NCBI GenBank assembly: GCA_947625245.1
Contig: CANQNO010000004.1
Location: forward strand, 48,986 to 112,985
DNA length: 64,000 nt
Reading direction: 5' to 3'
Source of the DNA: an uncultured Clostridia bacterium
GTDB lineage: Bacteria > Bacillota > Clostridia > Christensenellales > Borkfalkiaceae
The position numbers and the translations under genes were made by a program. This document shows, one piece after another, positions 1-64,000 of the stretch (the stretch's first letter is position 1; the number at the start of each line of letters is the position of its first letter). Below the pieces are notes generated by a model. The model worked only from the letters and a program-made list of their open reading frames with translations. It was not told the origin of the DNA and did not search any database.

Positions 1-490
1 CCAGCCCGAAAAAGCCGCTTCCGCCGATATATTTTTCGACGTCTTTGGCGGAAAGGGTTGCGCCGCTCGTTTCGAACGGGGTCGCGGGGACGCAGGACGG
101 GAGTTGCAAAAAGAGGTCGAGCGGGAGATTTTCGGCGGCTTTTGCCATATAACGGCAACCCTCTATGCCGCAGACGTTGGCTATTTCGTGCGGGTCGGCT
201 ATTACGGCGGTAGTGCCGCGGGGCACGACGAGAGACGCGAATCCCTCGGGCGAGAGCATAGAGCTTTCGATATGGACATGCCCGTCAATAAACCCCGGGA
301 GCACCGTAAGCCCCGAACAGTCAATTTCCTCAATTCCCGAATATTCGCCCACTCCCACTATTTTTTCGCCCGTAACGGCAATATCGCCCCTTTTAAGGTC
401 GCCCGAAAACACGTCCGCATAAACGGCGTTTTTTAAGACGAGATGGGCTTTTACTTCTTTTTTTGCGGCTTTTATATATTTTTCAAGCAT
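1..490 (-). CDS. ade: Adenine deaminase, 5' part only (runs off the left edge)
   Basis: About 163 codons are visible, read leftwards from ATG at 490; the rest lies outside the window. The product would deaminate adenine to hypoxanthine in purine salvage. The N-terminal beta-sandwich is followed by the amidohydrolase metal site GFIDGHVHIESSM and by PRGTTAVIADPHEIANVCG, both characteristic of the Ade family rather than of dihydroorotases or allantoinases. A GGGGTG Shine-Dalgarno-like stretch precedes the ATG. The gene has its own likely promoter and is separated from the upstream metal ATPase by a hairpin, so it is probably transcribed alone. Family assignment is firm; nothing can be said about the C-terminal domain. 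Confidence 0.93.
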   Translation of the reverse strand, partial: MLEKYIKAAKKEVKAHLVLKNAVYADVFSGDLKRGDIAVTGEKIVGVGEYSGIEEIDCSGLTVLPGFIDGHVHIESSMLSPEGFASLVVPRGTTAVIADPHEIANVCGIEGCRYMAKAAENLPLDLFLQLPSCVPATPFETSGATLSAKDVEKYIGGSGFFGL

Positions 491-506
491 TTTGCACCCC
501 GAAATT

Positions 507-535
507 ATTTTAACACACCTTTTCTTTATTGTAAA
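507..535 (-). promoter_or_regulatory. Sigma-A promoter of adenine deaminase
   Basis: On the minus strand, TTTACA (530-535) and TAAAAT (507-512) are 17 bases apart, about 17 bases upstream of the ATG. The leader would be about ten bases, too short for a purine riboswitch. Seen directly; activity is inferred. Confidence 0.6.
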
Positions 536-562
536 GCCCGCCGCGGTGACGCGGCGGGCTTT
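533..562. terminator. Hairpin terminator between the P-type ATPase and ade
   Basis: A 13-bp perfect GC-rich stem (533-545 with 550-562) closes on a GTGA loop. It lies just past the stop of the ATPase gene. The T-run is short in both directions, so termination may be partial. It overlaps the -35 element of the ade promoter. Confidence 0.6.
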
Positions 563-580
563 TGAAAAAGTTGACGCAAT

Positions 581-2731
581 TTATTTTATTAGTGCTATTC
601 TCATTGAATTCAAAACGGCGGCGAGCATTACGCCCACGTCGGCGATAACCGAAATTATGAGCGGGAAATGAGGTATTGCCATGCTGCAAGCCATTACCGC
701 AAGCTTTACGGCAAGGGAACCCGCAATATTCCATATAACCGTTTTGCGGACGCTCCGCGCGATTTTTCTGCCCTTGGGCAAGAGCGCGACGTTGTCGGAA
801 ACGAGCACTATGTCGCTTGCCTCGATAGCCGCGTCCGAACCGACTTTACCCATAGATACCGAACAATCCGCCGCAGTCATGACGGGCGCGTCGTTTATTC
901 CGTCGCCCACGTAGATGAGCTTGCCGCGCTCTTTAAGCTTTTGCGCTACTTCCAGCTTTTGTTCGGGCAAAAGAGAGGCATAACAGCCGTCCAGCCCAAC
1001 TTCACCCGCAACGGCTTCCGCCCGCGCAGCAGAGTCGCCCGTGAGCATAGCAGTGTACTCTATTCCGCCTTTTTTAAGCCCGCTTACGGCGTCTTTCACT
1101 CCCGCTTTTACCGCGTCGTCCACTTCGGCATAGCCTATATATTCGCCGCCCAGCGCAACGTATATTATAGTGGAAAGACTTTCACGCGGGGTGAATTGCA
1201 CTCCGTTTTCCCTTAAAAGGGTCGCGTTGCCGCATAAAAGTTCTTTGCCGCCGCACGTGCACTTAACGCCCCTGCCCGCTATCTCTTCGGCGTTTTCCGC
1301 AGTAAACCCGGTTTGAACGCCCGAAAAGGCGGCGGCTATAGGGTGGGAGGAAAATTTTTCCGCAGCGGCGGCAAGCCCGAGGGCGCGTTCGTCTGAAAAT
1401 GAACGAACCTTAAACGCCCCCTCCGTTACGGTGCCCGTCTTGTCGAACGCGGCGACTTTTGCAAGCGCAAGCGAGTCGAGACAGGTTGAGCCCTTAACAA
1501 GTATACCCGATTTTGCGCATCTGCCCATTCCACAAAAATAGGAAAGCGGCACCGAAATGACAAGCGCGCACGGGCAGGAAATTACGAGGAAGGTAAGCGC
1601 CTTGTAAATCCAAATGGCGTATGTCGTAAAGTAAAACTCCGAAGTGACGGCGCAGATAACCGTGGGCACCGCCACCGCGACGAGGATAGCCGCCAGACAC
1701 ACTGCGGGCGTGTAGTACTTTGCGAATTTGGTTATGAATTTTTCGGGGCGGGATTTCTTTGCAGAGGAATTTTCCACAAGTTCGAGAATTTTAGCCGCCG
1801 CCGAATTTTTATATTCCCTCACCACTTCGGCTTCGGTTATTTTGGAGATGTTTATGCTGCCCGAAAGCACTTCGTCGCCCTCCTGCACGTCGCGCGGCAG
1901 GGGTTCGCCGTTAAGGCTCTTTACGTCGAACGAGGTTGCGCCCTTTACGATTTTGCAGTCGGCAGGCGCCTTTTCGCCCGCTTTTATTATTATTCTGTCG
2001 CCCACTTTAAGTTCTTCGGGGGGAATTCTGCGCTGTTCGCCGTCAGAAACGAGGGTGGCAAATTCGCTTTTCAGATCCATAAGGTCGGTTATGGATTTGC
2101 GCGAAGAACCTACGGCAATATCCTGCAGCAACTCGCCGAGCTGATATAAGAGCATTACCGCAACGCCTTCGAAAAACCCGTCGACGGCGAATATTCCCAA
2201 AAAAATCGCGCCTAAGGAGGCTATGGTCATTAAAAAGTTTTCGTCGAAAATTCTGCCCTTGGATATGTTTTTTGCGGTGTTTATCAAAACGGTATGCCCC
2301 GCGGCAAGATATGCGAGCCCGTAAAGACAGTACATTGTTATCCTGACGGCAAGACTATGGAAAGAAACGTCAGATAAATCGAGCGCAAGCGCGATAATAA
2401 ACAGCACGATTGCCGCTATTAGGCATATAAAATCCTTTTTATGCCGCGAAAAAAGACTTTTGCGGGGAGTTTCGTCCACGATTTTTACGTCCTCGAAATG
2501 AGTGACGGCGTACAGCGCCTTTTCCCGAGATTCGGGCGAGGAGGCGCTTAGCGTTATGCGCATGTTCATAAAATCGACTGACGCCTCTACCCCCTCAATT
2601 TTGTTGAGTTCCTCTTCGAGCTCCCTCGCGCAGTTGGCGCAACACAGCCCGCTTATTTTTATCTTTTCGCCGTTTTGCACAGCCGCGGAGTTACCTTCCG
2701 CCGCACAGTCATTTAAGGCAGGGTTATTCAT
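581..2731 (-). CDS. zntA: P1B-type heavy-metal (Zn/Cd/Pb) exporting ATPase
   Basis: A 716-residue membrane pump that would export divalent soft metals using ATP. It has an N-terminal HMA metal-binding domain (residues 25-85, GLCCANC with the CxxC at 31-34), the actuator loop with NGEP near 274-277, the CPC transport motif at 386-388, the phosphorylated Asp in DKTGT at 430, a nucleotide-domain HP motif, and GDGINDAP. A Lys in the penultimate helix (AVKLAV) and an Asp in the last (ADVGV) match the P1B-2 Zn/Cd/Pb group, not copper pumps. The ATG lies inside the end of the ArsR gene (8-bp overlap), so the two are translationally coupled and share the repressed promoter upstream. Length and motif order are normal for the family; the exact metal is inferred. 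Confidence 0.93.
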   Translation of the reverse strand: MNNPALNDCAAEGNSAAVQNGEKIKISGLCCANCARELEEELNKIEGVEASVDFMNMRITLSASSPESREKALYAVTHFEDVKIVDETPRKSLFSRHKKDFICLIAAIVLFIIALALDLSDVSFHSLAVRITMYCLYGLAYLAAGHTVLINTAKNISKGRIFDENFLMTIASLGAIFLGIFAVDGFFEGVAVMLLYQLGELLQDIAVGSSRKSITDLMDLKSEFATLVSDGEQRRIPPEELKVGDRIIIKAGEKAPADCKIVKGATSFDVKSLNGEPLPRDVQEGDEVLSGSINISKITEAEVVREYKNSAAAKILELVENSSAKKSRPEKFITKFAKYYTPAVCLAAILVAVAVPTVICAVTSEFYFTTYAIWIYKALTFLVISCPCALVISVPLSYFCGMGRCAKSGILVKGSTCLDSLALAKVAAFDKTGTVTEGAFKVRSFSDERALGLAAAAEKFSSHPIAAAFSGVQTGFTAENAEEIAGRGVKCTCGGKELLCGNATLLRENGVQFTPRESLSTIIYVALGGEYIGYAEVDDAVKAGVKDAVSGLKKGGIEYTAMLTGDSAARAEAVAGEVGLDGCYASLLPEQKLEVAQKLKERGKLIYVGDGINDAPVMTAADCSVSMGKVGSDAAIEASDIVLVSDNVALLPKGRKIARSVRKTVIWNIAGSLAVKLAVMACSMAIPHFPLIISVIADVGVMLAAVLNSMRIALIK

Positions 2732-3074
2732 TGCAGTTCAAATGCTCCTTTGAAAGTTCTATCATTGCCATAATATGCCAATCGGAAACGGCGTAAAGCA
2801 CCTTTTTGCCGGCGCGCCTGCACTTTATTATCCTGTTGTCTTTAAGCGCTTTAAGCTGGTGCGACACGGCGCTCTGGTTGCCGCCCACCGCCTCAGCTAT
2901 GTGCTCGACGCACAGCTCGCCGCCCGCAAGCGCAAGCAAAATTTTAAGGCGCGACGGCTCGCTCAAAGCCTTAAAACGCGCCCCCATCTCCTCAATATGC
3001 TCGTCGGAAGGCATTTTGGAGAGAGCCTCTTCAAGCCGCTTTTCGTGCAGTTTTTCTTCGATATTATTGTCCAA
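2724..3074 (-). CDS. ArsR/SmtB-family metal-sensing repressor
   Basis: A 116-residue winged-helix repressor, first gene of the operon with the P-type ATPase. The start is TTG at 3074, chosen because AAGGAG lies six bases upstream and no ATG fits. The helix-turn-helix is around residues 50-80 (ELCVEHIAEAVGGNQSAVSHQLK). The C-terminal helix carries an alpha5-type metal site with the CzrA spacing Asp-x-His...His-x-x-X, from SDWH to EHLNC; the fourth ligand is Cys instead of the His of CzrA or Glu of SmtB. A Cys in ELCV is also present. It probably releases the operator when Zn or Cd accumulates, derepressing its own operon. The family call is secure; metal preference is inference. Confidence 0.92.
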   Translation of the reverse strand: MDNNIEEKLHEKRLEEALSKMPSDEHIEEMGARFKALSEPSRLKILLALAGGELCVEHIAEAVGGNQSAVSHQLKALKDNRIIKCRRAGKKVLYAVSDWHIMAMIELSKEHLNCNE

Positions 3075-3096
3075 TGTCCGCTCCTTGATATTAACT

Positions 3097-3114
3097 TATG
3101 AACGTATATTCATA
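3097..3114. promoter_or_regulatory. ArsR/SmtB-type operator
   Basis: A perfect inverted repeat TATGAA-CGTATA-TTCATA. This has the half-site and six-base spacer of known SmtB/CzrA operators. It sits about ten bases downstream of the -10 hexamer, so a bound repressor would cover the transcription start of the ArsR-ATPase operon. Confidence 0.85.
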
Positions 3115-3124
3115 TGATAATAAA

Positions 3125-3153
3125 ATTATAAAACGCCCGACGGGGTTTGTCAA
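3125..3153 (-). promoter_or_regulatory. Consensus sigma-A promoter of the arsR-ATPase operon
   Basis: Perfect TTGACA (3148-3153) and perfect TATAAT (3125-3130), 17 bases apart, on the minus strand. A full-consensus promoter right next to an operator is the usual design of a tightly repressed detoxification operon. Confidence 0.85.
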
Positions 3154-3201
3154 GCGTTTTAATAATATTTTTTTAAATTTTAAAAATGCGCGGTTTGGAG
3201 T

Positions 3202-4080
3202 TCAGAGCCCGAGCAGGGGCGCAAAGGAATTTACGGTTATGCCGATTATATAGGAAATTACAAGGCACACGGCAAGGAGCGCGGCGTTGCGCTTTATTTT
3301 TTTTACGTTTTTAAGGAGCACCACAAAGCCCATACCCGCGTTTACGGCAAGCCCCGCAACCATACTGCCAAAAGCTATGCCGCCGTGAAGATACGCGCTT
3401 GTGATCATCACGCTTGAGGCGCAGCTGGGGATAAGCCCCACGGCGGATGTGATTAAAGGCTGCAACATTATGTGTGCGCCGAGCGCAGAAGTTATGGTCT
3501 CCTCTCCCACAAAATATATGAGCATACCGAAAGCGAGGTTTACGGCAAACAGGTACAACGCGATTTTTAAAGAGTGCCAGAGCGGGGAAATAAAGTACAG
3601 CGTTGCGGCGGATTTGTCGTGGTGGCCGCAGGAGTACTCCGCCTCCCCTTCGGGCACGGGTTCGGCGGTCTTTTCCCGCCTGAAAAGCGCGTTGGCAAGA
3701 TATCCCACGGCGACTGCGAATACGAATTTTGTTAAAATGAGGGGCAAAATGGCGTAGGCGGCGCGGGCGGAGATATCGGTTGCAAGAATTATGAGCGCCT
3801 CGTCCGAAGTAGCTATAAATACCGACAGCAAAGTGCCCGTCTTTATATAGTTTTTATCGTACAGCTTTGCCGCCATAACCGAAAAACCGCACAGCGGAAC
3901 GATGCCCGCCGCCGAGCCTATAAGAGGGGCGAGTTTGCCCTGTAAAATTGTACGGTTTTCGGTAAGCGAGGTTTTATGCTCTATCAGCTCTATAAGAATA
4001 TAGATCACCAACAGAAAGGGAAAAACCTTAAGCGTATCCAGAAAAGCCTCTAAAAATACCTCTCCCATCCTCAATGTCAA
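3202..4080 (-). CDS. ArsP_2-type multi-span heavy-metal/metalloid exporter
   Basis: A 292-residue membrane protein with about eight to ten hydrophobic segments in two similar halves. The halves carry related Gly/Pro/Cys motifs, GIVPLCGFSV and GLIPSCASSV, typical of the putative 10-TM heavy-metal exporter family (ArsP_2, sometimes labelled a putative manganese transporter). A cytosolic linker in the middle has SCGHHD, a possible metal-binding patch. The start is TTG at 4080; an in-frame ATG at 4068 is an alternative, and neither has a strong Shine-Dalgarno. It lies just upstream of the ArsR operon in the same direction, with no clear terminator before that operon's promoter, so a linked role in metal resistance is plausible but unproven. 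Confidence 0.75.
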   Translation of the reverse strand: MTLRMGEVFLEAFLDTLKVFPFLLVIYILIELIEHKTSLTENRTILQGKLAPLIGSAAGIVPLCGFSVMAAKLYDKNYIKTGTLLSVFIATSDEALIILATDISARAAYAILPLILTKFVFAVAVGYLANALFRREKTAEPVPEGEAEYSCGHHDKSAATLYFISPLWHSLKIALYLFAVNLAFGMLIYFVGEETITSALGAHIMLQPLITSAVGLIPSCASSVMITSAYLHGGIAFGSMVAGLAVNAGMGFVVLLKNVKKIKRNAALLAVCLVISYIIGITVNSFAPLLGL

Positions 4081-4100
4081 CCGCCGAAATATGCTTTAAA

Positions 4101-4124
4101 ATAAACAAAAACCCCCGTGCGGGG
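4101..4124 (-). terminator. Rho-independent terminator of the ABC ATPase gene
   Basis: On the minus strand a short CCCCG/CGGGG stem (4113-4124) is followed by GTTTTTGTTT. It begins nine bases past the stop codon of the ABC ATPase gene. Confidence 0.7.
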
Positions 4125-4132
4125 AATTGTTT

Positions 4133-5350
4133 TTACTTTTTCTTTTTTGCCGTATTCTTTTCGGGTTTGGAGCTTTCGGAAAGCCGCAGTTCCTCTTTAT
4201 AGGGGAGCGGCACAAAATCCGCGTCCTTTTTGCCCGTATCCTTATAGCCCGCGTCGCGCGAGAGCAAGGTAAGACGGGTTTCGGCGTCGAAGATATACAG
4301 CCTTGAAAGGTCGGCTTCGAGCCCCAAATTTCCCTTCTTTTTATCCGCGGCGAGCGTCGCCCTTAAGATGACGTTCCCGTCCGTGCAGTCGGCGTATACA
4401 ACGCCGTCGCACTCCTCCGTCTTTTCAACTTTTACGGGTATGGAGCCGCCCTCAACGCATTTGATATCTTCGGGGCGGATGCCCAAAATCACTTCCCTGC
4501 CGCCCGACGCATAGTCCTCTATGGCGCCGAAGCGCTTGACGATGTTTTCGGGCAATACGAATTTTCCGCAAGCTGCCGAAGCGGCATAACCGCCCTCTTC
4601 TTTGACTATTTTTGCCTTTTCGATAAAATTGATTGTGGGCGAACCTATGAAAAACGCCACAAAGGTATTTGCGGGATAGTCGTACAGGTTGGAAGGCGTG
4701 TCCGCCTGTTGCAAAAATCCGTTTTTGAGCACTGCGATGCGGGTACCCAACGTGAGCGCTTCGGAGAGATTTTTAGTGGCATAGACGAAGGCGCCGTCGA
4801 GTCTCGCCTGAAGATTTGCAATGACCGACAAGGTTTCGCGGCGGAGGTTTTCGTCGATGCCCGCCAAAGGCTCGTCGAAAAGATACAGGCGGGGTTCCCT
4901 TATCACCGCGCGGGCGATCGCGACGCGCTGGCGGAGAGCCGCGGAAAGCGTTTTGGGCTTGCGGTAAAGCACTTCGTTGAGACCCAAAATCCCCGCCGCG
5001 GTTTTAACGCGCTTGTCGATTACTTCCTGCGATACCTTTCTCAATTTGAGCCCTATCGCCATGTTGTCGTAGACGTTTAAGGTGGGAATTAAGGTCTCGC
5101 CGCGGAAAACCATAGCCGCGTCCCTGTCCTTTACGTCCTCGTCGGTTACGTCTTTCCCGTCGATGAACACCGAACCCGAAGTAGGGTCCTCCACCCCCGC
5201 AATGACCTTTAAAAGGCTTGTCTTGCCGCACTTTTCGCCGCCTACGATCACAAGAAATTCCCTGTCGTCGGCTTCGAGGGAGACGTTGTGCAACGCCGTG
5301 GCGCCGGAGGGGTATTTTTTTGTTATATCCTTTAAAATCAAGCTTGCCAT
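4133..5350 (-). CDS. Degenerate MalK/UgpC-like ABC ATPase
   Basis: A 405-residue protein with the fold and length of CUT1 sugar-transporter ATPases (MalK/MsmK/UgpC): nucleotide-binding domain at about 1-235 and a TOBE-like C-terminal domain at about 240-375, with a Lys-rich tail. Walker A is altered but keeps GKT/S (residues 37-45), and Walker B with Glu160 is intact (YLFDEP). Other catalytic positions differ: the Q-loop residue is Arg83 instead of Gln, the signature LSGGQ is LSAAL (135-139), and the switch His is Lys193 (ATKN for VTHD). No permease or binding-protein gene is adjacent. It may bind ATP yet hydrolyse it poorly, acting as a regulatory subunit; alternatively it pairs with an unlinked partner ATPase. 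Family is clear, function is not. Confidence 0.85.
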   Translation of the reverse strand: MASLILKDITKKYPSGATALHNVSLEADDREFLVIVGGEKCGKTSLLKVIAGVEDPTSGSVFIDGKDVTDEDVKDRDAAMVFRGETLIPTLNVYDNMAIGLKLRKVSQEVIDKRVKTAAGILGLNEVLYRKPKTLSAALRQRVAIARAVIREPRLYLFDEPLAGIDENLRRETLSVIANLQARLDGAFVYATKNLSEALTLGTRIAVLKNGFLQQADTPSNLYDYPANTFVAFFIGSPTINFIEKAKIVKEEGGYAASAACGKFVLPENIVKRFGAIEDYASGGREVILGIRPEDIKCVEGGSIPVKVEKTEECDGVVYADCTDGNVILRATLAADKKKGNLGLEADLSRLYIFDAETRLTLLSRDAGYKDTGKKDADFVPLPYKEELRLSESSKPEKNTAKKKK

Positions 5351-5449
5351 ATTACAAGAGAAATCCTTTTTTACACTGTTTCATATTCATATTAACATAA
5401 TAATCTTTAATTTGCAAGAAATTTTAGTTGCCGCAAAGATAATAAAAAG

Positions 5450-5478
5450 TTGAAAAATACCGATCGTTGTGATACAAT
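5450..5478 (+). promoter_or_regulatory. Promoter of queH, placing the start site at the ATG
   Basis: TTGAAA (5450-5455), 17-base spacer, TACAAT (5473-5478). Only six bases (all T) separate the -10 from the ATG at 5485, so the predicted start site coincides with the initiation codon. No Shine-Dalgarno precedes the gene. Confidence 0.65.
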
Positions 5479-5484
5479 TTTTTT

Positions 5485-6078
5485 ATGGCGAAAAGAAATT
5501 TCGAAAAGTTGATGCAAGCGCAGATAGGGAGCCTTAAAGAAAAAAAGAGGCTATTACTGCACTGCTGCTGCGCACCCTGCTCTTCCGCCTGCCTTGAAAA
5601 GCTGAAAGATTTTTTTAACGTGACCGCGTTTTTTTATAATCCGAACATAGAGAACGCCGAATACGAAAAACGGAAAGCGGAGCTTTTGAGGCTTATAGAA
5701 AAGACGGGCTGGGCGGAAATTATGGATTGCGGGCACGATCCAGCGGAGTTTTACGGCGCCGTTAAGGGCTTTGAGGATTGCCCCGAAGGCGGCGGGCGGT
5801 GCGAAAGGTGCTTCCGCCTGAGGCTGGAAAAAACCGCGGAAACGGCAAAAAAGCACGGGTTTGACTACTTTGCCACCACCCTAACCGTCAGCCCATTGAA
5901 AAACGCCGAACTCATAAACTCCATTGGCGAAGAGCTGGGCGGGGAAAAATGGCTGTATTCGGATTTCAAAAAGAAAGACGGCTACAAAAGAAGCGTGGAA
6001 CTTTCTGAAGAATACGGTTTGTACAGGCAGAATTTTTGCGGCTGCGTATTTTCGCAACGGAAAACGCCAAACGCTTGA
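5485..6078 (+). CDS. queH: Epoxyqueuosine reductase QueH
   Basis: A 197-residue enzyme for the last step of queuosine synthesis in tRNA: reduction of epoxyqueuosine to queuosine. It is the QueH (DUF208) alternative to the cobalamin enzyme QueG. The family's cysteines are all present: HCCCAPCSS near residues 27-35, GGRCERC near 96-102, and NFCGCVFS near the C-terminus, which together hold the Fe-S cluster and a second metal. The full expected length is present. ATG at 5485 is the first start in frame; it has no Shine-Dalgarno, but a -10 hexamer lies six bases upstream, suggesting a leaderless message. A separate promoter for the next gene overlaps its stop codon. Confidence 0.93.
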   Translation: MAKRNFEKLMQAQIGSLKEKKRLLLHCCCAPCSSACLEKLKDFFNVTAFFYNPNIENAEYEKRKAELLRLIEKTGWAEIMDCGHDPAEFYGAVKGFEDCPEGGGRCERCFRLRLEKTAETAKKHGFDYFATTLTVSPLKNAELINSIGEELGGEKWLYSDFKKKDGYKRSVELSEEYGLYRQNFCGCVFSQRKTPNA

Positions 6079-6103
6079 AAAGGGCGGCAGGGCGTGATAT
6101 AAT
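6075..6103 (+). promoter_or_regulatory. Sigma-A promoter of the carbamoyltransferase-like gene
   Basis: TTGAAA (6075-6080) and TATAAT (6098-6103) with a 17-base spacer. The -35 overlaps the queH stop codon. The leader would be about 20 bases and contains GGAGAAG before the ATG. Confidence 0.7.
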
Positions 6104-6130
6104 AAAATTACCGATGTACGGAGAAGATAA

Positions 6131-7069
6131 ATGGATATTAACAGGTACTCCCCCTCTTACGGAGCGGGCATAAAACACCTTATTAAGCTGGACGACTGCA
6201 CAACCGAAGATATTTTCGAATTTCTGTACGCAACAAAAGCCATGAAGGCTAAATTTCTTTTGCGCGAAAACACGCGCATACTGCAGGGCGTTACAATCGC
6301 GCTTTTGTTCGGCGAAACGTCGCTGAGGACCCGTTCGGCTCTGGAAATAGGGATAAGACAGCTCGGCGGGGTGTGCGTAAATTTGCCTTACAGCGAACGC
6401 GACATGCGCGCGGGGGAAAATATAAAGGATATTATAAACGTAATAGCGCGTTACGGCGTAGGCGCAATAGTGACCCGCGGCATAAAAATGAAAGAGCTGG
6501 AAGAATATTGCGCCGTGTCCTCCATCCCCATAATCAACTCCGCCAACGATTACGGCGTTCCCACGCAGACGCTGTGCGACCTGTTCACGGTTTGGGAAAA
6601 GACGGGAAAGCTGGAAGGGCTTAAAACGGCGTATGTGGGCAAGTGCAATCCGCTGGCGCAATCCCTGCTTATGGGCGCAATTAAGTGCGGCATGGAAGTA
6701 GCCATTGCCTGCCCCAACGAATACTCCATAAAAAGAGAGGCTTTGAACGCGGCGCGGCAGTTCGGGCATATTACCGCCACGGACGACCCCGTGGAAGCCG
6801 TTAAGGGCGCGGATATAATTTATACCGACAATTACAGCTATCATTCCGTGATCACGGAAAGCGAGAAAAAAATTATGGAGCCTTACCGCGTAGACGCACA
6901 GCTTATGGCGGCGGCAAAGCCCGGAACGCTGTTCATGCACGCGTTGCCCGCAAACCGCGGCGAGGAAGTGACAGCCGACATAATTGACGGGAAAAACAGC
7001 ATTGTGCTTGAACAAGCCGAAAACAAGTTGCATACGGTAAAAGCCGTTCTCGCACTTATGGTAAAATGA
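6131..7069 (+). CDS. Divergent aspartate/ornithine carbamoyltransferase-family protein
   Basis: A 312-residue member of the carbamoyltransferase superfamily, with both domains present at normal length and good overall similarity to ornithine carbamoyltransferase (IIYTDNYSY, RGEEVT, EQAENKLH). Several active-site positions differ from the known enzymes. The carbamoyl-phosphate loop STRT is SLRT (64-67), HPxQ is VPTQ (143-146), the ornithine-binding HCLP is HALP (270-273), and no SMG loop is evident. No arginine-pathway gene is adjacent. It may use a different acceptor amine, or have lost transferase activity. Start: ATG with GGAGAAG seven bases upstream. Calling it argF would over-reach; the superfamily is certain. 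Confidence 0.85.
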   Translation: MDINRYSPSYGAGIKHLIKLDDCTTEDIFEFLYATKAMKAKFLLRENTRILQGVTIALLFGETSLRTRSALEIGIRQLGGVCVNLPYSERDMRAGENIKDIINVIARYGVGAIVTRGIKMKELEEYCAVSSIPIINSANDYGVPTQTLCDLFTVWEKTGKLEGLKTAYVGKCNPLAQSLLMGAIKCGMEVAIACPNEYSIKREALNAARQFGHITATDDPVEAVKGADIIYTDNYSYHSVITESEKKIMEPYRVDAQLMAAAKPGTLFMHALPANRGEEVTADIIDGKNSIVLEQAENKLHTVKAVLALMVK

Positions 7070-7092
7070 AAGACAAAATCCAAAAGGAATTT

Positions 7093-7129
7093 AAAAAGCC
7101 GCCGCGGCATTTTGCCGCGGCGGCTTTTT
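7093..7129. terminator. Bidirectional terminator between the carbamoyltransferase-like gene and the phosphoesterase
   Basis: A 12-bp stem GCCGCCGCGGCA with its complement (7098-7109 and 7113-7124) around a TTT loop. It is flanked by AAAAA on the left and TTTTTA on the right, so it can terminate the two converging genes. Confidence 0.9.
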
Positions 7130-7952
7130 AAGTTTTAAGGGGTTCCGCCCCGCTTTCTCCCGTCAAGGTAACGACGACGAGTTCGGGGCGGTTGAAAAGG
7201 CGGACGGGGAATTCGGAATTGCCCAACCCGCGCGAAATTATCATTTTTGTATCCGAAAGGACGTGAAGCCCTTCGGTGTATTTGGGGAACAGACCCTCCC
7301 CCGGGGAATATATGCCGCGCTTTGTAAATGGTATGCGCCATTGCCCGCCGTGCGCATGGCCGCTTAAAACGAGAGTATAGCCGCAACCGGCGTAATTTTG
7401 TATAAAACGGGGCATATGGGCAAGCAATAATTTGCAGGGAGCTGCGGGCGCGATTTTTTTGAGAGTGCCGTTTTTGTTGTGCGCGCCGTTAAGTCCCGTC
7501 ACGGTGACGCCGCAGACTTCGCAACTCACGTTGTCGAGCACCACCGCCCCCGCTTCCGCCAGATCCTTGCGCAAAAAGCGGTAGCCCCTGTTGCGCATTT
7601 CGTGATTGCCCGAAATGTACAAAACGGGAGCTATTTGCGAGAGCGCGGAAACGGTTTCCAAAGCGACTTTTATGTCATGCGCGGTGTATTTGTGGATAAT
7701 ATCGCCCGTCACGGCGATAAAACCGGGATTTTCCCGCGCGACGGCGGCGATAAGCCTTTTGTTGTGCGCGCCGAAAGTTTTTCCGTGCAGATCGGAGACC
7801 TGAACTATCTTTACATCTTTTTCCAAATTCCCGAAAGGTATTTTATAACGGGTCGTCTGTATGAGATTGTTCCCCGCCCAAATAAACGCCGCCGCCAGAG
7901 CTATTCCCGCGGCTGTGCCAAAAACAATCCATACGATTTGGACGGCGGTCAC
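7128..7952 (-). CDS. Membrane-anchored calcineurin-like metallophosphoesterase (YkuE/YaeI type)
   Basis: A 274-residue phosphoesterase with one N-terminal membrane helix (about 5-30) and a catalytic domain outside or at the membrane. The binuclear-metal motifs occur in order: SDLHG, GDII, GNHE, LLAHMP and GHAHGGQ. The family includes YkuE and enzymes acting on lipid-linked or nucleotide substrates; the substrate here is unknown. The start is GTG at 7952, which overlaps the trmB stop codon (GTGA), so it is translationally coupled to trmB. Its stop codon abuts the bidirectional terminator. The fold assignment is very secure. Confidence 0.88.
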   Translation of the reverse strand: MTAVQIVWIVFGTAAGIALAAAFIWAGNNLIQTTRYKIPFGNLEKDVKIVQVSDLHGKTFGAHNKRLIAAVARENPGFIAVTGDIIHKYTAHDIKVALETVSALSQIAPVLYISGNHEMRNRGYRFLRKDLAEAGAVVLDNVSCEVCGVTVTGLNGAHNKNGTLKKIAPAAPCKLLLAHMPRFIQNYAGCGYTLVLSGHAHGGQWRIPFTKRGIYSPGEGLFPKYTEGLHVLSDTKMIISRGLGNSEFPVRLFNRPELVVVTLTGESGAEPLKT

Positions 7953-8620
7953 TCTTTTACCGCCTCTATCCTGTAAATCGCCTTGCCGCGGTCTTTGAAA
8001 AGCCTTTCGTGCTCGGTTTCGACGTCCCCCTCCACGGGGTTTCCAGCCAGATTTTCACAGACGGAAACAATTGAAAAGCCCTCGGATTTTAAACTTTCGA
8101 GAGAAAAAAGATAAAAATCTTTGTCGTCGGTCTTTTGTATTATTCTGCCGCCTGCACAGAGCAGGTTTTTATAGATTTTTAAAAATTTGGGGTGGGTGAG
8201 ACGCTGCTTTTTGTAGCCCTCTTTCGGGAGAGGATTGGAAAAGTTGAGATAAATGACCGAAATTGCGCCCTCGTCGAAATATTTTTGAAGGACTTCTGCC
8301 GCACAGTTCAAAAAGTATACGTTTTTAAGCTTTTCGGACTTTGCGCGCTCCAAAGCTTCCACCAGCACGTTGGATATCTTTTCTACGGCTACGAAGTTAA
8401 CAGCGGGGTTTGCCGCCGCCTTTTCGCAGATGAATTTGCCCTTGCCGCAACCTATTTCGAGGTGCACGGGGTTGGAATTGCCGAAAATTTTTTGGAGCGG
8501 AAGCCTGTCTTTAGCCATTGCGGCAAGTTTCATGTTCTTTTCGGACATGTCTGCGACCGTAACTATGTCGCCGCAAGCCGCTATCCTCTCTTCGAGATGG
8601 GATTTTTTGTGCATTCGCAT
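7949..8620 (-). CDS. trmB: tRNA (guanine-N7)-methyltransferase TrmB
   Basis: A 223-residue SAM-dependent enzyme that would make m7G46 in the tRNA variable loop. The SAM motif HLEIGCGKGKF is at about residues 53-63. The family block LNFS.P.PK..., the RLTH motif, and the C-terminal TEHERLF...AIYRIE are all recognisable. In the usually invariant DPWPK motif the Asp is Asn and the Trp is Leu (NPLPK), a notable change next to the active site. AAGG lies ten bases before the ATG. It is the first gene of a two-gene operon with the phosphoesterase. Confidence 0.9.
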   Translation of the reverse strand: MRMHKKSHLEERIAACGDIVTVADMSEKNMKLAAMAKDRLPLQKIFGNSNPVHLEIGCGKGKFICEKAAANPAVNFVAVEKISNVLVEALERAKSEKLKNVYFLNCAAEVLQKYFDEGAISVIYLNFSNPLPKEGYKKQRLTHPKFLKIYKNLLCAGGRIIQKTDDKDFYLFSLESLKSEGFSIVSVCENLAGNPVEGDVETEHERLFKDRGKAIYRIEAVKE

Positions 8621-8640
8621 ATGATGTTACCTTATTTGAG

Positions 8641-8669
8641 ATTGTACCATAACCAAAGCGCTTTTGCAA
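8641..8669 (-). promoter_or_regulatory. Promoter of the trmB operon
   Basis: On the minus strand TTGCAA (8664-8669) and TACAAT (8641-8646) are 17 bases apart, with TGG before the -10 (extended type). The spacer contains the palindrome AAGCGCTT. The leader would be about 15 bases. Confidence 0.65.
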
Positions 8670-8791
8670 CCGTAAGGTGAAAAGGTTACGATTTTATTTT
8701 ATTTTTATTTGGCTTAAAGGCGTTTATTCGCGCGGGCTGCGCTTTAAAAATAAATACCGGGTGATAGAATTTTTAATTTTGAGAGGTTAAT

Positions 8792-9307
8792 TTGACATTT
8801 TTTGAAATTATTGATTTGATCGCCTTTTACGGTGTGGACGTTGTGCTGCTTGCGGCGGCAACCTCCGTTCTTACCCAGATCCTGAAAAACACGCTTTTGA
8901 AAAACGCGCCGAACAAGCTGTATACTTTACTTCCCTTTATTTTGGGCGTAATTGTATATGCGGTTTATACGGCTATAAGCAGGGTGAGCTTTTATTACGT
9001 TTTTATTAATTTTGTGAGCGTTCTGGAGCAGGGAATTAAGACGGGCGGGGTTGCGACGGTTGTTTACATTGTGTACGAGCAGTTTGTACGCGGGAAAACT
9101 TCGTTAGCACTGTCGGAAAACGCTTTGAAAGCGCTAATCGCGGATTTTGTGGCGGAAGGCGCCGCAGACGCCGCCGTTGCGGAAATATTAAAGTCGCCCG
9201 ACAGAGCCGAAGAAATAATTTCAGCCTATAAGCGCAAGGACGCGGACGACGGTAAAATAGCCGTGTTTGCAAAGCTTATAGGGGAGCTAATCGCCCCGAA
9301 AGCCTGA
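8792..9307 (+). CDS. Small membrane protein of unknown function
   Basis: I do not recognise this 171-residue protein. The first 100 residues hold three hydrophobic segments (about 12-32, 42-63 and 68-100). The C-terminal 70 residues are charged and Ala-rich, predicted helical and probably cytosolic. The start is TTG at 8792: GAGAGG lies five bases upstream and no ATG is available. The gene is divergent from trmB and ends before a strong hairpin. The layout of short membrane segments plus charged tail is holin-like, but there is no phage context, so I do not call it one. Confidence 0.7.
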   Translation: MTFFEIIDLIAFYGVDVVLLAAATSVLTQILKNTLLKNAPNKLYTLLPFILGVIVYAVYTAISRVSFYYVFINFVSVLEQGIKTGGVATVVYIVYEQFVRGKTSLALSENALKALIADFVAEGAADAAVAEILKSPDRAEEIISAYKRKDADDGKIAVFAKLIGELIAPKA

Positions 9308-9318
9308 CGGCACCGTAA

Positions 9319-9354
9319 AAACAAAAAAGGACGGCGGCAATTTTTGCCGCCGTC
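9319..9354. terminator. Terminator between the small membrane protein and the surface-cluster lipoprotein
   Basis: An 11-bp stem GACGGCGGCAA with its complement (9330-9340 and 9344-9354). On the minus strand it is followed by CCTTTTTTG, giving a strong terminator for the long surface operon. On the plus strand the T-run is poor. Confidence 0.8.
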
Positions 9355-9374
9355 TCTGTGTTGTATCATTTATA

Positions 9375-10688
9375 TTATGCGTAATAGCCGCAACAGAACA
9401 GCCATTGGTCGTCCTCGCCCGAATTCAGCCCGATCGTTTCCGCCCAGCCGTTACCGTCGGCAAAATACCTTTCCTTAACGGCATATTGGAACAAAAAGTT
9501 TTTCAGTTCTTCCGTAACGGGGTGAACGCCATTTTGGCAAGAGTTAGCATAAGCTTCTATAAAATTGCTGTAATCACATCCGTTGAATTGGAGTTTGATA
9601 TAACTGTCTTTAAAACCCATTCCGCTCTCCGTCATTAACAATGCACTATCCGTGCTGATTCTGGCGTAAAGCAAGCCGCCCATTGTTTTCGTAACGGGAT
9701 CGTATACGTGATAGTACTTATCATCGGGGTTGAAAATTACCAAATCCTCGTCCAAAATTCCGGTTTCGGCATAAATATAGGTAAAAGTTCCCGTGGGCAC
9801 GTCCATGTTCTCGCCCGTATTGAAAGGTCCTTTTGCTTTTACCTCTTCATATACTTCGACGTTTTCGGGAGGTCTGCCCTCATACTTTATGGTAAAGTCG
9901 AAAGAAACGGGATAGTTGTTGCCTATCGTATCTGCGTGAACGGCAAAGATTTTGGTATTCCCGACTTCGTCGTCATTGAGCTGCATTTCCATTCTGAAAT
10001 TCTTTGTATAGGTAGACTCTGAACCGCCGCCGTCGACCGTTCCCTTTTTTGTGTTCCACGCAAAAGTGCCGTTATACTCGTCCACTATCGGATTAACAAT
10101 ATTTGCGGTTATATCCGCCCACGATTCTATGGAATATATGCCGCCCGCCCTCGGGGTAAAGCTGAAAAATACGCCGTCGCTCTTACTGCCCAAAGTTACT
10201 CTGTACGTACCCAATTGGCTAAGCTGAGCCTGTCTGTACTGACCGCTACCGTCGAGCGCGTTATACGAACCCAAAATCTTTTTGATCTCAATAGTAATAT
10301 CTGGAGTTACGTTGTCCACGAAGTTATTGTTGGGATCGTACGTATAAGAAGAAGGCAGTGAACTTAAAGTTACCCTGTAATCGCCGTCGAGGTCGAGAAT
10401 CTGGGCAAAACCCCTCTCGCTGACCTGCGCGCTGTATACTCCCTCTTCGCCGGACCACTGTGCAAAAATAGGTTGGGGAGGATAGAAAGGTCTGCCATCT
10501 TCATCGACAAGGAAAACTCTGAAAACGTCATGCCCGTCTTCCTCATCTCCGCCGGTTGAACCGCCCGTATTATCGGTTATTGTCGGATCCGGCGTATTTT
10601 GAGGAGGATTAAAACTTCCGCATCCGACTTGAACGGAAATTATAATTGTTAAAACCAACAAAATCAATACTGTTAAAGTCTTTTTCAA
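9375..10688 (-). CDS. Secreted lipoprotein with beta-rich domains, last gene of the surface cluster
   Basis: A 437-residue exported protein with an N-terminal signal (residues 1-22) and a likely lipidated Cys23 (QVGC; the -3 residue is atypical). A Pro/Thr/Gly-rich linker follows (24-55). Residues 55-130 look like a small beta-sandwich resembling SpaA/CNA-B or carboxypeptidase-regulatory folds. Residues 140-300 include GVFFSFTPRAGGIYSIES, similar to bacterial pre-peptidase C-terminal beta-domains. The C-terminal 140 residues are unrecognised. The start is TTG at 10688, overlapping the stop of the VWA gene, with AGGAGG nine bases upstream. It is the last gene before a terminator. Function is unknown; location outside the membrane is well supported. 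Confidence 0.72.
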   Translation of the reverse strand: MKKTLTVLILLVLTIIISVQVGCGSFNPPQNTPDPTITDNTGGSTGGDEEDGHDVFRVFLVDEDGRPFYPPQPIFAQWSGEEGVYSAQVSERGFAQILDLDGDYRVTLSSLPSSYTYDPNNNFVDNVTPDITIEIKKILGSYNALDGSGQYRQAQLSQLGTYRVTLGSKSDGVFFSFTPRAGGIYSIESWADITANIVNPIVDEYNGTFAWNTKKGTVDGGGSESTYTKNFRMEMQLNDDEVGNTKIFAVHADTIGNNYPVSFDFTIKYEGRPPENVEVYEEVKAKGPFNTGENMDVPTGTFTYIYAETGILDEDLVIFNPDDKYYHVYDPVTKTMGGLLYARISTDSALLMTESGMGFKDSYIKLQFNGCDYSNFIEAYANSCQNGVHPVTEELKNFLFQYAVKERYFADGNGWAETIGLNSGEDDQWLFCCGYYA

Positions 10689-13459
10689 TTCGTTACGCCT
10701 CCTTTCTTATCCTTTTTATTTTTCAATCCGAAGAAGCTTACCACGTCTTCCCACTTCAGCTTACGTATAACTATATCCACTACGAATATTACCACCGACG
10801 CTATGAGTAGCGGCACGGTAAGGTCGTTGGTGTATGTGCCCAGTTCGCGCTCATCGTTGACAATTTCAAGCTTGCCGTCCGTTTTGACTACGCCAGTTTC
10901 ATCTATGGCGTTGTGCAGAACGTTGGTTTCGTAAGCTGCAAAAGAATTGTATTCGTCAGTATAGGATATATTAAACGTCGTGCGCGACGCATAGGACATA
11001 TTGTTGTAACTGTATATCAGTCTTATGGAATAACTGCCCAATGCGGAGGTGTCGAATTCATAATAATATCTGTCCGCGTCGAAAGCCATCGTTGCCTGTT
11101 CGATTGTGCCGTCGGGCATTGTTATTTCGGCAATAGCGTAAGCCGAAAGACGCGCACCGGCGGGTACAAGTTCTATATGGGCGTAATTTCCGTTCCTTGC
11201 CACGTCCACCGTGTAGGGGAAAGCGGCTTTATGCGCGGGTATGTTGGTTTCGAGCATATTGTCGAAAAACTTTTGCGCATCGCCGTTCTCTTGCCAATCT
11301 TTAAGCCATTCGCCCGCAAACGAACTTGTAAACGTTGCAACTTTGCCCAAACCGTAATCCCAATAGGAGTAAAGCGGCTGTTGGGTTATTTTGCTGCCCT
11401 TGTTATGGTTGACGGTAAGAACGGATGTGGCGCTCGCCTTGTTATAGCTGTACAGATATCCCCATACGTCGGGTATGGCGGTTCTGTCTACTCCGTCAAG
11501 CACACCGTCCACGCGCCTGGCAACGCTCACCTGTGTTTGTCTGCCGTCGATTACGGTTTCTGTTATGGTGCCGGCAAGCTGACCAAACAGAAGGGAGGGA
11601 ATTTCGCCCGAGTCCTGAGTCTGGTTGGACCAATAATAGTAATTGCCGTGTCCGTTAGCCGCAACCGTTTCGAGCATTTGCTTAGCCTCTTGCGCGGTGG
11701 CGCTTTGCGAAACGCCGTTGGCATTTTCGCCCTGTCTTGCCATATCGAGCACGGACGTGACTATGCCGTCGCCGTACATGTTCTCGGCTATCGTAATTGG
11801 ATTGTCTTCTTCGTTGGTATATGACAAGCCGTCGGTTATGAGCATAACCTGTTTATCGCTGTAATCCAACGCCTTTATCCTGTCGTAAGCAGTTTGCAAA
11901 CCGAGCCCTATATAAGTGCCTTGCATGTTGTCAATTCCCTCTATCTCTTCGATGACGGCATTGCCGTCGCCGACGGGTTTGGGAGTGACTACCGTGCGCA
12001 CGTCGCCCGCAAAGGTGATTACGCATACGTTGTCGCCCGGTTTTAAAAGTTTGACAAGCTCCGCAGCCGCGATTTTGGCGTTTATCATATGGTAATTTTG
12101 TTCCATACTTCTCGAGGCGTCTATTACCAATGTGAACAACCTGGGTGCAGTGTCGTCATTTCTGAAACGTACGGGCAACATATCTTCGAGTTTTCTAAGA
12201 TCCTGCTCTTCTTTGCCCTGAATACCGAGGTCGCCGTACGTCACAAGCGTTTTACCGAATTTGGAGACAACGTTGTCGAGACTTGTGACAAACAGCGTGG
12301 TATTTTTTAATGTGGTTATATCTACGTCGCACAAAATGAATTCGTCGAATACGCTCATTTCCTCAACGGTAAAAGGCACTTCGAGCTCTTCCCTGTGGAT
12401 ATGAATATTGTTGGGCAAAGTAGCCATATAGTCTTCTTTGTCGTAATAATCCACAGTTTTATCGTTTTCATAGATATCCAGCTCCGCAGCGTCGCCGTAA
12501 CGTTCCACTGCGGCTAATACGTTTACCCAATCTTTTGTTATAAACAATATCCTTATATTGCCCTCTACGTTTTGCGTGAAGGCGAACTTGTTGTTGTAGG
12601 GATTTTCGTCCTCTTCCGCCTCTATTCTGACCTCATAGTTGAAATTGCCCGCTTTGGACGTATCGAGACCGAAATTGAAACTGTTGCTGCCGGTGGTCAA
12701 GGTAACGGCTCTCTCTTTGAGCTTTGTTTCGCCCGAATACAGCACGAGGAAAGCCTGCGTTTCGAAGCTTGACTGAACGTTTATCACGGCGTTCTCTTCA
12801 TGCCCCAGATAGGTGTCCTGCGTGACGGTAACGTCCGAAATCTGCACCTCTTTTGCGTCTTCCTTTATTGTGTCGTCGAGGAAGATCGCGTCCACGCGCA
12901 CGTTCTGGGCGTTAAGACCGCTTACGGCGCGCTTTATGGCGTAAGTGTCGCGCGTGTCCGTCTGCTTGCCGTCCGTTATGAGCACCATGCGCTTTATTAC
13001 GTTGTCGCTATACAGCGTACCCGCATATTCCATAGCCTCGGCTATGTTGCTCTCGCTGTCGTCAATATTGTTTTCCTTTACGCTGCCCACATCTTTCTGC
13101 TCGGCAAGCGGGTACAAAAGTTCGTAATCTTTTCCGAAACACACGACGCCGAGTTTTGCGTTTTTAGGCAATTCTATATTCTTTATATAGTTGTCGACCT
13201 CGTCGAGGTTTTTGTTTGCGGAATAGCTTACGTCCGCAACCACATATACCTCCGTTTCGGTTATTACGGTCCTTATACTCGTCCCCGCCGCAATGAAAGC
13301 TATTATCAAGGCAATCACTACGTGCAAAACCATCGACGTGACGTTGTGTCCGTTGACGTTTTTCTTTCTTATAGCCAACGCAAAAGGAATTGCGAAAAGT
13401 GCGACAAGGGGTATTGCGATCAGCAACAGATAGGGATTATCGAAGTTGATACTGCTCAT
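10685..13459 (-). CDS. Membrane protein with two von Willebrand A domains and a GATase1-like middle
   Basis: A 924-residue membrane protein. Two N-terminal membrane helices (about 10-30 and 43-63) are followed by a first VWA domain with a complete MIDAS (DVSYS at 76-80), a beta-sandwich, a glutamine-amidotransferase-like middle (about 300-430), and a second VWA with DASRS at 447-451. A beta domain and one C-terminal membrane helix (about 885-905) follow, with a Lys-rich tail. The start is ATG at 13459, because GGAG lies nine bases upstream; the upstream TTG at 13474 lacks support. It overlaps the preceding VWA gene by 23 bp. Both VWA domains face the same side and could bind metal-dependent partners at the cell surface. 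The domain call is secure, the ligand unknown. Confidence 0.85.
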   Translation of the reverse strand: MSSINFDNPYLLLIAIPLVALFAIPFALAIRKKNVNGHNVTSMVLHVVIALIIAFIAAGTSIRTVITETEVYVVADVSYSANKNLDEVDNYIKNIELPKNAKLGVVCFGKDYELLYPLAEQKDVGSVKENNIDDSESNIAEAMEYAGTLYSDNVIKRMVLITDGKQTDTRDTYAIKRAVSGLNAQNVRVDAIFLDDTIKEDAKEVQISDVTVTQDTYLGHEENAVINVQSSFETQAFLVLYSGETKLKERAVTLTTGSNSFNFGLDTSKAGNFNYEVRIEAEEDENPYNNKFAFTQNVEGNIRILFITKDWVNVLAAVERYGDAAELDIYENDKTVDYYDKEDYMATLPNNIHIHREELEVPFTVEEMSVFDEFILCDVDITTLKNTTLFVTSLDNVVSKFGKTLVTYGDLGIQGKEEQDLRKLEDMLPVRFRNDDTAPRLFTLVIDASRSMEQNYHMINAKIAAAELVKLLKPGDNVCVITFAGDVRTVVTPKPVGDGNAVIEEIEGIDNMQGTYIGLGLQTAYDRIKALDYSDKQVMLITDGLSYTNEEDNPITIAENMYGDGIVTSVLDMARQGENANGVSQSATAQEAKQMLETVAANGHGNYYYWSNQTQDSGEIPSLLFGQLAGTITETVIDGRQTQVSVARRVDGVLDGVDRTAIPDVWGYLYSYNKASATSVLTVNHNKGSKITQQPLYSYWDYGLGKVATFTSSFAGEWLKDWQENGDAQKFFDNMLETNIPAHKAAFPYTVDVARNGNYAHIELVPAGARLSAYAIAEITMPDGTIEQATMAFDADRYYYEFDTSALGSYSIRLIYSYNNMSYASRTTFNISYTDEYNSFAAYETNVLHNAIDETGVVKTDGKLEIVNDERELGTYTNDLTVPLLIASVVIFVVDIVIRKLKWEDVVSFFGLKNKKDKKGGVTN

Positions 13460-15284
13460 ATGTGTACACTCCAAAATCTGCTACCGCTATTACAGCGAAG
13501 ATAATCAAAAATGCAATTATACTGTCATAAATGCCGTTGCGCATATTGTTTTCGGCTATGCCGCGGACTATGAGCATTGACTCGGTAGGGTTGGGTACCC
13601 GCTCCGCCTCGGGCAAGGACGAGCACACGTTGAACGTGCGCACGGACTTGTCGTTCATGGTCATGGTTACCGTATAACTGCCAACTTCGCTTAAACGGAA
13701 TTCGCATACGGCTATGCTTGTATCGGGATAGTATTCCTTACCGCCGGGCGCTTGGACATAAAGGCTTTCGGCACCAGGAACTATGTTGATTTCAAGCGTA
13801 TCGCCCGCATAATAGGACGTGCCGTTTATAATTGCGGGGAAAGAGTAATTCAAGAGATTTGCGGTGAGAAGGGAATAGTCCATTGAAAGGGTGAACGCCG
13901 CGCTGTCGTGCAAGTCAAAGGCGAAAACCACTTCCCTGTTGCCGTAAGCGTTAGTGCCGGCGAAGATAAGCGGGCTGCCGTCGAGCGTCGCAAGCGTGGT
14001 GAACCTTCCGCTAAGTCCTATGCGGACGTATTTGGAAACTTCGAAGTCTTTAGCCGTGATTCCGCTCAAAAGGTTTTTCACCGCTTTTGCCGTGGACTTG
14101 GAAAAAGTCGCCGGCGAAGAAGGATATGAATCGCCCTGATAGTTGAAATTCGTTCCGCCGAGACTCGACTGCGGGTTAAAAAACCACACCGCGCCGTCCT
14201 GCGGAAGTTCTTCGGGGGTAAAAGAATCGAATACATACAGGTCGTATCCCGATTTTTGCTTGTAATCCTCGGTCTTTACCACCTCTATCTGCGAGTTACC
14301 CGCAGATATGAGACCCGCCTGAATATAGAACGGATAGTCGCTGACTATAAGCGTCCTCGAAGAATTTTCGTAATCGACGTTGTAAATAACAGCTTCGTTG
14401 TCGAGACCGAGTATGTCGCCGTTGGTTATTGCCACACGCGCCGATTTAAGCTGGATCCTGTTTTCGCATACCAGCTCGAACGGGGTGGGCGTTCCGCCGA
14501 CTACGTTGACGCTGCCCAAAACCGCGGGCGCGCTTTCGCCGTCGAGATACAGTTCAAGCCCCAAAGAAGCGTCGTTCACATAGGACATCGCCGTACCCCT
14601 TACCACTACGCTGCCGTTTTCTACGCTGTACGATAAATCCGAAACCGCATAATTTTCCCCTTCCGAAGCTATGTTCAGAACGGTCATGTTTTCGGTTTGA
14701 CCGTAATTTTTATCGGTTACGAGATAAATGTCAACAGAGTGGTTTGCGTCGAAAAGCGCCTGCGCCTTGCTGACAAGGTCGGCTGTGCCCGTCTCGCAAT
14801 AGCTGACTTCGAGGTCGGAGAGAAGCTTTTTGCACCTCTCCTTATCGGTGTAATTCTCGAATATAGTATCGGTGGTGTTGCCGACGAAAATCAGGGAGTA
14901 TGCGCTGCCCTTGAATGCGTCGTCGATCATGCCCTCGATTTTATCCTTTGCCTTGTCGAAGCGGGTTTGTCCCCCCTCGACTATGTTCATGCTTCCGCTG
15001 CCGTCGAGAATAAAGCAATATTCCTTTGCCGCACGGGGGATAACGAACACAGGTTGCGTGACCGAAACGGCAAGCATTATGACCGCCGCTATCTGCAACA
15101 ATAAACTGATCAATCCGACGATGCGGCTAATGGGTCTGCGCTTTTTTATAAAGCGTTCGCTGAGATTCCAGAGGTAAATCGACGACACCGTTTTTTCGGT
15201 GTATTTGTTTTTTATGATGTAAATTAAAATCAATATGGGGATTGCAATAAGCAAGAGCAATCCGAGAGGATATAGTAAACTCAT
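13437..15284 (-). CDS. BatA-like VWA membrane protein
   Basis: A 615-residue protein with the N-terminal arrangement of aerotolerance (Bat) proteins: a membrane helix (5-25), a short basic loop, a second helix (55-76), then a VWA domain with MIDAS DGSGS at 94-98. The middle of the protein is beta-rich and contains a segment that resembles an amidotransferase-like fold. A last helix (about 588-610) anchors the C-terminus. Its ATG overlaps the stop of the DUF58 gene (ATGA), showing coupled translation. MoxR, DUF58 and BatA-type genes commonly travel together, and the MoxR ATPase is thought to remodel or insert metal into VWA partners. No substrate is known here. Confidence 0.85.
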   Translation of the reverse strand: MSLLYPLGLLLLIAIPILILIYIIKNKYTEKTVSSIYLWNLSERFIKKRRPISRIVGLISLLLQIAAVIMLAVSVTQPVFVIPRAAKEYCFILDGSGSMNIVEGGQTRFDKAKDKIEGMIDDAFKGSAYSLIFVGNTTDTIFENYTDKERCKKLLSDLEVSYCETGTADLVSKAQALFDANHSVDIYLVTDKNYGQTENMTVLNIASEGENYAVSDLSYSVENGSVVVRGTAMSYVNDASLGLELYLDGESAPAVLGSVNVVGGTPTPFELVCENRIQLKSARVAITNGDILGLDNEAVIYNVDYENSSRTLIVSDYPFYIQAGLISAGNSQIEVVKTEDYKQKSGYDLYVFDSFTPEELPQDGAVWFFNPQSSLGGTNFNYQGDSYPSSPATFSKSTAKAVKNLLSGITAKDFEVSKYVRIGLSGRFTTLATLDGSPLIFAGTNAYGNREVVFAFDLHDSAAFTLSMDYSLLTANLLNYSFPAIINGTSYYAGDTLEINIVPGAESLYVQAPGGKEYYPDTSIAVCEFRLSEVGSYTVTMTMNDKSVRTFNVCSSLPEAERVPNPTESMLIVRGIAENNMRNGIYDSIIAFLIIFAVIAVADFGVYTYEQYQLR

Positions 15285-16165
15285 TTGAATACCCCCATCG
15301 AAACCAATTTGTTAAAGAAAATTTCGCCGAGAGATTCGTCCGACGCGACGAGCGCGTATTCCCCGCCTATGGCGTGGCAAAAGCCGCCTATTCTGTTGGT
15401 GGAATATTCGAGCGCTCTCGCATAGGCGCGAAGAATTTCTTTGTTTATGTTTTTGCGATATATTTTGCTCAAATCCTCACTGTCGAAGAAATTCATTTTA
15501 CCGTGCGCGCGGGGATTAAGTTCCTCTTTGGAGAGAATCTGCACACAGAGGATATCCCTCTTCTTGGTTGCAAGATGGCTGAGCCCCGCCTCATAATCGC
15601 TGTCGGTGAGAAAATCCGAAATTATTATCGAAAGCCCGTCGCCGTAGCCCACGGTGGAAGGAAGTATGGCGTCGGAAATCTTAGTATCCCCGCCGTCGAA
15701 CTCCACGGTGTTTAATATTCCGATATTGTTCAGATAGCTCTCTTTGCCCAGCATGTTGGTAATCAATTCTTCAACGTGATCGTCCTTGATAAGATATATG
15801 GATACCTTATCCATCTGGCTTATGGATATATAAGCGAACGTGGCGGCAAGCTTTATTGCCAGCTCGTCCTTTTTGTCTTTGCCGAAATGCATAGACTTGC
15901 TCGCGTCGATATATATCCGCGTATGCACTTGTCTCTCGTCGAGATATAATTTGAGATAGAGTTTTTCGAAGCGCGCAAAAGCGTTCCAGTCGATTTTGGT
16001 AATGTCGTCGCCCGGAATATAGTCGCGGAAGTCGGCAAATTCGCACGAAGAACCGTAAGTTTTGCTCTTATGGTTGCCGCCGAACTGCCCCGCAACGTTG
16101 TTTTTTATGCGCGATTCGAGTCTCTCAACCTGTTCGAGAAACTCTTCTGTCACAACAAGACTCAT
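15281..16165 (-). CDS. DUF58 domain protein
   Basis: A 294-residue soluble protein with the family hallmark GDDITKIDWNAFAR near residues 51-64, followed by a VWA-like Rossmann fold with a partial MIDAS (DASKS). DUF58 proteins are usually encoded directly after MoxR and before VWA genes, exactly as here, and are presumed adaptors between the ATPase and the VWA proteins. The gene starts seven bases after moxR and ends overlapping the next VWA gene. Unlike many DUF58 proteins, it has no N-terminal membrane helices. Family certain, role inferred. Confidence 0.9.
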   Translation of the reverse strand: MSLVVTEEFLEQVERLESRIKNNVAGQFGGNHKSKTYGSSCEFADFRDYIPGDDITKIDWNAFARFEKLYLKLYLDERQVHTRIYIDASKSMHFGKDKKDELAIKLAATFAYISISQMDKVSIYLIKDDHVEELITNMLGKESYLNNIGILNTVEFDGGDTKISDAILPSTVGYGDGLSIIISDFLTDSDYEAGLSHLATKKRDILCVQILSKEELNPRAHGKMNFFDSEDLSKIYRKNINKEILRAYARALEYSTNRIGGFCHAIGGEYALVASDESLGEIFFNKLVSMGVFK

Positions 16166-16172
16166 ATTTAGA

Positions 16173-17318
16173 TTACTTCGTTTCGCTGACTATTTGTTTG
16201 ATGATATCGTCCACGTTAAGATTATCGCTTATCGCGGTATAGGTGATTTTTATTCTGTGGCGCAATACGGGGCAGGCAAGAGCTTTTACGTCATCGTACG
16301 ACACGTTATATCTGCCGTGCATGAGAGCGCGCACCTTTGCGCAGGTAATGAGCGCCTGTGCCGCACGGGGCGAAGCGCCGAACTTGACATACTTTTTGGT
16401 AGTCGCCAATGCGCCGCTAACTTCGGGGTGGGTGTTGGTAACCAGTTTTGCGGCGAATTTGCGCACGTCCTTAATAACGGGCACGGTTTTGGCAAGCTCG
16501 CGCATGGCAAGAATAGTCTCGCCGTCCACTACCGCTTCGGCAGTTTCGTCCATGGTCACCTGCGTCATATCTACTATGTTTTCAATTTCTTCAGGCGCGG
16601 GGAAGTTAACTATGAGTTTGAACATGAAACGGTCGACCTGCGCCTCGGGCAGAGGATACGTACCGTCCTGCTCTATGGGGTTCTGCGTTGCGAGCACGAA
16701 GAAAGGCTCCGAAAGCTTATAGGTCTGCTTTGCTACCGTTACTTTGTGTTCCTGCATAACTTCAAGCATGGAAGATTGGGTTTTGGGCGTCGCACGGTTG
16801 ATTTCATCGGCGAGCACGAGGTTGGCGAATATGGGACCTCTCTGGAATACCATATTCATTTTGCCCTTTTCATCCTGTTCGATTATGTTGGTACCGGTTA
16901 CGTCCGAAGGCATTAAGTCGGGCGTGAACTGTATACGCGAGAAAGGCAGGCTTAAAGTTTTGCCGAGCGAACGTACAAGCCTTGTTTTGCCGACGCCTGG
17001 AACGCCTTCCAAAAGCACGTTGCCGCCCGCGATAATCGCACAGATCACGTTGTCGATAATGTCTTCCATACCGACGATATCTTTTGCGAGTTCGCTCTTT
17101 ATTTTGGTTATTGCCGCACCGAATTCCTTTACCTGTTCGGGGGATTCGGCTTCTATTTCCTCAACGGGAGTCTCCGCAGGGGTCTCTGCGGGAGCTTCGG
17201 CTATGGGCTGCTCCTCCGCCTCAGCGGTTACGGGCGTTTCGGTTTCAACCGCATTTTCTTCGGTTTCGTTCAATGCTTCGGGTGTTACGTTCTTATTGTT
17301 TTTCTTATTTTTTTTCAT
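16173..17318 (-). CDS. moxR: MoxR-family AAA+ ATPase
   Basis: A 381-residue AAA+ ATPase of the MoxR chaperone group. Walker A is GVPGVGKT (105-112). Walker B is LADEINRA near 168-175, and further motifs typical of MoxR follow (ATQNPIEQDGTYPLPEAQ region, then the alpha-helical lid). An unusual N-terminal extension of about 65 residues is first Lys/Asn-rich, then acidic and Pro/Ala/Glu/Thr-rich, probably disordered. GAGG lies seven bases before the ATG. It is the energy source of the surface cluster, followed by DUF58 and two VWA genes. MoxR proteins drive maturation of metal- or multi-subunit protein complexes; the client here is unknown. Confidence 0.93.
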   Translation of the reverse strand: MKKNKKNNKNVTPEALNETEENAVETETPVTAEAEEQPIAEAPAETPAETPVEEIEAESPEQVKEFGAAITKIKSELAKDIVGMEDIIDNVICAIIAGGNVLLEGVPGVGKTRLVRSLGKTLSLPFSRIQFTPDLMPSDVTGTNIIEQDEKGKMNMVFQRGPIFANLVLADEINRATPKTQSSMLEVMQEHKVTVAKQTYKLSEPFFVLATQNPIEQDGTYPLPEAQVDRFMFKLIVNFPAPEEIENIVDMTQVTMDETAEAVVDGETILAMRELAKTVPVIKDVRKFAAKLVTNTHPEVSGALATTKKYVKFGASPRAAQALITCAKVRALMHGRYNVSYDDVKALACPVLRHRIKITYTAISDNLNVDDIIKQIVSETK

Positions 17319-17330
17319 GGTTTTCCTCGA

Positions 17331-18824
17331 TTAATCGGCTTCCTTTATGCCGCTGAATAAAATTTCAAAATAATATCTTGCTATTTCCTTTTGCGTATCG
17401 TTGAGAGTTTCTCCGTTGAGATATTCCTGCACAATCGCAAAATACTTGTTCAAAAGTTCTCCGTACGTGACGTATTTGCCCGTATCGGGGTCGTAAATCA
17501 TGTCGTCGCTGCCGTATACCACGTCGTGGTCGCCTATACCGCCTTGCGAGACGTCGCCGTCGCCCGGATCAATACCCGGGGTTTCCTCTTTGTTGCCTGC
17601 GTCATCGTTGTGCTTATCGTCATCGATAGGCATACCGAAGATTATCTTAATTCTGTTGACGACAAACACGCCCATGCCCTGCGTATAGGACTGTTCTTTG
17701 AGCGCTTCGATCAACCTATCCTCAAAATCATAGAAAATCAAATCTATGTTGTGCTGCATATGAGCTTCATCCGCCGTACCCATTACTATTTTAACGCGGA
17801 TTTCGTCCATATCGTTCTTGAAAGCCGTTAATGCCTTATAGGACGATCCGTCCTGCGACAAAACCGAAAGAGTATTTTGCAATCTTCCGGACATTTCATA
17901 TATTTTCGCCGAAATTTCGGTGCTTCCGAGATTTGCATAGGTTTCGCGCAAGGTGTTCACCTGAGGTTCGACCTGAGCGGTAATTAGTTCAAGCACGGAA
18001 GATTCGAAACTCAAAACAAGGTCGTAAGAATTAAGGTTGAATTCCTTATACCCGTCCGCCGATTGCGCCGCGTCGGAAAGCTCGTTAAATCTCTGTTCCA
18101 AAAGTTTTACCGCAAGCTTATCGTATTCTTTAACGCTTAAAAAGCTTTCGCTTATAGAGGTGATCGAATTTTCGATATCGGGCATAACGTCGCTTACGTT
18201 GTCAAACTCTTCGAGACCGTCCAAAATGACGTTTAAATGAACGAGCGTATCCGCCTTTAGATCGTCACCGAGGTTGGAGCTTTCGACGTTTTCTATAAGT
18301 TCCTGCATGGCGAGCACTTCGTAGCGAGTGGGCGGACGGTCGTAAGGGTCGTCCTCCGCCTGCACCTGTTTTAAAGGCGTTAAAATCCCCGCAACGGCAA
18401 CCCCCGCCGCCAAAACAAACGCCAGAGGAAATACCCAAAGCTTTTTGAAATCGGGTTTATGGCGGGGCAGGCTCTTTATACGCTCGTTGGCGTCCTCGCG
18501 TTGCATAACCACGATAGCGCCCTGCTCATTTTCGAATTCGAGAGCAGTTTGTACTTTTTCCTGCAATTTATACTCGTCGTCGACCGCCTTTGCAACCGCA
18601 CGGTCGTTCGGTTTAAAAAACAGGAACGAGACCGCGCCTGCGGCAAGCGCCGTGCCGACGGCTATTATTATATAATAATATACGGCAAGGTCTATCGCAC
18701 TGAGTTTCAGCGCGAGCAAGACCACTCCCACCGCCAAAAGCCCAGCCGCTATTCCGACGGTTATGCTTTTGAATAACGCGCGCAGGATATGTCCCGATTT
18801 TATTTTAAAAAATGTTTTATTCAT
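17331..18824 (-). CDS. Membrane protein with long helical region, part of the MoxR-VWA cluster
   Basis: A 497-residue protein. Three hydrophobic segments lie in the first 150 residues (about 17-40, 46-68, 128-148). Between them is a cytosolic block with YKLQEKVQTALEF and MQREDANERI, a pattern I associate with DUF4175-like proteins found beside MoxR/VWA genes. Residues 175-400 are mostly helical and Leu-rich, likely coiled-coil and outside the membrane. An Asp/Gly-rich stretch near 405-445 (several DD, PGDGD) could bind calcium. It lies 12 bases before moxR in the same operon. I do not recognise it with certainty; it may be the scaffold on which the VWA and lipoprotein components assemble. Confidence 0.65.
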   Translation of the reverse strand: MNKTFFKIKSGHILRALFKSITVGIAAGLLAVGVVLLALKLSAIDLAVYYYIIIAVGTALAAGAVSFLFFKPNDRAVAKAVDDEYKLQEKVQTALEFENEQGAIVVMQREDANERIKSLPRHKPDFKKLWVFPLAFVLAAGVAVAGILTPLKQVQAEDDPYDRPPTRYEVLAMQELIENVESSNLGDDLKADTLVHLNVILDGLEEFDNVSDVMPDIENSITSISESFLSVKEYDKLAVKLLEQRFNELSDAAQSADGYKEFNLNSYDLVLSFESSVLELITAQVEPQVNTLRETYANLGSTEISAKIYEMSGRLQNTLSVLSQDGSSYKALTAFKNDMDEIRVKIVMGTADEAHMQHNIDLIFYDFEDRLIEALKEQSYTQGMGVFVVNRIKIIFGMPIDDDKHNDDAGNKEETPGIDPGDGDVSQGGIGDHDVVYGSDDMIYDPDTGKYVTYGELLNKYFAIVQEYLNGETLNDTQKEIARYYFEILFSGIKEAD

Positions 18825-18855
18825 AATTTATTCCAAAGGTTTAAAAAGCTCAGAC

Positions 18856-19947
18856 TCAGGCTGCGGTGATACGCACCACATGTTCGACCCTTATGCTTCC
18901 GGTATGATAGTTATTGTCGTTTATGCCGGTCTGATAGCGGAATATAACCGTATATTCCCCTTTGCTTACTATAAAGTTTATATCGCTGCTGTTATTGCCC
19001 CAGGTAATTCCGCCGTAAGTTGAATATTTTTCTATAAGAGTCTCCGAACCGGAACGATCATTTCTGAGATAAACTCTTAAACCGTGAGTATCCGTGCCAG
19101 TGCCGATAAACCATGAGATATCGGCTGCGAGATTCAACTCTTCGCCGTCGGCATTTACGGCGTTTACAAGCTGCGTTTTGTAAACCGTGCCCGCAACAAG
19201 ATTGATTTTGTAAGTGGGCTTTCCGTCGTATTCCTCTTCGCCAGGGATAAGAGAAACCGTCGTGCCGCCCGCCGTAAACTGCAAATCGTAACTTACGGGC
19301 GCTTTTTTATTTGGGATCACTTCGGTTTTCATAATATAGCCGCAATCGCCGCAAGGCGTATCTATTTTGCCGTCGAGCCAACCGTTAGGCTGGGTGGTTC
19401 TTGCTAAACCCGCCTTATGGGGAGCGACCGCATCAATTGCCGTACACCTTTCGTCGGCTATACATTTATGCCAATGATTATTTTCGTCGTTTAAGTAACT
19501 ACTTCCGTAAATATGCGCGCCTGTCGGCTCAATCGTCTGTTCTTTTACAGACTCTCCGCAAACCGTGCATTTAAAGTTGCCCAATCCCGGTGAAATGCAA
19601 GAGGGGGCGAGCAACGTGCTTGTCAATGTTAAACTATGCGGAAGTTTTTCGATAACGTCGTCTTTTTCGTATCCGCAGACCGAACATTTATAACGGCCTT
19701 TACCCTCTGCGGAGCAGGTTGCCGCTTTGTCGGTAGAAATAAGTTCGAATTCATGTTTTGCAATGGTTGCCTCGTCTTTTGCGGGACAACCGTTGTCGGT
19801 GCAGGCGTGCCAATGATATACGTTATTGGAACTCCAATCCTGCGACCATATATGCAAAGGTCTGTCTATCTTGCAAGCAGAAAAACTTATAGTTGAAACC
19901 AATATGCCCAAACCGAGCGATAAAACAGATAAAATTTTCTTTTTCAT
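18856..19947 (-). CDS. Lipoprotein with His/Cys-rich zinc-ribbon-like repeats
   Basis: A 363-residue exported protein. ATG at 19947 is chosen over an upstream GTG at 19977 because it gives a clean signal peptide (MKKKILSV...SFSAC, lipid Cys25) and because the GTG lies inside a hairpin. Residues 30-205 carry repeated HWH..C....C, CSVCG, CTVCG and CGDCG motifs with intervening His, a zinc-ribbon-like pattern shared with the N-terminus of the giant lipoprotein next to it. Residues 215-363 form a beta-rich domain. The start lacks a Shine-Dalgarno, so it may be translated at a lower level than its neighbour. The pattern resembles the Cys/His repeats of large clostridial surface proteins; binding of zinc is inferred, not shown. 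Confidence 0.72.
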   Translation of the reverse strand: MKKKILSVLSLGLGILVSTISFSACKIDRPLHIWSQDWSSNNVYHWHACTDNGCPAKDEATIAKHEFELISTDKAATCSAEGKGRYKCSVCGYEKDDVIEKLPHSLTLTSTLLAPSCISPGLGNFKCTVCGESVKEQTIEPTGAHIYGSSYLNDENNHWHKCIADERCTAIDAVAPHKAGLARTTQPNGWLDGKIDTPCGDCGYIMKTEVIPNKKAPVSYDLQFTAGGTTVSLIPGEEEYDGKPTYKINLVAGTVYKTQLVNAVNADGEELNLAADISWFIGTGTDTHGLRVYLRNDRSGSETLIEKYSTYGGITWGNNSSDINFIVSKGEYTVIFRYQTGINDNNYHTGSIRVEHVVRITAA

Positions 19948-19969
19948 AGTTTTTAAAAATTTTTCAAGT

Positions 19970-19997
19970 GTTCCCACTGCCCGAAGGCAGCGGGAAC
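19970..19997 (-). other. Intercistronic hairpin capped by a UUCG tetraloop
   Basis: In the minus-strand transcript GTTCCCGCTGCC pairs with GGCAGTGGGAAC (12 bp, one G-U pair) around TTCG, closed by C-G. It lies between the giant lipoprotein stop and the next ATG. There is no immediate T-run, so it looks more like an mRNA-stabilising or processing element than a terminator. Confidence 0.7.
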
Positions 19998-20037
19998 ACT
20001 GAAACCTTAGTAATATGTTCCGAAAGATAAACTCTCG

Positions 20038-23000
20038 TTATTCGTTAGCAGCCTCTACCGTAAGAACAAGTTTACCTGTCTTTTGAGATCCTTCGCCGCT
20101 TACTGTAATTTTGCCCGTAACGGTGAACGTTCCCTTAAATGTGCACGAACATTCTTCAACGGTGTAAGTTGCTTCCAGCTCATCAAGCCAAAGAATCGCG
20201 GTAGCATCAGCCGTACTGCAGTACATCGAAATTTGTTCTGTACCGCCAAAGATGTTTTCCTTTCCGGTATCGCCATTGGGATTGTAAATCTTGTATTTAA
20301 TGTAGCCGGAGCCTACGCCGCCGTCGGGAACCTTAATCGAAACGTCAAGCCTTATCTTTGTATGAACGGTTACCGTTGCGGTGTAATGATGGTCATCCGC
20401 ACCTCTAGTTACTTGGACAGACGCATAATCGTAAGGAATCACGTAGTCTTTGGTAGACGTCTGAACTTTGCTGATTAAAAATGCGAGCTTGCACTGATCG
20501 TTCCATTCTGCAGCCGGAAGTATAATATTGGAAGAGAACTCACTGCCGGAGCCTTTGGGAACGGAAATAATGTTGCCCAACACTTTATGCTCTTCACCAA
20601 CGTCGAAATTATATTTCAGATTGAAATCACCAGCCGTGTATTTGCTATCAAAGCCGTTAACCTTAACTTCAATATGAAGCTTAGGCTTAATGTTGACGGT
20701 CACTTGATAAGAATTGTCGGATCCGCTCTGTGTGCAATCCAAAATCAAATAGTCGGTGTTCACAGTCGTCCTTGCCGAGTCTACCTTAAACGTCACGCCG
20801 TTTTCAATGCCTTCGAAAGTCTTGAAGTGGTATGTGGCTTTATTGCCCTCTTTCATGTCGGCTTTAACGAGCTTGAGATCCTGCTTCTTAGTTTCACCTA
20901 CTTTATCGAATACTTGTATTGCAGCTTCAGAGAAAGTAGTGTACTCATCGATAAGACCGTTGACGGTAATCGTAACGCGCGGCTGTTCTTTAACCGTGAT
21001 AGTAAAGATATGCTCCCAAGGTTTATCGCCGTTAGTGAACTCGCAAGATTCGGGTGCAACGATATAGTCAGAATCGTTGGTTGCACTTTGCGTGATCTCT
21101 ACCTTAAAGGTATCCTTCCAGTCGCCCTTGATATAATGTTCCTTAATCGTATTAGTCCAGTAATTTTCGTTGGTTGCGTTAGCAATAACGGTTATACTTG
21201 TACTTGCGATTACGGTCGTTGTATCATCCTTTACTACGTAACTGAAAGTGAACTGCTTAGTCACGGCATCGTTGGCAAAGCCCTTCATAACGACTGTTAC
21301 GTGAGGCATAGGTTCGCACTTAATGGTGAGAACATGCGCTCCGCCGACTTCTGAGAAGGTTGCGGTTCTGAACATGTAAGGCTGGTTGTAAACTTCTACT
21401 TCCGCCGAGTAATCCGCTTGCCAGCTGTCGAGATAGATGTAATCTACGAACGACGTTTCGGCGCCTGCGGGTATTTTAACGGTGCGTGTGCATACATCAA
21501 CGCCTTCCGTCCCTTTGATCTTAATCGACAAGGTTGTAGCAACAGTTCTAACCTCGTCCTGTAGGCCTGTAAGTTGAACCTTTACAGGAGTCTTCTTCGT
21601 TGCGTTGACTACAATTTCGTGCAAGCCTTCGGTCGTCTTAGCGGTGGCTTCGCTTGTTATCGCATATGCACATTCGGCATCGGAATTAGACGCGGTAACT
21701 GTAAACGTATCCTTCCAATCGGGCAACCAGAGATATTCGCAGAAATCTGCGGTTGCATTTTCGGGAACGGTTACGGTATAGGTACCTACAGCGCTCTCTC
21801 CGTCTTTGACTTCAAGCTTGAGTGCAAATTGTTTAGTGCCCGTTTCGTTGTTTAAGTTGGGAACGGAAACCTTAACTTTATTGAGCTGTTCTACGTTGAT
21901 CTGGATAATATGCGTTCCGTCAGTGGTCTTACATTCGGAAGCAGTCTGAGCCAGCTTATACGTGCAACCCAAAGTGCCGCTGGTTCCGAGCGTAACGGTT
22001 GCAGTATAGGTGTCTTTCCAATCCAACACGTAAATAAACTTATTAAGGTCTTCTTTAGTTACGTTCCTGTCGACGGTAAAGTTGTATATACCAACCTGAG
22101 TGTTGCCATCCTTAAGAGTTATTGTAAGGGTGAATGCCGTTGTGGGAGTTCCGTCCGAAACAAGGTCGGGGATGGAAATCTTAACGGGTATGTTCTGCTT
22201 GATCGTGATAGTAACATGACCAGTGCCCTTTTCGTCGTAAGATACGAGACTCGCTTCGGCATACCACTGCTTGATATTGTTTTGTGACGTTGTAAGGCTT
22301 GAACTCTTCTTGTTTGTGAGGTCGCCGCCGATAAGGTGGAAATTAAGGGTTTCGCACTCGGGATAGCGGGTCCAGGTGCCTTTAATTGTCTTGCCGCCGC
22401 CCTCTTCATTGGGCACAGCATTAGCAAACGATACGTCTATGCGCGATGTGCCGGATTTGCCGGAAGTCCACGACTTGTTGGGACGCTGATCCCAAACGCC
22501 GTAGGGTTCCGCTATGAGGATGTTATGGGTAGCCTGACTCGTATACTCTTCGGGGATAACTATGGTGTATTCGATGGGCTTATAGTTCGATGTCTGCTCA
22601 TACACGATTTCGCGTGTAACAACGAGCTGAGCATCTTCTTCAGTCCATTTTACCTGGAACGACGGCGCAACGAAGTAACTGTTCGCCATGTTGTAGTAGT
22701 CGACGGAGATTACGTAAAGCGCACCGCTTTCGAAATCAGCCGCACTCACATAGAAAGTAACTGTACACTGCTTGTTGGCGAGATTTGTGGACTTGCTTTC
22801 AAGCTGTTCGCCGTCTTTGTGCAGGAATATGGTACTGAATCTGCCTTGCTGATATTTACTAGCTTCGGCAGTACTATGGAATTTGTAGGTTACGGTAATG
22901 CTGTACTTAAGAGTACCGACAAGCGTACCCGAACCTGTTTTGTCCTGTGCGGTTACTTCCGCATCGGTAAGGAATTCGTAATCCTGAAGATTAGTACTCT

Positions 23001-26000
23001 TACCTCTTATGATCAATTGCTGACCTTCGGGTGCAAACATTTCGGTACTGCCCTTTAACTTGCCGGAAACTTCGTCAAGCGTAACGTGAACCGTCGCGGA
23101 GGAAATGAGTCTGTCCGTAGTCTTTTCGTGCAGTTCTATGCTTACGTCAGAAGCTGCAGATGTGCCGGGAAGCTCTACGTTAGCCGTAACCGTTATGCGG
23201 TCGCTTATGGTTACCGACGCTTTTTCGGTGGTTTCGTCAAGTACAAGTTTTTGGATATCGCTTGCAAAGTAGCCCGAGTTAGCGGGAGAGGTTATCTTGA
23301 CGAGATAGGTGCCGCCCATAGGCAAATATGCAGTAACGGTCTGCTTTGCCGATGCTTCCGTGTCGTTAGCGTCGAGAGTATATTTGAAAGTAGCCGTTGC
23401 TTTTGTTGCGGGCGTTTCGTCAGAGTACAGATAGAACTCTACGGTATATTCGCCGCTTACAAAGTGCGCGGGAACAGTGAGTTCGATATCGACTTTGGTA
23501 CGCTGTTTAACAGTAAGAGTTACGGAACCCGTTTCGCCGCCTTCGTCAACTGTGACTGTATACTTAGTCTCGGTTGTTGTATAACCTGTATCAAGACCTT
23601 TGGTTATGGCAACCGTAAAGCCTTGGGCATTTTTATCCAACCAAATATCGCCGGTGGCTTTGTTGCCTTCGACTATGGAAAGATTGCCGCTTCCCGCATT
23701 TGTTGTGGTAGTGCCCTTATAGAAAGTTACTTCGATGGGCTCATCCGCTTTAGCCTGGAAGTTTTCGGGAAGATTTACCGTAACGGATATCTTTACCCTC
23801 TTTTCGATCGTGACGGTGACATCATTACCAACCGTTCCCGATTTAGATGTGGGCATGGTGTAGTGGTCGACGTCGGCGCCCTGTGCGGTCGTGTGGATAT
23901 AAACCGTTCCGCTGGTCTTTGCCGCCGAATAAATGCTTATTTCGGTTTGGGCGGTACCCTTTACTGCCGTGCCCTCTGCGTAGCCGTACAAATAAGAATT
24001 TGCCGTGCTGCCGGAACTTGTGGACAATTTGAGAATAATAGTTCCCTCAAAATCGGTAGGATGTTCTACGATGACTTTTGTTGTACCGCCGTTCTTAGAG
24101 TAGCTCTTCGAACTTGTAATGGTCTTTGTAAAGTCAACGTATTTTCCCGTGGAATCCTTTGCAATGACTTTCCAATAGAAGTAGTTGCCAAACTTTGATG
24201 TATCGGTATTGGTATACGTCAATTTGAAAGTCTTTTTAGCAATTTGGTCTTCAGGCCAGGACGCATCCTTATTGAACGTTTTAACAAGCGTATACTGACC
24301 TGCCTCAATAGTTTGACCGCTGCTTTCGTTGGTTGCAAGCCATACTTCGTAACTCGTCGCGAGATTGCGCTCATCGACAGAGAACTCTACATACGGTACA
24401 TAAGTTCCCGTCGTCAAGGTAGAGGCTATATTCAAAGTAGGTTTAAGACTCATGTTTACAGTCGTGGGATAAGCTACATCGCTGTCGTTGTTTGCAATAA
24501 CAACAATGGAGTACTTAGCTTCCGGAACTGTAAGCGTGGAAGTCGTGCTGTTCGTGAAATATTCAACCGATTTGATTTCGGCTGCCGAAGCGCTTATCCA
24601 TTTTGCAGGAGAAGGATTGCTTGCGCTGTAATCAATGTAATAAACGGTTACATTGCGCAAATCGCTTTCGGACTGCATAGAGAAGCGGTAGTAATTTGCT
24701 TCGGCTTCGGTAAACGAATATACTTTGAAATATTCCGTATCGGTAAAGCTTGCGGTAATGTTAGCCTTTGTAGAAGCTATATCGGTGCCGCCGTCCATAT
24801 GGATCAGTACGAATTTGACGGTAGGATACTCTTCCTCTGCGCCCGTATAGCTAACAGAAATGGTTACGTCGCTTTCTGTAGTCAACGCAAAGGTATTGAA
24901 ACGATCCGACTTGCCGTTTATTTTTGTTGAAGTGCCTACGGTTACCGTAAATTTAACGTTCTTGCCTGTCAGGTCGGTCTTGCTGTAAAGAATATAGCCG
25001 CCAGCCGCGAGGTGACCTGCATAGGGGATATCTTTCTTCTCCGCAGAGAACGTAGCCGTTATTTCCTTGTTGGTTTCGATCTGTTCGGCGTTCATCGCCT
25101 CTATCTTCAAGGTGAACTCACGGGGATATTCCTCTCCATTCTCTGTGGTTTCCATTTTGAGATAGTACTCGGTGGCCTCACCGCTGAACAAACGGGTATA
25201 GCTCTTTGTTGCGGATGCATTGGATGTGGCATTCAAAACGCTTACACTGCTGTCGTTCCTTTTTGCGGACATAGTGAAATTGTTAAATGCTTTTTCCGAT
25301 GTAAGAGTTGCCCTGTACATGTCTACTTTAGAAAGATTCAACAGGATAAAGTAGTAACCATGTATGATTTCGCTGGAACCCCAAGGAGCTACATAGCCGT
25401 CTTTTTCGGTAATCTTATATTCATCTCCCAATGTATAGGAATTGAGTTTAACAAGACGTAAGCTGCATGTGGATACATAGCGCTCGGACGCGAACGAGCT
25501 TGTAGTTATCTTTAAGCTCTTTGCACCCTCTTTAATTTCGATAAGTTTTTCGGCTGTAAGAGCGGCAGCTTCTTCGGAGTCAATTGTATAAGAGTAACCA
25601 TTAAAAGAACTGGAAGAACCCGAAGCCACCATTATATATTTACCTGCAGTCAAACCGGAAATATCGCATTTTGCGGATTCGTAGATAGGGTAAACAAATT
25701 CTTTGGCGTTTTCAACGGTTATGTCGGTGGGTATTTTGGTCAACGTAAAGTTGCCAGTTAAGGTACCGTTGCCGTAAAACCTTACCTGGAAGAACTTTTC
25801 GGTGCCATCAAGCTTAAACACAATGGCGGCGCTGTTTTTGCCGTTTGAAGTGAATCTGCTTTCGATAGTAGTTTTACCGTCGAAAGCAATATATAAACCT
25901 TCAGCAGTCCAATAACCGCCAGCGCTTATTGCTGTCAAGTCGTAAGTAAGCTTATATACGCCTGCTCCCCAGGTTTCAGGCTCTTTAAAGTAATAAGTCC

Positions 26001-27444
26001 TGTTGTAGGTGGCTGAATAACCGGGTAGACTTTTTCCTTCGAGCATGCCCGCGGGACCGAGACCGAGCGCGACAGCGACGTTGAACGTCAAATTTACGGG
26101 TGTTGTGGTGCGGGGATTGATAGAAATGCTCGACTTGCCGTCCACAACTATGCAGTTCGAAGGCATGGGCACGGGAGTTTTATCCGCCGCAGTCAGGTCT
26201 TCGGCGGTAGCTATGCAAATTTCGTAGCCTGCCGTGTCTTCCCAAATGGGAATAAAGCTTACACGTGCGCCGCCGTTAGAGGACTGCGCAAGCGAAAGCA
26301 CTTTCTTTTGCCCGCCATCGTTAACTTTTGCGGCAATCCAAACTCCGTCAACGGAAACGTTAACCGTATACGCGCGTGTACCGTAATATTTTATTTCGCC
26401 CGTGGTGTCTTCTGCGGAGGAATAATATACGGCGTCGCCCTTTGCGTTAACGCCGACGTGGTGAACGTTCTGCTCTTTGAGAGAAGCGTACCACTCGGTA
26501 AATTCGCTTATTTCGCTTTCGCCTTTTGCTTGCTCAAAGGTTTTGTATACATTGTAAACTTTAAGATAGGATTCGGAAAGACCGCACTCGCAGACGCCGC
26601 TATCGAATTCGTGTTCAGCCCTGTTCTTCTCGCCTGCCGTATCGGGGTGACAGGTAGAAGTCTGCCAGTGCTGGGTCTCGTCGAAATTCCACGCCCACGG
26701 GAAATTATTATGGTCGTGCGCGCGAACGTATCCGCATGTGTCGCAAGTATCGTCGTTGCCGAAATCATGGGCGGCTTTTTCCACTTGCTCGTCGTCATGA
26801 TGCCAGCAAGTGTATTCCTTCCAGTGATACTGCGGGTCGTTATTGTGTATCCAACCGGACAGAGTGTGCTGATGCTCGGCATCTCTGTCGTAATCGCAAC
26901 CGTCGCACTTGCTGCCGTTGGTGAAAGTGTGAGATTGGGGATTTATTTTTTCGTTTCCATGCTCCGTGCAGTCATAAGTGGTCCAGTGCTGGGTCTCGTC
27001 GTATCTTACGATCTCATGGTGCACGTGGTCGGGGGTTCTGTCCAAACCGCATTTGTCGCAGAGATTGTCGTCCCCCCAAACATGGTCCTCTTCATTGAAT
27101 TTCTCGGTATCATGGTGCTCGCACGAATATTCCTGCCAATGCTTGCCGTTTATGTCGCCGTCGTTTTTCCACACAAGGGTATGTACGTGGCGAACGTAAT
27201 CGCAGACATTGCAGCTAACATCGTTTTCGTCGTCGAATTCATGCGCTGCGGTACCGGTGTGCTGGTGACATTCGGTACATTCGAGCCAATGGTTTTCGTC
27301 GTCGAACGAGTACGTTTGGGACCAGTTATGCGTGTGCTCTTCTTCCGCAGGTTGGCAAGCAAGCAATCCGCCGCCCAAAGCGAGAAGCATGCACATTACG
27401 GTGACAAACATAACTGTTTTCCAGATTTTAAAACCTTTTGCCAT
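20038..27444 (-). CDS. Giant surface lipoprotein with N-terminal His/Cys repeats and C-terminal beta repeats
   Basis: A 2468-residue exported lipoprotein. The start is ATG at 27444, preceded by AAAGGAG at six bases; the signal sequence ends in LLAC with lipid Cys30. Residues 37-291 hold five tandem His/Cys-rich units. Residues 300-1150 are a series of beta-sandwich-like segments, some resembling pre-peptidase C-terminal domains. From roughly residue 1170 to the end there are tandem beta repeats; four consecutive units share a D-W-K-D-T-(Y/F) motif and a period near 100 residues. No sortase motif, protease site or transmembrane segment is present after the signal, so it would stand on the outer face of the membrane on its lipid anchor. 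First gene of the MoxR-VWA cluster. Role unknown: adhesion, stalk or metal capture are possibilities. Confidence 0.85.
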   Translation of the reverse strand: MAKGFKIWKTVMFVTVMCMLLALGGGLLACQPAEEEHTHNWSQTYSFDDENHWLECTECHQHTGTAAHEFDDENDVSCNVCDYVRHVHTLVWKNDGDINGKHWQEYSCEHHDTEKFNEEDHVWGDDNLCDKCGLDRTPDHVHHEIVRYDETQHWTTYDCTEHGNEKINPQSHTFTNGSKCDGCDYDRDAEHQHTLSGWIHNNDPQYHWKEYTCWHHDDEQVEKAAHDFGNDDTCDTCGYVRAHDHNNFPWAWNFDETQHWQTSTCHPDTAGEKNRAEHEFDSGVCECGLSESYLKVYNVYKTFEQAKGESEISEFTEWYASLKEQNVHHVGVNAKGDAVYYSSAEDTTGEIKYYGTRAYTVNVSVDGVWIAAKVNDGGQKKVLSLAQSSNGGARVSFIPIWEDTAGYEICIATAEDLTAADKTPVPMPSNCIVVDGKSSISINPRTTTPVNLTFNVAVALGLGPAGMLEGKSLPGYSATYNRTYYFKEPETWGAGVYKLTYDLTAISAGGYWTAEGLYIAFDGKTTIESRFTSNGKNSAAIVFKLDGTEKFFQVRFYGNGTLTGNFTLTKIPTDITVENAKEFVYPIYESAKCDISGLTAGKYIMVASGSSSSFNGYSYTIDSEEAAALTAEKLIEIKEGAKSLKITTSSFASERYVSTCSLRLVKLNSYTLGDEYKITEKDGYVAPWGSSEIIHGYYFILLNLSKVDMYRATLTSEKAFNNFTMSAKRNDSSVSVLNATSNASATKSYTRLFSGEATEYYLKMETTENGEEYPREFTLKIEAMNAEQIETNKEITATFSAEKKDIPYAGHLAAGGYILYSKTDLTGKNVKFTVTVGTSTKINGKSDRFNTFALTTESDVTISVSYTGAEEEYPTVKFVLIHMDGGTDIASTKANITASFTDTEYFKVYSFTEAEANYYRFSMQSESDLRNVTVYYIDYSASNPSPAKWISASAAEIKSVEYFTNSTTSTLTVPEAKYSIVVIANNDSDVAYPTTVNMSLKPTLNIASTLTTGTYVPYVEFSVDERNLATSYEVWLATNESSGQTIEAGQYTLVKTFNKDASWPEDQIAKKTFKLTYTNTDTSKFGNYFYWKVIAKDSTGKYVDFTKTITSSKSYSKNGGTTKVIVEHPTDFEGTIILKLSTSSGSTANSYLYGYAEGTAVKGTAQTEISIYSAAKTSGTVYIHTTAQGADVDHYTMPTSKSGTVGNDVTVTIEKRVKISVTVNLPENFQAKADEPIEVTFYKGTTTTNAGSGNLSIVEGNKATGDIWLDKNAQGFTVAITKGLDTGYTTTETKYTVTVDEGGETGSVTLTVKQRTKVDIELTVPAHFVSGEYTVEFYLYSDETPATKATATFKYTLDANDTEASAKQTVTAYLPMGGTYLVKITSPANSGYFASDIQKLVLDETTEKASVTISDRITVTANVELPGTSAASDVSIELHEKTTDRLISSATVHVTLDEVSGKLKGSTEMFAPEGQQLIIRGKSTNLQDYEFLTDAEVTAQDKTGSGTLVGTLKYSITVTYKFHSTAEASKYQQGRFSTIFLHKDGEQLESKSTNLANKQCTVTFYVSAADFESGALYVISVDYYNMANSYFVAPSFQVKWTEEDAQLVVTREIVYEQTSNYKPIEYTIVIPEEYTSQATHNILIAEPYGVWDQRPNKSWTSGKSGTSRIDVSFANAVPNEEGGGKTIKGTWTRYPECETLNFHLIGGDLTNKKSSSLTTSQNNIKQWYAEASLVSYDEKGTGHVTITIKQNIPVKISIPDLVSDGTPTTAFTLTITLKDGNTQVGIYNFTVDRNVTKEDLNKFIYVLDWKDTYTATVTLGTSGTLGCTYKLAQTASECKTTDGTHIIQINVEQLNKVKVSVPNLNNETGTKQFALKLEVKDGESAVGTYTVTVPENATADFCEYLWLPDWKDTFTVTASNSDAECAYAITSEATAKTTEGLHEIVVNATKKTPVKVQLTGLQDEVRTVATTLSIKIKGTEGVDVCTRTVKIPAGAETSFVDYIYLDSWQADYSAEVEVYNQPYMFRTATFSEVGGAHVLTIKCEPMPHVTVVMKGFANDAVTKQFTFSYVVKDDTTTVIASTSITVIANATNENYWTNTIKEHYIKGDWKDTFKVEITQSATNDSDYIVAPESCEFTNGDKPWEHIFTITVKEQPRVTITVNGLIDEYTTFSEAAIQVFDKVGETKKQDLKLVKADMKEGNKATYHFKTFEGIENGVTFKVDSARTTVNTDYLILDCTQSGSDNSYQVTVNIKPKLHIEVKVNGFDSKYTAGDFNLKYNFDVGEEHKVLGNIISVPKGSGSEFSSNIILPAAEWNDQCKLAFLISKVQTSTKDYVIPYDYASVQVTRGADDHHYTATVTVHTKIRLDVSIKVPDGGVGSGYIKYKIYNPNGDTGKENIFGGTEQISMYCSTADATAILWLDELEATYTVEECSCTFKGTFTVTGKITVSGEGSQKTGKLVLTVEAANE
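20950..22300 (-). repeat. Diverged ~100-residue tandem repeats with a DWKDT motif
   Basis: DWKDTY, DWKDTF, SWQADY and DWKDTF occur near 22015, 21715, 21420 and 21115, spaced 295-305 bp. Each is followed about 25-35 residues later by a strand ending in a His/Glu-I-x-V pattern. Flanking units on both sides are recognisable but more diverged. Confidence 0.75.
26572..27336 (-). repeat. Five tandem His/Cys-rich repeats in the giant lipoprotein
   Basis: Units of about 45-55 residues (37-291) share the order His-rich start, a central HW (NHW, KHW, QHW, YHW, QHW), a Cys and His pair shortly after, a second His before Phe/Trp (AHEF, DHVW, SHTF, AHDF, EHEF), then CxxC (CNVC, CDKC, CDGC, CDTC) or CxC (CEC). 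The last unit is the most degenerate. Confidence 0.85.
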
Positions 27445-27626
27445 ACTTTTCTCCTTTTTTTTTAGTAAGCGCAAATTACCGTACGGGAAGTCTTCTTCTT
27501 CAAGCAATTCTTTATAACAACGCCTTTTGCGAACGCCGCCCGATACGTCCTAAAACTTGCGGTTACGCCGCGCAGAAAAAAGCCGTGAATTACGTAGAAA
27601 AGCGCGCCGTGCCCGTAAAAGACATT

Positions 27627-27635
27627 ATTATACCA
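27627..27635 (-). promoter_or_regulatory. Extended -10 promoter for the surface cluster
   Basis: On the minus strand TGGTATAAT, a TGn-TATAAT extended -10. The -35 region is weak (TGTAAA-like). The predicted leader is about 175 bases. Confidence 0.5.
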
Positions 27636-27812
27636 TACAATAACCTACACTTTACACATTTGCATAATATCACACGTATGGTTTTAAAGCGTTTCCCCCT
27701 GTAAACTTAACGGGATGTTTTATTCAAATTTAAGTGGAAGTTTTTAGAAAAAGTGTATAAATTTATAAATATAATATTTTGCGCCCGAAAAACGGGTTCT
27801 TAGGGCAAAATG

Positions 27813-27843
27813 CGGGGCGCGGACGGTTGACGTCCGCGCCCCG
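27813..27843 (-). terminator. Hairpin at the end of the gerA operon
   Basis: A 12-bp perfect stem (27813-27824 with 27832-27843) around GGTTGAC, seven bases past the gerAC stop. The following T-run on the minus strand is short (CATTTTG), so termination strength is uncertain. Confidence 0.65.
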
Positions 27844-27850
27844 AAAAGTT

Positions 27851-29152
27851 TTAGTTGACAGAAAGTATTTGTATGTCGTAATTTATGCGGAGTTTTTTCA
27901 GCACGTCGTCTTTCAACTCGTCGTAACGGTCGGAATTGTATTTGTAGAGCTCTTCTTTTACGCCCAAAAAGTCGCAGTCGGCGGCTACCGAAGCTTCGAC
28001 CATCGACTGAAATCGGTTTTTTACTTCCTCTTCCGCCGCCGCGAGGACGGGCGGAGAAATATCGTCGTCGCCCGAAGTTTCGTCAGGCTCTACGGGCTTG
28101 CGTATGCCCGCTATCTGCGCAAACGCTTTGAAACGCAGGGTGAGCGAGGGAACGCCGTCTTCAATTTTGAGCTTCATGCCCGAACCGGCGAGTTTTAAGC
28201 CCAACGTATAGTGCAGACCTTCGCTGTCGCACGGCAGCACGGCAAGGCGTATTTCGTTTTTGAGAAGATCGAGCGCGAAAGACTGCTGTTCGTCGAGTAT
28301 TCCCGCAAATTCGCCGTCTTTGAAAATCGCGGTTTTGCGGGCGGTAAATTCAACTTTTTGCTCGTTTTTGCCCTGCCCGCCGCTCTCACCGCTGCCTCCG
28401 CCGCTTTCTCCGCTGCCTCCGCTTTCACCGCTACTGCCACTTCTTTCACCGCTTCCGCCGTCCTGTCCGCTCTGACCGCCTTGACCCCCGGCGTTTTCGC
28501 CGCCGACGTTGTCGCCGTTGCCGCCGTTTTCGGACGTGCCCTGCAGATTGGCTTCGACGTACGGCATATGGCAGGCTCCGCTTTTGGAAAAGTTATCCAC
28601 GGCGATATCTTTCAGGTCGACGGACGACGCGTTTGCGGACTTTTTGAGTTCGTCGGAAAGGGCGCGGCGTATCACCGAAGAAGTCATGTCGCTCGAAGAG
28701 GTCTTCATGGCGAGCATATCGGCTGCTTTGCCCTCGCACATAGCCACGAGGGCGGTGAGTTCGGAATAGTTTTTGCGGTAAAAACAGCCCATCATCTGAA
28801 AGATATTCTTTTGTCGGCAGCTTTCGCCCAAAAGAATCAGCTTGCAGAAATGCAGTTTGGGATAAAAGCCCGTTTTTGCGTTTATCTCGTTGAGGGCGTC
28901 CGCAATGGTCTTGCCGCTGCCCTGAACTTCGGCATATTCCACGTTTTCGCCGCTCTGCGAGGGTTTGGGAACGGCGAGCTGGGCGGTTATCTGCACTTCC
29001 TCGCCGTCGGAATCTATGCCCACGGCGGTTATAATGGTAGATTTACTTATGTCGATAAGCCCGAAGTCGTTGGTAAAGAACAGCCCCGCAAGAAATATTA
29101 GCAATATCCAGAAAAACACCACCGAAAAACGGCGCAGGACGTCAGGTTTCAT
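27851..29152 (-). CDS. gerAC: Ger(x)C-family spore germination protein (GerAC)
   Basis: A 433-residue C subunit of a germinant receptor, which would sit on the outer face of the spore inner membrane. The family pattern is clear: an N-terminal hydrophobic helix, FGLIDISKSTIITAVGID, a central Lys/Leu block (YPKLHFCKLILLGE), and a C-terminal domain ending in D-Y-D-I-Q-I-L. Two oddities stand out. There is no lipobox cysteine, so it is anchored by its helix (about 11-27) rather than by a lipid, unlike GerAC of Bacillus. A Gly/Ser-rich low-complexity stretch occupies residues 206-262 and separates two domains. The start overlaps the end of gerAB by 11 bp, showing coupling. Confidence 0.88.
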   Translation of the reverse strand: MKPDVLRRFSVVFFWILLIFLAGLFFTNDFGLIDISKSTIITAVGIDSDGEEVQITAQLAVPKPSQSGENVEYAEVQGSGKTIADALNEINAKTGFYPKLHFCKLILLGESCRQKNIFQMMGCFYRKNYSELTALVAMCEGKAADMLAMKTSSSDMTSSVIRRALSDELKKSANASSVDLKDIAVDNFSKSGACHMPYVEANLQGTSENGGNGDNVGGENAGGQGGQSGQDGGSGERSGSSGESGGSGESGGGSGESGGQGKNEQKVEFTARKTAIFKDGEFAGILDEQQSFALDLLKNEIRLAVLPCDSEGLHYTLGLKLAGSGMKLKIEDGVPSLTLRFKAFAQIAGIRKPVEPDETSGDDDISPPVLAAAEEEVKNRFQSMVEASVAADCDFLGVKEELYKYNSDRYDELKDDVLKKLRINYDIQILSVN

Positions 29153-30209
29153 CTCTTCTCCTCTTCAAAAGCCAGGCGGCTGCGGGTATGACTATGGTAA
29201 ACAGAATTACGGCTATCCATACCCAACCCGCGTAAAACCTGCGTATAGCCGTGTAGTCGTGGTTGAATACCGTTAAAATTATCAGCAAAACGGCGTTTAC
29301 GCACAGGGAAATTATTTCGGGATATTCGAAGTCCGAGCACGTTTTTATGCAGTGCACGGCGAGCTGGATATTCAAAACAAGCGCGAAAAGCATTACCGTT
29401 TCGAGCACGTACAATGCGAGAAGGTCTATTCTGCCCACCATCTCCGTAGCGGAAAAGAACAGCGCGGTCTTTGTTATTGCAAACTGCCTTGACGAAGCTA
29501 TCCCCGCGTAAATGCCGTAAAACAGGGCGAGGAAAACGAGCACGATAACAGCGCCCGCCGCATAACTTAGAGTTAATTTTGCCGCGTCGTGCTTTTTGTA
29601 TTTGTAGTGCCCCATAAACATCAGAAGATAGGCGGGTTCGGCAAAATAGTACGAAGTGCGGAGCGAGCCGCCGAGAATTTGCGGCAGCGGAGTTTTAAAT
29701 AGAGGCAAAAGGTTTGAAAATTTAGCCTCGCCGAAAGACATTGCGTACAGGGCAATAGTCATAAGTATGAATATAGGCATGCAGACTTCGGCGCAGCGAC
29801 CGATATTGGTAAAGCCTTTGGAACTGACATAGACGAGGAATAAAAATACGGGTAAAAATACCCACATCGGCGGAGTGGTGTCGTAAAACACCGCATGGAC
29901 AAACTGCTTTTGCTCGAAGAGCGGCAAAATTGTAATGAGAATAAAAAATGCGGCGAAAAAACCGTAGACAATGCGCGCCGCCACGGTTCCCAAATTGTCT
30001 TTCAGCAATTCGTAAAAGGTCTTGTCCGTACGGGAGCTCAAAAAAGCCACCGCCCATATAGCGGCGCAGTCCGCGGCGAACCCGAAAAGCGCGGAAAACA
30101 GCAGATCCCTGCCGCTGTACGCGGAAAGCATGGGCGGATATTGCAGGAATTTGGAAGCCGCCGTGTAAAATATCAAAATAAAGCATATTTGCCTAACGCT
30201 TATTTTCAT
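29142..30209 (-). CDS. gerAB: Spore germination permease subunit GerAB
   Basis: A 355-residue integral membrane protein of the APC-superfamily endospore germination permease group, with about ten membrane helices. It forms the germinant-binding B subunit of the receptor in the spore inner membrane. Typical features include the N-terminal RQICFILIFYTAASKFL block, a SSKGFTNIGRCAEV segment and a GHYKYKK loop. ATG is preceded by GAGG at seven bases and lies 17 bp inside the end of gerAA. The order gerAA-gerAB-gerAC is the standard receptor operon. Which nutrient is sensed cannot be read from sequence. Confidence 0.92.
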   Translation of the reverse strand: MKISVRQICFILIFYTAASKFLQYPPMLSAYSGRDLLFSALFGFAADCAAIWAVAFLSSRTDKTFYELLKDNLGTVAARIVYGFFAAFFILITILPLFEQKQFVHAVFYDTTPPMWVFLPVFLFLVYVSSKGFTNIGRCAEVCMPIFILMTIALYAMSFGEAKFSNLLPLFKTPLPQILGGSLRTSYYFAEPAYLLMFMGHYKYKKHDAAKLTLSYAAGAVIVLVFLALFYGIYAGIASSRQFAITKTALFFSATEMVGRIDLLALYVLETVMLFALVLNIQLAVHCIKTCSDFEYPEIISLCVNAVLLIILTVFNHDYTAIRRFYAGWVWIAVILFTIVIPAAAWLLKRRRDET

Positions 30210-31629
30210 TTTTGAACCTCACCTTGTCGCCAACGCGCAGAGCGCCCGGGCGGTTTTTGAGAGAATACATATTGGCTTTAACGACGCTGTCGTACAAATC
30301 GCCCTTGACGAGCGGGGCGAAAGGCGCAAGGAGCGGCGTACCGTAGGAATTTTCGGTTACGAGATAGCCTATCAAAAAAGCCGATAACACCACCACCCCG
30401 AAAGGTCCTATGCTACCCGCTATAATAAGAAATATCCAGCGCAAAGTGGTTGTGGTTTCGGCAAAATCGGGCACGGTGTACAGGCAAATAGCCGAAAAAG
30501 CTATGATTATTATGGCGGGCGTGGAAATTATGCCCGCCTTTACCGCCGTGTCGCCGAGCACAAGCGCGCCCACTACGGAAAGGGCAAGCCCTACGTACTT
30601 AGGCATTCTTATGGAAGCTTCGTTGAGCACTTCGAGAACAAGCAGGGTCAAAAACATCTCTATGCTCGGCGAAAGGGGTATGCCCTGTACCGAACTCGAG
30701 ATCTTTAAAAGCAACCTGAAAGGTATAAGCTGTATTTTGAACAGCTGTGCCGAAACGTATATGGCGGGCAGGAACATTCCTATGAGCACGGAGATGGCGC
30801 GTATTATCCTGAGGACGGTAGCGCGGTAGGAATTGGTGTAATAGTCCTCGCTCGTCTGGAAGTCCTCCACTATCATATAGGGAACGGTAAGCGCTATAGG
30901 CGAACCGTCGACGAGTATGCCCACTCTCCCTTCGCAAACTTTTGCGCAGAAAACGTCGGGCTTTTCGGCGGAAGCGCAACGCTTGAAAAGCGAGCGCGGG
31001 CGCTTAGAGATAAAGGACGAAACATAGGAAGAATCGGGGATAATGTCGATTTTGTTTTCGGCTATCTCCTTCTCCACTCTTTCGGGAAGTCCTTTGGGGC
31101 ACACGCCCTCTATATAGACTATGGCTATGTTTGTATCGGAGCGCTTGCCGCTCTTTATCTGTTTTATTTGCAGGGCAGGGCTTTTAATACGTTTGCGCAC
31201 GAGCCCGGAGTTGGTCTTTATGTCCTCGATAAATCCTTCGCGCGGACCGCTTACGGCTATTTGCGTAGGCGGTTCGGTTATGGCGCGCGCTGGCGGTTTT
31301 TTTAACCCCAATATGCAAAAATCGCTTTCGCCGTCGACAAAAACAACCGCGTTGCCGTCGGAAATTTCCTTTATGGCGTCGCGGATCTTATTGCTCTCTT
31401 TGAACTCGGGCGAGGCAAGGAGCATGCGCACCTTGTCGAAGCCGTCTCCCTTTTTTACGTCGCGCAAGGGCTTGACGGCAAGCTCGCCTATCATATTTTT
31501 GTCGCAGATGTCGTCGGCATAAACCGCGGCAAATTTTTTTCCGCCCGCCGAAATGAATTCGAATACGAGCACGTCTTCGCTGGTAAGCACTTTTTTTACC
31601 GCGCCGACGTTTTTATCGAGTGAAGTCAT
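30193..31629 (-). CDS. gerAA: Spore germination receptor subunit GerAA
   Basis: A 478-residue A subunit of a nutrient germinant receptor. It has a soluble N-terminal region of about 240 residues (two-domain NTD) and about five membrane helices in the C-terminal half. Family blocks seen include GRVGILVDGSPIALTVPYMIVEDFQ, SEDYYTNSYRAT and the FLIGYLVTENSYGTPLLAPFAP end region (each partly quoted). First gene of the operon. The ATG has no Shine-Dalgarno; a forespore-type promoter ends five bases before it, so translation may be leaderless. Divergent from the OGG glycosylase gene. Confidence 0.93.
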   Translation of the reverse strand: MTSLDKNVGAVKKVLTSEDVLVFEFISAGGKKFAAVYADDICDKNMIGELAVKPLRDVKKGDGFDKVRMLLASPEFKESNKIRDAIKEISDGNAVVFVDGESDFCILGLKKPPARAITEPPTQIAVSGPREGFIEDIKTNSGLVRKRIKSPALQIKQIKSGKRSDTNIAIVYIEGVCPKGLPERVEKEIAENKIDIIPDSSYVSSFISKRPRSLFKRCASAEKPDVFCAKVCEGRVGILVDGSPIALTVPYMIVEDFQTSEDYYTNSYRATVLRIIRAISVLIGMFLPAIYVSAQLFKIQLIPFRLLLKISSSVQGIPLSPSIEMFLTLLVLEVLNEASIRMPKYVGLALSVVGALVLGDTAVKAGIISTPAIIIIAFSAICLYTVPDFAETTTTLRWIFLIIAGSIGPFGVVVLSAFLIGYLVTENSYGTPLLAPFAPLVKGDLYDSVVKANMYSLKNRPGALRVGDKVRFKNENKR

Positions 31630-31634
31630 AAAAG

Positions 31635-31663
31635 TATTATCCGTAATAAATCATAAAAAATAC
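31635..31663 (-). promoter_or_regulatory. Candidate sigma-G promoter of the gerA operon
   Basis: On the minus strand GTATT (31659-31663) and GATAATA (31635-31641) are 17 bases apart, one mismatch each from the sigma-G consensus (GHATR, CATNHTA). GerA-type operons are forespore-expressed in Bacillus, so the match is biologically sensible but not proof. Confidence 0.45.
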
Positions 31664-31709
31664 TTTGCCGCCAAAAAGCAGAGCAAAGTGCGAAAATTGT
31701 AGGAACGTG

Positions 31710-31738
31710 TTGACTTTTCCCGATAAAAATGTTACAAT
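31710..31738 (+). promoter_or_regulatory. Sigma-A promoter of the OGG glycosylase gene
   Basis: TTGACT (31710-31715), 17-base spacer, TACAAT (31733-31738). The ATG is at 31776 with AAGAGG upstream; the site TTTAAGA-GG-TCTTAAA overlapping the ribosome site is a near-perfect palindrome. Confidence 0.65.
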
Positions 31739-31775
31739 CAAATCCTGTTTAAAATGATTTTTTAAGAGGTCTTAA

Positions 31776-32600
31776 ATGGAGATTATCGAATACGGCGCAA
31801 AATATTTCAACCCGCTGCAAACGCTGGACTGCGGGCAGATTTTCCGCTTTGAAAAATCGGGCGACGGGTATTTCGTTGTTTCGGGCGACAAGGCCTGCTA
31901 TGTACATTCCGACGGCGTAAAGACCTTTGTTGAGTGCGAGGACGGGGATTATTTTTACAACTTTTTCGATTTGGGCAGGGATTATGCCGAAATTGCAAAA
32001 AAAGCCGCGGGTTACGGCAATCCGCTGCTTGAAAAAAGCGCGCGCGAATATGCGGGATTACGGCTTTTGAACCAGCAAAAAGAAGAAATGCTGTTTTCGT
32101 TCATAATCTCGCAGAACAACAATATCCCGAGAATAAAGGGCATTATTTCTCGCATTTGCGCCGGTTTGGGAGAAAAAAAGGAGTTTGCGGGAAAGGAATA
32201 TTACTCCTTCCCCTCCGCCGCCGCGCTGGCACGGGCGGGCACGGAATTTTTTAAAGACGCGGGCTGCGGTTACAGAGATAAATTTTTGAGCGAGACCGCG
32301 GCGAGGGTCGCTGCGGAAGGGCTGGAAGGTCTTGACAGGCTCTCCACTCCCGACCTCAAAAAGCGGCTGACGGGCTATAAAGGCGTCGGCGCGAAAGTAG
32401 CCGACTGCGTGGCGCTGTTCGGGTTTTCGAGGCGGGACAGCTTCCCCGTGGACGTATGGGTGGAAAAAGTTTACAGGGAAGATTTCGGCGGAAAACTTTT
32501 AGACAGGAACAAGATTTCGGAATATTTTACGGGGCTTTTCGGGGAAAATTCGGGATACGTGCAACAGTATTTATTTTACGGAAAACGTCAAAACTTATAG
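31776..32600 (+). CDS. ogg: 8-oxoguanine DNA glycosylase (OGG1-type HhH-GPD)
   Basis: A 274-residue base-excision repair enzyme that removes 8-oxoguanine opposite C and nicks the strand. The N-terminal OGG domain begins with the LQTLDCGQIFRF block. The HhH-GPD domain holds LTGYKGVGAKVADCVALF, in which the Lys of GAKVADC is the Schiff-base nucleophile, and PVDVW supplies the catalytic Asp. There is no C-terminal Fe-S cluster, as expected for OGG1 rather than MutY or Nth. The neighbouring phospholipase-C-like gene starts one base after its stop, so the two form an operon. Assignment is strong. Confidence 0.92.
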   Translation: MEIIEYGAKYFNPLQTLDCGQIFRFEKSGDGYFVVSGDKACYVHSDGVKTFVECEDGDYFYNFFDLGRDYAEIAKKAAGYGNPLLEKSAREYAGLRLLNQQKEEMLFSFIISQNNNIPRIKGIISRICAGLGEKKEFAGKEYYSFPSAAALARAGTEFFKDAGCGYRDKFLSETAARVAAEGLEGLDRLSTPDLKKRLTGYKGVGAKVADCVALFGFSRRDSFPVDVWVEKVYREDFGGKLLDRNKISEYFTGLFGENSGYVQQYLFYGKRQNL

Positions 32601-32601
32601 T

Positions 32602-33279
32602 ATGCCCGATTATTTTACGCACGTAATAGCCGCCGACAAGATCTACGAACGGCTCGACGGCGACCTGAAACACAAGATCGGCTCACGCACGCTGTATATT
32701 CTCGGCGCGCAGGGCGGCGACGTGTTCTTTGCATACAACATTAAAGTCACAAAGACCAATCTCGGGCGGAGTCTGCACATGCAGGACGCCTGCGGTTTTT
32801 TTAAAAAGCTGAGCCTCGGCAACCCCTCCTACGCGGCGGGATTTGCCACGCACTATGCGCTGGACAGCATGATTCACCCCATAGTATACGCCTATGAATC
32901 GGGCAAAAAATCGCCGTTCGCGCACCAGAAATTCGAAAGGGACATAGGGCTGTACGTGAGCAAGTTTTACGGCGTACGCCGCAGCATATTGCCCCGCGAA
33001 TACCTGCTTGCGTGTACGGGACCCGTTTACGATTCCATAAAGCTCGTGGAGCCGTGCGTGACGGTGACGGGCGTGGAAAGATGCCTTAAAAGACATTTCA
33101 GCTATACCCGCTATTTATACCGCAACAAAAAGCAGGTTTATAAGTGCGATTACGATTTTTCGCTGTTTGCGGGGGTTATCGAGGACGCGGTGAACTTCGG
33201 CGTGAAAGCCGCGGAGTGCGTTTTGAAAGGCGACATAGACGGGGAAATTTTTTCGAGAAAATTTTTGCAAAGGGATTGA
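32602..33279 (+). CDS. Zinc-dependent phospholipase C-like protein
   Basis: A 225-residue protein of the zinc-dependent phospholipase C (alpha-toxin N-domain/S1-P1-like) superfamily. Conserved metal ligands are visible: MPDYFTHVIAA at the N-terminus, GAQGGDVFF, LHMQ, and FATHYALDSMIHP with the His-x3-Asp-x3-His pattern. No signal peptide is present, so it is probably cytoplasmic, unlike secreted toxins; many Clostridia carry such intracellular homologues of unknown role. It is encoded one base after the glycosylase gene. Substrate unknown. Confidence 0.82.
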   Translation: MPDYFTHVIAADKIYERLDGDLKHKIGSRTLYILGAQGGDVFFAYNIKVTKTNLGRSLHMQDACGFFKKLSLGNPSYAAGFATHYALDSMIHPIVYAYESGKKSPFAHQKFERDIGLYVSKFYGVRRSILPREYLLACTGPVYDSIKLVEPCVTVTGVERCLKRHFSYTRYLYRNKKQVYKCDYDFSLFAGVIEDAVNFGVKAAECVLKGDIDGEIFSRKFLQRD

Positions 33280-33283
33280 AACT

Positions 33284-34096
33284 TCAATTTCTTTGTACAC
33301 TTTGCAAGACGGGGTCGTAAAGACTGCCGTCTTTTAACATTTCGAAGAGTTCGTCTTCAGTGATTTCGTCCAGGTATTTTTCGGCGTAAAACTGGAAAAC
33401 GAGGAATTTGCCGCTGTCGAGATATTTTAAAGCGTCTTTAAAGGTCGCCTTTTCGTCGAGGATTATGTACTTAACCTCCCTCCCCCGCTTTTTTTTGCGG
33501 GCGGCGAAGTCTATCCTGCGCGCGGGCGGGGCTTTGCGGAACGCCGAACAGCCCAAAAGCGCAGCCACCGCGAGCACGGAAAAATTTGCCGAAACGGTGA
33601 AAAACAGAGTTACGAGCACAGCTACCACGCAGAGGTTGAGAGCGCGCAGGACGGCGTCGGCGGTTTTGGGTTTTAAAAATTTTACCATAAGGCACTTTGC
33701 CGCCCTGCCGCCGTCGAGAGGATATGCGGGGAGAAGGTTTAAGACGAGCATGGCGGAGTTGGAATAAAAGAGAATATCCGTGTAGGCGTACGCGTCGGGC
33801 ACAAACCACCAAAGCCCCGCCACCGCCACGCACATAAAAAAGTTGACGGCTGGCCCCGCGAGGGCAAGGCGGAGTTCATCCGCGGGGGATATTCCCTCTA
33901 TGTCGCAAACAGCCGCGGCGCCGTAAGGCATCAGGCTTATTTTTGTGCACTCGAATCCCAGACGTTCGGCGCAAAACATATGACCGCACTCGTGCATGAG
34001 TGCGGTCAACACGCATATTATGAATATCGGAAAACCGCCGAACAGCAGAGACAGCGCGCCTACCGCCAGAAACAGCGGATGAACGGTTATTTTCAC
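33284..34096 (-). CDS. spoIVFB: SpoIVFB-type site-2 intramembrane metalloprotease
   Basis: A 270-residue M50 intramembrane protease. The zinc motif HECGH is at 35-39, in the second hydrophobic segment, and the third ligand is Asp128 in NLLPAYPLDGGR. About five to six membrane helices are followed by a C-terminal CBS-like cytosolic region (about 205-270). In Bacillus SpoIVFB releases active sigma-K in the mother cell. The position directly after a SpoIVFA-like gene, overlapping by four bases, matches the Bacillus spoIVF operon and supports the same role here. Confidence 0.88.
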   Translation of the reverse strand: MKITVHPLFLAVGALSLLFGGFPIFIICVLTALMHECGHMFCAERLGFECTKISLMPYGAAAVCDIEGISPADELRLALAGPAVNFFMCVAVAGLWWFVPDAYAYTDILFYSNSAMLVLNLLPAYPLDGGRAAKCLMVKFLKPKTADAVLRALNLCVVAVLVTLFFTVSANFSVLAVAALLGCSAFRKAPPARRIDFAARKKKRGREVKYIILDEKATFKDALKYLDSGKFLVFQFYAEKYLDEITEDELFEMLKDGSLYDPVLQSVQRN

Positions 34097-34827
34097 GAAT
34101 TCCAGACGGGCACTTCGTCCGACAGATAAAAGCAGTTTAAAAGCGTTTCGCCGTCATAGAGGCTTACGCAAACAATACCGCTGCCGTCCGAATACGCGAA
34201 AGGCAGATTTGCCTTAACGCTTTCGTCATTTGCGGCAAAAACCGCGGTAAGACCCGTAATTACGCTTGAAAATGTGGAAGTGTGCGCTATTTCCACCTCG
34301 TATGTACCGTTCGTTTCGGCAACGGAAATTATTTTGCCGTCGCATACGGGATAAACGCAGCTTTCCGCCGTGAAAGAAAGCACGCCGTCGTCGGAAACGC
34401 TGACGTCCGCGTCGTTGAAATCCCCTACTACCGAAGAAAGGGTGAGCTGGCTGTACGACGGCTCGGCCTTTTCCTCTTCCTCCGAACCCGCCAGAGAGGC
34501 GATAAAGCTGTTTATTGCGCTTGTGGGCATAAATACGTTAGTGAGAAATATAGCCATTACGATAGCGCACACAGCCGCTATTTCGCTGAACAAAATTATG
34601 CTGCCCTTGTCGCGCCCGAAAGATATTTTGGGCTTGCTTGCGGGGGGCGGGTCGGAGAGGTTTTCCGCCTCAACGTACGCGCCGACGCGCTCGTTCACGC
34701 TGTCCACCACCTGCTCTTTAAGGTCGGCGGGCGGAGTCTCGCGGCGTTTGAAAAAACTTTTCTTCTTTGTTACGTTTACCGTGCTGACGGGTATTTCCAG
34801 CATCTCGGCATAATCCAATTCCTGCAT
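34093..34827 (-). CDS. spoIVFA: SpoIVFA-like membrane protein with a degenerate LytM (M23) domain
   Basis: A 244-residue protein with a 75-residue charged N-terminal cytosolic part, one membrane helix (about 78-102), a linker, and a C-terminal domain (about 145-244) with weak M23/LytM similarity. That domain lacks a convincing HxxxD and HxH metal set. This is the plan of SpoIVFA, which holds SpoIVFB inactive until a signal arrives. Sequence similarity alone would not prove it; the overlap with spoIVFB makes it likely. GGAGGG precedes the ATG by seven to eight bases. Confidence 0.68.
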   Translation of the reverse strand: MQELDYAEMLEIPVSTVNVTKKKSFFKRRETPPADLKEQVVDSVNERVGAYVEAENLSDPPPASKPKISFGRDKGSIILFSEIAAVCAIVMAIFLTNVFMPTSAINSFIASLAGSEEEEKAEPSYSQLTLSSVVGDFNDADVSVSDDGVLSFTAESCVYPVCDGKIISVAETNGTYEVEIAHTSTFSSVITGLTAVFAANDESVKANLPFAYSDGSGIVCVSLYDGETLLNCFYLSDEVPVWNS

Positions 34828-34974
34828 TGTGTTCCCTCCGGATTTTTTAAGTCTACCTTAATATATTCCGCGGACAAGCCGTATAGAACATTTTTTTGCG
34901 TTAACGGAATATAATGTACGCCTGATTTTTTTAAAAAAAGATTTTTATGAAAATACGCATATTGTTTTAAAACG

Positions 34975-35007
34975 CGACAAATTTTGCAGAAGGCTCCGCC
35001 GTATAAT
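34975..35007 (+). promoter_or_regulatory. spoIIE promoter with an inverted Spo0A box
   Basis: TATAAT at 35002-35007 lies six bases before the ATG. CGACAAA (34975-34981) is the reverse complement of TTTGTCG, the core of the Spo0A box, and covers about -33 to -39 relative to a start at 35014. No good -35 hexamer is seen, as is usual for Spo0A-activated sigma-A promoters. Confidence 0.55.
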
Positions 35008-35013
35008 GGCGTT

Positions 35014-37278
35014 ATGCCATATAAAATAAGTTTTAAAACGGTTATGCTGTATGCCGCGTACGCCGCGGCGTGCATTTTGATCAATTTTGCCCTGCCGGAC
35101 GTGCCGCTGTCGCTCGGGCTGTGCTTAGCCATGCTGCTGTGCGGCACGAACGTGATAGTCACCCCCGCGCTGTTCGTTGCGGCAACCGCCGTTAACCTGA
35201 GCCTTGCGTATTCCGCGGTCGCGCTGTTCGACGGTGCGTTTTTTGCGGTGATAATTTTTTTATACCGCAGGACGGGCAGAAAAATGAAAGCCGAAGCCGC
35301 CCTATACATTGCCGTGGCGCTCGCCCCGTACATAATTTTTTCGCCCTGGCGGGGATTCGGCGCGGACTTGTTAAATCCCTATATCCTTAAAGCGGTCGCC
35401 GCGGCGGTGACCGCAGCGTTTTCTTATTTTTGCTTTAAAAGCGTGTACGCCGTGCTGTACAGGATATACCGTTGCCGTTTGAGAGAGGACGAACTCGTCT
35501 GCCTTGCGGTGGTTTTTGCCGCCATAGGCGAAGGGCTGTACTTCCTTGCGGGGGAAGGGGTTTACCTGTGCTTTTTTGCCGCCGCCGCGGCATTTTCGGT
35601 GCGGCTTGCACGTTCGCCGTCCTGCATTGCGGCGGCGCTCGTATTTTCGGTGCCGCACTCGGTCGCCGCACTGAGCTTCGAGCCCGCGACGGCTTACGTA
35701 ATAATTTCGGTTGCGGCTTTGCTGTTCGTAAACGCGGGCAGGTTTGCGCCGCCGCTGGTTACGGGCGGGCTTACGGCTGGTTACATGTATTTTGAGGGCT
35801 GTTTCGATACCGCCGTACCCTATATTACGCTTTACGCCCTGCTGCTCTTTGCCGGGTGCGCGGCAGCCGCCATACCCAAAAGCGCGGCGCTTGCAAAGCT
35901 TAAAAGACGGCTTTTGTGCGAGCAGTCGCTCGACGGCGCGGAGGTGGCGAGAAGCCGCCGCCGCACGGGCGAAAGGCTGTTTAAAGTTTCGGAACTGTTC
36001 AGGGAAATAGAGTGCGCTTTCACCTCCCTCGACGACACCGCAGACGACTCTTCCGCACGCGCGCGCATGTTCGCGCAACTTAAAGAAAGGTGCTGTTCGG
36101 GCTGCGAAAAAAAGGGCATTTGCGAAAAGTCCGCCGTATATACGGGCTTTAAAAGGCTTATTGACGCGGGTTGCCTTAAAGGCAGGGTGAACCTTATAGA
36201 TTTGCCCACGGAGGTGACTTCGGTTTGCCGCTCCCCCACCCAAACCATGAACGCCCTGAACGAAATTTTGGGAGAGTACAGGCGGTATATGGCGGAAAGC
36301 GAAAACGCAAAGTCGGGGCGGAAGCTCCTTGCCGAACAGGCGCACGGCGTTGCCGAAGTGATGAAGAGCTGCGCCGTTGAACTGAGCAGACCTTCGGGCA
36401 AATTTTCGGAGAGCGAAGCCGCCGCAAAAAAGGCGTTGCAAACCCACGGGATATCGTGCACGGAAGTGCGTATCGACGACCTGTATTGCGAAATAAGCGT
36501 TGCGGTTTCGGGAAGTTTTAATCTTAAAGAAATTTGCGGCGTGTTGCAAGGCGCACTCGGGCGGAGACTTGTTTTAAAAGAAAAACTGCCCTTAGACGGG
36601 CAAAAACTGTGCCTTGTATTTACTTCGCCGCCCGCTTTAGACGCGGCTTTCGGGGTGGCGCGCGCGGTAAAACAGGGCGAAAAAGTTTCGGGCGATACGC
36701 ACTCCGTAATAAAAATAAACGAACATGCCTTTTTGATGGCGCTTTCGGACGGCATGGGAAGCGGCGAATACGCGCGGAAAGTGAGCGAGGCTGCCATTTC
36801 GCTGATCGAGGCGTTTTACCGTGCGGAAATGCCCGAAGATACAGTGCTTAAAACCATAAACAAACTGCTCTCGTTCAACCGCGACGAGCGCTTCGTCTGC
36901 ATAGACATTGCCGCCGTAAACCTCGACAGCGGACGCGCCGACTTTATAAAAATAGGCTCCCCCGCGGGGATTATAGTGCGGGAGGGCGAAATAAAAGTTT
37001 TGGAAGGCAATTCCCTGCCGATGGGCATTCTGGAAAATTTAAAGCCCAACGTGTGCACGGAAACGCTTGTAAGCGGCGACATAGTGGTGTTTATGAGCGA
37101 CGGGATAACCTCTTCCTTTTCCTCCGCCACGGATATGTACGAATACCTGCAAAACCTTAAACCGCTTAACCCGCAAAACCTTGCCGATAAAATTTTAAAC
37201 GAGGCGTTAAACAGGACGGGCGGCACGGCGGTGGACGACATGACGGTGGTCTGCACACGGCTATTCGACAACGGCTGA
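35014..37278 (+). CDS. spoIIE: Stage II sporulation protein E (SpoIIE) phosphatase
   Basis: A 754-residue membrane phosphatase that would dephosphorylate the anti-anti-sigma factor SpoIIAA to activate sigma-F in the forespore. About ten membrane helices fill residues 1-300, a regulatory linker with a Cys-rich patch (CCSGCEKKGIC) follows, and the C-terminal PP2C domain has DGMGSGEYA and SDGITSSFS with the metal-binding Asp residues. ATG at 35014 is used rather than an upstream TTG, because a TATAAT lies six bases upstream and the TTG would lie before the transcription start. No Shine-Dalgarno: a leaderless message is likely. Divergent from spoIVF. Confidence 0.93.
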   Translation: MPYKISFKTVMLYAAYAAACILINFALPDVPLSLGLCLAMLLCGTNVIVTPALFVAATAVNLSLAYSAVALFDGAFFAVIIFLYRRTGRKMKAEAALYIAVALAPYIIFSPWRGFGADLLNPYILKAVAAAVTAAFSYFCFKSVYAVLYRIYRCRLREDELVCLAVVFAAIGEGLYFLAGEGVYLCFFAAAAAFSVRLARSPSCIAAALVFSVPHSVAALSFEPATAYVIISVAALLFVNAGRFAPPLVTGGLTAGYMYFEGCFDTAVPYITLYALLLFAGCAAAAIPKSAALAKLKRRLLCEQSLDGAEVARSRRRTGERLFKVSELFREIECAFTSLDDTADDSSARARMFAQLKERCCSGCEKKGICEKSAVYTGFKRLIDAGCLKGRVNLIDLPTEVTSVCRSPTQTMNALNEILGEYRRYMAESENAKSGRKLLAEQAHGVAEVMKSCAVELSRPSGKFSESEAAAKKALQTHGISCTEVRIDDLYCEISVAVSGSFNLKEICGVLQGALGRRLVLKEKLPLDGQKLCLVFTSPPALDAAFGVARAVKQGEKVSGDTHSVIKINEHAFLMALSDGMGSGEYARKVSEAAISLIEAFYRAEMPEDTVLKTINKLLSFNRDERFVCIDIAAVNLDSGRADFIKIGSPAGIIVREGEIKVLEGNSLPMGILENLKPNVCTETLVSGDIVVFMSDGITSSFSSATDMYEYLQNLKPLNPQNLADKILNEALNRTGGTAVDDMTVVCTRLFDNG

Positions 37279-37293
37279 TTTTAAGAATTGAAA

Positions 37294-37332
37294 GGGGCGG
37301 CGCGTTTAAAAAACGCGCCGCCCCTCTTAAAT
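37294..37332. terminator. Bidirectional terminator between spoIIE and malQ
   Basis: A 14-bp perfect stem GGGGCGGCGCGTTT with its complement (37294-37307, 37311-37324) around AAA, flanked by T-rich sequence on the right. The left flank supplies only a modest T-run for the minus strand. Confidence 0.85.
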
Positions 37333-37368
37333 TTTAGGCTATGCCGGATGTTTTATTTAAGGCTTGTA

Positions 37369-38868
37369 CTATCTGCCGAATCTATCCACTATTTTGCGCA
37401 TTACCGCCGCCGTATAACGCCCGGGAATATTGCTTAAACGGAACGCCCAATTGCCCTCTTTGCGGGAAGGCACGTTCATGCGGGCGCCGTCGTCGAGCGC
37501 GAGCAGATCCTGCACGGGAATTATTGCGACGTTGGAAGGCGAAGCGAGCGCGCAAATGCACATGGCGCGCACCGTCTGCTCCTTTGTGGCGAACGGGAAA
37601 TTCACCCCCTCGCTCTTCAATGCCGCCCTGAGCCGCGTTTTGAAAGTGCGGAAAGAGGCTTCGTCCATGGAATTTAAAAAGCCGAGCGCGGTGGAGTTGT
37701 CGTGCGTACCCGTGTACGTGACCGAATTTTCTTCGGTGTTGGCGGGGAGATAGGAGTTTGACAGCTTGCCGTCAAAGGCGAATTGCAGAATTTTCATTCC
37801 GGGTAAGCCGGTCTTCAGCCTCAGCTTTATTACCCCGCTGTCTATCAGCCCCAAATCTTCGGCTATGAAATTCACGTCGCCCAGCGCCGCCTTGACCGCG
37901 TCGAACAGTTTAAGCCCCGGGCCTTCGAGCCACTCCCCCGCTTCGGCGGTCTTTGCGCCCGCGTCCACGGCGTAATAGCGGTCGAGCCCGCGGAAATGGT
38001 CTATGCGAATAACGTCGTACAGTTCCAGAGCCTGCCTTATGCGGTTTATCCACCAGGAATAGCCGTCCGCCGCCATTGCTTCCCAATTATACAGCGGGTT
38101 GCCCCACAGCTGACCCGTTTTGGAAAAATAATCGGGCGGCACCCCCGCAACTTTGGTGGGCTTTAAATTTTCGTCCAGCCTGAACAGTTCGGGGTGACCC
38201 CATACGTCCGCAGAATCGTACGCGACGTACAGCGGCAAATCGCCTATTATCTTTATTCCCAAAGAATTGACGTACTTTTTTAATTTAAGCCACTGCTTTT
38301 TGAACATGAACTGCAAAAAAAGGCGGTAGCAATACTCGCTCTTGTATACCGATTGGCGGAATTCGTAAATCGCCAGATGCTCTTTGTACTTGTATGCCGC
38401 GGGGAAACCGTCGAAACTATGGTTATACCGCGACTTTAAAGACATGAATAGGGCGTAATCTTCAAATTCGGCTTCGCCTATGAATTTGCGGAATTCTTCG
38501 TCTTTGATGTTGAAACGGGCGTATGCAAGGCGCAAAATCATTTCGCGGTTTTTGTAGAGCGCGGAATAGTCCACGTTGCCCGCGGGCGCGACGCAGCTTG
38601 CAAGTTCCTCTTCGTCCAAAAGTCCCTCTTGTGCGAGCGCGTCCAAATCTATAAAATACGGGTTGCCCGAAATGCAGGAAACAGATTGATAGGGGCTGTC
38701 GCCGAAGCCCGTTTGGACGAGGGGCAAAATCTGCCAGTATTTTACATGGCACTTCTTTAAGAAGTCGGCAAAATCATACGCCTCTTTCCCCAGCGTACCA
38801 ATGCCGTATTTTCCCGGCAACGACGATATATGGCACAATATTCCTGCGCCGCGACAAAGTTGGCTCAT
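37369..38868 (-). CDS. malQ: 4-alpha-glucanotransferase (amylomaltase)
   Basis: A 499-residue GH77 enzyme that transfers alpha-1,4-glucan chains in maltodextrin or glycogen metabolism. Signature blocks are present in order: RGAGILCHISSLPGKYGIGT at the N-terminus, QILPL, SPYQS, IRIDHFRG (nucleophile Asp), EDLG (acid/base Glu) and GTHDN (third acidic residue). It is of normal length. GGAG lies five bases before the ATG. It is the last gene of a pyrG-dapL-malQ run with gaps of 19 and 27 bp; no other glycogen gene is near. Confidence 0.95.
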   Translation of the reverse strand: MSQLCRGAGILCHISSLPGKYGIGTLGKEAYDFADFLKKCHVKYWQILPLVQTGFGDSPYQSVSCISGNPYFIDLDALAQEGLLDEEELASCVAPAGNVDYSALYKNREMILRLAYARFNIKDEEFRKFIGEAEFEDYALFMSLKSRYNHSFDGFPAAYKYKEHLAIYEFRQSVYKSEYCYRLFLQFMFKKQWLKLKKYVNSLGIKIIGDLPLYVAYDSADVWGHPELFRLDENLKPTKVAGVPPDYFSKTGQLWGNPLYNWEAMAADGYSWWINRIRQALELYDVIRIDHFRGLDRYYAVDAGAKTAEAGEWLEGPGLKLFDAVKAALGDVNFIAEDLGLIDSGVIKLRLKTGLPGMKILQFAFDGKLSNSYLPANTEENSVTYTGTHDNSTALGFLNSMDEASFRTFKTRLRAALKSEGVNFPFATKEQTVRAMCICALASPSNVAIIPVQDLLALDDGARMNVPSRKEGNWAFRLSNIPGRYTAAVMRKIVDRFGR

Positions 38869-38895
38869 ATAAACTCCGTTTCAGCTTTATGTATG

Positions 38896-40098
38896 TCAAA
38901 ATGCGGATATGGGGTGAGTTTTATAAAAATTTTCAAGCCTTTCCGCCGCTTCGAGCGCGGTTTCCGCATCCGAAAACGAGGACAATCTGAGGTACCCTTC
39001 GCCGCCCGCGCCGAAGCCCGCGCCGGGGGTTCCCGCTATGCCCGCTCCGTTTAAAAGTTCTTTAAAAAAGCCGCGGCTGTCCGTGCCGCGCGGGCATTTA
39101 AGCCAAATGTACGGCGAATTTTTTCCGCCCCAATACGGAACGCCGCAACGGCTTAACGCGCCCGACAAAATTTTTGCGTTTTGCATGTAATAGCCGGTGT
39201 TCTTTTTGATTTCCGCAAGCCCTCCGGCGGAAAAAGCCGCCTCCGCCGCGCGCTGTACCACGTATGAAACGCCGTTAAAACACGTGCTTTTGAGCCTGTA
39301 CCAAAGCTTGTTAGCCGAAACGCCGTTGAGTTTAAGCGCTTTTGGAACGACGGTATAGCCGCAGCGAAGCCCCGTAAACCCGGCGGTTTTGGAAAGGGAA
39401 CATATTTCGACGGCGCAACTTTCGGCGCCGGCGCAACTATATATGGTGCGGGCGGATTTGCCGTCGCGTACGAAGCTCTCGTATGCGGCGTCGTACAAAA
39501 TCACCGCGCCCGTCTTTATTGCATATTCCACCCACTCTTGTAATTGTTCGGGCGTATATGCGGCGCCCGTAGGGTTGTTGGGGGAACAGATATATATCAA
39601 ACCGGCTTTTACGCCGTAATCGGGCATGGGCAAAAAACCGTTTTGTTCGGTGGCGGCGGCATACACTACCCTGTTGCCCTTTAAGACGTTTGACTCCGCA
39701 TATACGGGATATACGGGGTCGGGAACGAGCGCTGTGAGCCCCCTTTTGAACAAATCGGGCAAATTCCACAAGTCGCTCTTCGCGCCGTCCGAAATAAAAA
39801 TTTCGTCGGCGGAGACGTCCGCGCCCATTGATTTATAATAATTTTTTATACTCTCGCGCAGAAATCCGCAACCTTCGTACGGAAGATAGCCGCGGAAAGT
39901 TTTTTTGTCGCCCGTTTCGGCTGCCGCAGAGCGCATTGCGCCGACTACGGTTGGCGGAAGGGGCAACGTGACGTCGCCTATGCTAAGTTTTAAAACTCTT
40001 TTATCGGGGTGTAGAACTTCATAACCCGAAACGGCGTCCGCAACTTCTGCGAACAGGTAGCTTTCGGGAAGGTTGAAAAAATCCCCGTTAAATTCCAT
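38896..40098 (-). CDS. dapL: LL-diaminopimelate aminotransferase
   Basis: A 400-residue PLP-dependent aminotransferase that makes LL-diaminopimelate directly from tetrahydrodipicolinate, bypassing the acylated intermediates of lysine synthesis. The N-terminal SYLFAEVA and LSIGDVTLPLPP blocks are typical of DapL. SPNNPTGAAY and the PLP lysine in SLSKTAGFTGLRCGY are clear. With dapF nearby it would supply meso-DAP for peptidoglycan and spore dipicolinate precursors. A short AAAGGA lies four bases before the ATG, and the gap to pyrG is 19 bp. Confidence 0.93.
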   Translation of the reverse strand: MEFNGDFFNLPESYLFAEVADAVSGYEVLHPDKRVLKLSIGDVTLPLPPTVVGAMRSAAAETGDKKTFRGYLPYEGCGFLRESIKNYYKSMGADVSADEIFISDGAKSDLWNLPDLFKRGLTALVPDPVYPVYAESNVLKGNRVVYAAATEQNGFLPMPDYGVKAGLIYICSPNNPTGAAYTPEQLQEWVEYAIKTGAVILYDAAYESFVRDGKSARTIYSCAGAESCAVEICSLSKTAGFTGLRCGYTVVPKALKLNGVSANKLWYRLKSTCFNGVSYVVQRAAEAAFSAGGLAEIKKNTGYYMQNAKILSGALSRCGVPYWGGKNSPYIWLKCPRGTDSRGFFKELLNGAGIAGTPGAGFGAGGEGYLRLSSFSDAETALEAAERLENFYKTHPISAF

Positions 40099-40117
40099 TT
40101 ATTCCTTTAAAAAAATT

Positions 40118-41713
40118 TTATTTGCCGTGTTTGAGCGCGGCGTTTACGAATTCGCGGAAAAGAGGATGCGCCGCCTGCGGACGGGATTTGAATTCGGGAT
40201 GATATTGGACGCCTATAAAGAAGTCGTTTTCGGGTATCTCCACCGCTTCAACCAAAAGCCCGTCGGGCGATGTGCCCGCTATCTTCATGCCCGCTCCCTC
40301 GAATTCGGTGCGGAAAAGATTGTTGAACTCATATCTGTGGCGGTGGCGTTCGGAAATGAGTTCGGTTCCGTACGCCGTTTTCATTATATTGCCCAAAACC
40401 TTGCAGGGGTATGCCCCCAAACGCATGGTTCCGCCCATTTTGACGCCGTGCTGGTCGGGCATCAGGTCTATTACGCAGTGTTTGGAGTGGGGAGAAAATT
40501 CCGACGAATCGGCGTCGGCATAGCCCAAAACGTTGCGGGCAAATTCTATTACAGCCGTCTGCATGCCCAAACATATTCCGAGATAGGGCACGTTGTTGGT
40601 ACGGGCGTAGCCCGCGCAAAGTATTTTGCCCTCAACGCCGCGGTTGCCGAAACCGCCCGGTACCAGAATCCCCTTGCAGTCGCTGAGTTTTTCGGCGATA
40701 TTGTCCTTTGTGAGCTCTTCGGTATCCACCCACTTTATCTCCACTTTGGCGCCGTTTTCGTAGCCCGCGTGCGCAAGCGCTTCGGCTACCGATTTGTAAG
40801 CGTCGTGAAGCTGGACGTACTTGCCGCAGAGCGCAATTTTAACCGTTTTGTCGCATGCGGCAACTTTTGCGAGCATTTTGTTCCACTCCGTAAGGTCTAT
40901 GACCCTCGGGTCGAGCCCCAATTTTTTGCAGACTATTGTGGAGAAATTGCTCTCCTCGAGCATTATCGGGCACTGGTAGAGCACGGGCATGGTGCGGTTT
41001 TCGATACAGCATTCGGGCTCCACGTTGCAGAACATTGCGATTTTTGCGCGGACGTCTTTGGGAAGCGGGGCGTCGACGCGGGTGATTATTATGTCGGGAT
41101 TTATTCCCATGCCCTGCAACTCCTTTACGGAGTGCTGGGTGGGTTTGGACTTGAATTCTTCCGAACCCGAAATATACGGCACGAGGGTGACGTGGATAAA
41201 GCAGCAGTTGTCCCTGCCCACTTCGCGGGCGATCTGGCGTATAGCCTCGATAAAAGGCTGGCTCTCTATATCGCCTATGGTGCCGCCTATTTCGGTGATC
41301 ACCACGTCGGCAGCCGTAGTTTTGCCGACGCTGTATATAAAGGACTTGATTTCGTTGGTGATATGGGGAATTACCTGCACCGTCTGACCCAAATATTCGC
41401 CGTTGCGCTCCTTATTGAGGACGTTCCAGTACACTTTCCCCGTGGTGAGGTTGGAGTATTTATTCAAATTTTCGTCGATGAAGCGCTCGTAATGCCCCAA
41501 ATCGAGGTCGGTTTCCGCGCCGTCGTCGGTGACGAACACTTCGCCGTGCTGGTAAGGGCTCATGGTGCCGGGGTCTATGTTGATATAAGGGTCGAGCTTT
41601 TGGGAAGCGACTTTATAGCCCCTGCACTTTAACAGTCTGCCGAGGGAAGCCGCGGTGATGCCTTTGCCGAGCCCGGAAACCACGCCGCCCGTTACGAAAA
41701 TGTACTTTGTCAT
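40118..41713 (-). CDS. pyrG: CTP synthase
   Basis: A 531-residue enzyme that aminates UTP to CTP with glutamine and ATP. The synthase domain (about 1-265) starts with [15 protein letters not shown] and contains [11 protein letters not shown]. The glutaminase domain (about 290-531) has the nucleophile Cys in GICLGMQ and the His-Glu pair in [10 protein letters not shown]. Length is standard. AGGAG precedes the ATG by seven bases. It has its own promoter and probably leads the pyrG-dapL-malQ run. Confidence 0.97.
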
Positions 41714-41785
41714 AAATAACTCCTGTAAGATCTTTAAGATAGGCGCGCCAGCATACTTGATGAAAACGCGTCAATTTCAAAATAT

Positions 41786-41814
41786 ATCTTAACACAATTT
41801 ATTTATGTTTGCAA
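41786..41814 (-). promoter_or_regulatory. Sigma-A promoter of pyrG
   Basis: On the minus strand TTGCAA (41809-41814) and TAAGAT (41786-41791) are 17 bases apart. The leader of about 65 bases does not begin with the GGG run used for CTP-sensing reiterative transcription in Bacillus pyrG. Confidence 0.6.
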
Positions 41815-41830
41815 CCTTTGAAAATAAAAT

Positions 41831-42664
41831 TTACAATTTTATTTCGCCCGTGAACGACAATGCCGCCCTGCCGTACAGGTAAACTCCGTTTTCTCTGCAC
41901 GTCACCGAAAGGTCGCCACCCGGCAAACGCACGGTTATCCTCTCCCCCTCCGCGCACTTTCCGCAGGCAACGGCGGCGGCAGCGGCGGCGCAAGCTCCCG
42001 TGCCGCAGGCGAGAGTTTCGCCCGAACCGCGCTCCCATACCCGCGCTTCGAGCAGGCTGCGGTTTACAGCGTTTACGAATTCGACGTTTATCCTTTGAGG
42101 GAAGGCGGGGTAGTTTTCTATAGCGCCGCCCAGCAAGGGGAGATTTACCGCGGCGGGATTTTCGGTAAAGACGACGCAGTGCGGATTGCCGATATTTATC
42201 AGGGTGGCTTTAATATTTTGACCGCAGACCTGCAATGTAACGTCCGCCGCACTGCCGTGAAAGGAGGACGGGATTTTTTCGCCGTCGGATATCGGCTTGC
42301 CCATAAAAGCTTCGGCGGCGTTTACCTTACCCGAAGCGTCGAAAAAGAGCTTTACGCGCTTTATGCCAGCCCCTGTTTCCGCCGTACATTTTTCTCCCTT
42401 TACGTAGCCCAGATCGTGGGCGAGTTTGGCTATGCACCTTAAGCCGTTGCCGCACATTTCGCCCGTCGAACCGTCGGCGTTGTACATTTCCATACGGAAG
42501 TCCGCCGAAGCCGAAGGGCACAAAAGTATTAGGCCGTCGCCGCCTACCGAAAAATGTCTGTCCGAAAGCCTTACGGCAAGCTCCGACGGGTTTTGTGGGC
42601 GGGAGTGCATGCAGTCCAAAAATATATAGTCGTTGCCCGCGCCGTGCATTTTATAAAATTTCAT
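41831..42664 (-). CDS. dapF: Diaminopimelate epimerase
   Basis: A 277-residue epimerase converting LL-DAP to meso-DAP. It starts MKFYKMHGAGNDYIFLDC. The two active-site cysteines are in STGEMCGNGLRC and ETLACGTGACAA, and the first also has the NADGS block. No Shine-Dalgarno is evident before the ATG; the AT-rich upstream sequence may act as the initiation region. It is downstream of purA, from which it is separated by a strong terminator. Confidence 0.95.
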   Translation of the reverse strand: MKFYKMHGAGNDYIFLDCMHSRPQNPSELAVRLSDRHFSVGGDGLILLCPSASADFRMEMYNADGSTGEMCGNGLRCIAKLAHDLGYVKGEKCTAETGAGIKRVKLFFDASGKVNAAEAFMGKPISDGEKIPSSFHGSAADVTLQVCGQNIKATLINIGNPHCVVFTENPAAVNLPLLGGAIENYPAFPQRINVEFVNAVNRSLLEARVWERGSGETLACGTGACAAAAAAVACGKCAEGERITVRLPGGDLSVTCRENGVYLYGRAALSFTGEIKL

Positions 42665-42709
42665 AGTATATAATCTATGCCGCGCCGCTTTGAAAGTTGT
42701 TTGAAATAT

Positions 42710-42742
42710 AAGAAAGCCGCCCGCGCGTTCCGCGCGGGCGGC
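42710..42742 (-). terminator. Terminator of purA
   Basis: A 12-bp perfect stem (42716-42727, 42731-42742) around TTC. On the minus strand it is followed by TTTCTTATATTT, about 45 bases past the purA stop. Confidence 0.85.
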
Positions 42743-42787
42743 AAGGTTTTTAATTGAATATCCGGTTATTTCTTTATACGGCTTATT

Positions 42788-44068
42788 TCAGTACATCACT
42801 ATGTACGCGTCGCGTTCGGCGCCTACGGATACGTACTTGATTTTGCATTCGCAGAGCTTTTCGATAAGGGCAATGTAGTCGAGGGCTTCTTTGGGCAAAT
42901 CTTCCTTTTTGCGGCATTTTGAAATGTCGCAGTTCCAGCCCTTCACCTTTTCGAACACGGGCTTGCAGTCTTCGAGCACGTCCGTGAACGGGAATTCGTC
43001 CGTCTCCTTGCCGTCGAGCATATAGCGGGTGCAGATTTCTATTTCCTTATAGCTGTCGAGCACGTCGAGTTTGGTGAGAGCTATCTCATCCGCGCCCTGA
43101 CAGCGTATGCCGTAACGCGAAGCGACCGCGTCGAAAGGTCCCACTCTTCTGGGTCTGCCCGTCGCCGCGCCGTATTCGCCGCCCAGCTCTCTTAATTTTT
43201 CAGCCTTTTCGCCGAAATATTCGCAGGTGAAAGGTCCGCCGCCTACGCAACTCGAATAAGCCTTCATTATGCCTATCGAATTGTCAAGTTTGAGATTGGG
43301 TATGCCCGCGCCTATCGGGGCATAGGCGGATATGGTGGACGACGACGAAGTGTAAGGCACTATGCCGTAATCGATATCGCGGAGAGCGCCCAACTGGGCT
43401 TCGAACATTATGCTTTTGCCCGCCTTGTGCGCCGCGTTGAGATATGCGCCCGTATCGGTTATGTACTCCCTCAAAGGCGCGCCGTACGTTTCGAAATACT
43501 CTATCATGTCCTCGGTCTTAACGGGGTCGAAACCGTAAGCCTTTATGGTCATGTTCTTCCAGGCGACTATGTCGGGAATACGGCTGTACAAAAGCCTTGT
43601 GTTGAGCAGTTCGCCCATGCGGAAAGCCTTTTTCATGTACTTGTCGGCATAGACGGGCGCAATGCCGCGGCGGGTGGAGCCGTAAGGCTTGCCCGTGGCT
43701 TTGGTGAGCCTGTCTTCTTCCATTATGTCCTGCAAGACGTTGTAGGGCATGGTTATAACCGCTTTGTCGCTTATTTTAAGGTTTTGGGGGGTGATCTTTA
43801 TCCCCGCGGCGCGGAGTTTTTCCATTTCGCCGCACAGATGCTTGATGTCTATGACCATACCGCAGCCCATTACGTTTACGACGTTTTCGCGCAGAATTCC
43901 CGAAGGCAACAGATTGAGTATAAACTTGCCCTTTTCGTTGATGACCGTATGCCCCGCGTTGTTGCCGCCCTGATAGCGGCAGACGACGTCGAACTTTTCG
44001 GACAGCAAATCTACCATTCTGCCCTTGCCTTCGTCGCCCCAATTGATTCCACAAATACTTGTAAGCAT
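42788..44068 (-). CDS. purA: Adenylosuccinate synthetase
   Basis: A 426-residue enzyme that makes adenylosuccinate from IMP, aspartate and GTP. The P-loop GDEGKG is at residues 11-16, with GGNNAGHTV near 35-43, GSTRRGI at about 129-135 and the CVGGGPFTCE block; the C-terminal GTP base-recognition region is present. It is full length. AAGGAA lies about eight bases before the ATG. It has a near-consensus promoter upstream and a strong terminator downstream, so it is a single-gene unit. Confidence 0.97.
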   Translation of the reverse strand: MLTSICGINWGDEGKGRMVDLLSEKFDVVCRYQGGNNAGHTVINEKGKFILNLLPSGILRENVVNVMGCGMVIDIKHLCGEMEKLRAAGIKITPQNLKISDKAVITMPYNVLQDIMEEDRLTKATGKPYGSTRRGIAPVYADKYMKKAFRMGELLNTRLLYSRIPDIVAWKNMTIKAYGFDPVKTEDMIEYFETYGAPLREYITDTGAYLNAAHKAGKSIMFEAQLGALRDIDYGIVPYTSSSSTISAYAPIGAGIPNLKLDNSIGIMKAYSSCVGGGPFTCEYFGEKAEKLRELGGEYGAATGRPRRVGPFDAVASRYGIRCQGADEIALTKLDVLDSYKEIEICTRYMLDGKETDEFPFTDVLEDCKPVFEKVKGWNCDISKCRKKEDLPKEALDYIALIEKLCECKIKYVSVGAERDAYIVMY

Positions 44069-44116
44069 TTTTTACGTTCCTTAAAACAGATTTTATTTCC
44101 CTAAGCGGCTTAAATC

Positions 44117-44145
44117 ATTATATTATAAAAAGCCGTGCAAGTCAA
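44117..44145 (-). promoter_or_regulatory. Sigma-A promoter of purA
   Basis: On the minus strand TTGACT (44140-44145) and TATAAT (44117-44122) are 17 bases apart. The -35 touches the dinB stop codon. Confidence 0.75.
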
Positions 44146-45452
44146 GAATTTTTGTCGTCCCTGTCCTCGAAGGCGGCAGGTTTTATGACGTGGGAGTTTT
44201 TTATGTCGTTGCGCATGTCCGACGGGTCCTCGGCGACTATGCCGCGCTGGAGTTTGTCGTAACCGTGCTTTTTGCGGATTTCGTCCACCGCCCTTTCCAC
44301 CGCTTCGAGCTTTTTGTAATTGCCGAAACTCTCGTCAAAGGTCATTTGGGATTCGCCGTTGTCAAAGCCCGAAACGGTGACGCCCAAAGCCCGCACCTTA
44401 AAGGGAGGTTTTACGTTTTCCTTAAAAAGTTCGAAGGCGTGGCGGGCGATTTCCGAACACAGCGCCGTATGCCGCACCTTTTTTTGCACAGATATGCTGT
44501 TCAGGTTGCCGTCGCGCACCCACAGGTGCACGGTGTCGGCAAGCCCCTGCCCCGTCTCGCGCAGACGGGCGGCGACGCTTTCGGACAGGACGTACAGCCT
44601 GCGCTCCACAATCTTTAAACTTTCGATATCTTCGGGATAGGTGGAAGAATTGCCTATGGACTTGTATTCACGCTTGTCGTCCATGTGCTTTACCGGTTCG
44701 TCGTCGCAGCCGCGGGCATACTTTAAAAGGGTTTCGCCTACTTTCCCGAAAGCGCTTATAATCTTTCCGTCGTCGGCGGCGGCAAGCCTGCCTATCGTCG
44801 TAAGCCCCATGCCGCGCAGTTTGGCGGTAGTAGCTTTGCCCACGTACAGCAGATCTTCGACGGGCAAGCCGTCCACCACCTGCTTAAAATTCAAAAAGGA
44901 GATTACCGAAGTGCCGTCGGGTTTTTTGAGGTCGCTCCCGAGTTTTGCAAACACTTTATTGAACGAAACCCCGCACGAAACGGTCAATTTAAGCTCACGT
45001 TTCACCTCTTCGCGGATCATATCGCCCAAAAAACGGAGATATTCGTCCGAAAAGTGCTTTTCGCCGTCCCGCTCTTCGTACATATGCTCAAATTTCGGAA
45101 AGACGAGAGTGGAACCCGTAACGTCCAGCCAGCACTCGTCTATGCCGAACCCCTCTATGAGGTCGGTATACCGCGCGTAAACAGAACGGACTTTGCGGGA
45201 GTACTCCATATATTTGTCGAAATGGGGCGGCACCACTATAATGCCGGGGCACTTCTTCTGCGCCTGCCAGACGGTGTCGCCCGTCTTTACGCCGAAACGC
45301 TTTGCTTCTTCGCTCTTTGCGAGTACTATGCCCTTGCGCTCTTCCTTGTTTCCGCAAACCGCGACGGGCTTGCCCGAAAGCGACGGGTTTGACAGCCGCT
45401 CCACGGACGCGTAAAAATTATTTAAATCGGAGTGAATTACGATCCGTTCCAT
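44142..45452 (-). CDS. dinB: Y-family DNA polymerase IV
   Basis: A 436-residue translesion polymerase. Start ATG at 45452 gives the normal N-terminus MERIVIHSDLNNFYASVE, with the first catalytic Asp in HSDLNNF; the second site is GIDECWLDVT with Asp-Glu. The little-finger domain occupies about 240-345. The C-terminal 75 residues are charged and probably flexible, with no clear clamp-binding box noticed. It lies four bases after aroA and has no Shine-Dalgarno of its own, so it depends on upstream translation. No SOS (LexA/DinR) operator was seen just upstream. Confidence 0.94.
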   Translation of the reverse strand: MERIVIHSDLNNFYASVERLSNPSLSGKPVAVCGNKEERKGIVLAKSEEAKRFGVKTGDTVWQAQKKCPGIIVVPPHFDKYMEYSRKVRSVYARYTDLIEGFGIDECWLDVTGSTLVFPKFEHMYEERDGEKHFSDEYLRFLGDMIREEVKRELKLTVSCGVSFNKVFAKLGSDLKKPDGTSVISFLNFKQVVDGLPVEDLLYVGKATTAKLRGMGLTTIGRLAAADDGKIISAFGKVGETLLKYARGCDDEPVKHMDDKREYKSIGNSSTYPEDIESLKIVERRLYVLSESVAARLRETGQGLADTVHLWVRDGNLNSISVQKKVRHTALCSEIARHAFELFKENVKPPFKVRALGVTVSGFDNGESQMTFDESFGNYKKLEAVERAVDEIRKKHGYDKLQRGIVAEDPSDMRNDIKNSHVIKPAAFEDRDDKNS

Positions 45453-45456
45453 AAAT

Positions 45457-46683
45457 TTATTTTGTAAGTTCGGCGCAAACACCTTCAAGCGTCTTAAAAA
45501 AGCCGCCGAAAGATTTTTCAACCGATTCGGCTTCGGCTATTTCCACGCCCCCAGCTCTTAGCCCCGTTATTGCAAAAGCCATTGCCGCGCGGTGGTCGCC
45601 GAAAGAGTTTATAAGCGCGCCGTGAGGTTGGGCGGGATAAATTTTTACCCCGTCGCAGGTGACCGTGCAGGGCACTCCCATAGCCGAAAGATTGACCTGT
45701 ATGGCGTTTAAGCGGTCGCACTCCTGCTTTTTTATATGCCGCACACCGTAAATAAATGTGGGCTTTTCAAAAAAAGGAGCTATTGCGGCAAGCGTTAGGG
45801 TCTGGTCGGGGAAAGCCGACATATCCGCCTCCCCGCCGTTGAAATTCTTTAAAAAATTTATAAAGCCCGCGTCGCACTGCAAGCTGTTTTGGGGCAGGTT
45901 TTCAACCTTTATGTCGGCGCCCAAAATTTTGTTTGCCGCATAAAAATAGCAAGCCGACGAGAAGTCAGGCTCTATAAGGTATTCGGCGGGCGAAAGACCG
46001 CCGCTTACTGTATATTTACCATCCTGCTTTTCGGCTTTGCCGCCGAAAGCGCGAATGACCTGAGCCGTCATTTCGGCATATTGCATGGGGTGGCTGCCCG
46101 CGTAACGTATTTCCACGGAACCCGCCGCCGACGCCGCGAGCATAAGTGCGGACAAAAACTGGCTGCTTTCCGTAACGTCGGTGCACAGCTTTAAGCCGCG
46201 CCAGCCCTTTACAAACAACCCGTTGCCGCGTATTTTAAGCGGGAATTTGCCGTCCGTGCAAAAAATTTGCGCGCCCGCCGCCGCGAGGCTTTCTATCAGC
46301 GGCTTTACGGGGCGTTCCCGCATCTGCTTTGAACAGTCTACAACGTACTCGCCGTCCGAAAAGGCGCAGAGCGCGGTTATAAAGCGCGCCGCGGAGCCCG
46401 AAGAACAGGCGTTTAAAGTTGCGCTCTTTTGCGGAAAATCCCCGCCGCAACCTTCCACATAGGCGCTGTCGCCGCACACTCTTATTTTGACGCCGAGCCC
46501 TTTAAGGCAGTTTATAAGCGCGCGGCTGTCCCCGCACGAAGATATGTTGCGGAGCACGGAGACGCCGCGGGCGAGCGCGGCGCAGACGAGGGCGCGAGCC
46601 GTGATGCTTTTGGAGCCCGTAACGCGGACGGTTGCGCTTTTATTTTTGATTTTATTGTAAATTGAGGGAACCTTGTAGATCAT
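45457..46683 (-). CDS. aroA: 5-enolpyruvylshikimate-3-phosphate synthase
   Basis: A 408-residue shikimate-pathway enzyme. The ATG at 46683 overlaps the stop of the U32 protease-family gene (ATGA). Key blocks are GSKSITARAL (the phosphate-binding Lys-Ser), EPDFSSACYF, DQTLTLAA and GDHRAAMAFA. The usual NAGTAMR loop reads SSGSAAR, and RxxKESDR reads KKQECDRL, so it is a divergent member; the essential Lys, Asp, Glu and Arg positions I could align look kept. Other shikimate genes are not in the window. Confidence 0.92.
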   Translation of the reverse strand: MIYKVPSIYNKIKNKSATVRVTGSKSITARALVCAALARGVSVLRNISSCGDSRALINCLKGLGVKIRVCGDSAYVEGCGGDFPQKSATLNACSSGSAARFITALCAFSDGEYVVDCSKQMRERPVKPLIESLAAAGAQIFCTDGKFPLKIRGNGLFVKGWRGLKLCTDVTESSQFLSALMLAASAAGSVEIRYAGSHPMQYAEMTAQVIRAFGGKAEKQDGKYTVSGGLSPAEYLIEPDFSSACYFYAANKILGADIKVENLPQNSLQCDAGFINFLKNFNGGEADMSAFPDQTLTLAAIAPFFEKPTFIYGVRHIKKQECDRLNAIQVNLSAMGVPCTVTCDGVKIYPAQPHGALINSFGDHRAAMAFAITGLRAGGVEIAEAESVEKSFGGFFKTLEGVCAELTK

Positions 46684-47876
46684 ACTCCCTTTCTGCGGCG
46701 GAGAATATCGCCCGCCGAAAGCTTGTACGGGCAGGGCACGGTATATATCTCCTGCACGAGTTTGCAGTCCTTTACCTCTTCGCCGGAGCTTGTAAAAGCC
46801 TGTTTTACCACAAAAGATTTTGAAAATCCGCCGTGCGGCGCGAGGATTTCGAGCACGTCGCCCACTTTGAAACGCCCGCGCATTTCTATTTTTGCGCAAC
46901 CGTTTTCGTAACCCGTGACGTTGCCTATGTAATCGCAGTCGCCCTTTGCGAGGCTGTCTGCGTAATTTATGGTATTTGCGTTTTTGCCGAAAGCGTACGC
47001 CGTGGTGTAATCGCGGTGGAAGGCGGTTGTAAGTTCCCTTTCCACCACGTCGGAATACCCGCCGTCCATACACCTGCGGTAAGCGTTTATCACCGTTGCG
47101 AGGTAGTACTCGCTCTTCATCCTGCCCTCTATTTTAAAGGAGCTTATGCCCGCCTTTTCCATTTGGGGGAGATAGGCGCTCATATTCAAATCTTTGGAGT
47201 TGAGGATATAGGCGCCCCTGTCGTCCTCCTCCACGTCAAGAAGTCCGCTGTCGGAGAGCTCGTCCGACTTTCTTATCGAGTATTTCCAGCGGCATGCCTG
47301 CACGCACTCGCCGCGGTTGCCCGGTCTGTTTGCAAGGTAGTCCGAAAGAAAGCACCTGCCCGAATAGGAAATGCACATTGCGCCGTGGACGAAAGCTTCC
47401 AGCTCTATTCCGGGCACAAAATCATGGATTTCGGCTATTTCCGAAAGGGAAAGCTCGCGGGCGAGAATTATCCTGTCCGCGCCCTGTTCCTTCCAGAATT
47501 CAGCGGCGTATTTGTTGGTTATGTTGGCTTGCGTGGAGATATGCACTTTAAGCCCGGGGGCGGACTTTTTTGCGGCGTAAAATACCCCGCTGTCCGAAAT
47601 TATTGCGGCGTCCGCGCCCGCTTTATACAAAAAGGCAAAATAATCTTCCATGAGGGAAAGATCGGCGTTTTTGGCAAAGATGTTTGCAGTTACGTACACT
47701 TTTTTACCTGCGGAGTGGGCGTACTCTATGCCACGCTCGAGTTCGTCGCGGGTGAAATTGTCGGCAAAGGAGCGCAAAGAGAAATCCTTGCCGCCGATGT
47801 ACGCCGCGTCCGCGCCGAAGTAGAAAGCCGTTTTGAGTTTTGAAAAATTGCCCGCAGGCGCCAATAATTCAGCCAT
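46680..47876 (-). CDS. trhP: U32-family tRNA U34 hydroxylation protein TrhP
   Basis: A 398-residue peptidase-U32-fold protein. It has the family N-terminus ELLAPAGNFSKLKTAF, HISTQANITN, and the Cys-rich signature GRCFLSDYLANRPGNRGEC with further cysteines (QACRW) that likely carry an Fe-S cluster. In Bacillus and E. coli such proteins (YrrN/YrrO, YegQ) form 5-hydroxyuridine at tRNA position 34 from prephenate. The next gene upstream in the operon is a TrmR-like methyltransferase, which acts on that product, strongly supporting the assignment over a collagenase-type role. Confidence 0.88.
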   Translation of the reverse strand: MAELLAPAGNFSKLKTAFYFGADAAYIGGKDFSLRSFADNFTRDELERGIEYAHSAGKKVYVTANIFAKNADLSLMEDYFAFLYKAGADAAIISDSGVFYAAKKSAPGLKVHISTQANITNKYAAEFWKEQGADRIILARELSLSEIAEIHDFVPGIELEAFVHGAMCISYSGRCFLSDYLANRPGNRGECVQACRWKYSIRKSDELSDSGLLDVEEDDRGAYILNSKDLNMSAYLPQMEKAGISSFKIEGRMKSEYYLATVINAYRRCMDGGYSDVVERELTTAFHRDYTTAYAFGKNANTINYADSLAKGDCDYIGNVTGYENGCAKIEMRGRFKVGDVLEILAPHGGFSKSFVVKQAFTSSGEEVKDCKLVQEIYTVPCPYKLSAGDILRRRKGV

Positions 47877-47906
47877 AACCCTACACGTTCCGTGATTTTT
47901 TGATGT

Positions 47907-48569
47907 TTATACCTTTACAGACATGGCAAGACCGTTGCCTATGTTTATCACCGCGGTCCTGAGTTCCTTATCATTTAAAACGGCGTTTAAATACTCCTCG
48001 ACATGTTGCACCAGCATTTTGCGCTTGGGCGGGATCTCCCTTTCGCCCGAAACATAGCCGAAAAGCAGCACGTCGTCGGCAAGCAACGTACCGCCCCGCC
48101 TTAAAAGCCGCTTTAATACGGGGAGATATTTTACGTACTGCACTTTGGGTCCGTCCAAAAATATGAAGTCGTACTCGCCCGTAATCGTGGGCAAAACTTC
48201 AGCCGCGTCGCCCAAAATTGCCGTTACGTGTTGAGTTTTGCCGAAATTTTTAAAGTTTTCGAGCGCTTCCGCATAAAACTTTTCGTTCTTCTCAATAGTG
48301 GTCACGCGGGCATTTGCGCAAGCGTTCAGCATTACCGTGGCGGACACCCCCACAGCGGTGCCCACTTCGAGAATTTCGCGCGGGTCAAGCGCGGAGACGA
48401 GGGCGCTTAAAAAGGTGAGCGTTTCCCTGCCGCATACGGGTATTTCCCTTTCGTTGGCAAGCTTTATTACTCTTTCGGTTTCCCCCGAAAACACAGCCCT
48501 GTTAAACCGCGCGGTAGGGGTCTGTCTTTCCCCTTCTGCGGTGTTGAAATGCGCGTAATCGTACCCCAT
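47907..48569 (-). CDS. trmR: SAM-dependent O-methyltransferase, TrmR-like (tRNA ho5U34)
   Basis: A 220-residue class-I methyltransferase of the catechol-O-methyltransferase-like group. SAM motif ILEVGTAVGVSA is near residues 65-76, TTIEKNEKF follows, and the metal-binding block YDFIFLDGPK and LLADDVL carries the Asp ligands. Bacillus TrmR (YrrM) makes 5-methoxyuridine from the 5-hydroxyuridine produced by TrhP, and the genes are adjacent there as here. The gap to RNase J is two bases and to trhP 30 bases. Confidence 0.88.
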   Translation of the reverse strand: MGYDYAHFNTAEGERQTPTARFNRAVFSGETERVIKLANEREIPVCGRETLTFLSALVSALDPREILEVGTAVGVSATVMLNACANARVTTIEKNEKFYAEALENFKNFGKTQHVTAILGDAAEVLPTITGEYDFIFLDGPKVQYVKYLPVLKRLLRRGGTLLADDVLLFGYVSGEREIPPKRKMLVQHVEEYLNAVLNDKELRTAVINIGNGLAMSVKV

Positions 48570-48571
48570 AT

Positions 48572-50386
48572 CTATATTTCCACCACTACGGGCACTATCA
48601 TGGGCGATTGTTTGGTCTTTTTGTAGAGATAATTTTTAAGGCTGCGCTTTATTACTCTTTTAAGCTCGTCTATGTCGCCGCGGTATAAATCGTAACCGGA
48701 GATGGCGCGGTCTATCACCTCGCGCATTTCCTTGTTGTAGTCGCGGTGGAAGTCAAAGACAAACCCACGGGAATTTATTGCGGGCTCGCCTATAACGGTG
48801 TTCCCCGAAACGGCGACAGAAACTATGAATAAACCCTCGGCGGACAGCTGGCGCCTGTCCTCTATTACGGTGGAAGCTTTTTCGTCCTCTATCCCCTCGC
48901 CGTCTATCAGCCTGCTGCCCGAAGGCACGTCCTCCAATCTTTTAAGACCGCCCGACATGGTGACTTCCACGCAGTTGCCTATATCGGGAATTAAGATACG
49001 GCTTTGCGGAAGCCCCAGTTCCGCGGCGAGGTCGGCGTGTTTTTTAAGATGCCTGTATTCGCCGTGGACGGGTATGAAATAGGCGGGTTTGAGCAGATTG
49101 TGGATAATTTTGTGCTCTTCGCGGCAGGCGTGTCCCGAAACGTGGATATTGCGGAGGCTTTCGTATACGACGTCCGCGCCCTTGCGGTAGAGGTTGTCTA
49201 TCGTCTTATAAATAAATTTTTCGTTGCCCGGAATAGGCGAAGCAGATATTATGACAGTGTCGTTTTCGCCCACCGCTACGTTGGGATAATCCCCCGCCGC
49301 CATCCTCGTCAGGGCGCTCATGGGTTCGCCCTGACTGCCCGTGGAGACTATCACTATTTCGCCGTCGCGCAGATTTTTTATTTTAGAAGCGTCCACAAGG
49401 ACGTCGGCGGGAATTTTAAGTTCGCCCAACTTCTCCGCCGCATCCACTACGTTAAGCATACTGCGCCCCGAAAGCGCGACTTTCCTCTTGTGCTTTACGG
49501 CAAGGTCTACTATCTGTTGCAGCCTGTGCACGTTGGAAGCGAAAGTGGCGATGATTATCCTGCGGCGATAATTTTCGGCGAACAGCCTGTCGAGGGTGGA
49601 ACCCACTACCGTTTCGCTCATGGTGTAGCCGGGGCGCTCGATATTCGTGCTCTCGCCCAAATACAGCAATACACCCTCTCTGCCTATATCGGCTATGGTT
49701 TTAAGGTCTATGGGACTTCCCGCTACGGGAGTCAAGTCTATTTTGAAATCCCCGCTGTGGAATATTACCCCCTGCGGAGTTTTTACAGCCAGAGCGAGAG
49801 AACCCGCTATGGAGTGGTTTACATTTATAAAACGCACCGAAAAACAGCCCAAGTTCAAAGTCTGGCCGGGTGAAACCACCTGCATGCGCACGTCGTTTAT
49901 GCGGTGTTCGCGGAGCTTGTTGTCCACGAGCGCAAGGGTGAGCCGCGTACCAATTACAGGGATTTTAAGTTCGTTCAAAAGATAGGGAACGCCGCCGATA
50001 TGGTCCTCGTGGCCGTGGGTAAGTATCAGCCCGCGCACCTTTTCGGCATTGTCCAGAAGATAGGTTATGTCGGGCACCACAAGGTCGAACCCCGGGGTCT
50101 CCTCTGTGGGGAATATCGCGCCCGCGTCTATAATTATTATGTCGTCGCCGCACTCTATTGCGGTCATGTTTTTGCCTATTTCGCCCACGCCGCCCAAAAA
50201 TACTATTTTTACGGGCTTGCCCCTTACGGGCTTTTGCGTTGACCTGCGGCGGTTGTCCGCGCCCTTTTTTACGGCGGCGCCGCGCACGGTTTTGGAAGGT
50301 TGTGCCGTAGCGGCATAACCGTGCGGGGGAAACGCGCGTTCCTGTTTTACGCCGTTCCCGCCGTATAATGTCTTTTTATTTTCCAA
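48572..50386 (-). CDS. rnj: Ribonuclease J
   Basis: A 604-residue endo/5'-exoribonuclease central to mRNA decay and rRNA maturation. The metallo-beta-lactamase core has FLGGVGEIGKN, LTHGHEDHIGG (zinc site), HSGDFK and the beta-CASP region with GSQGEP and VHGEYRH; a C-terminal domain follows. I place the start at TTG 50386, because AAAGG lies seven bases upstream; the reading frame extends further but has no ribosome site. Residues 1-60 are a basic, Gln/Arg/Ala-rich extension not seen in the core family, possibly RNA-binding. A GC-rich hairpin lies 20 bases before the start. Confidence 0.93.
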   Translation of the reverse strand: MENKKTLYGGNGVKQERAFPPHGYAATAQPSKTVRGAAVKKGADNRRRSTQKPVRGKPVKIVFLGGVGEIGKNMTAIECGDDIIIIDAGAIFPTEETPGFDLVVPDITYLLDNAEKVRGLILTHGHEDHIGGVPYLLNELKIPVIGTRLTLALVDNKLREHRINDVRMQVVSPGQTLNLGCFSVRFINVNHSIAGSLALAVKTPQGVIFHSGDFKIDLTPVAGSPIDLKTIADIGREGVLLYLGESTNIERPGYTMSETVVGSTLDRLFAENYRRRIIIATFASNVHRLQQIVDLAVKHKRKVALSGRSMLNVVDAAEKLGELKIPADVLVDASKIKNLRDGEIVIVSTGSQGEPMSALTRMAAGDYPNVAVGENDTVIISASPIPGNEKFIYKTIDNLYRKGADVVYESLRNIHVSGHACREEHKIIHNLLKPAYFIPVHGEYRHLKKHADLAAELGLPQSRILIPDIGNCVEVTMSGGLKRLEDVPSGSRLIDGEGIEDEKASTVIEDRRQLSAEGLFIVSVAVSGNTVIGEPAINSRGFVFDFHRDYNKEMREVIDRAISGYDLYRGDIDELKRVIKRSLKNYLYKKTKQSPMIVPVVVEI

Positions 50387-50406
50387 AATTACACCTTTCA
50401 AGATAA

Positions 50407-50429
50407 GCGGGGGTATTTTCAACCCCCGC
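50407..50429 (-). other. Hairpin in front of RNase J
   Basis: An 8-bp perfect stem GCGGGGGT with its complement around seven bases, between the stop of the upstream gene and the rnj ribosome site. The T-run after it is weak (TTATCTT), so it may be an attenuator, or a cleavage or regulatory site in the rnj leader. Confidence 0.55.
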
Positions 50430-50435
50430 GATATT

Positions 50436-52238
50436 TCAGTTTTTTCCGACTTCTTTTACAAGTCCGTCCTCTATAAGTTCTTCTATGCTTTCATAAGGAT
50501 ACATTGCCGCATAGTCGCGTTCGGTCACTTTGTTCCGCTTTACCGCGCCCATACCTTCGAGCATCTCGTCTATGAGCCGCACGGCTTTTTTTACGCCGAG
50601 AGGGCTTTTTATTTTTACCATCAAAGGGGTACCGCGCATGCTCTTGTTGTCCGAAACGTCCACATGGTGATAGACCGAAGTTTTGTATGCGGCTGGGTCG
50701 AGGGAAAGATACAGGCACAGCGTTTTGCCGCGGATCTTGAAGCGGGCTATAGTCTCCCTGCCCTTGTTGAAACGTTCGGAACTCCACCCGACGTTGGAAT
50801 TCACCTTTGCATAGGACAACAACGCGGTCTTTACCCTGCCGTAATAGTCCTTCTGTTCGTCCGTGCTCTGGATTATGCGCGCTATGAACGAGCGGTTGTA
50901 CTTCATCATGTGCTCGAAATCGACGGAACCGCTTAAAGCTATCATGTCGTCGGTGACTTCGCCCTTTGCGGGGGTCTCGCTCAGTTCGTCCACCATTACC
51001 CCGAGGAGCGCGGCGTCCGATATGCCCTCGCCTTCAGGCTCCTTTTCTTCCGTCCGTTCGTCCTCCACAAGCTCGCTGACCGTAACTATCGAATCGTCCT
51101 GTTCGGACTTTGCGCCCTTTATTACGACGCCTGCGGCTATAAGGGCTTTGAGCTCGTCTATGCGCCTGTTGACTTCTTTGAACCTGCCGTCGACGTTTTT
51201 GTTGACTTCGTCAGATACGTATTCGGTAATTTTGCCTATCCCGTCCTCGTCGATGACAATGTCGTACTCGTGGTTTTCCTGCGATTCTATGAGCTTGTCG
51301 GAAATGTTCTTGCACATGGACTCGCTGTCAACCACCTCGGGCATGCCGTGCAAAATCTGTTCGGCGACTTTGTCGGCAATTTCGTCCGTGTCTATTTCGG
51401 GCAGGTAATTCGAAAGCGCGGAAGCGGCTTTATCCGCAATCGCGTCCTCGTTTATGCCCGCAACGGTGATTTTTTCGCTGATTTTTGCAGCCATTTCGTC
51501 GTAATCGGCGTTTTCTTCGGCATAGTTAAGCGCCGATCGCAGCTTTTCCGCCACAGAAGCCGAAATGGAGTCGTAATCCAGCTTTTCGGCAATGCCCTCG
51601 GAAATCGAACGGCAGCCGTCGTCGTCGACAAGTATGTCGAAGTCCTCCGCCTTTATGGAGCCGACTTTCAAAGCTACCCTGTCGGCAAGCTCTTCCTCGT
51701 CGATATTGAGGTCTACAGGTTCGGAAAGGGCATACGTGCGGGGCGCGCCGTCCTTTGCCGGGGCGGGTTCGGAGACGCCGTCGGGCACCACTATCTGCTC
51801 TGCGACCTTGCAAGCGATGTAGTCGGCGGAAATCTGCTCCTGCACGGGCAAAATGCCGGCGATCTTTTCGGCGAGCCTGTCGTAATCTATCTCCTGCCTT
51901 GCGCCGGGCTGCTGGTATTGGTAGGAACGCATGGGCGAAACTTCCGCCCATTCGCGGATTATTCTTTTGAGTTCGGTAAACACGCTGGCGTTCTGCGCCG
52001 CTATAAAGTCGAGCTCGCGCCTCAAACTCTTTATTTCTTCGCGCAAAGAAGCGTAATTCCCGCCGTCCGCGCCGTCGTTGCCGCAAAGTTTTTCTATTCC
52101 CGCGTTGGTTTTTACGACTTCGCCGTAAAGCTCGTCGACCCTCGCGGAAATCTCTTTATCCATCCCGATGATTATGTCGGCTTTTTTTACGTTCTTTTGG
52201 TTGCGCTTGTAATCGCTTTCACGCTCCGCCCTTGCCAT
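50436..52238 (-). CDS. Acidic repeat-rich protein of unknown function
   Basis: I do not recognise this 600-residue soluble protein. ATG at 52238 is chosen because GAGG lies six bases upstream. Residues 1-100 are helical, probably coiled-coil. Residues 118-345 contain about ten copies of a 12-14-residue helix motif, roughly D-x-D-x-I-A-x-K-V-A-E-K-I, spaced 13-40 residues. An acidic linker follows (385-435). Residues 440-600 form a compact C-terminal domain with KTLCLYLSLDPAAY and TPLMVKIKSPLGVKKA blocks. No signal or membrane segment. It has its own promoter and leads the rnj-trmR-trhP-aroA-dinB run, after a hairpin. A structural or scaffold role is conceivable; no function is claimed. Confidence 0.7.
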   Translation of the reverse strand: MARAERESDYKRNQKNVKKADIIIGMDKEISARVDELYGEVVKTNAGIEKLCGNDGADGGNYASLREEIKSLRRELDFIAAQNASVFTELKRIIREWAEVSPMRSYQYQQPGARQEIDYDRLAEKIAGILPVQEQISADYIACKVAEQIVVPDGVSEPAPAKDGAPRTYALSEPVDLNIDEEELADRVALKVGSIKAEDFDILVDDDGCRSISEGIAEKLDYDSISASVAEKLRSALNYAEENADYDEMAAKISEKITVAGINEDAIADKAASALSNYLPEIDTDEIADKVAEQILHGMPEVVDSESMCKNISDKLIESQENHEYDIVIDEDGIGKITEYVSDEVNKNVDGRFKEVNRRIDELKALIAAGVVIKGAKSEQDDSIVTVSELVEDERTEEKEPEGEGISDAALLGVMVDELSETPAKGEVTDDMIALSGSVDFEHMMKYNRSFIARIIQSTDEQKDYYGRVKTALLSYAKVNSNVGWSSERFNKGRETIARFKIRGKTLCLYLSLDPAAYKTSVYHHVDVSDNKSMRGTPLMVKIKSPLGVKKAVRLIDEMLEGMGAVKRNKVTERDYAAMYPYESIEELIEDGLVKEVGKN

Positions 52239-52292
52239 CTGATACCTCGTTATATGCGTTTTAAGGCAAACGCCCATATAATCTCATTAAAT

Positions 52293-52321
52293 ATTTTACA
52301 TCAAAAGGAAAAAAAAGTAAA
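52293..52321 (-). promoter_or_regulatory. Promoter of the repeat-rich protein and rnj run
   Basis: On the minus strand TTTACT (52316-52321) and TAAAAT (52293-52298) are 17 bases apart. The spacer contains an eight-T stretch. Confidence 0.5.
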
Positions 52322-52458
52322 TACAAATATGTAACTTTTTGAGTTAATTTAAAAAAATTTTGCACCTCTGCAAATTCCCGCCCGCCCCGAAACGTAAGCC
52401 CTTCGGTTAATTTATTTTCAACCGAAAAAATATTTATGCAAAAGTTTGCTGAAAACAC

Positions 52459-52487
52459 TTGTAAAATTCAACGGTATGTATTATAAT
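52459..52487 (+). promoter_or_regulatory. Sigma-A promoter of serC-serA
   Basis: TTGTAA (52459-52464), 17-base spacer, TATAAT (52482-52487). The leader of about 20 bases contains a full AAGGAGG. Confidence 0.65.
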
Positions 52488-52513
52488 TTTTATAGTTGTT
52501 AAGGAGGATTTTT

Positions 52514-53599
52514 ATGATCAACAGAGTTTACAATTTTTCCGCAGGTCCCTCTATGCTTCCTCTGGAAGTATTGAAAAGGGTTCAGAGCAAGCTTCTCGAC
52601 TATGAAGGCTCGGGCATGAGCGTTATGGAAATGAGCCACCGCTCTAAGTACTATGACGCAATCAACAACGAAGCCGAAAGCTTGTTGAGAGAGCTTATGC
52701 ACGTACCCGACAATTACGACATAATTTTTGTTCAGGGCGGCGCGTCGATGCAGTTTGAGGCAATTCCCCTCAACATTCATGTCAACGGCAAAGCAGACTA
52801 TATTCTTTCGGGTAACTTCTCTACCAAATCTTATAAAGAAGCTAAGAAGTTCACCGACGCGAGAGCGGCTGCAAGCAGCGAGGACAAAAACTTCACTTAT
52901 ATTCCCGAAACCACGGTCGATTCCTTCAGACCCGATGCGGACTATGTACATATTTGCTACAACAACACCATTTACGGCACACGCTTTACCAAGTTGCCCG
53001 AAACTCCCGCCGGAGTTCCCCTTGTAGGCGACGTTTCTTCGAATATCCTCAGCCAGGAAATCGACGTAAGCAAGTTCGGCGTTCTGTACGGCGGCGCACA
53101 GAAGAACGTGGCGCCCGCGGGCGTAACCGTTGTAATAGTACGCAAAGACTTGCAGGACAAGTGGTCGGACATCTGCCCCACAATGCTTAAATGGAGCACC
53201 CAGATAGCTCAGAAGAGCCTGTACAACACTCCTCCCTGCTGGTCCACTTATGTGGCTATGGAAGTGTTCCGTTACCTCAAAGAGATCGGCGGCGTTCCCG
53301 CTATGCAGAAGATCAACGAAGAAAAGGCAAAGATACTCTATGACTATCTCGACGAATCCAAATTCTTCGTCAACAAGGTCAACAAGAAAGACCGTTCGCT
53401 CATGAACGTACCTTTCTTCTCGCCCTCTGCGGAACTCGACGCAAAATTCATTGCGGAAGCGGCTAAAGAAGGTCTCGTAACCCTTAAGGGCCACAAGCTT
53501 GTAGGCGGTATGAGAGCAAGCATTTACAACGCTATGCCCATCGAAGGCGTTAAGAAGCTGGTTGCGTTCATGAAGAAGTTTGAGGTGGAAAATGGCTAA
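52514..53599 (+). CDS. serC: Phosphoserine aminotransferase
   Basis: A 361-residue PLP aminotransferase for serine synthesis. ATG at 52514 is preceded by AAGGAGG at six bases; an upstream start in frame would precede the ribosome site. Blocks: VYNFSAGPSMLP, GGASMQFEA, and the PLP-lysine region YGGAQKNVAPAG. Standard length. It overlaps serA by eight bases. The codon use (many AAG, GGC and GTA) looks like that of a well expressed gene. Confidence 0.96.
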   Translation: MINRVYNFSAGPSMLPLEVLKRVQSKLLDYEGSGMSVMEMSHRSKYYDAINNEAESLLRELMHVPDNYDIIFVQGGASMQFEAIPLNIHVNGKADYILSGNFSTKSYKEAKKFTDARAAASSEDKNFTYIPETTVDSFRPDADYVHICYNNTIYGTRFTKLPETPAGVPLVGDVSSNILSQEIDVSKFGVLYGGAQKNVAPAGVTVVIVRKDLQDKWSDICPTMLKWSTQIAQKSLYNTPPCWSTYVAMEVFRYLKEIGGVPAMQKINEEKAKILYDYLDESKFFVNKVNKKDRSLMNVPFFSPSAELDAKFIAEAAKEGLVTLKGHKLVGGMRASIYNAMPIEGVKKLVAFMKKFEVENG

Positions 53600-54749
53600 A
53601 ATATTAAAGCTCAACGCCATAAGCCCTCTTGCGGAACCCTATTTTGAGGGTTATGAATATTCCGACAGCGTAACGTCGCCCGACGGCATTATGGTAAGAA
53701 GCGCCGCCATGGCGGACTATGCCGTAAACGACAACCTTGTAGCGGTTGCGCGCGCAGGCGCAGGCACCAACAACATACCCGTTGCGGATTATGCAAAAAA
53801 GGGCATTGTGGTATTCAATACCCCCGGCGCTAACGCAAATGCGGTTAAAGAACTTGTTATTTGCGAGCTCTTCCTCGGCGGAAGAAAGATTACCGACGCC
53901 ATTGACTGGGCTAAAACCCTTAAAGGCGAAGGCGAAAACGTTTCCAAACTGGTTGAAAAGGGCAAGGGCAAGTTCGTAGGTCACGAAATTATGGGCAAGA
54001 CCCTCGGCGTTATAGGTTTGGGCGCGATAGGCATTAAAGTCGCAAACGCGGCAGCCGCGCTCGGCATGAACGTAATAAGTTCCGACCCCTTCCTCTCCGT
54101 AAAGAACGCCGTTATGCTCGACCCCTCCGTTAAACTTGTTGCGGACCGCGAAGAAATTTACGAGAAAGCAGATTTTATTACCGTTCACGTACCTTTGACG
54201 CCCGACACACGCGAAATGTTCAACAAGGAAACATTTGCTAAGATGAAGGACGGCGCGGTGCTTATAAACAACAGCCGCGGCGAACTTGTGAACATTGACG
54301 CGGTTATAGAAGCTTTGGAAAGCGGCAAGCTCGAAAGATACATTACCGACTTCCCTTCGGACAATCTTATAGGCGTTAAAAACGCGATCTGCGTACCCCA
54401 CCTCGGCGCGAGCACTCCCGAAGCGGAGGACAACTGCGCTGTTATGGCGGCAAGCCAGCTTAAAGATTACATCGAAAACGGCAATATCGTGAACAGCGTT
54501 AACTATCCCGCGGTTTGTCTGCCCCGCGGCGGCAAACAGAGACTTTGCGTACATCATCTTACAGCCGAATCGGCGCTCACCGAAATAATTAAAGAGGTTG
54601 AAGCGCTGGGCGCGAAAGTTGAGAATATGCAAAACGCGGCAAAGGGCGATTATTCCTATCTTGTATGCAACCTTTCCAAAGAGATCAATGCGGCAGGTCT
54701 TAAAAAGATAGCCGGCGTGAAAGGCGTTATCAGGGTAAGAGCTTTATAA
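53592..54749 (+). CDS. serA: D-3-phosphoglycerate dehydrogenase
   Basis: A 385-residue NAD-dependent enzyme, first step of serine synthesis. ATG at 53592 has GAGG upstream and overlaps the end of serC. NAD-binding GLGAIGIKVANA is at about residue 140. The catalytic Arg is in NNSRGELVN, followed by the Glu-containing segment and the His in HLGASTPEAE. A shortened C-terminal domain (about 315-385) resembles the ACT domain that allows feedback control by serine. A strong terminator follows. Confidence 0.95.
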   Translation: MAKILKLNAISPLAEPYFEGYEYSDSVTSPDGIMVRSAAMADYAVNDNLVAVARAGAGTNNIPVADYAKKGIVVFNTPGANANAVKELVICELFLGGRKITDAIDWAKTLKGEGENVSKLVEKGKGKFVGHEIMGKTLGVIGLGAIGIKVANAAAALGMNVISSDPFLSVKNAVMLDPSVKLVADREEIYEKADFITVHVPLTPDTREMFNKETFAKMKDGAVLINNSRGELVNIDAVIEALESGKLERYITDFPSDNLIGVKNAICVPHLGASTPEAEDNCAVMAASQLKDYIENGNIVNSVNYPAVCLPRGGKQRLCVHHLTAESALTEIIKEVEALGAKVENMQNAAKGDYSYLVCNLSKEINAAGLKKIAGVKGVIRVRAL

Positions 54750-54770
54750 TAGTCTTAACTAATAATTACG

Positions 54771-54797
54771 GGCGGCGGCGCAATCCGCCGCCTTTTT
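54771..54797 (+). terminator. Terminator of serC-serA
   Basis: GGCGGCG and CGCCGCC arms (54771-54777, 54786-54792) are followed by TTTTTGTTT, about 20 bases after the serA stop. Confidence 0.88.
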
Positions 54798-54830
54798 GTT
54801 TATTTACAAGCCGCACGGCTGAAAAAGTAC

Positions 54831-54860
54831 GTATAAAAAATCCGACCTCCGCGCATAATA
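54831..54860 (+). promoter_or_regulatory. Candidate sigma-G (forespore) promoter of the 48-residue gene
   Basis: GTATA (54831-54835), 18 bases, CATAATA (54854-54860): both hexamers match the sigma-G consensus GHATR and CATNHTA. The predicted start falls near 54866-54867, inside the loop of an inverted repeat. Confidence 0.6.
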
Positions 54861-54878
54861 GATAAAAAACGCGGAGGT
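54845..54878 (+). promoter_or_regulatory. Inverted repeat burying the ribosome site of the 48-residue gene
   Basis: ACCTCCGCG (54845-54853) and CGCGGAGGT (54870-54878) are perfect complements. The right arm contains the GGAGG ribosome site, and the 16-base loop starts exactly with the -10 CATAATA. On the minus strand the same hairpin is followed by CGGATTTTTT and might end spoIVA transcripts. Confidence 0.75.
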
Positions 54879-54883
54879 TTTAT

Positions 54884-55030
54884 ATGGGAAAGAAAAAGAA
54901 AAAGATTGCCAGATTGACCGAAGAGCAATATAACGCTTACATCACAAGCCTTAGGGAATCGCACTCGCTCGGCACATACGGAACGTGCGCTCCTCCCCTG
55001 CCCCGCAAAGACGAAAACAAGAAAGATTGA
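54884..55030 (+). CDS. 48-residue Lys-rich protein, probably sporulation-expressed
   Basis: A short gene of 49 codons, starting ATG after GGAGG at six bases and stopping just before the convergent spoIVA end. The product begins MGKKKKKIARLTEEQYNAY and is basic at both ends, with one Cys, a Pro pair and a polar tail; it has no signal or membrane segment. It does not match the small acid-soluble spore protein motifs I know. A sigma-G-type promoter, a strong ribosome site and its place beside spoIVA suggest a forespore product, perhaps DNA- or RNA-associated. Function is not claimed. Confidence 0.72.
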   Translation: MGKKKKKIARLTEEQYNAYITSLRESHSLGTYGTCAPPLPRKDENKKD

Positions 55031-56506
55031 TTAAAGAAGTATGCAGATCACGCCGCCGCGTCCCTCGTTTATTATACGGGTGATAGCGCGGCGCATTTTG
55101 TTTTTGGCTTCTTCGGGCATACATGTGACTTTGCCGGAAAGTCCGTCCTTGACCATTCCGCGCAGGGATTTCCCGAAAACGTTGGTATCCCACATGTCAT
55201 CCGGGTGGGTTTCGAAGCCGTTCATCATGCCCTGAACTATGCTTTCGGACTGGGCCGCCGCGCCCATTATGGGGCTGACCTCGCCGCTGACGTCCACCTT
55301 TACTATGTGATAACTCGGCGCGGTTGCGCGGAGCTTTATTCCCACGCTGCCGCCCTGACGCACCACCGCGGGGCTTTCGAGGCTCATATCCTCGTCCGAA
55401 GGCTGGACTATGCCGTAGCCGTTTACGCGGGCGCACTCGAACGCGTCCTTAATTTTATCGTAACTCCTTTTGGCTTCGGAAGCGCCGCGCACGTATTTTA
55501 TGAGCGAATATTCGTCCGAAAGGGCTTCCCCCGCTATTTCGGACAGCATATCGAAGAAAATGCCGTCCTTTACGTCTACGGTGAACTTTGCCTTGCCGTC
55601 GGCGAGATTGAGGTTTACGGCTACTTCGCTCTTCCAGAATTTGCAATCGGCAAAAGCGCCGTCGAGCGAGGAGCAGTCTTTCATTTTATTTATTCCGCCC
55701 GAAAGGGCTTTGATTTTGGAAATCAGCTCGGAAAGGGCGGAACCGTCCTGCGGCAAAAAGCGCATCCACTGCGGGATATCCACGTCGACGGACGTTACGG
55801 GGAACTCGAAAAGCACGGCGCGGAGAATATCCAAAAGCCCGCTTTCGTCCAGCTCGCGGCAGTTTGCCGCAATGCAGGTTGCGCCGTATTTTTCTTCGAG
55901 CGAGGATTTGAGACGGGAGTTTTCCTCGGCAGACGGGTTGACGCAGTTTAAGATTATGACAAACGGTTTACCCGACTGTTTGAGCGCGGAAACGGCTTTT
56001 TCCTCGGCGGAGACATAGCCCGCGCGGGGGATATCGGCTATGCTGCCGTCCGTAGTCACGAGCAGACCTATTGTGGAGTGCTCTTTTATCACCTTTTCGG
56101 TACCGAACTCCGCGGCGCGTTCGAAGGGAAGCGGCTCGTCGCTCCAGGGAGTGTTTACAAGACGGGGCGCGCCGTCCTCTTCAAAGCCCTGCGCGCCTTC
56201 GGTCACAAAGCCCACGCAGTCGCAAAACCGCACTCTTGCGGAAGCGTTGTCTATTTTGACCTCCGCGGCGTTGGCGGGCACGAATTTGGGCTCGGTGGTA
56301 TAAACGCTCTTGCCCGAACCCGATTGGGGCAATTCGTCCACCATAACGTTGCGGGCGTTGCCGTCCTCCGCATTGGGTATTACAAGCCCCGTCATAAATC
56401 TGTTTATAAGGGTGGATTTGCCCGTACGCGCAGGTCCGACCACTCCTATATATATGTCGCCGCCGCTCCTTTTGGCGATATCCTCGTAAACATTGTAATC
56501 AACCAT
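55031..56506 (-). CDS. spoIVA: Stage IV sporulation protein A (SpoIVA), spore coat ATPase
   Basis: A 491-residue cytoskeletal ATPase that polymerises on the forespore surface as the base of the coat. ATG at 56506 follows GGAGG at six bases. N-terminus VDYNVYEDIAKRSGGDIYIG is nearly invariant in the family, with Walker A GPARTGKS and the TDGSIADIPR block; the C-terminal region ends in GRGGVICILL. Full length. An 11-base inverted repeat covers its ribosome site. It ends at the convergent small gene with no space between the stop codons. Confidence 0.96.
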   Translation of the reverse strand: MVDYNVYEDIAKRSGGDIYIGVVGPARTGKSTLINRFMTGLVIPNAEDGNARNVMVDELPQSGSGKSVYTTEPKFVPANAAEVKIDNASARVRFCDCVGFVTEGAQGFEEDGAPRLVNTPWSDEPLPFERAAEFGTEKVIKEHSTIGLLVTTDGSIADIPRAGYVSAEEKAVSALKQSGKPFVIILNCVNPSAEENSRLKSSLEEKYGATCIAANCRELDESGLLDILRAVLFEFPVTSVDVDIPQWMRFLPQDGSALSELISKIKALSGGINKMKDCSSLDGAFADCKFWKSEVAVNLNLADGKAKFTVDVKDGIFFDMLSEIAGEALSDEYSLIKYVRGASEAKRSYDKIKDAFECARVNGYGIVQPSDEDMSLESPAVVRQGGSVGIKLRATAPSYHIVKVDVSGEVSPIMGAAAQSESIVQGMMNGFETHPDDMWDTNVFGKSLRGMVKDGLSGKVTCMPEEAKNKMRRAITRIINEGRGGVICILL

Positions 56507-56509
56507 TAA

Positions 56510-56553
56510 ACGCCTCCGCAAAAACTATGTATAATAGCTTACTGCGGAGGCGT
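56510..56553 (-). promoter_or_regulatory. Inverted repeat burying the spoIVA ribosome site
   Basis: ACGCCTCCGCA and TGCGGAGGCGT, perfect 11-base arms at 56510-56520 and 56543-56553 with a 22-base loop. In the minus-strand mRNA the 3' arm contains GGAGG of spoIVA, and the loop contains TATTATACATAG, a possible -10 (sigma-A- or sigma-E-like). Confidence 0.7.
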
Positions 56554-56579
56554 CCGGTTTAGAACGGAAATTTAATTTT

Positions 56580-57773
56580 TTAAGCCCTTAAAGTGACGAA
56601 AGCATAAAATTCTTTGAGTTCGTCCTCGCCGTCGAAGGCGCCCAAATACATATAATCGCCCATCGTGCCCGACAGCACGGCGGGAACGCGGCGGCTCATC
56701 TTTACGTGCGCGCCGTACTTTTGGATTATGTCGCCGTGCGAATACCTGTATTTTTTGGCGTCCCGCCTGCCCGCAAAACCGCAAAAATACTTCTTGCCCG
56801 CCGTAACGTCCGTTTTGCCGTACGCCATGGCGTCGGCATAAATTTTGTAGACGTCGACGGAATTTGCAAAGTTTATCATTTCGGGCGAAACCCCGCCGCT
56901 CGGCCGCATATTGACTTCAAGACCTGCCAATTCGCCCTTTTTGCCCAACGGGCCGTCCGACAGCAGGCGGAAAAATTCAAAATGTATAAACCGCGACTTT
57001 ACGCCGAAAGCCTTTACCGCCCTTCTGCCCGCCTCGCGGATATCTTCGGCAAGCTCTTTTACTATATAGAACAGGCAGTCGTCGGCGTTGTTTACTACGT
57101 CCATAACCGATTTGGGGGTTATGTTGCCCGTCTCGAACAGGGGATCGCCCGAACCGTCGATCACCGCGTCGTAAGACTGCACTTCGCCGTCTACGTACTC
57201 TTCCATTATATAATTTATGTTTTTGCCTTGCGCGTCCTTTAAAAACGCGGCAAGTTCCGCGTCCGACGAGAGCTTGTGCGTAGAACTTGCTCCGACGCCG
57301 TTGTCGGGCTTGACTATTACGGGATAGCCGACTTCGGCTATAAATTTACGGCAGGCGGCGGGCGATTTTGCAAGCGTGAAACGCGCCGTATTTATGCCCG
57401 CCTTTTTGTAGTACTTTTTCATTTCGGACTTCAATTTAATTTTTTTGACGTCCTTTAGAGTAAAGCCCGTGCCTACGTTGAAATCTGTGCGCAGGCGGGC
57501 GTCCTGTTCCAGCCAATACTCGTTGTTGCTTTCTATAAAGTCTATCCTGCCGTATTTGAACGCGAAAAACGCAACGGCGCGGTAGACTTCGCCGTAATTT
57601 TCGAGAGACGGAACCTTGTAATATTCCGTAAGCGAAGCTATAAGCTCCTGCGGGAGTTCGTTATACGGTCTGTCGCCTATGCCTAAAACGTTGAAACCGT
57701 CGTCTTTGAGACAGCGGCAGAAACGCCAATAATTATCGGGAAAATCGGGTGAAACAAATATGAAGTTTTTCAT
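56580..57773 (-). CDS. ATP-grasp ligase of unknown substrate
   Basis: A 397-residue ATP-grasp protein. ATG at 57773 is preceded by AGAGG at five bases. Residues 1-95 are the preATP-grasp Rossmann part (FVSPDFPDNYWRFCRCL). The ATP-grasp fold spans about 105-300, with the nucleotide lysine in GYPVIVKPDNGVGASST, the hinge EEYVDGEV, and a metal-binding EVNMRPSGG block. It is related to carbamoyl-phosphate-synthase-type and biotin-carboxylase-like ligases of secondary metabolism. Last of four linked genes, after two esterases and a lipase; the acid and amine or other acceptor it would join are unknown. Confidence 0.82.
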   Translation of the reverse strand: MKNFIFVSPDFPDNYWRFCRCLKDDGFNVLGIGDRPYNELPQELIASLTEYYKVPSLENYGEVYRAVAFFAFKYGRIDFIESNNEYWLEQDARLRTDFNVGTGFTLKDVKKIKLKSEMKKYYKKAGINTARFTLAKSPAACRKFIAEVGYPVIVKPDNGVGASSTHKLSSDAELAAFLKDAQGKNINYIMEEYVDGEVQSYDAVIDGSGDPLFETGNITPKSVMDVVNNADDCLFYIVKELAEDIREAGRRAVKAFGVKSRFIHFEFFRLLSDGPLGKKGELAGLEVNMRPSGGVSPEMINFANSVDVYKIYADAMAYGKTDVTAGKKYFCGFAGRRDAKKYRYSHGDIIQKYGAHVKMSRRVPAVLSGTMGDYMYLGAFDGEDELKEFYAFVTLRA

Positions 57774-57781
57774 ATGTACCT

Positions 57782-58531
57782 CTACAGATCCAGAAGTTTG
57801 GGTAAAAAGTACGCCGCCTGTACGTACCACCATTCCCAATCGTGCCTTACGTCGTTACCCCAAAAATCGAAAGTTGCGTTTATGTCTTTTTCGGCGAGCA
57901 CTTCGGCAAAACGCCGCGTACTTTCGAGCGTTTCGTTTTCCCACGCGCCCTGCCCTACGCAAAAAATCAGCCTGCCCGAACGGTATTTTTCGAGATAAGG
58001 ATGGTCGGGAGGCATATTTTTTATGAATTGCTGCGGCGAGTTTATATAAGTCAGATCGTCGTGATAGCCGCCGAAGCGGTATTCGTTTGTGTAAACGCCG
58101 CTAAGGCACATTGCGCCGTCGAAGAGTTCGGGAAAGCGGAAATACAAAGTAGCCGCATGCAGCGCACCTAAGCTTATGCCCGTTACGGTAAACTTTGCAA
58201 AATCGCCGCCGCCTGTGTTTATTGAGGAAAAGAGCTTTAACGCCTCACGCACGATATACTCTATCCAGCGCTCGTGCAGCTCTATGCGGGCGCGCTCGTC
58301 GCCCTGCGCGGAAAGGGTTTCCCCGTCGATGCTGTCTATCGTGAAGACCTGTATTTTTCCGCTCTCTATGTAGGGCATGTATACGTCGAGCATGTGCATA
58401 TCCTCGAACTCGTAAAACCTGCCGTTTTCGCAAGGTATGCACAAAAACGGTTTGCCGCCTTCGCCGTAAACCTTGTATTCCCTTTCGCGGTTTAGTATTT
58501 TGCTGAAAAATTTGCCGTATTGCGTTTTCAT
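57782..58531 (-). CDS. Esterase D/Fes-type alpha/beta hydrolase
   Basis: A 249-residue putative esterase. The nucleophile Ser is in TGISLGA and the likely catalytic His in DVRHDWEWWY near the C-terminus, the pattern of the esterase-D-type family. No signal peptide. The ATG lacks a clear ribosome site, but a TATAAT lies about 11 bases upstream; a weak internal promoter is possible. It ends eight bases before the ATP-grasp gene. Confidence 0.82.
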   Translation of the reverse strand: MKTQYGKFFSKILNREREYKVYGEGGKPFLCIPCENGRFYEFEDMHMLDVYMPYIESGKIQVFTIDSIDGETLSAQGDERARIELHERWIEYIVREALKLFSSINTGGGDFAKFTVTGISLGALHAATLYFRFPELFDGAMCLSGVYTNEYRFGGYHDDLTYINSPQQFIKNMPPDHPYLEKYRSGRLIFCVGQGAWENETLESTRRFAEVLAEKDINATFDFWGNDVRHDWEWWYVQAAYFLPKLLDL

Positions 58532-58569
58532 AAGACGGTTATATTATATGAAATTGCCCGCGTAAAGAT

Positions 58570-59331
58570 TTATAATTCATTTTCGGGCAAAAAACCCAAA
58601 GCGTTCATAAAAAACGGGATTTGCTTTCCCCAGGACCGTTCGCAGTGGGTTCCGCCCGGAACTATGCGAGCGGTGAGAAAGACGCCCTTTTTTATAAGCG
58701 TCGAGCACATGTCCGCAAACGCCTCCCTCTGCTCCGCATGGTTGGAGAATTCGCGGCTGCCGTAGTCGGCATACAGGGTCGGGTTGCCCCAAAATTTTGC
58801 CCCGTTTACTATCTCCGCGGTCTTGCCGCGGTTTATCCAAAGGCTGGGCGAGAGAGCCGCGCCTTTGGAAAAGTATTTGCCGTACTTTGCAAGGGCGAAC
58901 AGCGTCATAAGCCCGCCCATGGAACTTCCGCCTATCGCCGTGTGCTCCCTTTGGGGAAGAGTGTAAAAGTTTGCGTCGATATAGGGCTTGAATTCCCGCA
59001 CGAGCCAATCCATGTATTTTTTGCCCCTGCCCGCTATTTTTACGCCGCCGGGAGATACGAAATCCACGGGAGAATACTCCGACAGCCGGTTTTCGGGGTC
59101 GCTTGCAACCGAAGCGACGATGAGCGGGGTATCGGTATAGTCGAGGTAGTCGGAAAGCCCCCAGCTCTTGCCGAAAGAAGCGCAGTCGTCGCTGAAAAGA
59201 TTTTGCCCGTCGAACATATACATTACGGGGTAGCGGCGACCGTTTTCGCCGTAGCCCACGGGCAGATAGATATAGGCTTTGCGGTCGCCCGCGGAAAGCC
59301 CGCCGCCCTGAACATGCCGCGTTATTACCAT
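58570..59331 (-). CDS. Second esterase D/Fes-type alpha/beta hydrolase
   Basis: A 253-residue esterase related in fold to its neighbour. It has YPVMYMFDGQNLF near residue 34, the nucleophile in GGSSMGGLM, and a catalytic-His block GGTHCERSWGKQ. In this family members cleave esters of siderophores, acylglutathione or polyol backbones; the substrate is unknown. No signal peptide. CAGGTG lies five bases before the ATG. The gap to the lipase gene upstream is 15 bp, to the next esterase 38 bp. Confidence 0.83.
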   Translation of the reverse strand: MVITRHVQGGGLSAGDRKAYIYLPVGYGENGRRYPVMYMFDGQNLFSDDCASFGKSWGLSDYLDYTDTPLIVASVASDPENRLSEYSPVDFVSPGGVKIAGRGKKYMDWLVREFKPYIDANFYTLPQREHTAIGGSSMGGLMTLFALAKYGKYFSKGAALSPSLWINRGKTAEIVNGAKFWGNPTLYADYGSREFSNHAEQREAFADMCSTLIKKGVFLTARIVPGGTHCERSWGKQIPFFMNALGFLPENEL

Positions 59332-59346
59332 AGGTTCACCTGCAAA

Positions 59347-60270
59347 TCAGATTTTTTTGTCCAAAACAAAGGATAAAATATCGCCGTATACCCGTTCGCG
59401 GCAGACGTCGTTTAAAATTTCGTGGCGGCAACCTTCGTACAATATGCACCGCGCGTTGTTTACGCCCGCCGCTTTGAATTTTTTAAAGGTTTTCAAAACA
59501 CCCTTGCCGTAGTTCCCGACGGGATCGTCCCTGCCCGAAACAAACAGCACCGGCAGAGATTTTGGCACGGCGGAAACGGTCTTTTGCGAACATGCAGATT
59601 TTATAGCCGAAAACAGCACTTTATATCCGTTGTCGGTGAAATCGAACCCGCACAGCCCGTCGGCATTGTAAGCTTTTACGTTCTCTTTGTCCGCCGAAAG
59701 CCAGGAAAAGGCGTTCTTCTCCTGTTTGAATTTTTTGTTGTATGAGCCGAACGCGAGTTTTTTTATGAATTTACTCCTGTTCTCCCATCCGAAAAACAGG
59801 GCGTTAAGGCGGGTTAAAAAGAGCGCGGCGTTAAGAACGGGCGCGCCCATGTAGCCCGTGCCCATGATTATCGCGCCGGAAATCTCTTTGCCGTACTCCG
59901 CAAGATAATTGCGCAAAAGGAACGACCCCATGCTGTGACCCAACATAAAATAGGGCGACCCCGCAAACCTGCCGCCCGCATAAGCGTGCAAATGGCGGAT
60001 ATCGGACAAAACGGTTTTGTAATCGCGTTTGTCGTCGAATTTGCCCAACTCTTCGGGTCTTTTTGCGGTTTTGCCGTGTCCCAAATGATCCTCGGCACAT
60101 ACGGCGATCCCGCGGGAATTCATGTACCCGGCAAAGCGCGAATACCTTTCGGCGTATTCGCTCATTCCGTGTATTATCTGTAAAACGCCCGAAACTTCCC
60201 CGTCCGGCAACCACAATACGGCGTGTATTTCCGATTTGCCGTCGGCTGAGGGATAATAAAATTCTTCCAT
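59347..60270 (-). CDS. Lysophospholipase/monoacylglycerol lipase-like alpha/beta hydrolase
   Basis: A 307-residue serine hydrolase of the Hydrolase_4 group. The nucleophile is in LGHSMGSFL (about residue 106), with the oxyanion block IIHGMSEYAERY at the N-terminus, an Asp in SGRDDPVGN and the catalytic His in EGCRHEILND. A helical cap lies between. No signal peptide. AGGTT lies about seven bases before the ATG. First gene of a four-gene run with two esterases and an ATP-grasp ligase. Confidence 0.86.
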   Translation of the reverse strand: MEEFYYPSADGKSEIHAVLWLPDGEVSGVLQIIHGMSEYAERYSRFAGYMNSRGIAVCAEDHLGHGKTAKRPEELGKFDDKRDYKTVLSDIRHLHAYAGGRFAGSPYFMLGHSMGSFLLRNYLAEYGKEISGAIIMGTGYMGAPVLNAALFLTRLNALFFGWENRSKFIKKLAFGSYNKKFKQEKNAFSWLSADKENVKAYNADGLCGFDFTDNGYKVLFSAIKSACSQKTVSAVPKSLPVLFVSGRDDPVGNYGKGVLKTFKKFKAAGVNNARCILYEGCRHEILNDVCRERVYGDILSFVLDKKI

Positions 60271-60311
60271 TTTTATAACCTGTCTTGCGTTTTTAAATAT
60301 CTGTATTGCCG

Positions 60312-61049
60312 TTAGAACTTTTTTGCCGCCATTTTGTCACGGAGCCGCCGGATTGCGTAATATATGCCCCATATGACAAGTACCGAAACGACCGCGACCG
60401 TAAAAAGCAAGGCGTTATATACAAACTGTCCCGAGGAAACGCGTATGCTTTCAAAGGGCGCAAAGTCGCTTTTAAGAATATTTACATAGTTTATTTTAAG
60501 GGCATACGCCACGGGAACGGCATAGAGCGCGTAAAAGCCGATGCCCGCAATAAGAGGTATCCAGTCTTTTTTTTGTGGTCTGTAGTTCCCGAGCAAAACC
60601 GAAAATACAAAATATGCAACCATACAGTGGTGAAACAATATGGTATGGGCATTATGAAAGCTTCCGAATACGTTTGCCGTGGAATTGCCGAGCAACACTC
60701 TCGGATACGCATAAATAAGCACTATTACTATTAAAGAATAGCATATAGGCATCGGCTTGAAAAATCGCTGCGCCTTACCTACGGTAAACTGAGCGAGCGG
60801 CATCAGCCATATGAAAGTCGAACAAAAATGAAACGGCAGAATATAATATGTAAACGGTTCGAAAAAATTGTAATAGATCTGTTTGCTTGCTTCGAGCAAC
60901 ACAATAAAAACCGCCAGTACTTTTAGCGGAATACTCCGCGCTCTTTCGCTCTTATTCCTCAAAAAAAGCCATAAAACTACGCCCGTGAATACGATAAACG
61001 CCAAAGCAAGCGGCAGAACGAACACGTCCCCCTTACTCCAATTAAACAT
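60312..61049 (-). CDS. YwaF/TIGR02206-type membrane protein
   Basis: A 245-residue protein with about seven membrane helices. ATG at 61049 has AGAGG at five bases; an upstream start is not needed. The family motif LPFHFCSTF and the later H-x-x-x-x-x-HHC...NYRPQKKDW block match YwaF-type proteins of unknown function. It has its own sigma-A promoter. The lipase-esterase run begins 41 bp downstream in the same direction, so the membrane protein may be its first gene. Confidence 0.8.
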   Translation of the reverse strand: MFNWSKGDVFVLPLALAFIVFTGVVLWLFLRNKSERARSIPLKVLAVFIVLLEASKQIYYNFFEPFTYYILPFHFCSTFIWLMPLAQFTVGKAQRFFKPMPICYSLIVIVLIYAYPRVLLGNSTANVFGSFHNAHTILFHHCMVAYFVFSVLLGNYRPQKKDWIPLIAGIGFYALYAVPVAYALKINYVNILKSDFAPFESIRVSSGQFVYNALLFTVAVVSVLVIWGIYYAIRRLRDKMAAKKF

Positions 61050-61086
61050 CAATTCCTCTCTTACAGATTGAACAGCCCTTTTGATT

Positions 61087-61115
61087 ATTATATCATTAAA
61101 GCGGTGTGTTTGCAA
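61087..61115 (-). promoter_or_regulatory. Sigma-A promoter of the YwaF-type gene
   Basis: On the minus strand TTGCAA (61110-61115) and TATAAT (61087-61092) with a 17-base spacer. It may also drive the hydrolase/ATP-grasp genes. Confidence 0.65.
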
Positions 61116-61130
61116 GCTATTGGAAAATAT

Positions 61131-61171
61131 TGCAAGAAAAGCGGCGCGGAAAATTTCCGCGCCGCTTTTCT
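61131..61171 (-). terminator. Terminator of the DUF378 gene
   Basis: GCGGCGCGG and CCGCGCCGC arms (61141-61149, 61157-61165) extended by A-T pairs, followed on the minus strand by TTTTCTTG. It can act in both directions. Confidence 0.85.
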
Positions 61172-61181
61172 TGCCTTGTAT

Positions 61182-61445
61182 TTAAACGCTGTGCTCGCTC
61201 GTGCGGCGGGCTTCCCTTTCCTCTTCGTCGCGCATGGAAAGCCTTAATCCGTGCCCCGAAATTATGGGCGAGATTATAAGCCAGATAGCGGCAAGGGCGA
61301 TAAGGGAATAGATTATTATGGATCCGACGCTGCGGGGTCCCATAAATACCCAACTTACAAGGTTGAAGTTGAAAATTCCGTAAAGCCCCCAGTTAAGGGC
61401 GCCTACAAGCACAAGTACGTAAGAAATGATGTTTGCAATTACCAT
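61182..61445 (-). CDS. DUF378 small membrane protein
   Basis: An 87-residue protein with two membrane helices (about 5-25 and 40-62). LVGALNWGLYGIFNFNLV is the signature of the DUF378 family, small bacterial membrane proteins of unknown role. The C-terminal 20 residues are charged. AAGGAG lies about seven bases before the ATG. Single gene with its own terminator. Confidence 0.88.
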   Translation of the reverse strand: MVIANIISYVLVLVGALNWGLYGIFNFNLVSWVFMGPRSVGSIIIYSLIALAAIWLIISPIISGHGLRLSMRDEEEREARRTSEHSV

Positions 61446-61526
61446 AAAAATTCTCCTTAAAATTAATTGTGCCTGTTTTGGAAAAATTTATACCGCCGCG
61501 GACGTTACCTAAAGAGCTTATCGCTG

Positions 61527-61555
61527 TTGACAAAACCGCGCGGTTATTTTATAAT
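61527..61555 (+). promoter_or_regulatory. Full-consensus promoter with a palindrome in its spacer
   Basis: TTGACA (61527-61532), 17 bases, TATAAT (61550-61555). The spacer holds the perfect 12-base palindrome AACCGCGCGGTT (61534-61545), an attractive operator. The ATG lies six bases past the -10, so the start site would be the ATG itself. Confidence 0.75.
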
Positions 61556-61561
61556 TTAACT

Positions 61562-63031
61562 ATGACATACAACAAAAGCGCGGACAGGGCGCTTAAAATC
61601 TTTTGCGCGGCGCTTGCCGCCGTGTCGCTGGCGCTTACTTTTACCGTTTCGGACTATTACATATTCGACAAATTCGATACATACAATCCCGTTTTCATAA
61701 TCTGCCAATGGCTGAAAAAATCGGGGCTTTTGCTGTTCCCGCTCGCCGTATTTTTCAACAAGAAAAAATGCGCGGACGCGGCGAAGTATATTTTGCCCGT
61801 GGTTACGGTTATTTCTCTGTTTACTTTCGGCGGGTTTTTCGACATAACCATGATGACCGCGACGGCTTCGCCCGCGGACAAGGTGTATGCAAGCATAAAC
61901 GAATTTATCCCAAAAAGCGTTCACGGCATACTCTTTTTTGTGGAAGCCGAGCTGATTTTTGCCATATGTATTCTGTTTTTCGTGAGGGACGGCTTTAAGA
62001 TAAGCGGCAAATCGCTTTTGTATTTTTTGCTCGCCGTGCTTGCCGTGACGCCTTTGAACATCTTTGAAAATTTTTACGACGAGAGGCTTTTCGACAACCG
62101 CTATCCCGAGTTGTACAAAGAAGGAAGCTTTCTGCTTTTTAAAAGCTTTTCGGTATGGCACCTGCTGGCGGCGGCGATATTGGCGGGGTTCACCGTAGGA
62201 ACCTATTTCTTTTTAAAAAACAAGGATAAAAAGTTACAGGGCGACTGGCTTGCCGCCTTTGCCATAGCGCTGTTAATTCAGTACCACAGCAAGGATTCGG
62301 TGGTAATGGGCGACGGGTACAACGTGTATACCACCGTGTTTGCCTGCATACCGCTTTTTATCTGCAACATAGGCGTGTACATAGCCTGCCTTTCGGTGTT
62401 CCTTAAAAAGCGGGTGCTTTATTCCATTGCGTTTTTCGTCCACGCGGCGGGCGCGCTGTCGGTGTTTGTGTATTTCGGCGACAAAATTTCCAACTACGGA
62501 ATTTTTTGCGGGTACAGTATTCTGTATTTTTGCTGTACCCACTGTCTGTTGTTTATGCTGTCGGTGTTGCCTTCGGCGCTCGGGCACTATAAATTCAGAC
62601 CCAAAGACGCCGTAATCCCGCTTATATATTACTGCGGGGTGATAGTTGTAGCCGCAATTTCGAGCGCGCTGGTCACTTCCGCCTCGATGGGATTCTCTTT
62701 CGGCGGATACACCCTGCAGGAGGGCGAGTGGCTGTACCCCAACTATGCGTTCACCCAAAACAACCCCCTGCCCATACCCGAACCCGAACTCTTTGTAACT
62801 ATTTGGCGGTGCAGGATGAATATAGCCTATCTCATTATTCTGTATCTGGTGTACGTCGGGCTGTTTTACATATTCAACGGGGCGTATTATCTTTTTATTG
62901 CGGTGCGCAAAAGGCTTGCCGCACGGCGGGCGATCCCCGCGGCGCCGCAAAACGCCTATCCTTCAGCCGGAGCCGAAGCGGCTTATACGGAAGTTGACGG
63001 GGATTTGAAAAACGAAGATAAAAAATTATAG
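61562..63031 (+). CDS. Large multi-span membrane protein, C-terminal half YwaF-like
   Basis: A 489-residue protein with about twelve membrane helices and a charged C-terminal tail (about 440-489). ATG at 61562 is used; in-frame codons further upstream would precede the promoter. The second half has PLFICNIGVYIACL and a THCLLFMLSVLPSALGHYKFRPKD block, resembling the HFC and H...RP motifs of YwaF-type proteins, one of which is encoded 500 bp away. No Shine-Dalgarno; a full-consensus promoter ends six bases before the ATG. Function unknown; two related membrane proteins so close may interact. Confidence 0.7.
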   Translation: MTYNKSADRALKIFCAALAAVSLALTFTVSDYYIFDKFDTYNPVFIICQWLKKSGLLLFPLAVFFNKKKCADAAKYILPVVTVISLFTFGGFFDITMMTATASPADKVYASINEFIPKSVHGILFFVEAELIFAICILFFVRDGFKISGKSLLYFLLAVLAVTPLNIFENFYDERLFDNRYPELYKEGSFLLFKSFSVWHLLAAAILAGFTVGTYFFLKNKDKKLQGDWLAAFAIALLIQYHSKDSVVMGDGYNVYTTVFACIPLFICNIGVYIACLSVFLKKRVLYSIAFFVHAAGALSVFVYFGDKISNYGIFCGYSILYFCCTHCLLFMLSVLPSALGHYKFRPKDAVIPLIYYCGVIVVAAISSALVTSASMGFSFGGYTLQEGEWLYPNYAFTQNNPLPIPEPELFVTIWRCRMNIAYLIILYLVYVGLFYIFNGAYYLFIAVRKRLAARRAIPAAPQNAYPSAGAEAAYTEVDGDLKNEDKKL

Positions 63032-63084
63032 TTTATATTGAATTTATATTCAGGTAATATTATATTCCCCGTTGCGAGGTTACG

Positions 63085-63963
63085 ATGGATAATTTTGAAA
63101 CGGAAGAAAGGACAGACGGCGGCGGGACTGAGGAAATCACCTGTGAAAAGTGCGCGCTTTTGAGATTTTTTACTTATGAGCGCGTCCTTTTGTATGTGAC
63201 GATATTTTTTGCCGTGTGGTTTATAGGTTCCGTTATATTCGGTGCAACGAACAGCTTGCACCACCGCTATACCGACGCGCAGGCAAACCTTGTGGTTTCG
63301 CAGAATTTCAGGATAGCGTTTATTCTCCTTATACCGTACGTTTGTGAAAAATTGTTCGGGTTGCGGATAGATTTGAAAATTTTGATATTCTTCTATCTGT
63401 TCGGCTTTGTATCCACGGTCGTGGGTGAAACCTTTACCGTCTATTACAGGGTGGAGCTGTTCGACAAAATTCTGCACGGGATTTCAGGTTTTATCGCATT
63501 ATATATTTCTTACGGATTTGTATACGTGGCGCTGAAAAACGGAACGGGCAAGCATAATTTTATTGTTTCGGTATTGCTGGGATTGGTTATAGCGTTGGGA
63601 ATTGCCGCTTTATGGGAGATGATAGAGTTCACTTACGACCTTATTTTCGGCACGAACATGCAGAAAATAATTCCGCCCGAATTGTTCAACGGCGGCGACT
63701 CGTTTGCAGACCTCAACGGCACAGACCAACAGATCGCCGACTTTTTCAGAAAGCCCGAAGGGTATAAATACGCGCTTATGGACAGCATGTGGGATATGCT
63801 GGTGGCGTTTATTACTTCGGTTGTGTTTGCGGTTGTAATGATAATAATCAAAGCCGTAAAAAAGGACGCCTTTGAAAATTGCGTGGTTTACAATGCCGAT
63901 TTGAAAATGAAACTTATAAAAGACAGAAGGAAAAAAGCGGAAAAATCCGCGGACGACGAATAA
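63085..63963 (+). CDS. DUF2238/YjdF-like membrane protein
   Basis: A 292-residue protein with a 25-residue acidic cytosolic start (with a CEKC pair), about seven membrane helices and a basic C-terminal tail. The blocks VELFDKILHGISGF, ALWEMIEFTYDLIFGTNMQ and ALMDSMWDML are the conserved features of DUF2238/YjdF-type membrane proteins, whose role is unknown. GAGG lies six bases before the ATG. The last 37 bases of the window hold no gene. Confidence 0.75.
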   Translation: MDNFETEERTDGGGTEEITCEKCALLRFFTYERVLLYVTIFFAVWFIGSVIFGATNSLHHRYTDAQANLVVSQNFRIAFILLIPYVCEKLFGLRIDLKILIFFYLFGFVSTVVGETFTVYYRVELFDKILHGISGFIALYISYGFVYVALKNGTGKHNFIVSVLLGLVIALGIAALWEMIEFTYDLIFGTNMQKIIPPELFNGGDSFADLNGTDQQIADFFRKPEGYKYALMDSMWDMLVAFITSVVFAVVMIIIKAVKKDAFENCVVYNADLKMKLIKDRRKKAEKSADDE

Positions 63964-64000
63964 GCGCGGACAATATAAAGCGGCGGCGGGCGCACCTTTG

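What the first reader, a model, noticed from the sequence alone, without database searches (positions are those of the whole stretch)
9375..27444. Eight-gene MoxR-VWA surface cluster with a 2468-residue lipoprotein
Seen: one strand, tight gaps or overlaps, lipoprotein signals on three products, MoxR, DUF58, one BatA-like VWA, one double-VWA protein, and a coiled membrane protein. Known: MoxR/DUF58/VWA sets act as chaperone modules on partner proteins. Inference: the module assembles or remodels the giant lipoprotein and its partners outside the membrane. I know of no described system with this combination.
Basis: partly seen in the sequence, partly recalled or inferred. Interest (0 to 1): 0.8.

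Follow-up and report, generated by a model that had tools for sequence, protein, structure and literature searches.

The report
MoxR–VWA operon carrying surface lipoproteins
A conserved bacterial membrane machine that usually sits beside an ABC transporter is, in one group of gut Clostridia, almost always followed by a gene for a large surface lipoprotein, which suggests that it assembles or operates those surface proteins.

Summary
In detail: eight same-strand genes (9375-27444), gaps of 60 nt or less, a terminator-like hairpin after the last gene, MoxR, DUF58, a BatA-type VWA protein and a double-VWA protein (dVWA). It is not a chance neighbourhood: the same genome has a second, diverged seven-gene copy, without the giant. 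The five-gene core (coil-MoxR-DUF58-BatA-dVWA) is widespread in the phylum. Outside the window's order it usually follows ABC-transporter genes, with a lipoprotein next to dVWA in 1 of 35 loci read. In the order plus 13 Clostridia MAGs of untold order, 40 of 41 readable loci have a lipoprotein directly after dVWA: the window's LPc family (24) or a BspA-type LRR lipoprotein (16). The 35 of these dVWAs put on a tree form one clade (SH-aLRT 100). LPc is predicted to be CnaB-like plus collagenase-PPC-like, with a C-terminal domain of unidentified fold. Best explanation: an ATP-driven transmembrane VWA module that assembles, presents or remodels large surface lipoproteins (inferred, not shown). Closest described: RL3499-RL3502/Bat operons for the core, and bifidobacterial PFNA (MoxR-DUF58 beside a giant FN3 protein). 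A new variant of a known kind. The giant is not the invariant partner; the lipoprotein after dVWA is.

The parts
20038..27444 (-). Giant lipoprotein, 2468 aa: lipobox (LLAC), five HW motifs spaced about 50-54 aa with five CxxC near the N-terminus, and at least five CnaB/prealbumin-like repeats (by eye; four of them spaced about 97 aa) near the C-terminus
   Evidence: No Pfam family at E<=0.01. Partly similar proteins beside the module in L008, L013, L016, L019; none beside the second module.
18856..19977 (-). LPb: Cys/His-rich lipoprotein, 373-aa ORF (probable start at the internal ATG near 19947)
   Evidence: 25% identity over 300 aa to the B-module LPb. LPb directly before 'coil' in the window, B, L007, L008, L019, L052, L053, L055, all in one subclade of the tree.
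17331..18824 (-). 'coil': membrane protein, 3 predicted TM segments, conserved loop (70-127, inferred cytosolic), about 350-aa C-terminal part inferred outside and probably helical (by eye); only marginal resemblance to DUF4175
   Evidence: a homologue precedes MoxR in most loci whose upstream side is held, inside and outside the order.
16173..17318 (-). MoxR AAA+ ATPase
   Evidence: AAA_3 2.4e-62, AAA_lid_2 6.5e-19; 72% identical to the B-module MoxR.
15281..16165 (-). DUF58 protein (no TM found; DxSxS motif present by eye)
   Evidence: DUF58 8.5e-29; 72% identical to the B copy.
13437..15284 (-). BatA-type membrane VWA protein; VWA domain inferred outside the membrane
   Evidence: BatA 7.2e-9, VWA_2 1.7e-9; 41% identity to the B copy; TM at 1, 51, 583 with a K/R-rich loop between the first two.
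10685..13474 (-). dVWA: two N-terminal TMs, VWA1, GATase1-like domain apparently split by VWA2, C-terminal TM and basic tail (RKLKWED)
   Evidence: (profile: PDB chain 2gk3 aligned at 303-433, VWA chains at 442-624; window protein: PF07090 at 666-743).
9375..10688 (-). LPc: lipoprotein family, CnaB-like (52-138) + collagenase-PPC/CBD-like (137-269) + conserved C-terminal domain (about 300-437, ending WLFCCGYYA)
   Evidence: directly after dVWA in 24 of 24 LPc loci.
9330..9354 (-). Intrinsic-terminator-like hairpin with T-run just after LPc (likely operon 3' end)
   Evidence: 11-bp stem, 8 G-C pairs.
27814..27842 (-). G+C-rich 12-bp hairpin between the upstream Ger(x)C-like gene and the giant gene (possible terminator of the upstream unit)
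   Evidence: Read directly; not listed by the scan.

Best explanation
The five-gene core is an ATP-driven transmembrane module. MoxR (with DUF58) works in the cytosol. BatA, dVWA and the coil protein span the membrane, with VWA domains, the GATase-like domain and the coil protein's large domain outside. In other orders the core usually sits with a GldA/GldF-like ABC transporter. In the window's order it has been re-coupled to large surface lipoproteins, which it assembles, presents or remodels on the outer face of the membrane. The lipoprotein encoded directly after dVWA (LPc here) is the dedicated partner, probably through dVWA; the giant and LPb are further, exchangeable surface components. 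Shown: gene content, conservation, partner difference between clades, predicted domain make-up. Inferred from sequence: topology and the direction of the partner switch. Inferred only: that lipoproteins are clients, that dVWA is the contact, and how force would be passed on.
For: Lipoprotein directly after dVWA in 40 of 41 readable loci (24 LPc, 16 LRR; 27 of 28 loci labelled as the window's order and 13 of 13 MAG contigs of untold order), against 0 of 20 loci from other orders of the class and 1 of 15 from outside the class. With my lipobox rule, lipoprotein genes are 68 of 111 within two genes of the core, 7 of 86 at four or more genes away (Fisher 1.9e-15) and 1 of 80 near the core in the class loci. 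The 35 lipoprotein-coupled dVWAs on the tree form one side of a branch, SH-aLRT 100; LPc (24) and LRR (11) each one side of a branch, 100 and 99. Full-length LPc always with the module: 11 hits in 9 of 200 genomes and 13 hits in 13 of 13 MAG genomes. LPc distances partially correlate best with dVWA (0.54 against at most 0.21 for the other four; 22 loci). LPc resembles adhesin modules in fold. The juxtamembrane tail of dVWA differs by partner class (KLKWED-like, KFKFKW-like, RRLN-like). Duplicate module in one genome. Precedents: the PFNA authors suggest that MoxR folds FN3; MoxR protein p618 with p892 in extracellular viral tails (passage).
Against: No expression, interaction or phenotype data. 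Adjacency and shared ancestry also fit co-regulation without a client relation, and the partial correlations are weak (non-independent pairs; operon linkage gives the same sign). The B module lacks the giant. The two lipoprotein classes after dVWA are unrelated in fold, so one recognition mode is not obvious. One order locus (L146) has an ABC-like context and no lipoprotein. The lipobox rule is crude: in the window it misses LPc itself and flags one probable cytosolic enzyme (42788-44068). Topology rests on hydropathy and charge.
Confidence: 0.5

Rival explanations
1. The membrane VWA proteins are themselves the main clients or the adhesive parts: MoxR/DUF58 mature BatA/dVWA (e.g. MIDAS metal loading), and VWA proteins plus lipoproteins together form one surface adhesion complex.
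For: The D, S, S residues of both dVWA DxSxS motifs are invariant over 14 sequences; VWA domains are inferred outside; LPc carries CnaB/PPC-like folds and the LRR partners are BspA type; Borrelia VWFA protein BB0172 near a MoxR gene is reported to bind an integrin (abstract passage).
Against: The same VWA pair occurs in other orders beside an ABC transporter and without a surface lipoprotein in the next gene, so the VWA proteins probably have a more general role.
Confidence: 0.25
2. A general envelope-integrity operon of the RL3499-RL3502/Bat kind; the lipoproteins are merely co-transcribed surface genes that profit from the same promoter.
For: The core matches the described kind: the MRP-type MoxR of Rhizobium is reported important for membrane integrity and morphology (passages); the B module does without a giant and large partners vary.
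Against: Passengers should vary: the gene after dVWA encodes a lipoprotein in 40 of 41 loci, full-length LPc was never found without the core in the 213 genomes searched, and lipoproteins are rare four or more genes away (7 of 86).
Confidence: 0.15
3. Metal-insertion chaperone on the NorQD/CoxD pattern: the module loads metal (e.g. zinc) into the HW/CxxC repeats of the giant and LPb.
For: Five HW and five CxxC motifs in the giant and Cys/His clusters in LPb; NorQD MoxR/VWA metal insertion is described (abstracts only).
Against: The LPc members listed have no or one CxxC, the LRR partners scanned show no metal-site family, and LPb occurs in only one subclade; zinc sites of this kind generally need no ATPase (recalled).
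Confidence: 0.06
4. A sporulation-linked surface module, given the adjacent GerA-type set and SpoIVA in the window.
For: Ger(x)A/B/C hits at 27854-31629 and SpoIVA at 55034-56521.
Against: A hairpin lies between the Ger(x)C gene and the operon, and I noticed no GerA-like set in the other loci's gene lists, though I did not search for one.
Confidence: 0.03

Closest known systems
RL3499-RL3502 operon of Rhizobium leguminosarum ('broadly conserved operon') and Bat operons (Bacteroides, Leptospira, Borrelia)
   Same: MoxR Proper-type ATPase, DUF58 and Bat/VWA membrane proteins in one region (passages in PMC5700661 and PMC3893208). The gene make-up of RL3501/RL3502 is recalled; that paper is not held.
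   Different: Here a double-VWA protein with a split GATase1-like domain, a coil membrane protein, no BatD/TPR match, and surface lipoproteins.
PFNA operon of bifidobacteria (pkb2-fn3-MoxR-DUF58-tgm)
   Same: MoxR and DUF58 genes beside a large, divergent surface protein linked to adhesion; its authors suggest that MoxR may fold FN3 (passages and figure legend of PMC8430577, passages of PMC6803598).
   Different: No BatA/dVWA among the genes listed there; it has a kinase and a transglutaminase instead. The window's giant is a lipoprotein without a Pfam FN3 match. Different phylum (recalled).
GldA/GldF-like ABC + MoxR-VWA loci of other Clostridia and other classes of the phylum
   Same: The same core genes in the same order; families tested on L103, and partly L107 and L114, only.
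   Different: Neighbour is an ABC-2 transporter (L103: GldA model 4.5e-71, GldF 2.2e-10, both below curated cut-offs) plus a 2-TM protein; no lipoprotein directly after dVWA in 34 of 35.
RavA-ViaA and NorQ-NorD
   Same: MoxR AAA+ plus VWA cofactor acting on partner proteins (abstracts/passages).
   Different: VWA partners there are not multi-TM surface-facing proteins (recalled); clients are respiratory enzymes.
MoxR-vWA-beta-propeller ternary conflict systems (bpMoxR)
   Same: The bpMoxR Pfam model matches the window MoxR above its cut-off (2.1e-13).
   Different: No beta-propeller match among the eight proteins; AAA_3 scores far higher.

Membership tests
MoxR AAA+ ATPase | AAA_3 domain plus AAA lid | tested here: met
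   PF07726 2.4e-62, PF17863 6.5e-19; Walker A GVPGVGKT and Walker B LADEIN visible in the translation (motif names recalled).
Broadly conserved MoxR-DUF58-BatA-large membrane protein operon (RL3499-RL3502 kind) | MoxR, DUF58 and BatA-type VWA genes adjacent on one strand | tested here: met
Broadly conserved MoxR-DUF58-BatA-large membrane protein operon (RL3499-RL3502 kind) | Fourth gene homologous to RL3502 itself | not tested
   Rhizobium sequence not fetched; paper not held. GATase1_like found in 9 of 14 dVWAs at E<=0.01.
Bat (Bacteroides aerotolerance) operon | BatD and TPR (BatC/BatE) genes | tested here: not met
   No such Pfam match among the eight proteins at E<=1.
PFNA operon | Pkb2 kinase and transglutaminase genes | tested here: not met
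   No such Pfam/NCBIfam match among the eight proteins.
PFNA operon | Giant surface protein with FN3 domains next to MoxR-DUF58 | tested here: not met
   Giant present, but no FN3 match at E<=1.
bpMoxR ternary system | Beta-propeller plus vWA partner set | tested here: not met
   No propeller model among the eight proteins.
Bacterial lipoproteins (giant, LPb) | N-terminal hydrophobic segment with lipobox Cys | tested here: met
   Pattern and hydropathy rule flags both in the window. No SignalP.
Bacterial lipoproteins (window LPc) | N-terminal hydrophobic segment with lipobox Cys | tested here: inconclusive
   Cys 23 after a hydrophobic segment, but Q at -3 (QVGC), not flagged by the rule; the LPc of the 22 other loci are flagged.
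DUF4175 (coil protein) | PF13779 match above cut-off | tested here: inconclusive
   Best E 0.029 in 3 of 15 members and 0.037 in L114, below cut-off; the own-genome scan gives only one weak hit elsewhere.
LPc C-terminal domain: known fold | Match to a solved structure | tested here: inconclusive
CnaB/prealbumin-like and PPC/collagen-binding-domain-like folds (LPc 52-138, 137-269) | Structural match over most of the domain | tested here: met

The most novel reading that the evidence does not exclude
A dedicated, ATP-powered surface-display machine for giant lipoproteins in gut Clostridia: a MoxR-driven transmembrane VWA complex was uncoupled once from an ABC transporter and given a 'cargo slot', in which unrelated adhesin scaffolds (LPc or BspA-type LRR lipoproteins) act as adaptors that dock the exchangeable giant lipoproteins. 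The LPc C-terminal domain, also present in other large ORFs of several LPc-module genomes, is the adaptor or client tag.
Probability: 0.25. Interest if true: 0.85.

Novelty: new variant of a known kind. Interest (0 to 1): 0.58.

Why it matters
Natural clients of MoxR-DUF58-BatA operons are mostly unknown (recalled). Here genomics points to named candidates: a lipoprotein family (LPc) found only next to dVWA in the genomes searched, and an independent LRR family in the same slot. That makes a concrete test possible. It also links a widespread chaperone module to the large, variable surface proteins of uncultured gut Clostridia, and suggests a switch of partner (ABC transporter to surface lipoproteins) on the tree of one module.

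Tried and rejected

L142 and L147 end before the gene after dVWA and were not counted. Of the 51 genomes with any dVWA-profile match, those whose listed matches cover only a short VWA stretch were not fetched. Of the class hits 20 loci were read, of the phylum hits 15. L007-L020 were found with a pattern from two LPc-type dVWAs, so they lean to the LPc type; no lipoprotein was used to find any locus. In one search an antisense ORF hid the LRR lipoprotein of L070; corrected. The counts were made before that correction, cover L007-L020 and L052-L070, and leave out the window, the B module and L140-L147. L105 and L113 show no ABC-sized genes before the core; they were labelled apart and merged with ABC.

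Full report
What is there. The window lies in a 1.42-Mb, 94% complete genome of an unnamed species; public records that carry the closest relatives are titled uncultured Clostridia/Clostridiales MAGs. The giant gene most likely starts at the ATG at 27444 behind AAGGAG, giving the stated 2468 residues. A terminator-like hairpin with a T-run follows the last stop at 9354-9330, and a 12-bp G+C-rich hairpin at 27842-27814 lies between the upstream Ger(x)C-like gene and the giant (read directly). The region as a whole has no excess of terminator-like sites over shuffles.

Domain content. Pfam gives MoxR (AAA_3 2.4e-62), DUF58 (8.5e-29), BatA plus VWA on the 615-aa protein, and two VWA stretches on the 929-aa protein. 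A profile of 14 homologues of the latter matches PDB chain 2gk3 at 303-433 and VWA chains at 442-624 (that 2gk3 is GATase-like is recalled), and the window protein matches PF07090 GATase1_like at 666-743 (below cut-off, 6.5e-4; 9 of 14 members at E<=0.01). I read this as a GATase1-like domain split by the second VWA. TM segments and K/R-rich loops put the VWA domains of both proteins outside and a short basic tail of dVWA inside; this is inference from hydropathy and charge. The D, S, S residues of both dVWA DxSxS motifs are invariant over 14 sequences. The three lipoproteins have no Pfam match above cut-off. The window's LPc has an atypical lipobox (QVGC); the other LPc members look ordinary.

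A second copy in the same genome. A dVWA search of the genome found a second locus. It contains LPb(367)-coil(635)-MoxR(381)-DUF58(294)-BatA(660)-dVWA(962)-LPc(523) on one strand, G000:C1:22222-33775. Identities to the window copies: MoxR and DUF58 72%, dVWA and BatA 41%, LPc 31%, coil 47% over 142 aa and 24% over 350 aa, LPb 25%. No giant lies beside it; the two genes before it look like a histidine kinase and a solute-binding lipoprotein, judged by eye. So seven genes behave as a unit and the giant does not.

Relatives. Loci were collected through dVWA only, so lipoproteins did not influence the choice. Readable at the gene after dVWA are 41: 28 from genomes labelled as the window's order (the window, the B copy, L008, L052-L070, L140, L141, L143-L146) and 13 public MAG contigs whose order the tools do not tell (L007, L009-L020). 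In 40 of 41 that gene encodes a lipoprotein on the same strand: LPc in 24 of 24 loci of one dVWA clade, and a BspA-type leucine-rich-repeat lipoprotein in 16 loci of the other type. The LRR assignment is by Pfam for L060, L063, L065 and L066 and by BLAST clustering or a profile for the others; L065 is cut by its contig end; L070 needed correction because an antisense ORF hid the gene. The exception, L146, has a 2-TM protein and a 7-TM gene near the core and no lipoprotein next to dVWA. In 28 of the 33 loci at least one lipoprotein of 650 aa or more lies within three genes (this counts the LRR proteins themselves), with changing folds. With the lipobox rule, lipoprotein genes make up 68 of 111 genes within two genes of the core, 7 of 86 genes four or more genes away, and 1 of 80 near the core in the 20 class loci. 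The rule is crude: in the window it misses LPc and flags one probable enzyme.

Exclusiveness of LPc. Full-length LPc was found in 9 of 200 order genomes, 11 hits, each beside dVWA, and these 9 genomes are exactly those with dVWA hits of E below 1e-80. Every other LPc hit listed covered at most 183 of 455 profile positions (signal region or single domains); the list was truncated at weak E-values. In the 13 MAG genomes there is exactly one LPc hit at E<=1e-20 each, at the module locus.

Outside the order. In a sample of 393 class genomes, 94 match dVWA at E<=1e-15 and, by my count of the listing, 57 at 2.5e-43 or better (six of them from the window's order). In 398 phylum genomes 23 match at E<=1e-40, including the window's own; the other 22 are labelled only 'same phylum'. 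Twenty class loci and fifteen phylum loci were read. By gene size and TM count, a protein of about 310 aa and a permease-like protein, mostly with a 2-TM protein before them, precede coil-MoxR-DUF58-BatA-dVWA in 18 of the 20 class loci, and such a pair in roughly half of the fifteen others. Families were tested on L103 (and partly L107, L114): ABC_tran and ABC-2 permease, nearest Gld models GldA 4.5e-71 and GldF 2.2e-10, both below curated cut-offs. A lipoprotein directly after dVWA was seen in 0 of 20 and 1 of 15 (L130).

Tree. In a 70-row dVWA tree the LPc group (24) and the LRR group (11) are each one side of a branch (SH-aLRT 100 and 99), and together they form one side of a branch with SH-aLRT 100 (quick search, no bootstrap, some long branches and uneven composition). 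With the root among the ABC-type loci, this is one switch from ABC transporter to lipoproteins followed by a change of lipoprotein class. The rooting is an assumption from the wider spread of the ABC type. L140-L147 were read later and are not on the tree. Within the window's genus and family both lipoprotein types occur, which suggests exchange or loss.

How it most likely works. MoxR rings with DUF58 on the inside couple ATP hydrolysis through the basic tail of dVWA and the loops of BatA and coil to the domains outside, where they act on lipoproteins: LPc as the fixed partner, LPb and the giant as optional ones. The tail motif differs with the partner class (KLKWED-like in the LPc clade, KFKFKW-like in the LRR clade, RRLN-like in the ABC clade, each with exceptions). 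Among 22 loci the partial correlation of evolutionary distances is highest for LPc-dVWA (0.54) and BatA-dVWA (0.53), then coil-BatA (0.47); LPc with any other is at most 0.21. These are hints only, since operon linkage and shared history give the same sign. Clienthood itself is not shown.

Known or new. The core is the described kind of MoxR-DUF58-BatA operon: RL3499-RL3502 of Rhizobium, with a reported membrane-integrity and morphology phenotype, and Bat operons (passages in PMC5700661 and PMC3893208; the Rhizobium paper is not held). A large adhesin-type protein beside MoxR-DUF58 is described in the bifidobacterial PFNA operon, where the authors suggest that MoxR may fold FN3 (PMC8430577 passages and figure legend, PMC6803598 passages). 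Full-text searches for MoxR with lipoprotein and Clostridia (no paper), with BspA (no paper), with DUF58 (and 9 papers listed), with surface lipoprotein/adhesin/Clostrid (12 of 52 listed) and with RL3499 (30 of 309 listed) showed no listing that describes this lipoprotein-coupled form; I saw listings only for most of these, and the library lacks most subscription journals. I therefore rate it a new variant of a known kind.

Verdict.

Noticed in passing
window 27851-31629 (-): Ger(x)A/B/C-type spore germination set directly upstream of the operon, and stage IV sporulation protein A at 55034-56521, in a genome of only 1.42 Mb.
   Followed up: partly
L102-L121 and L125-L139: ABC-transporter-sized genes (Gld-like where tested) plus a 2-TM protein recur directly before coil-MoxR-DUF58-BatA-dVWA in other Clostridia and other classes; the client of that form is unknown.
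   Followed up: partly
L017, L018 upstream of the core: A lipoprotein of about 800 aa lies two genes upstream of the core; in L018 it has Big_2 and pectate-lyase-like domains (Pectate_lyase_4 1e-25); L017 has a related protein.
   Followed up: no
G118:C1:184111-184416, G118:C23:8097-8387, G182:C8: The LPc C-terminal domain recurs in very large ORFs (1036-2491 aa), one of them three genes after an LPc module (L052).
   Followed up: partly
L070 2346-8499: Long antisense ORFs (997 and 1257 aa) cover the true lipoprotein genes in this locus; simple longest-ORF calling misses them.
   Followed up: yes
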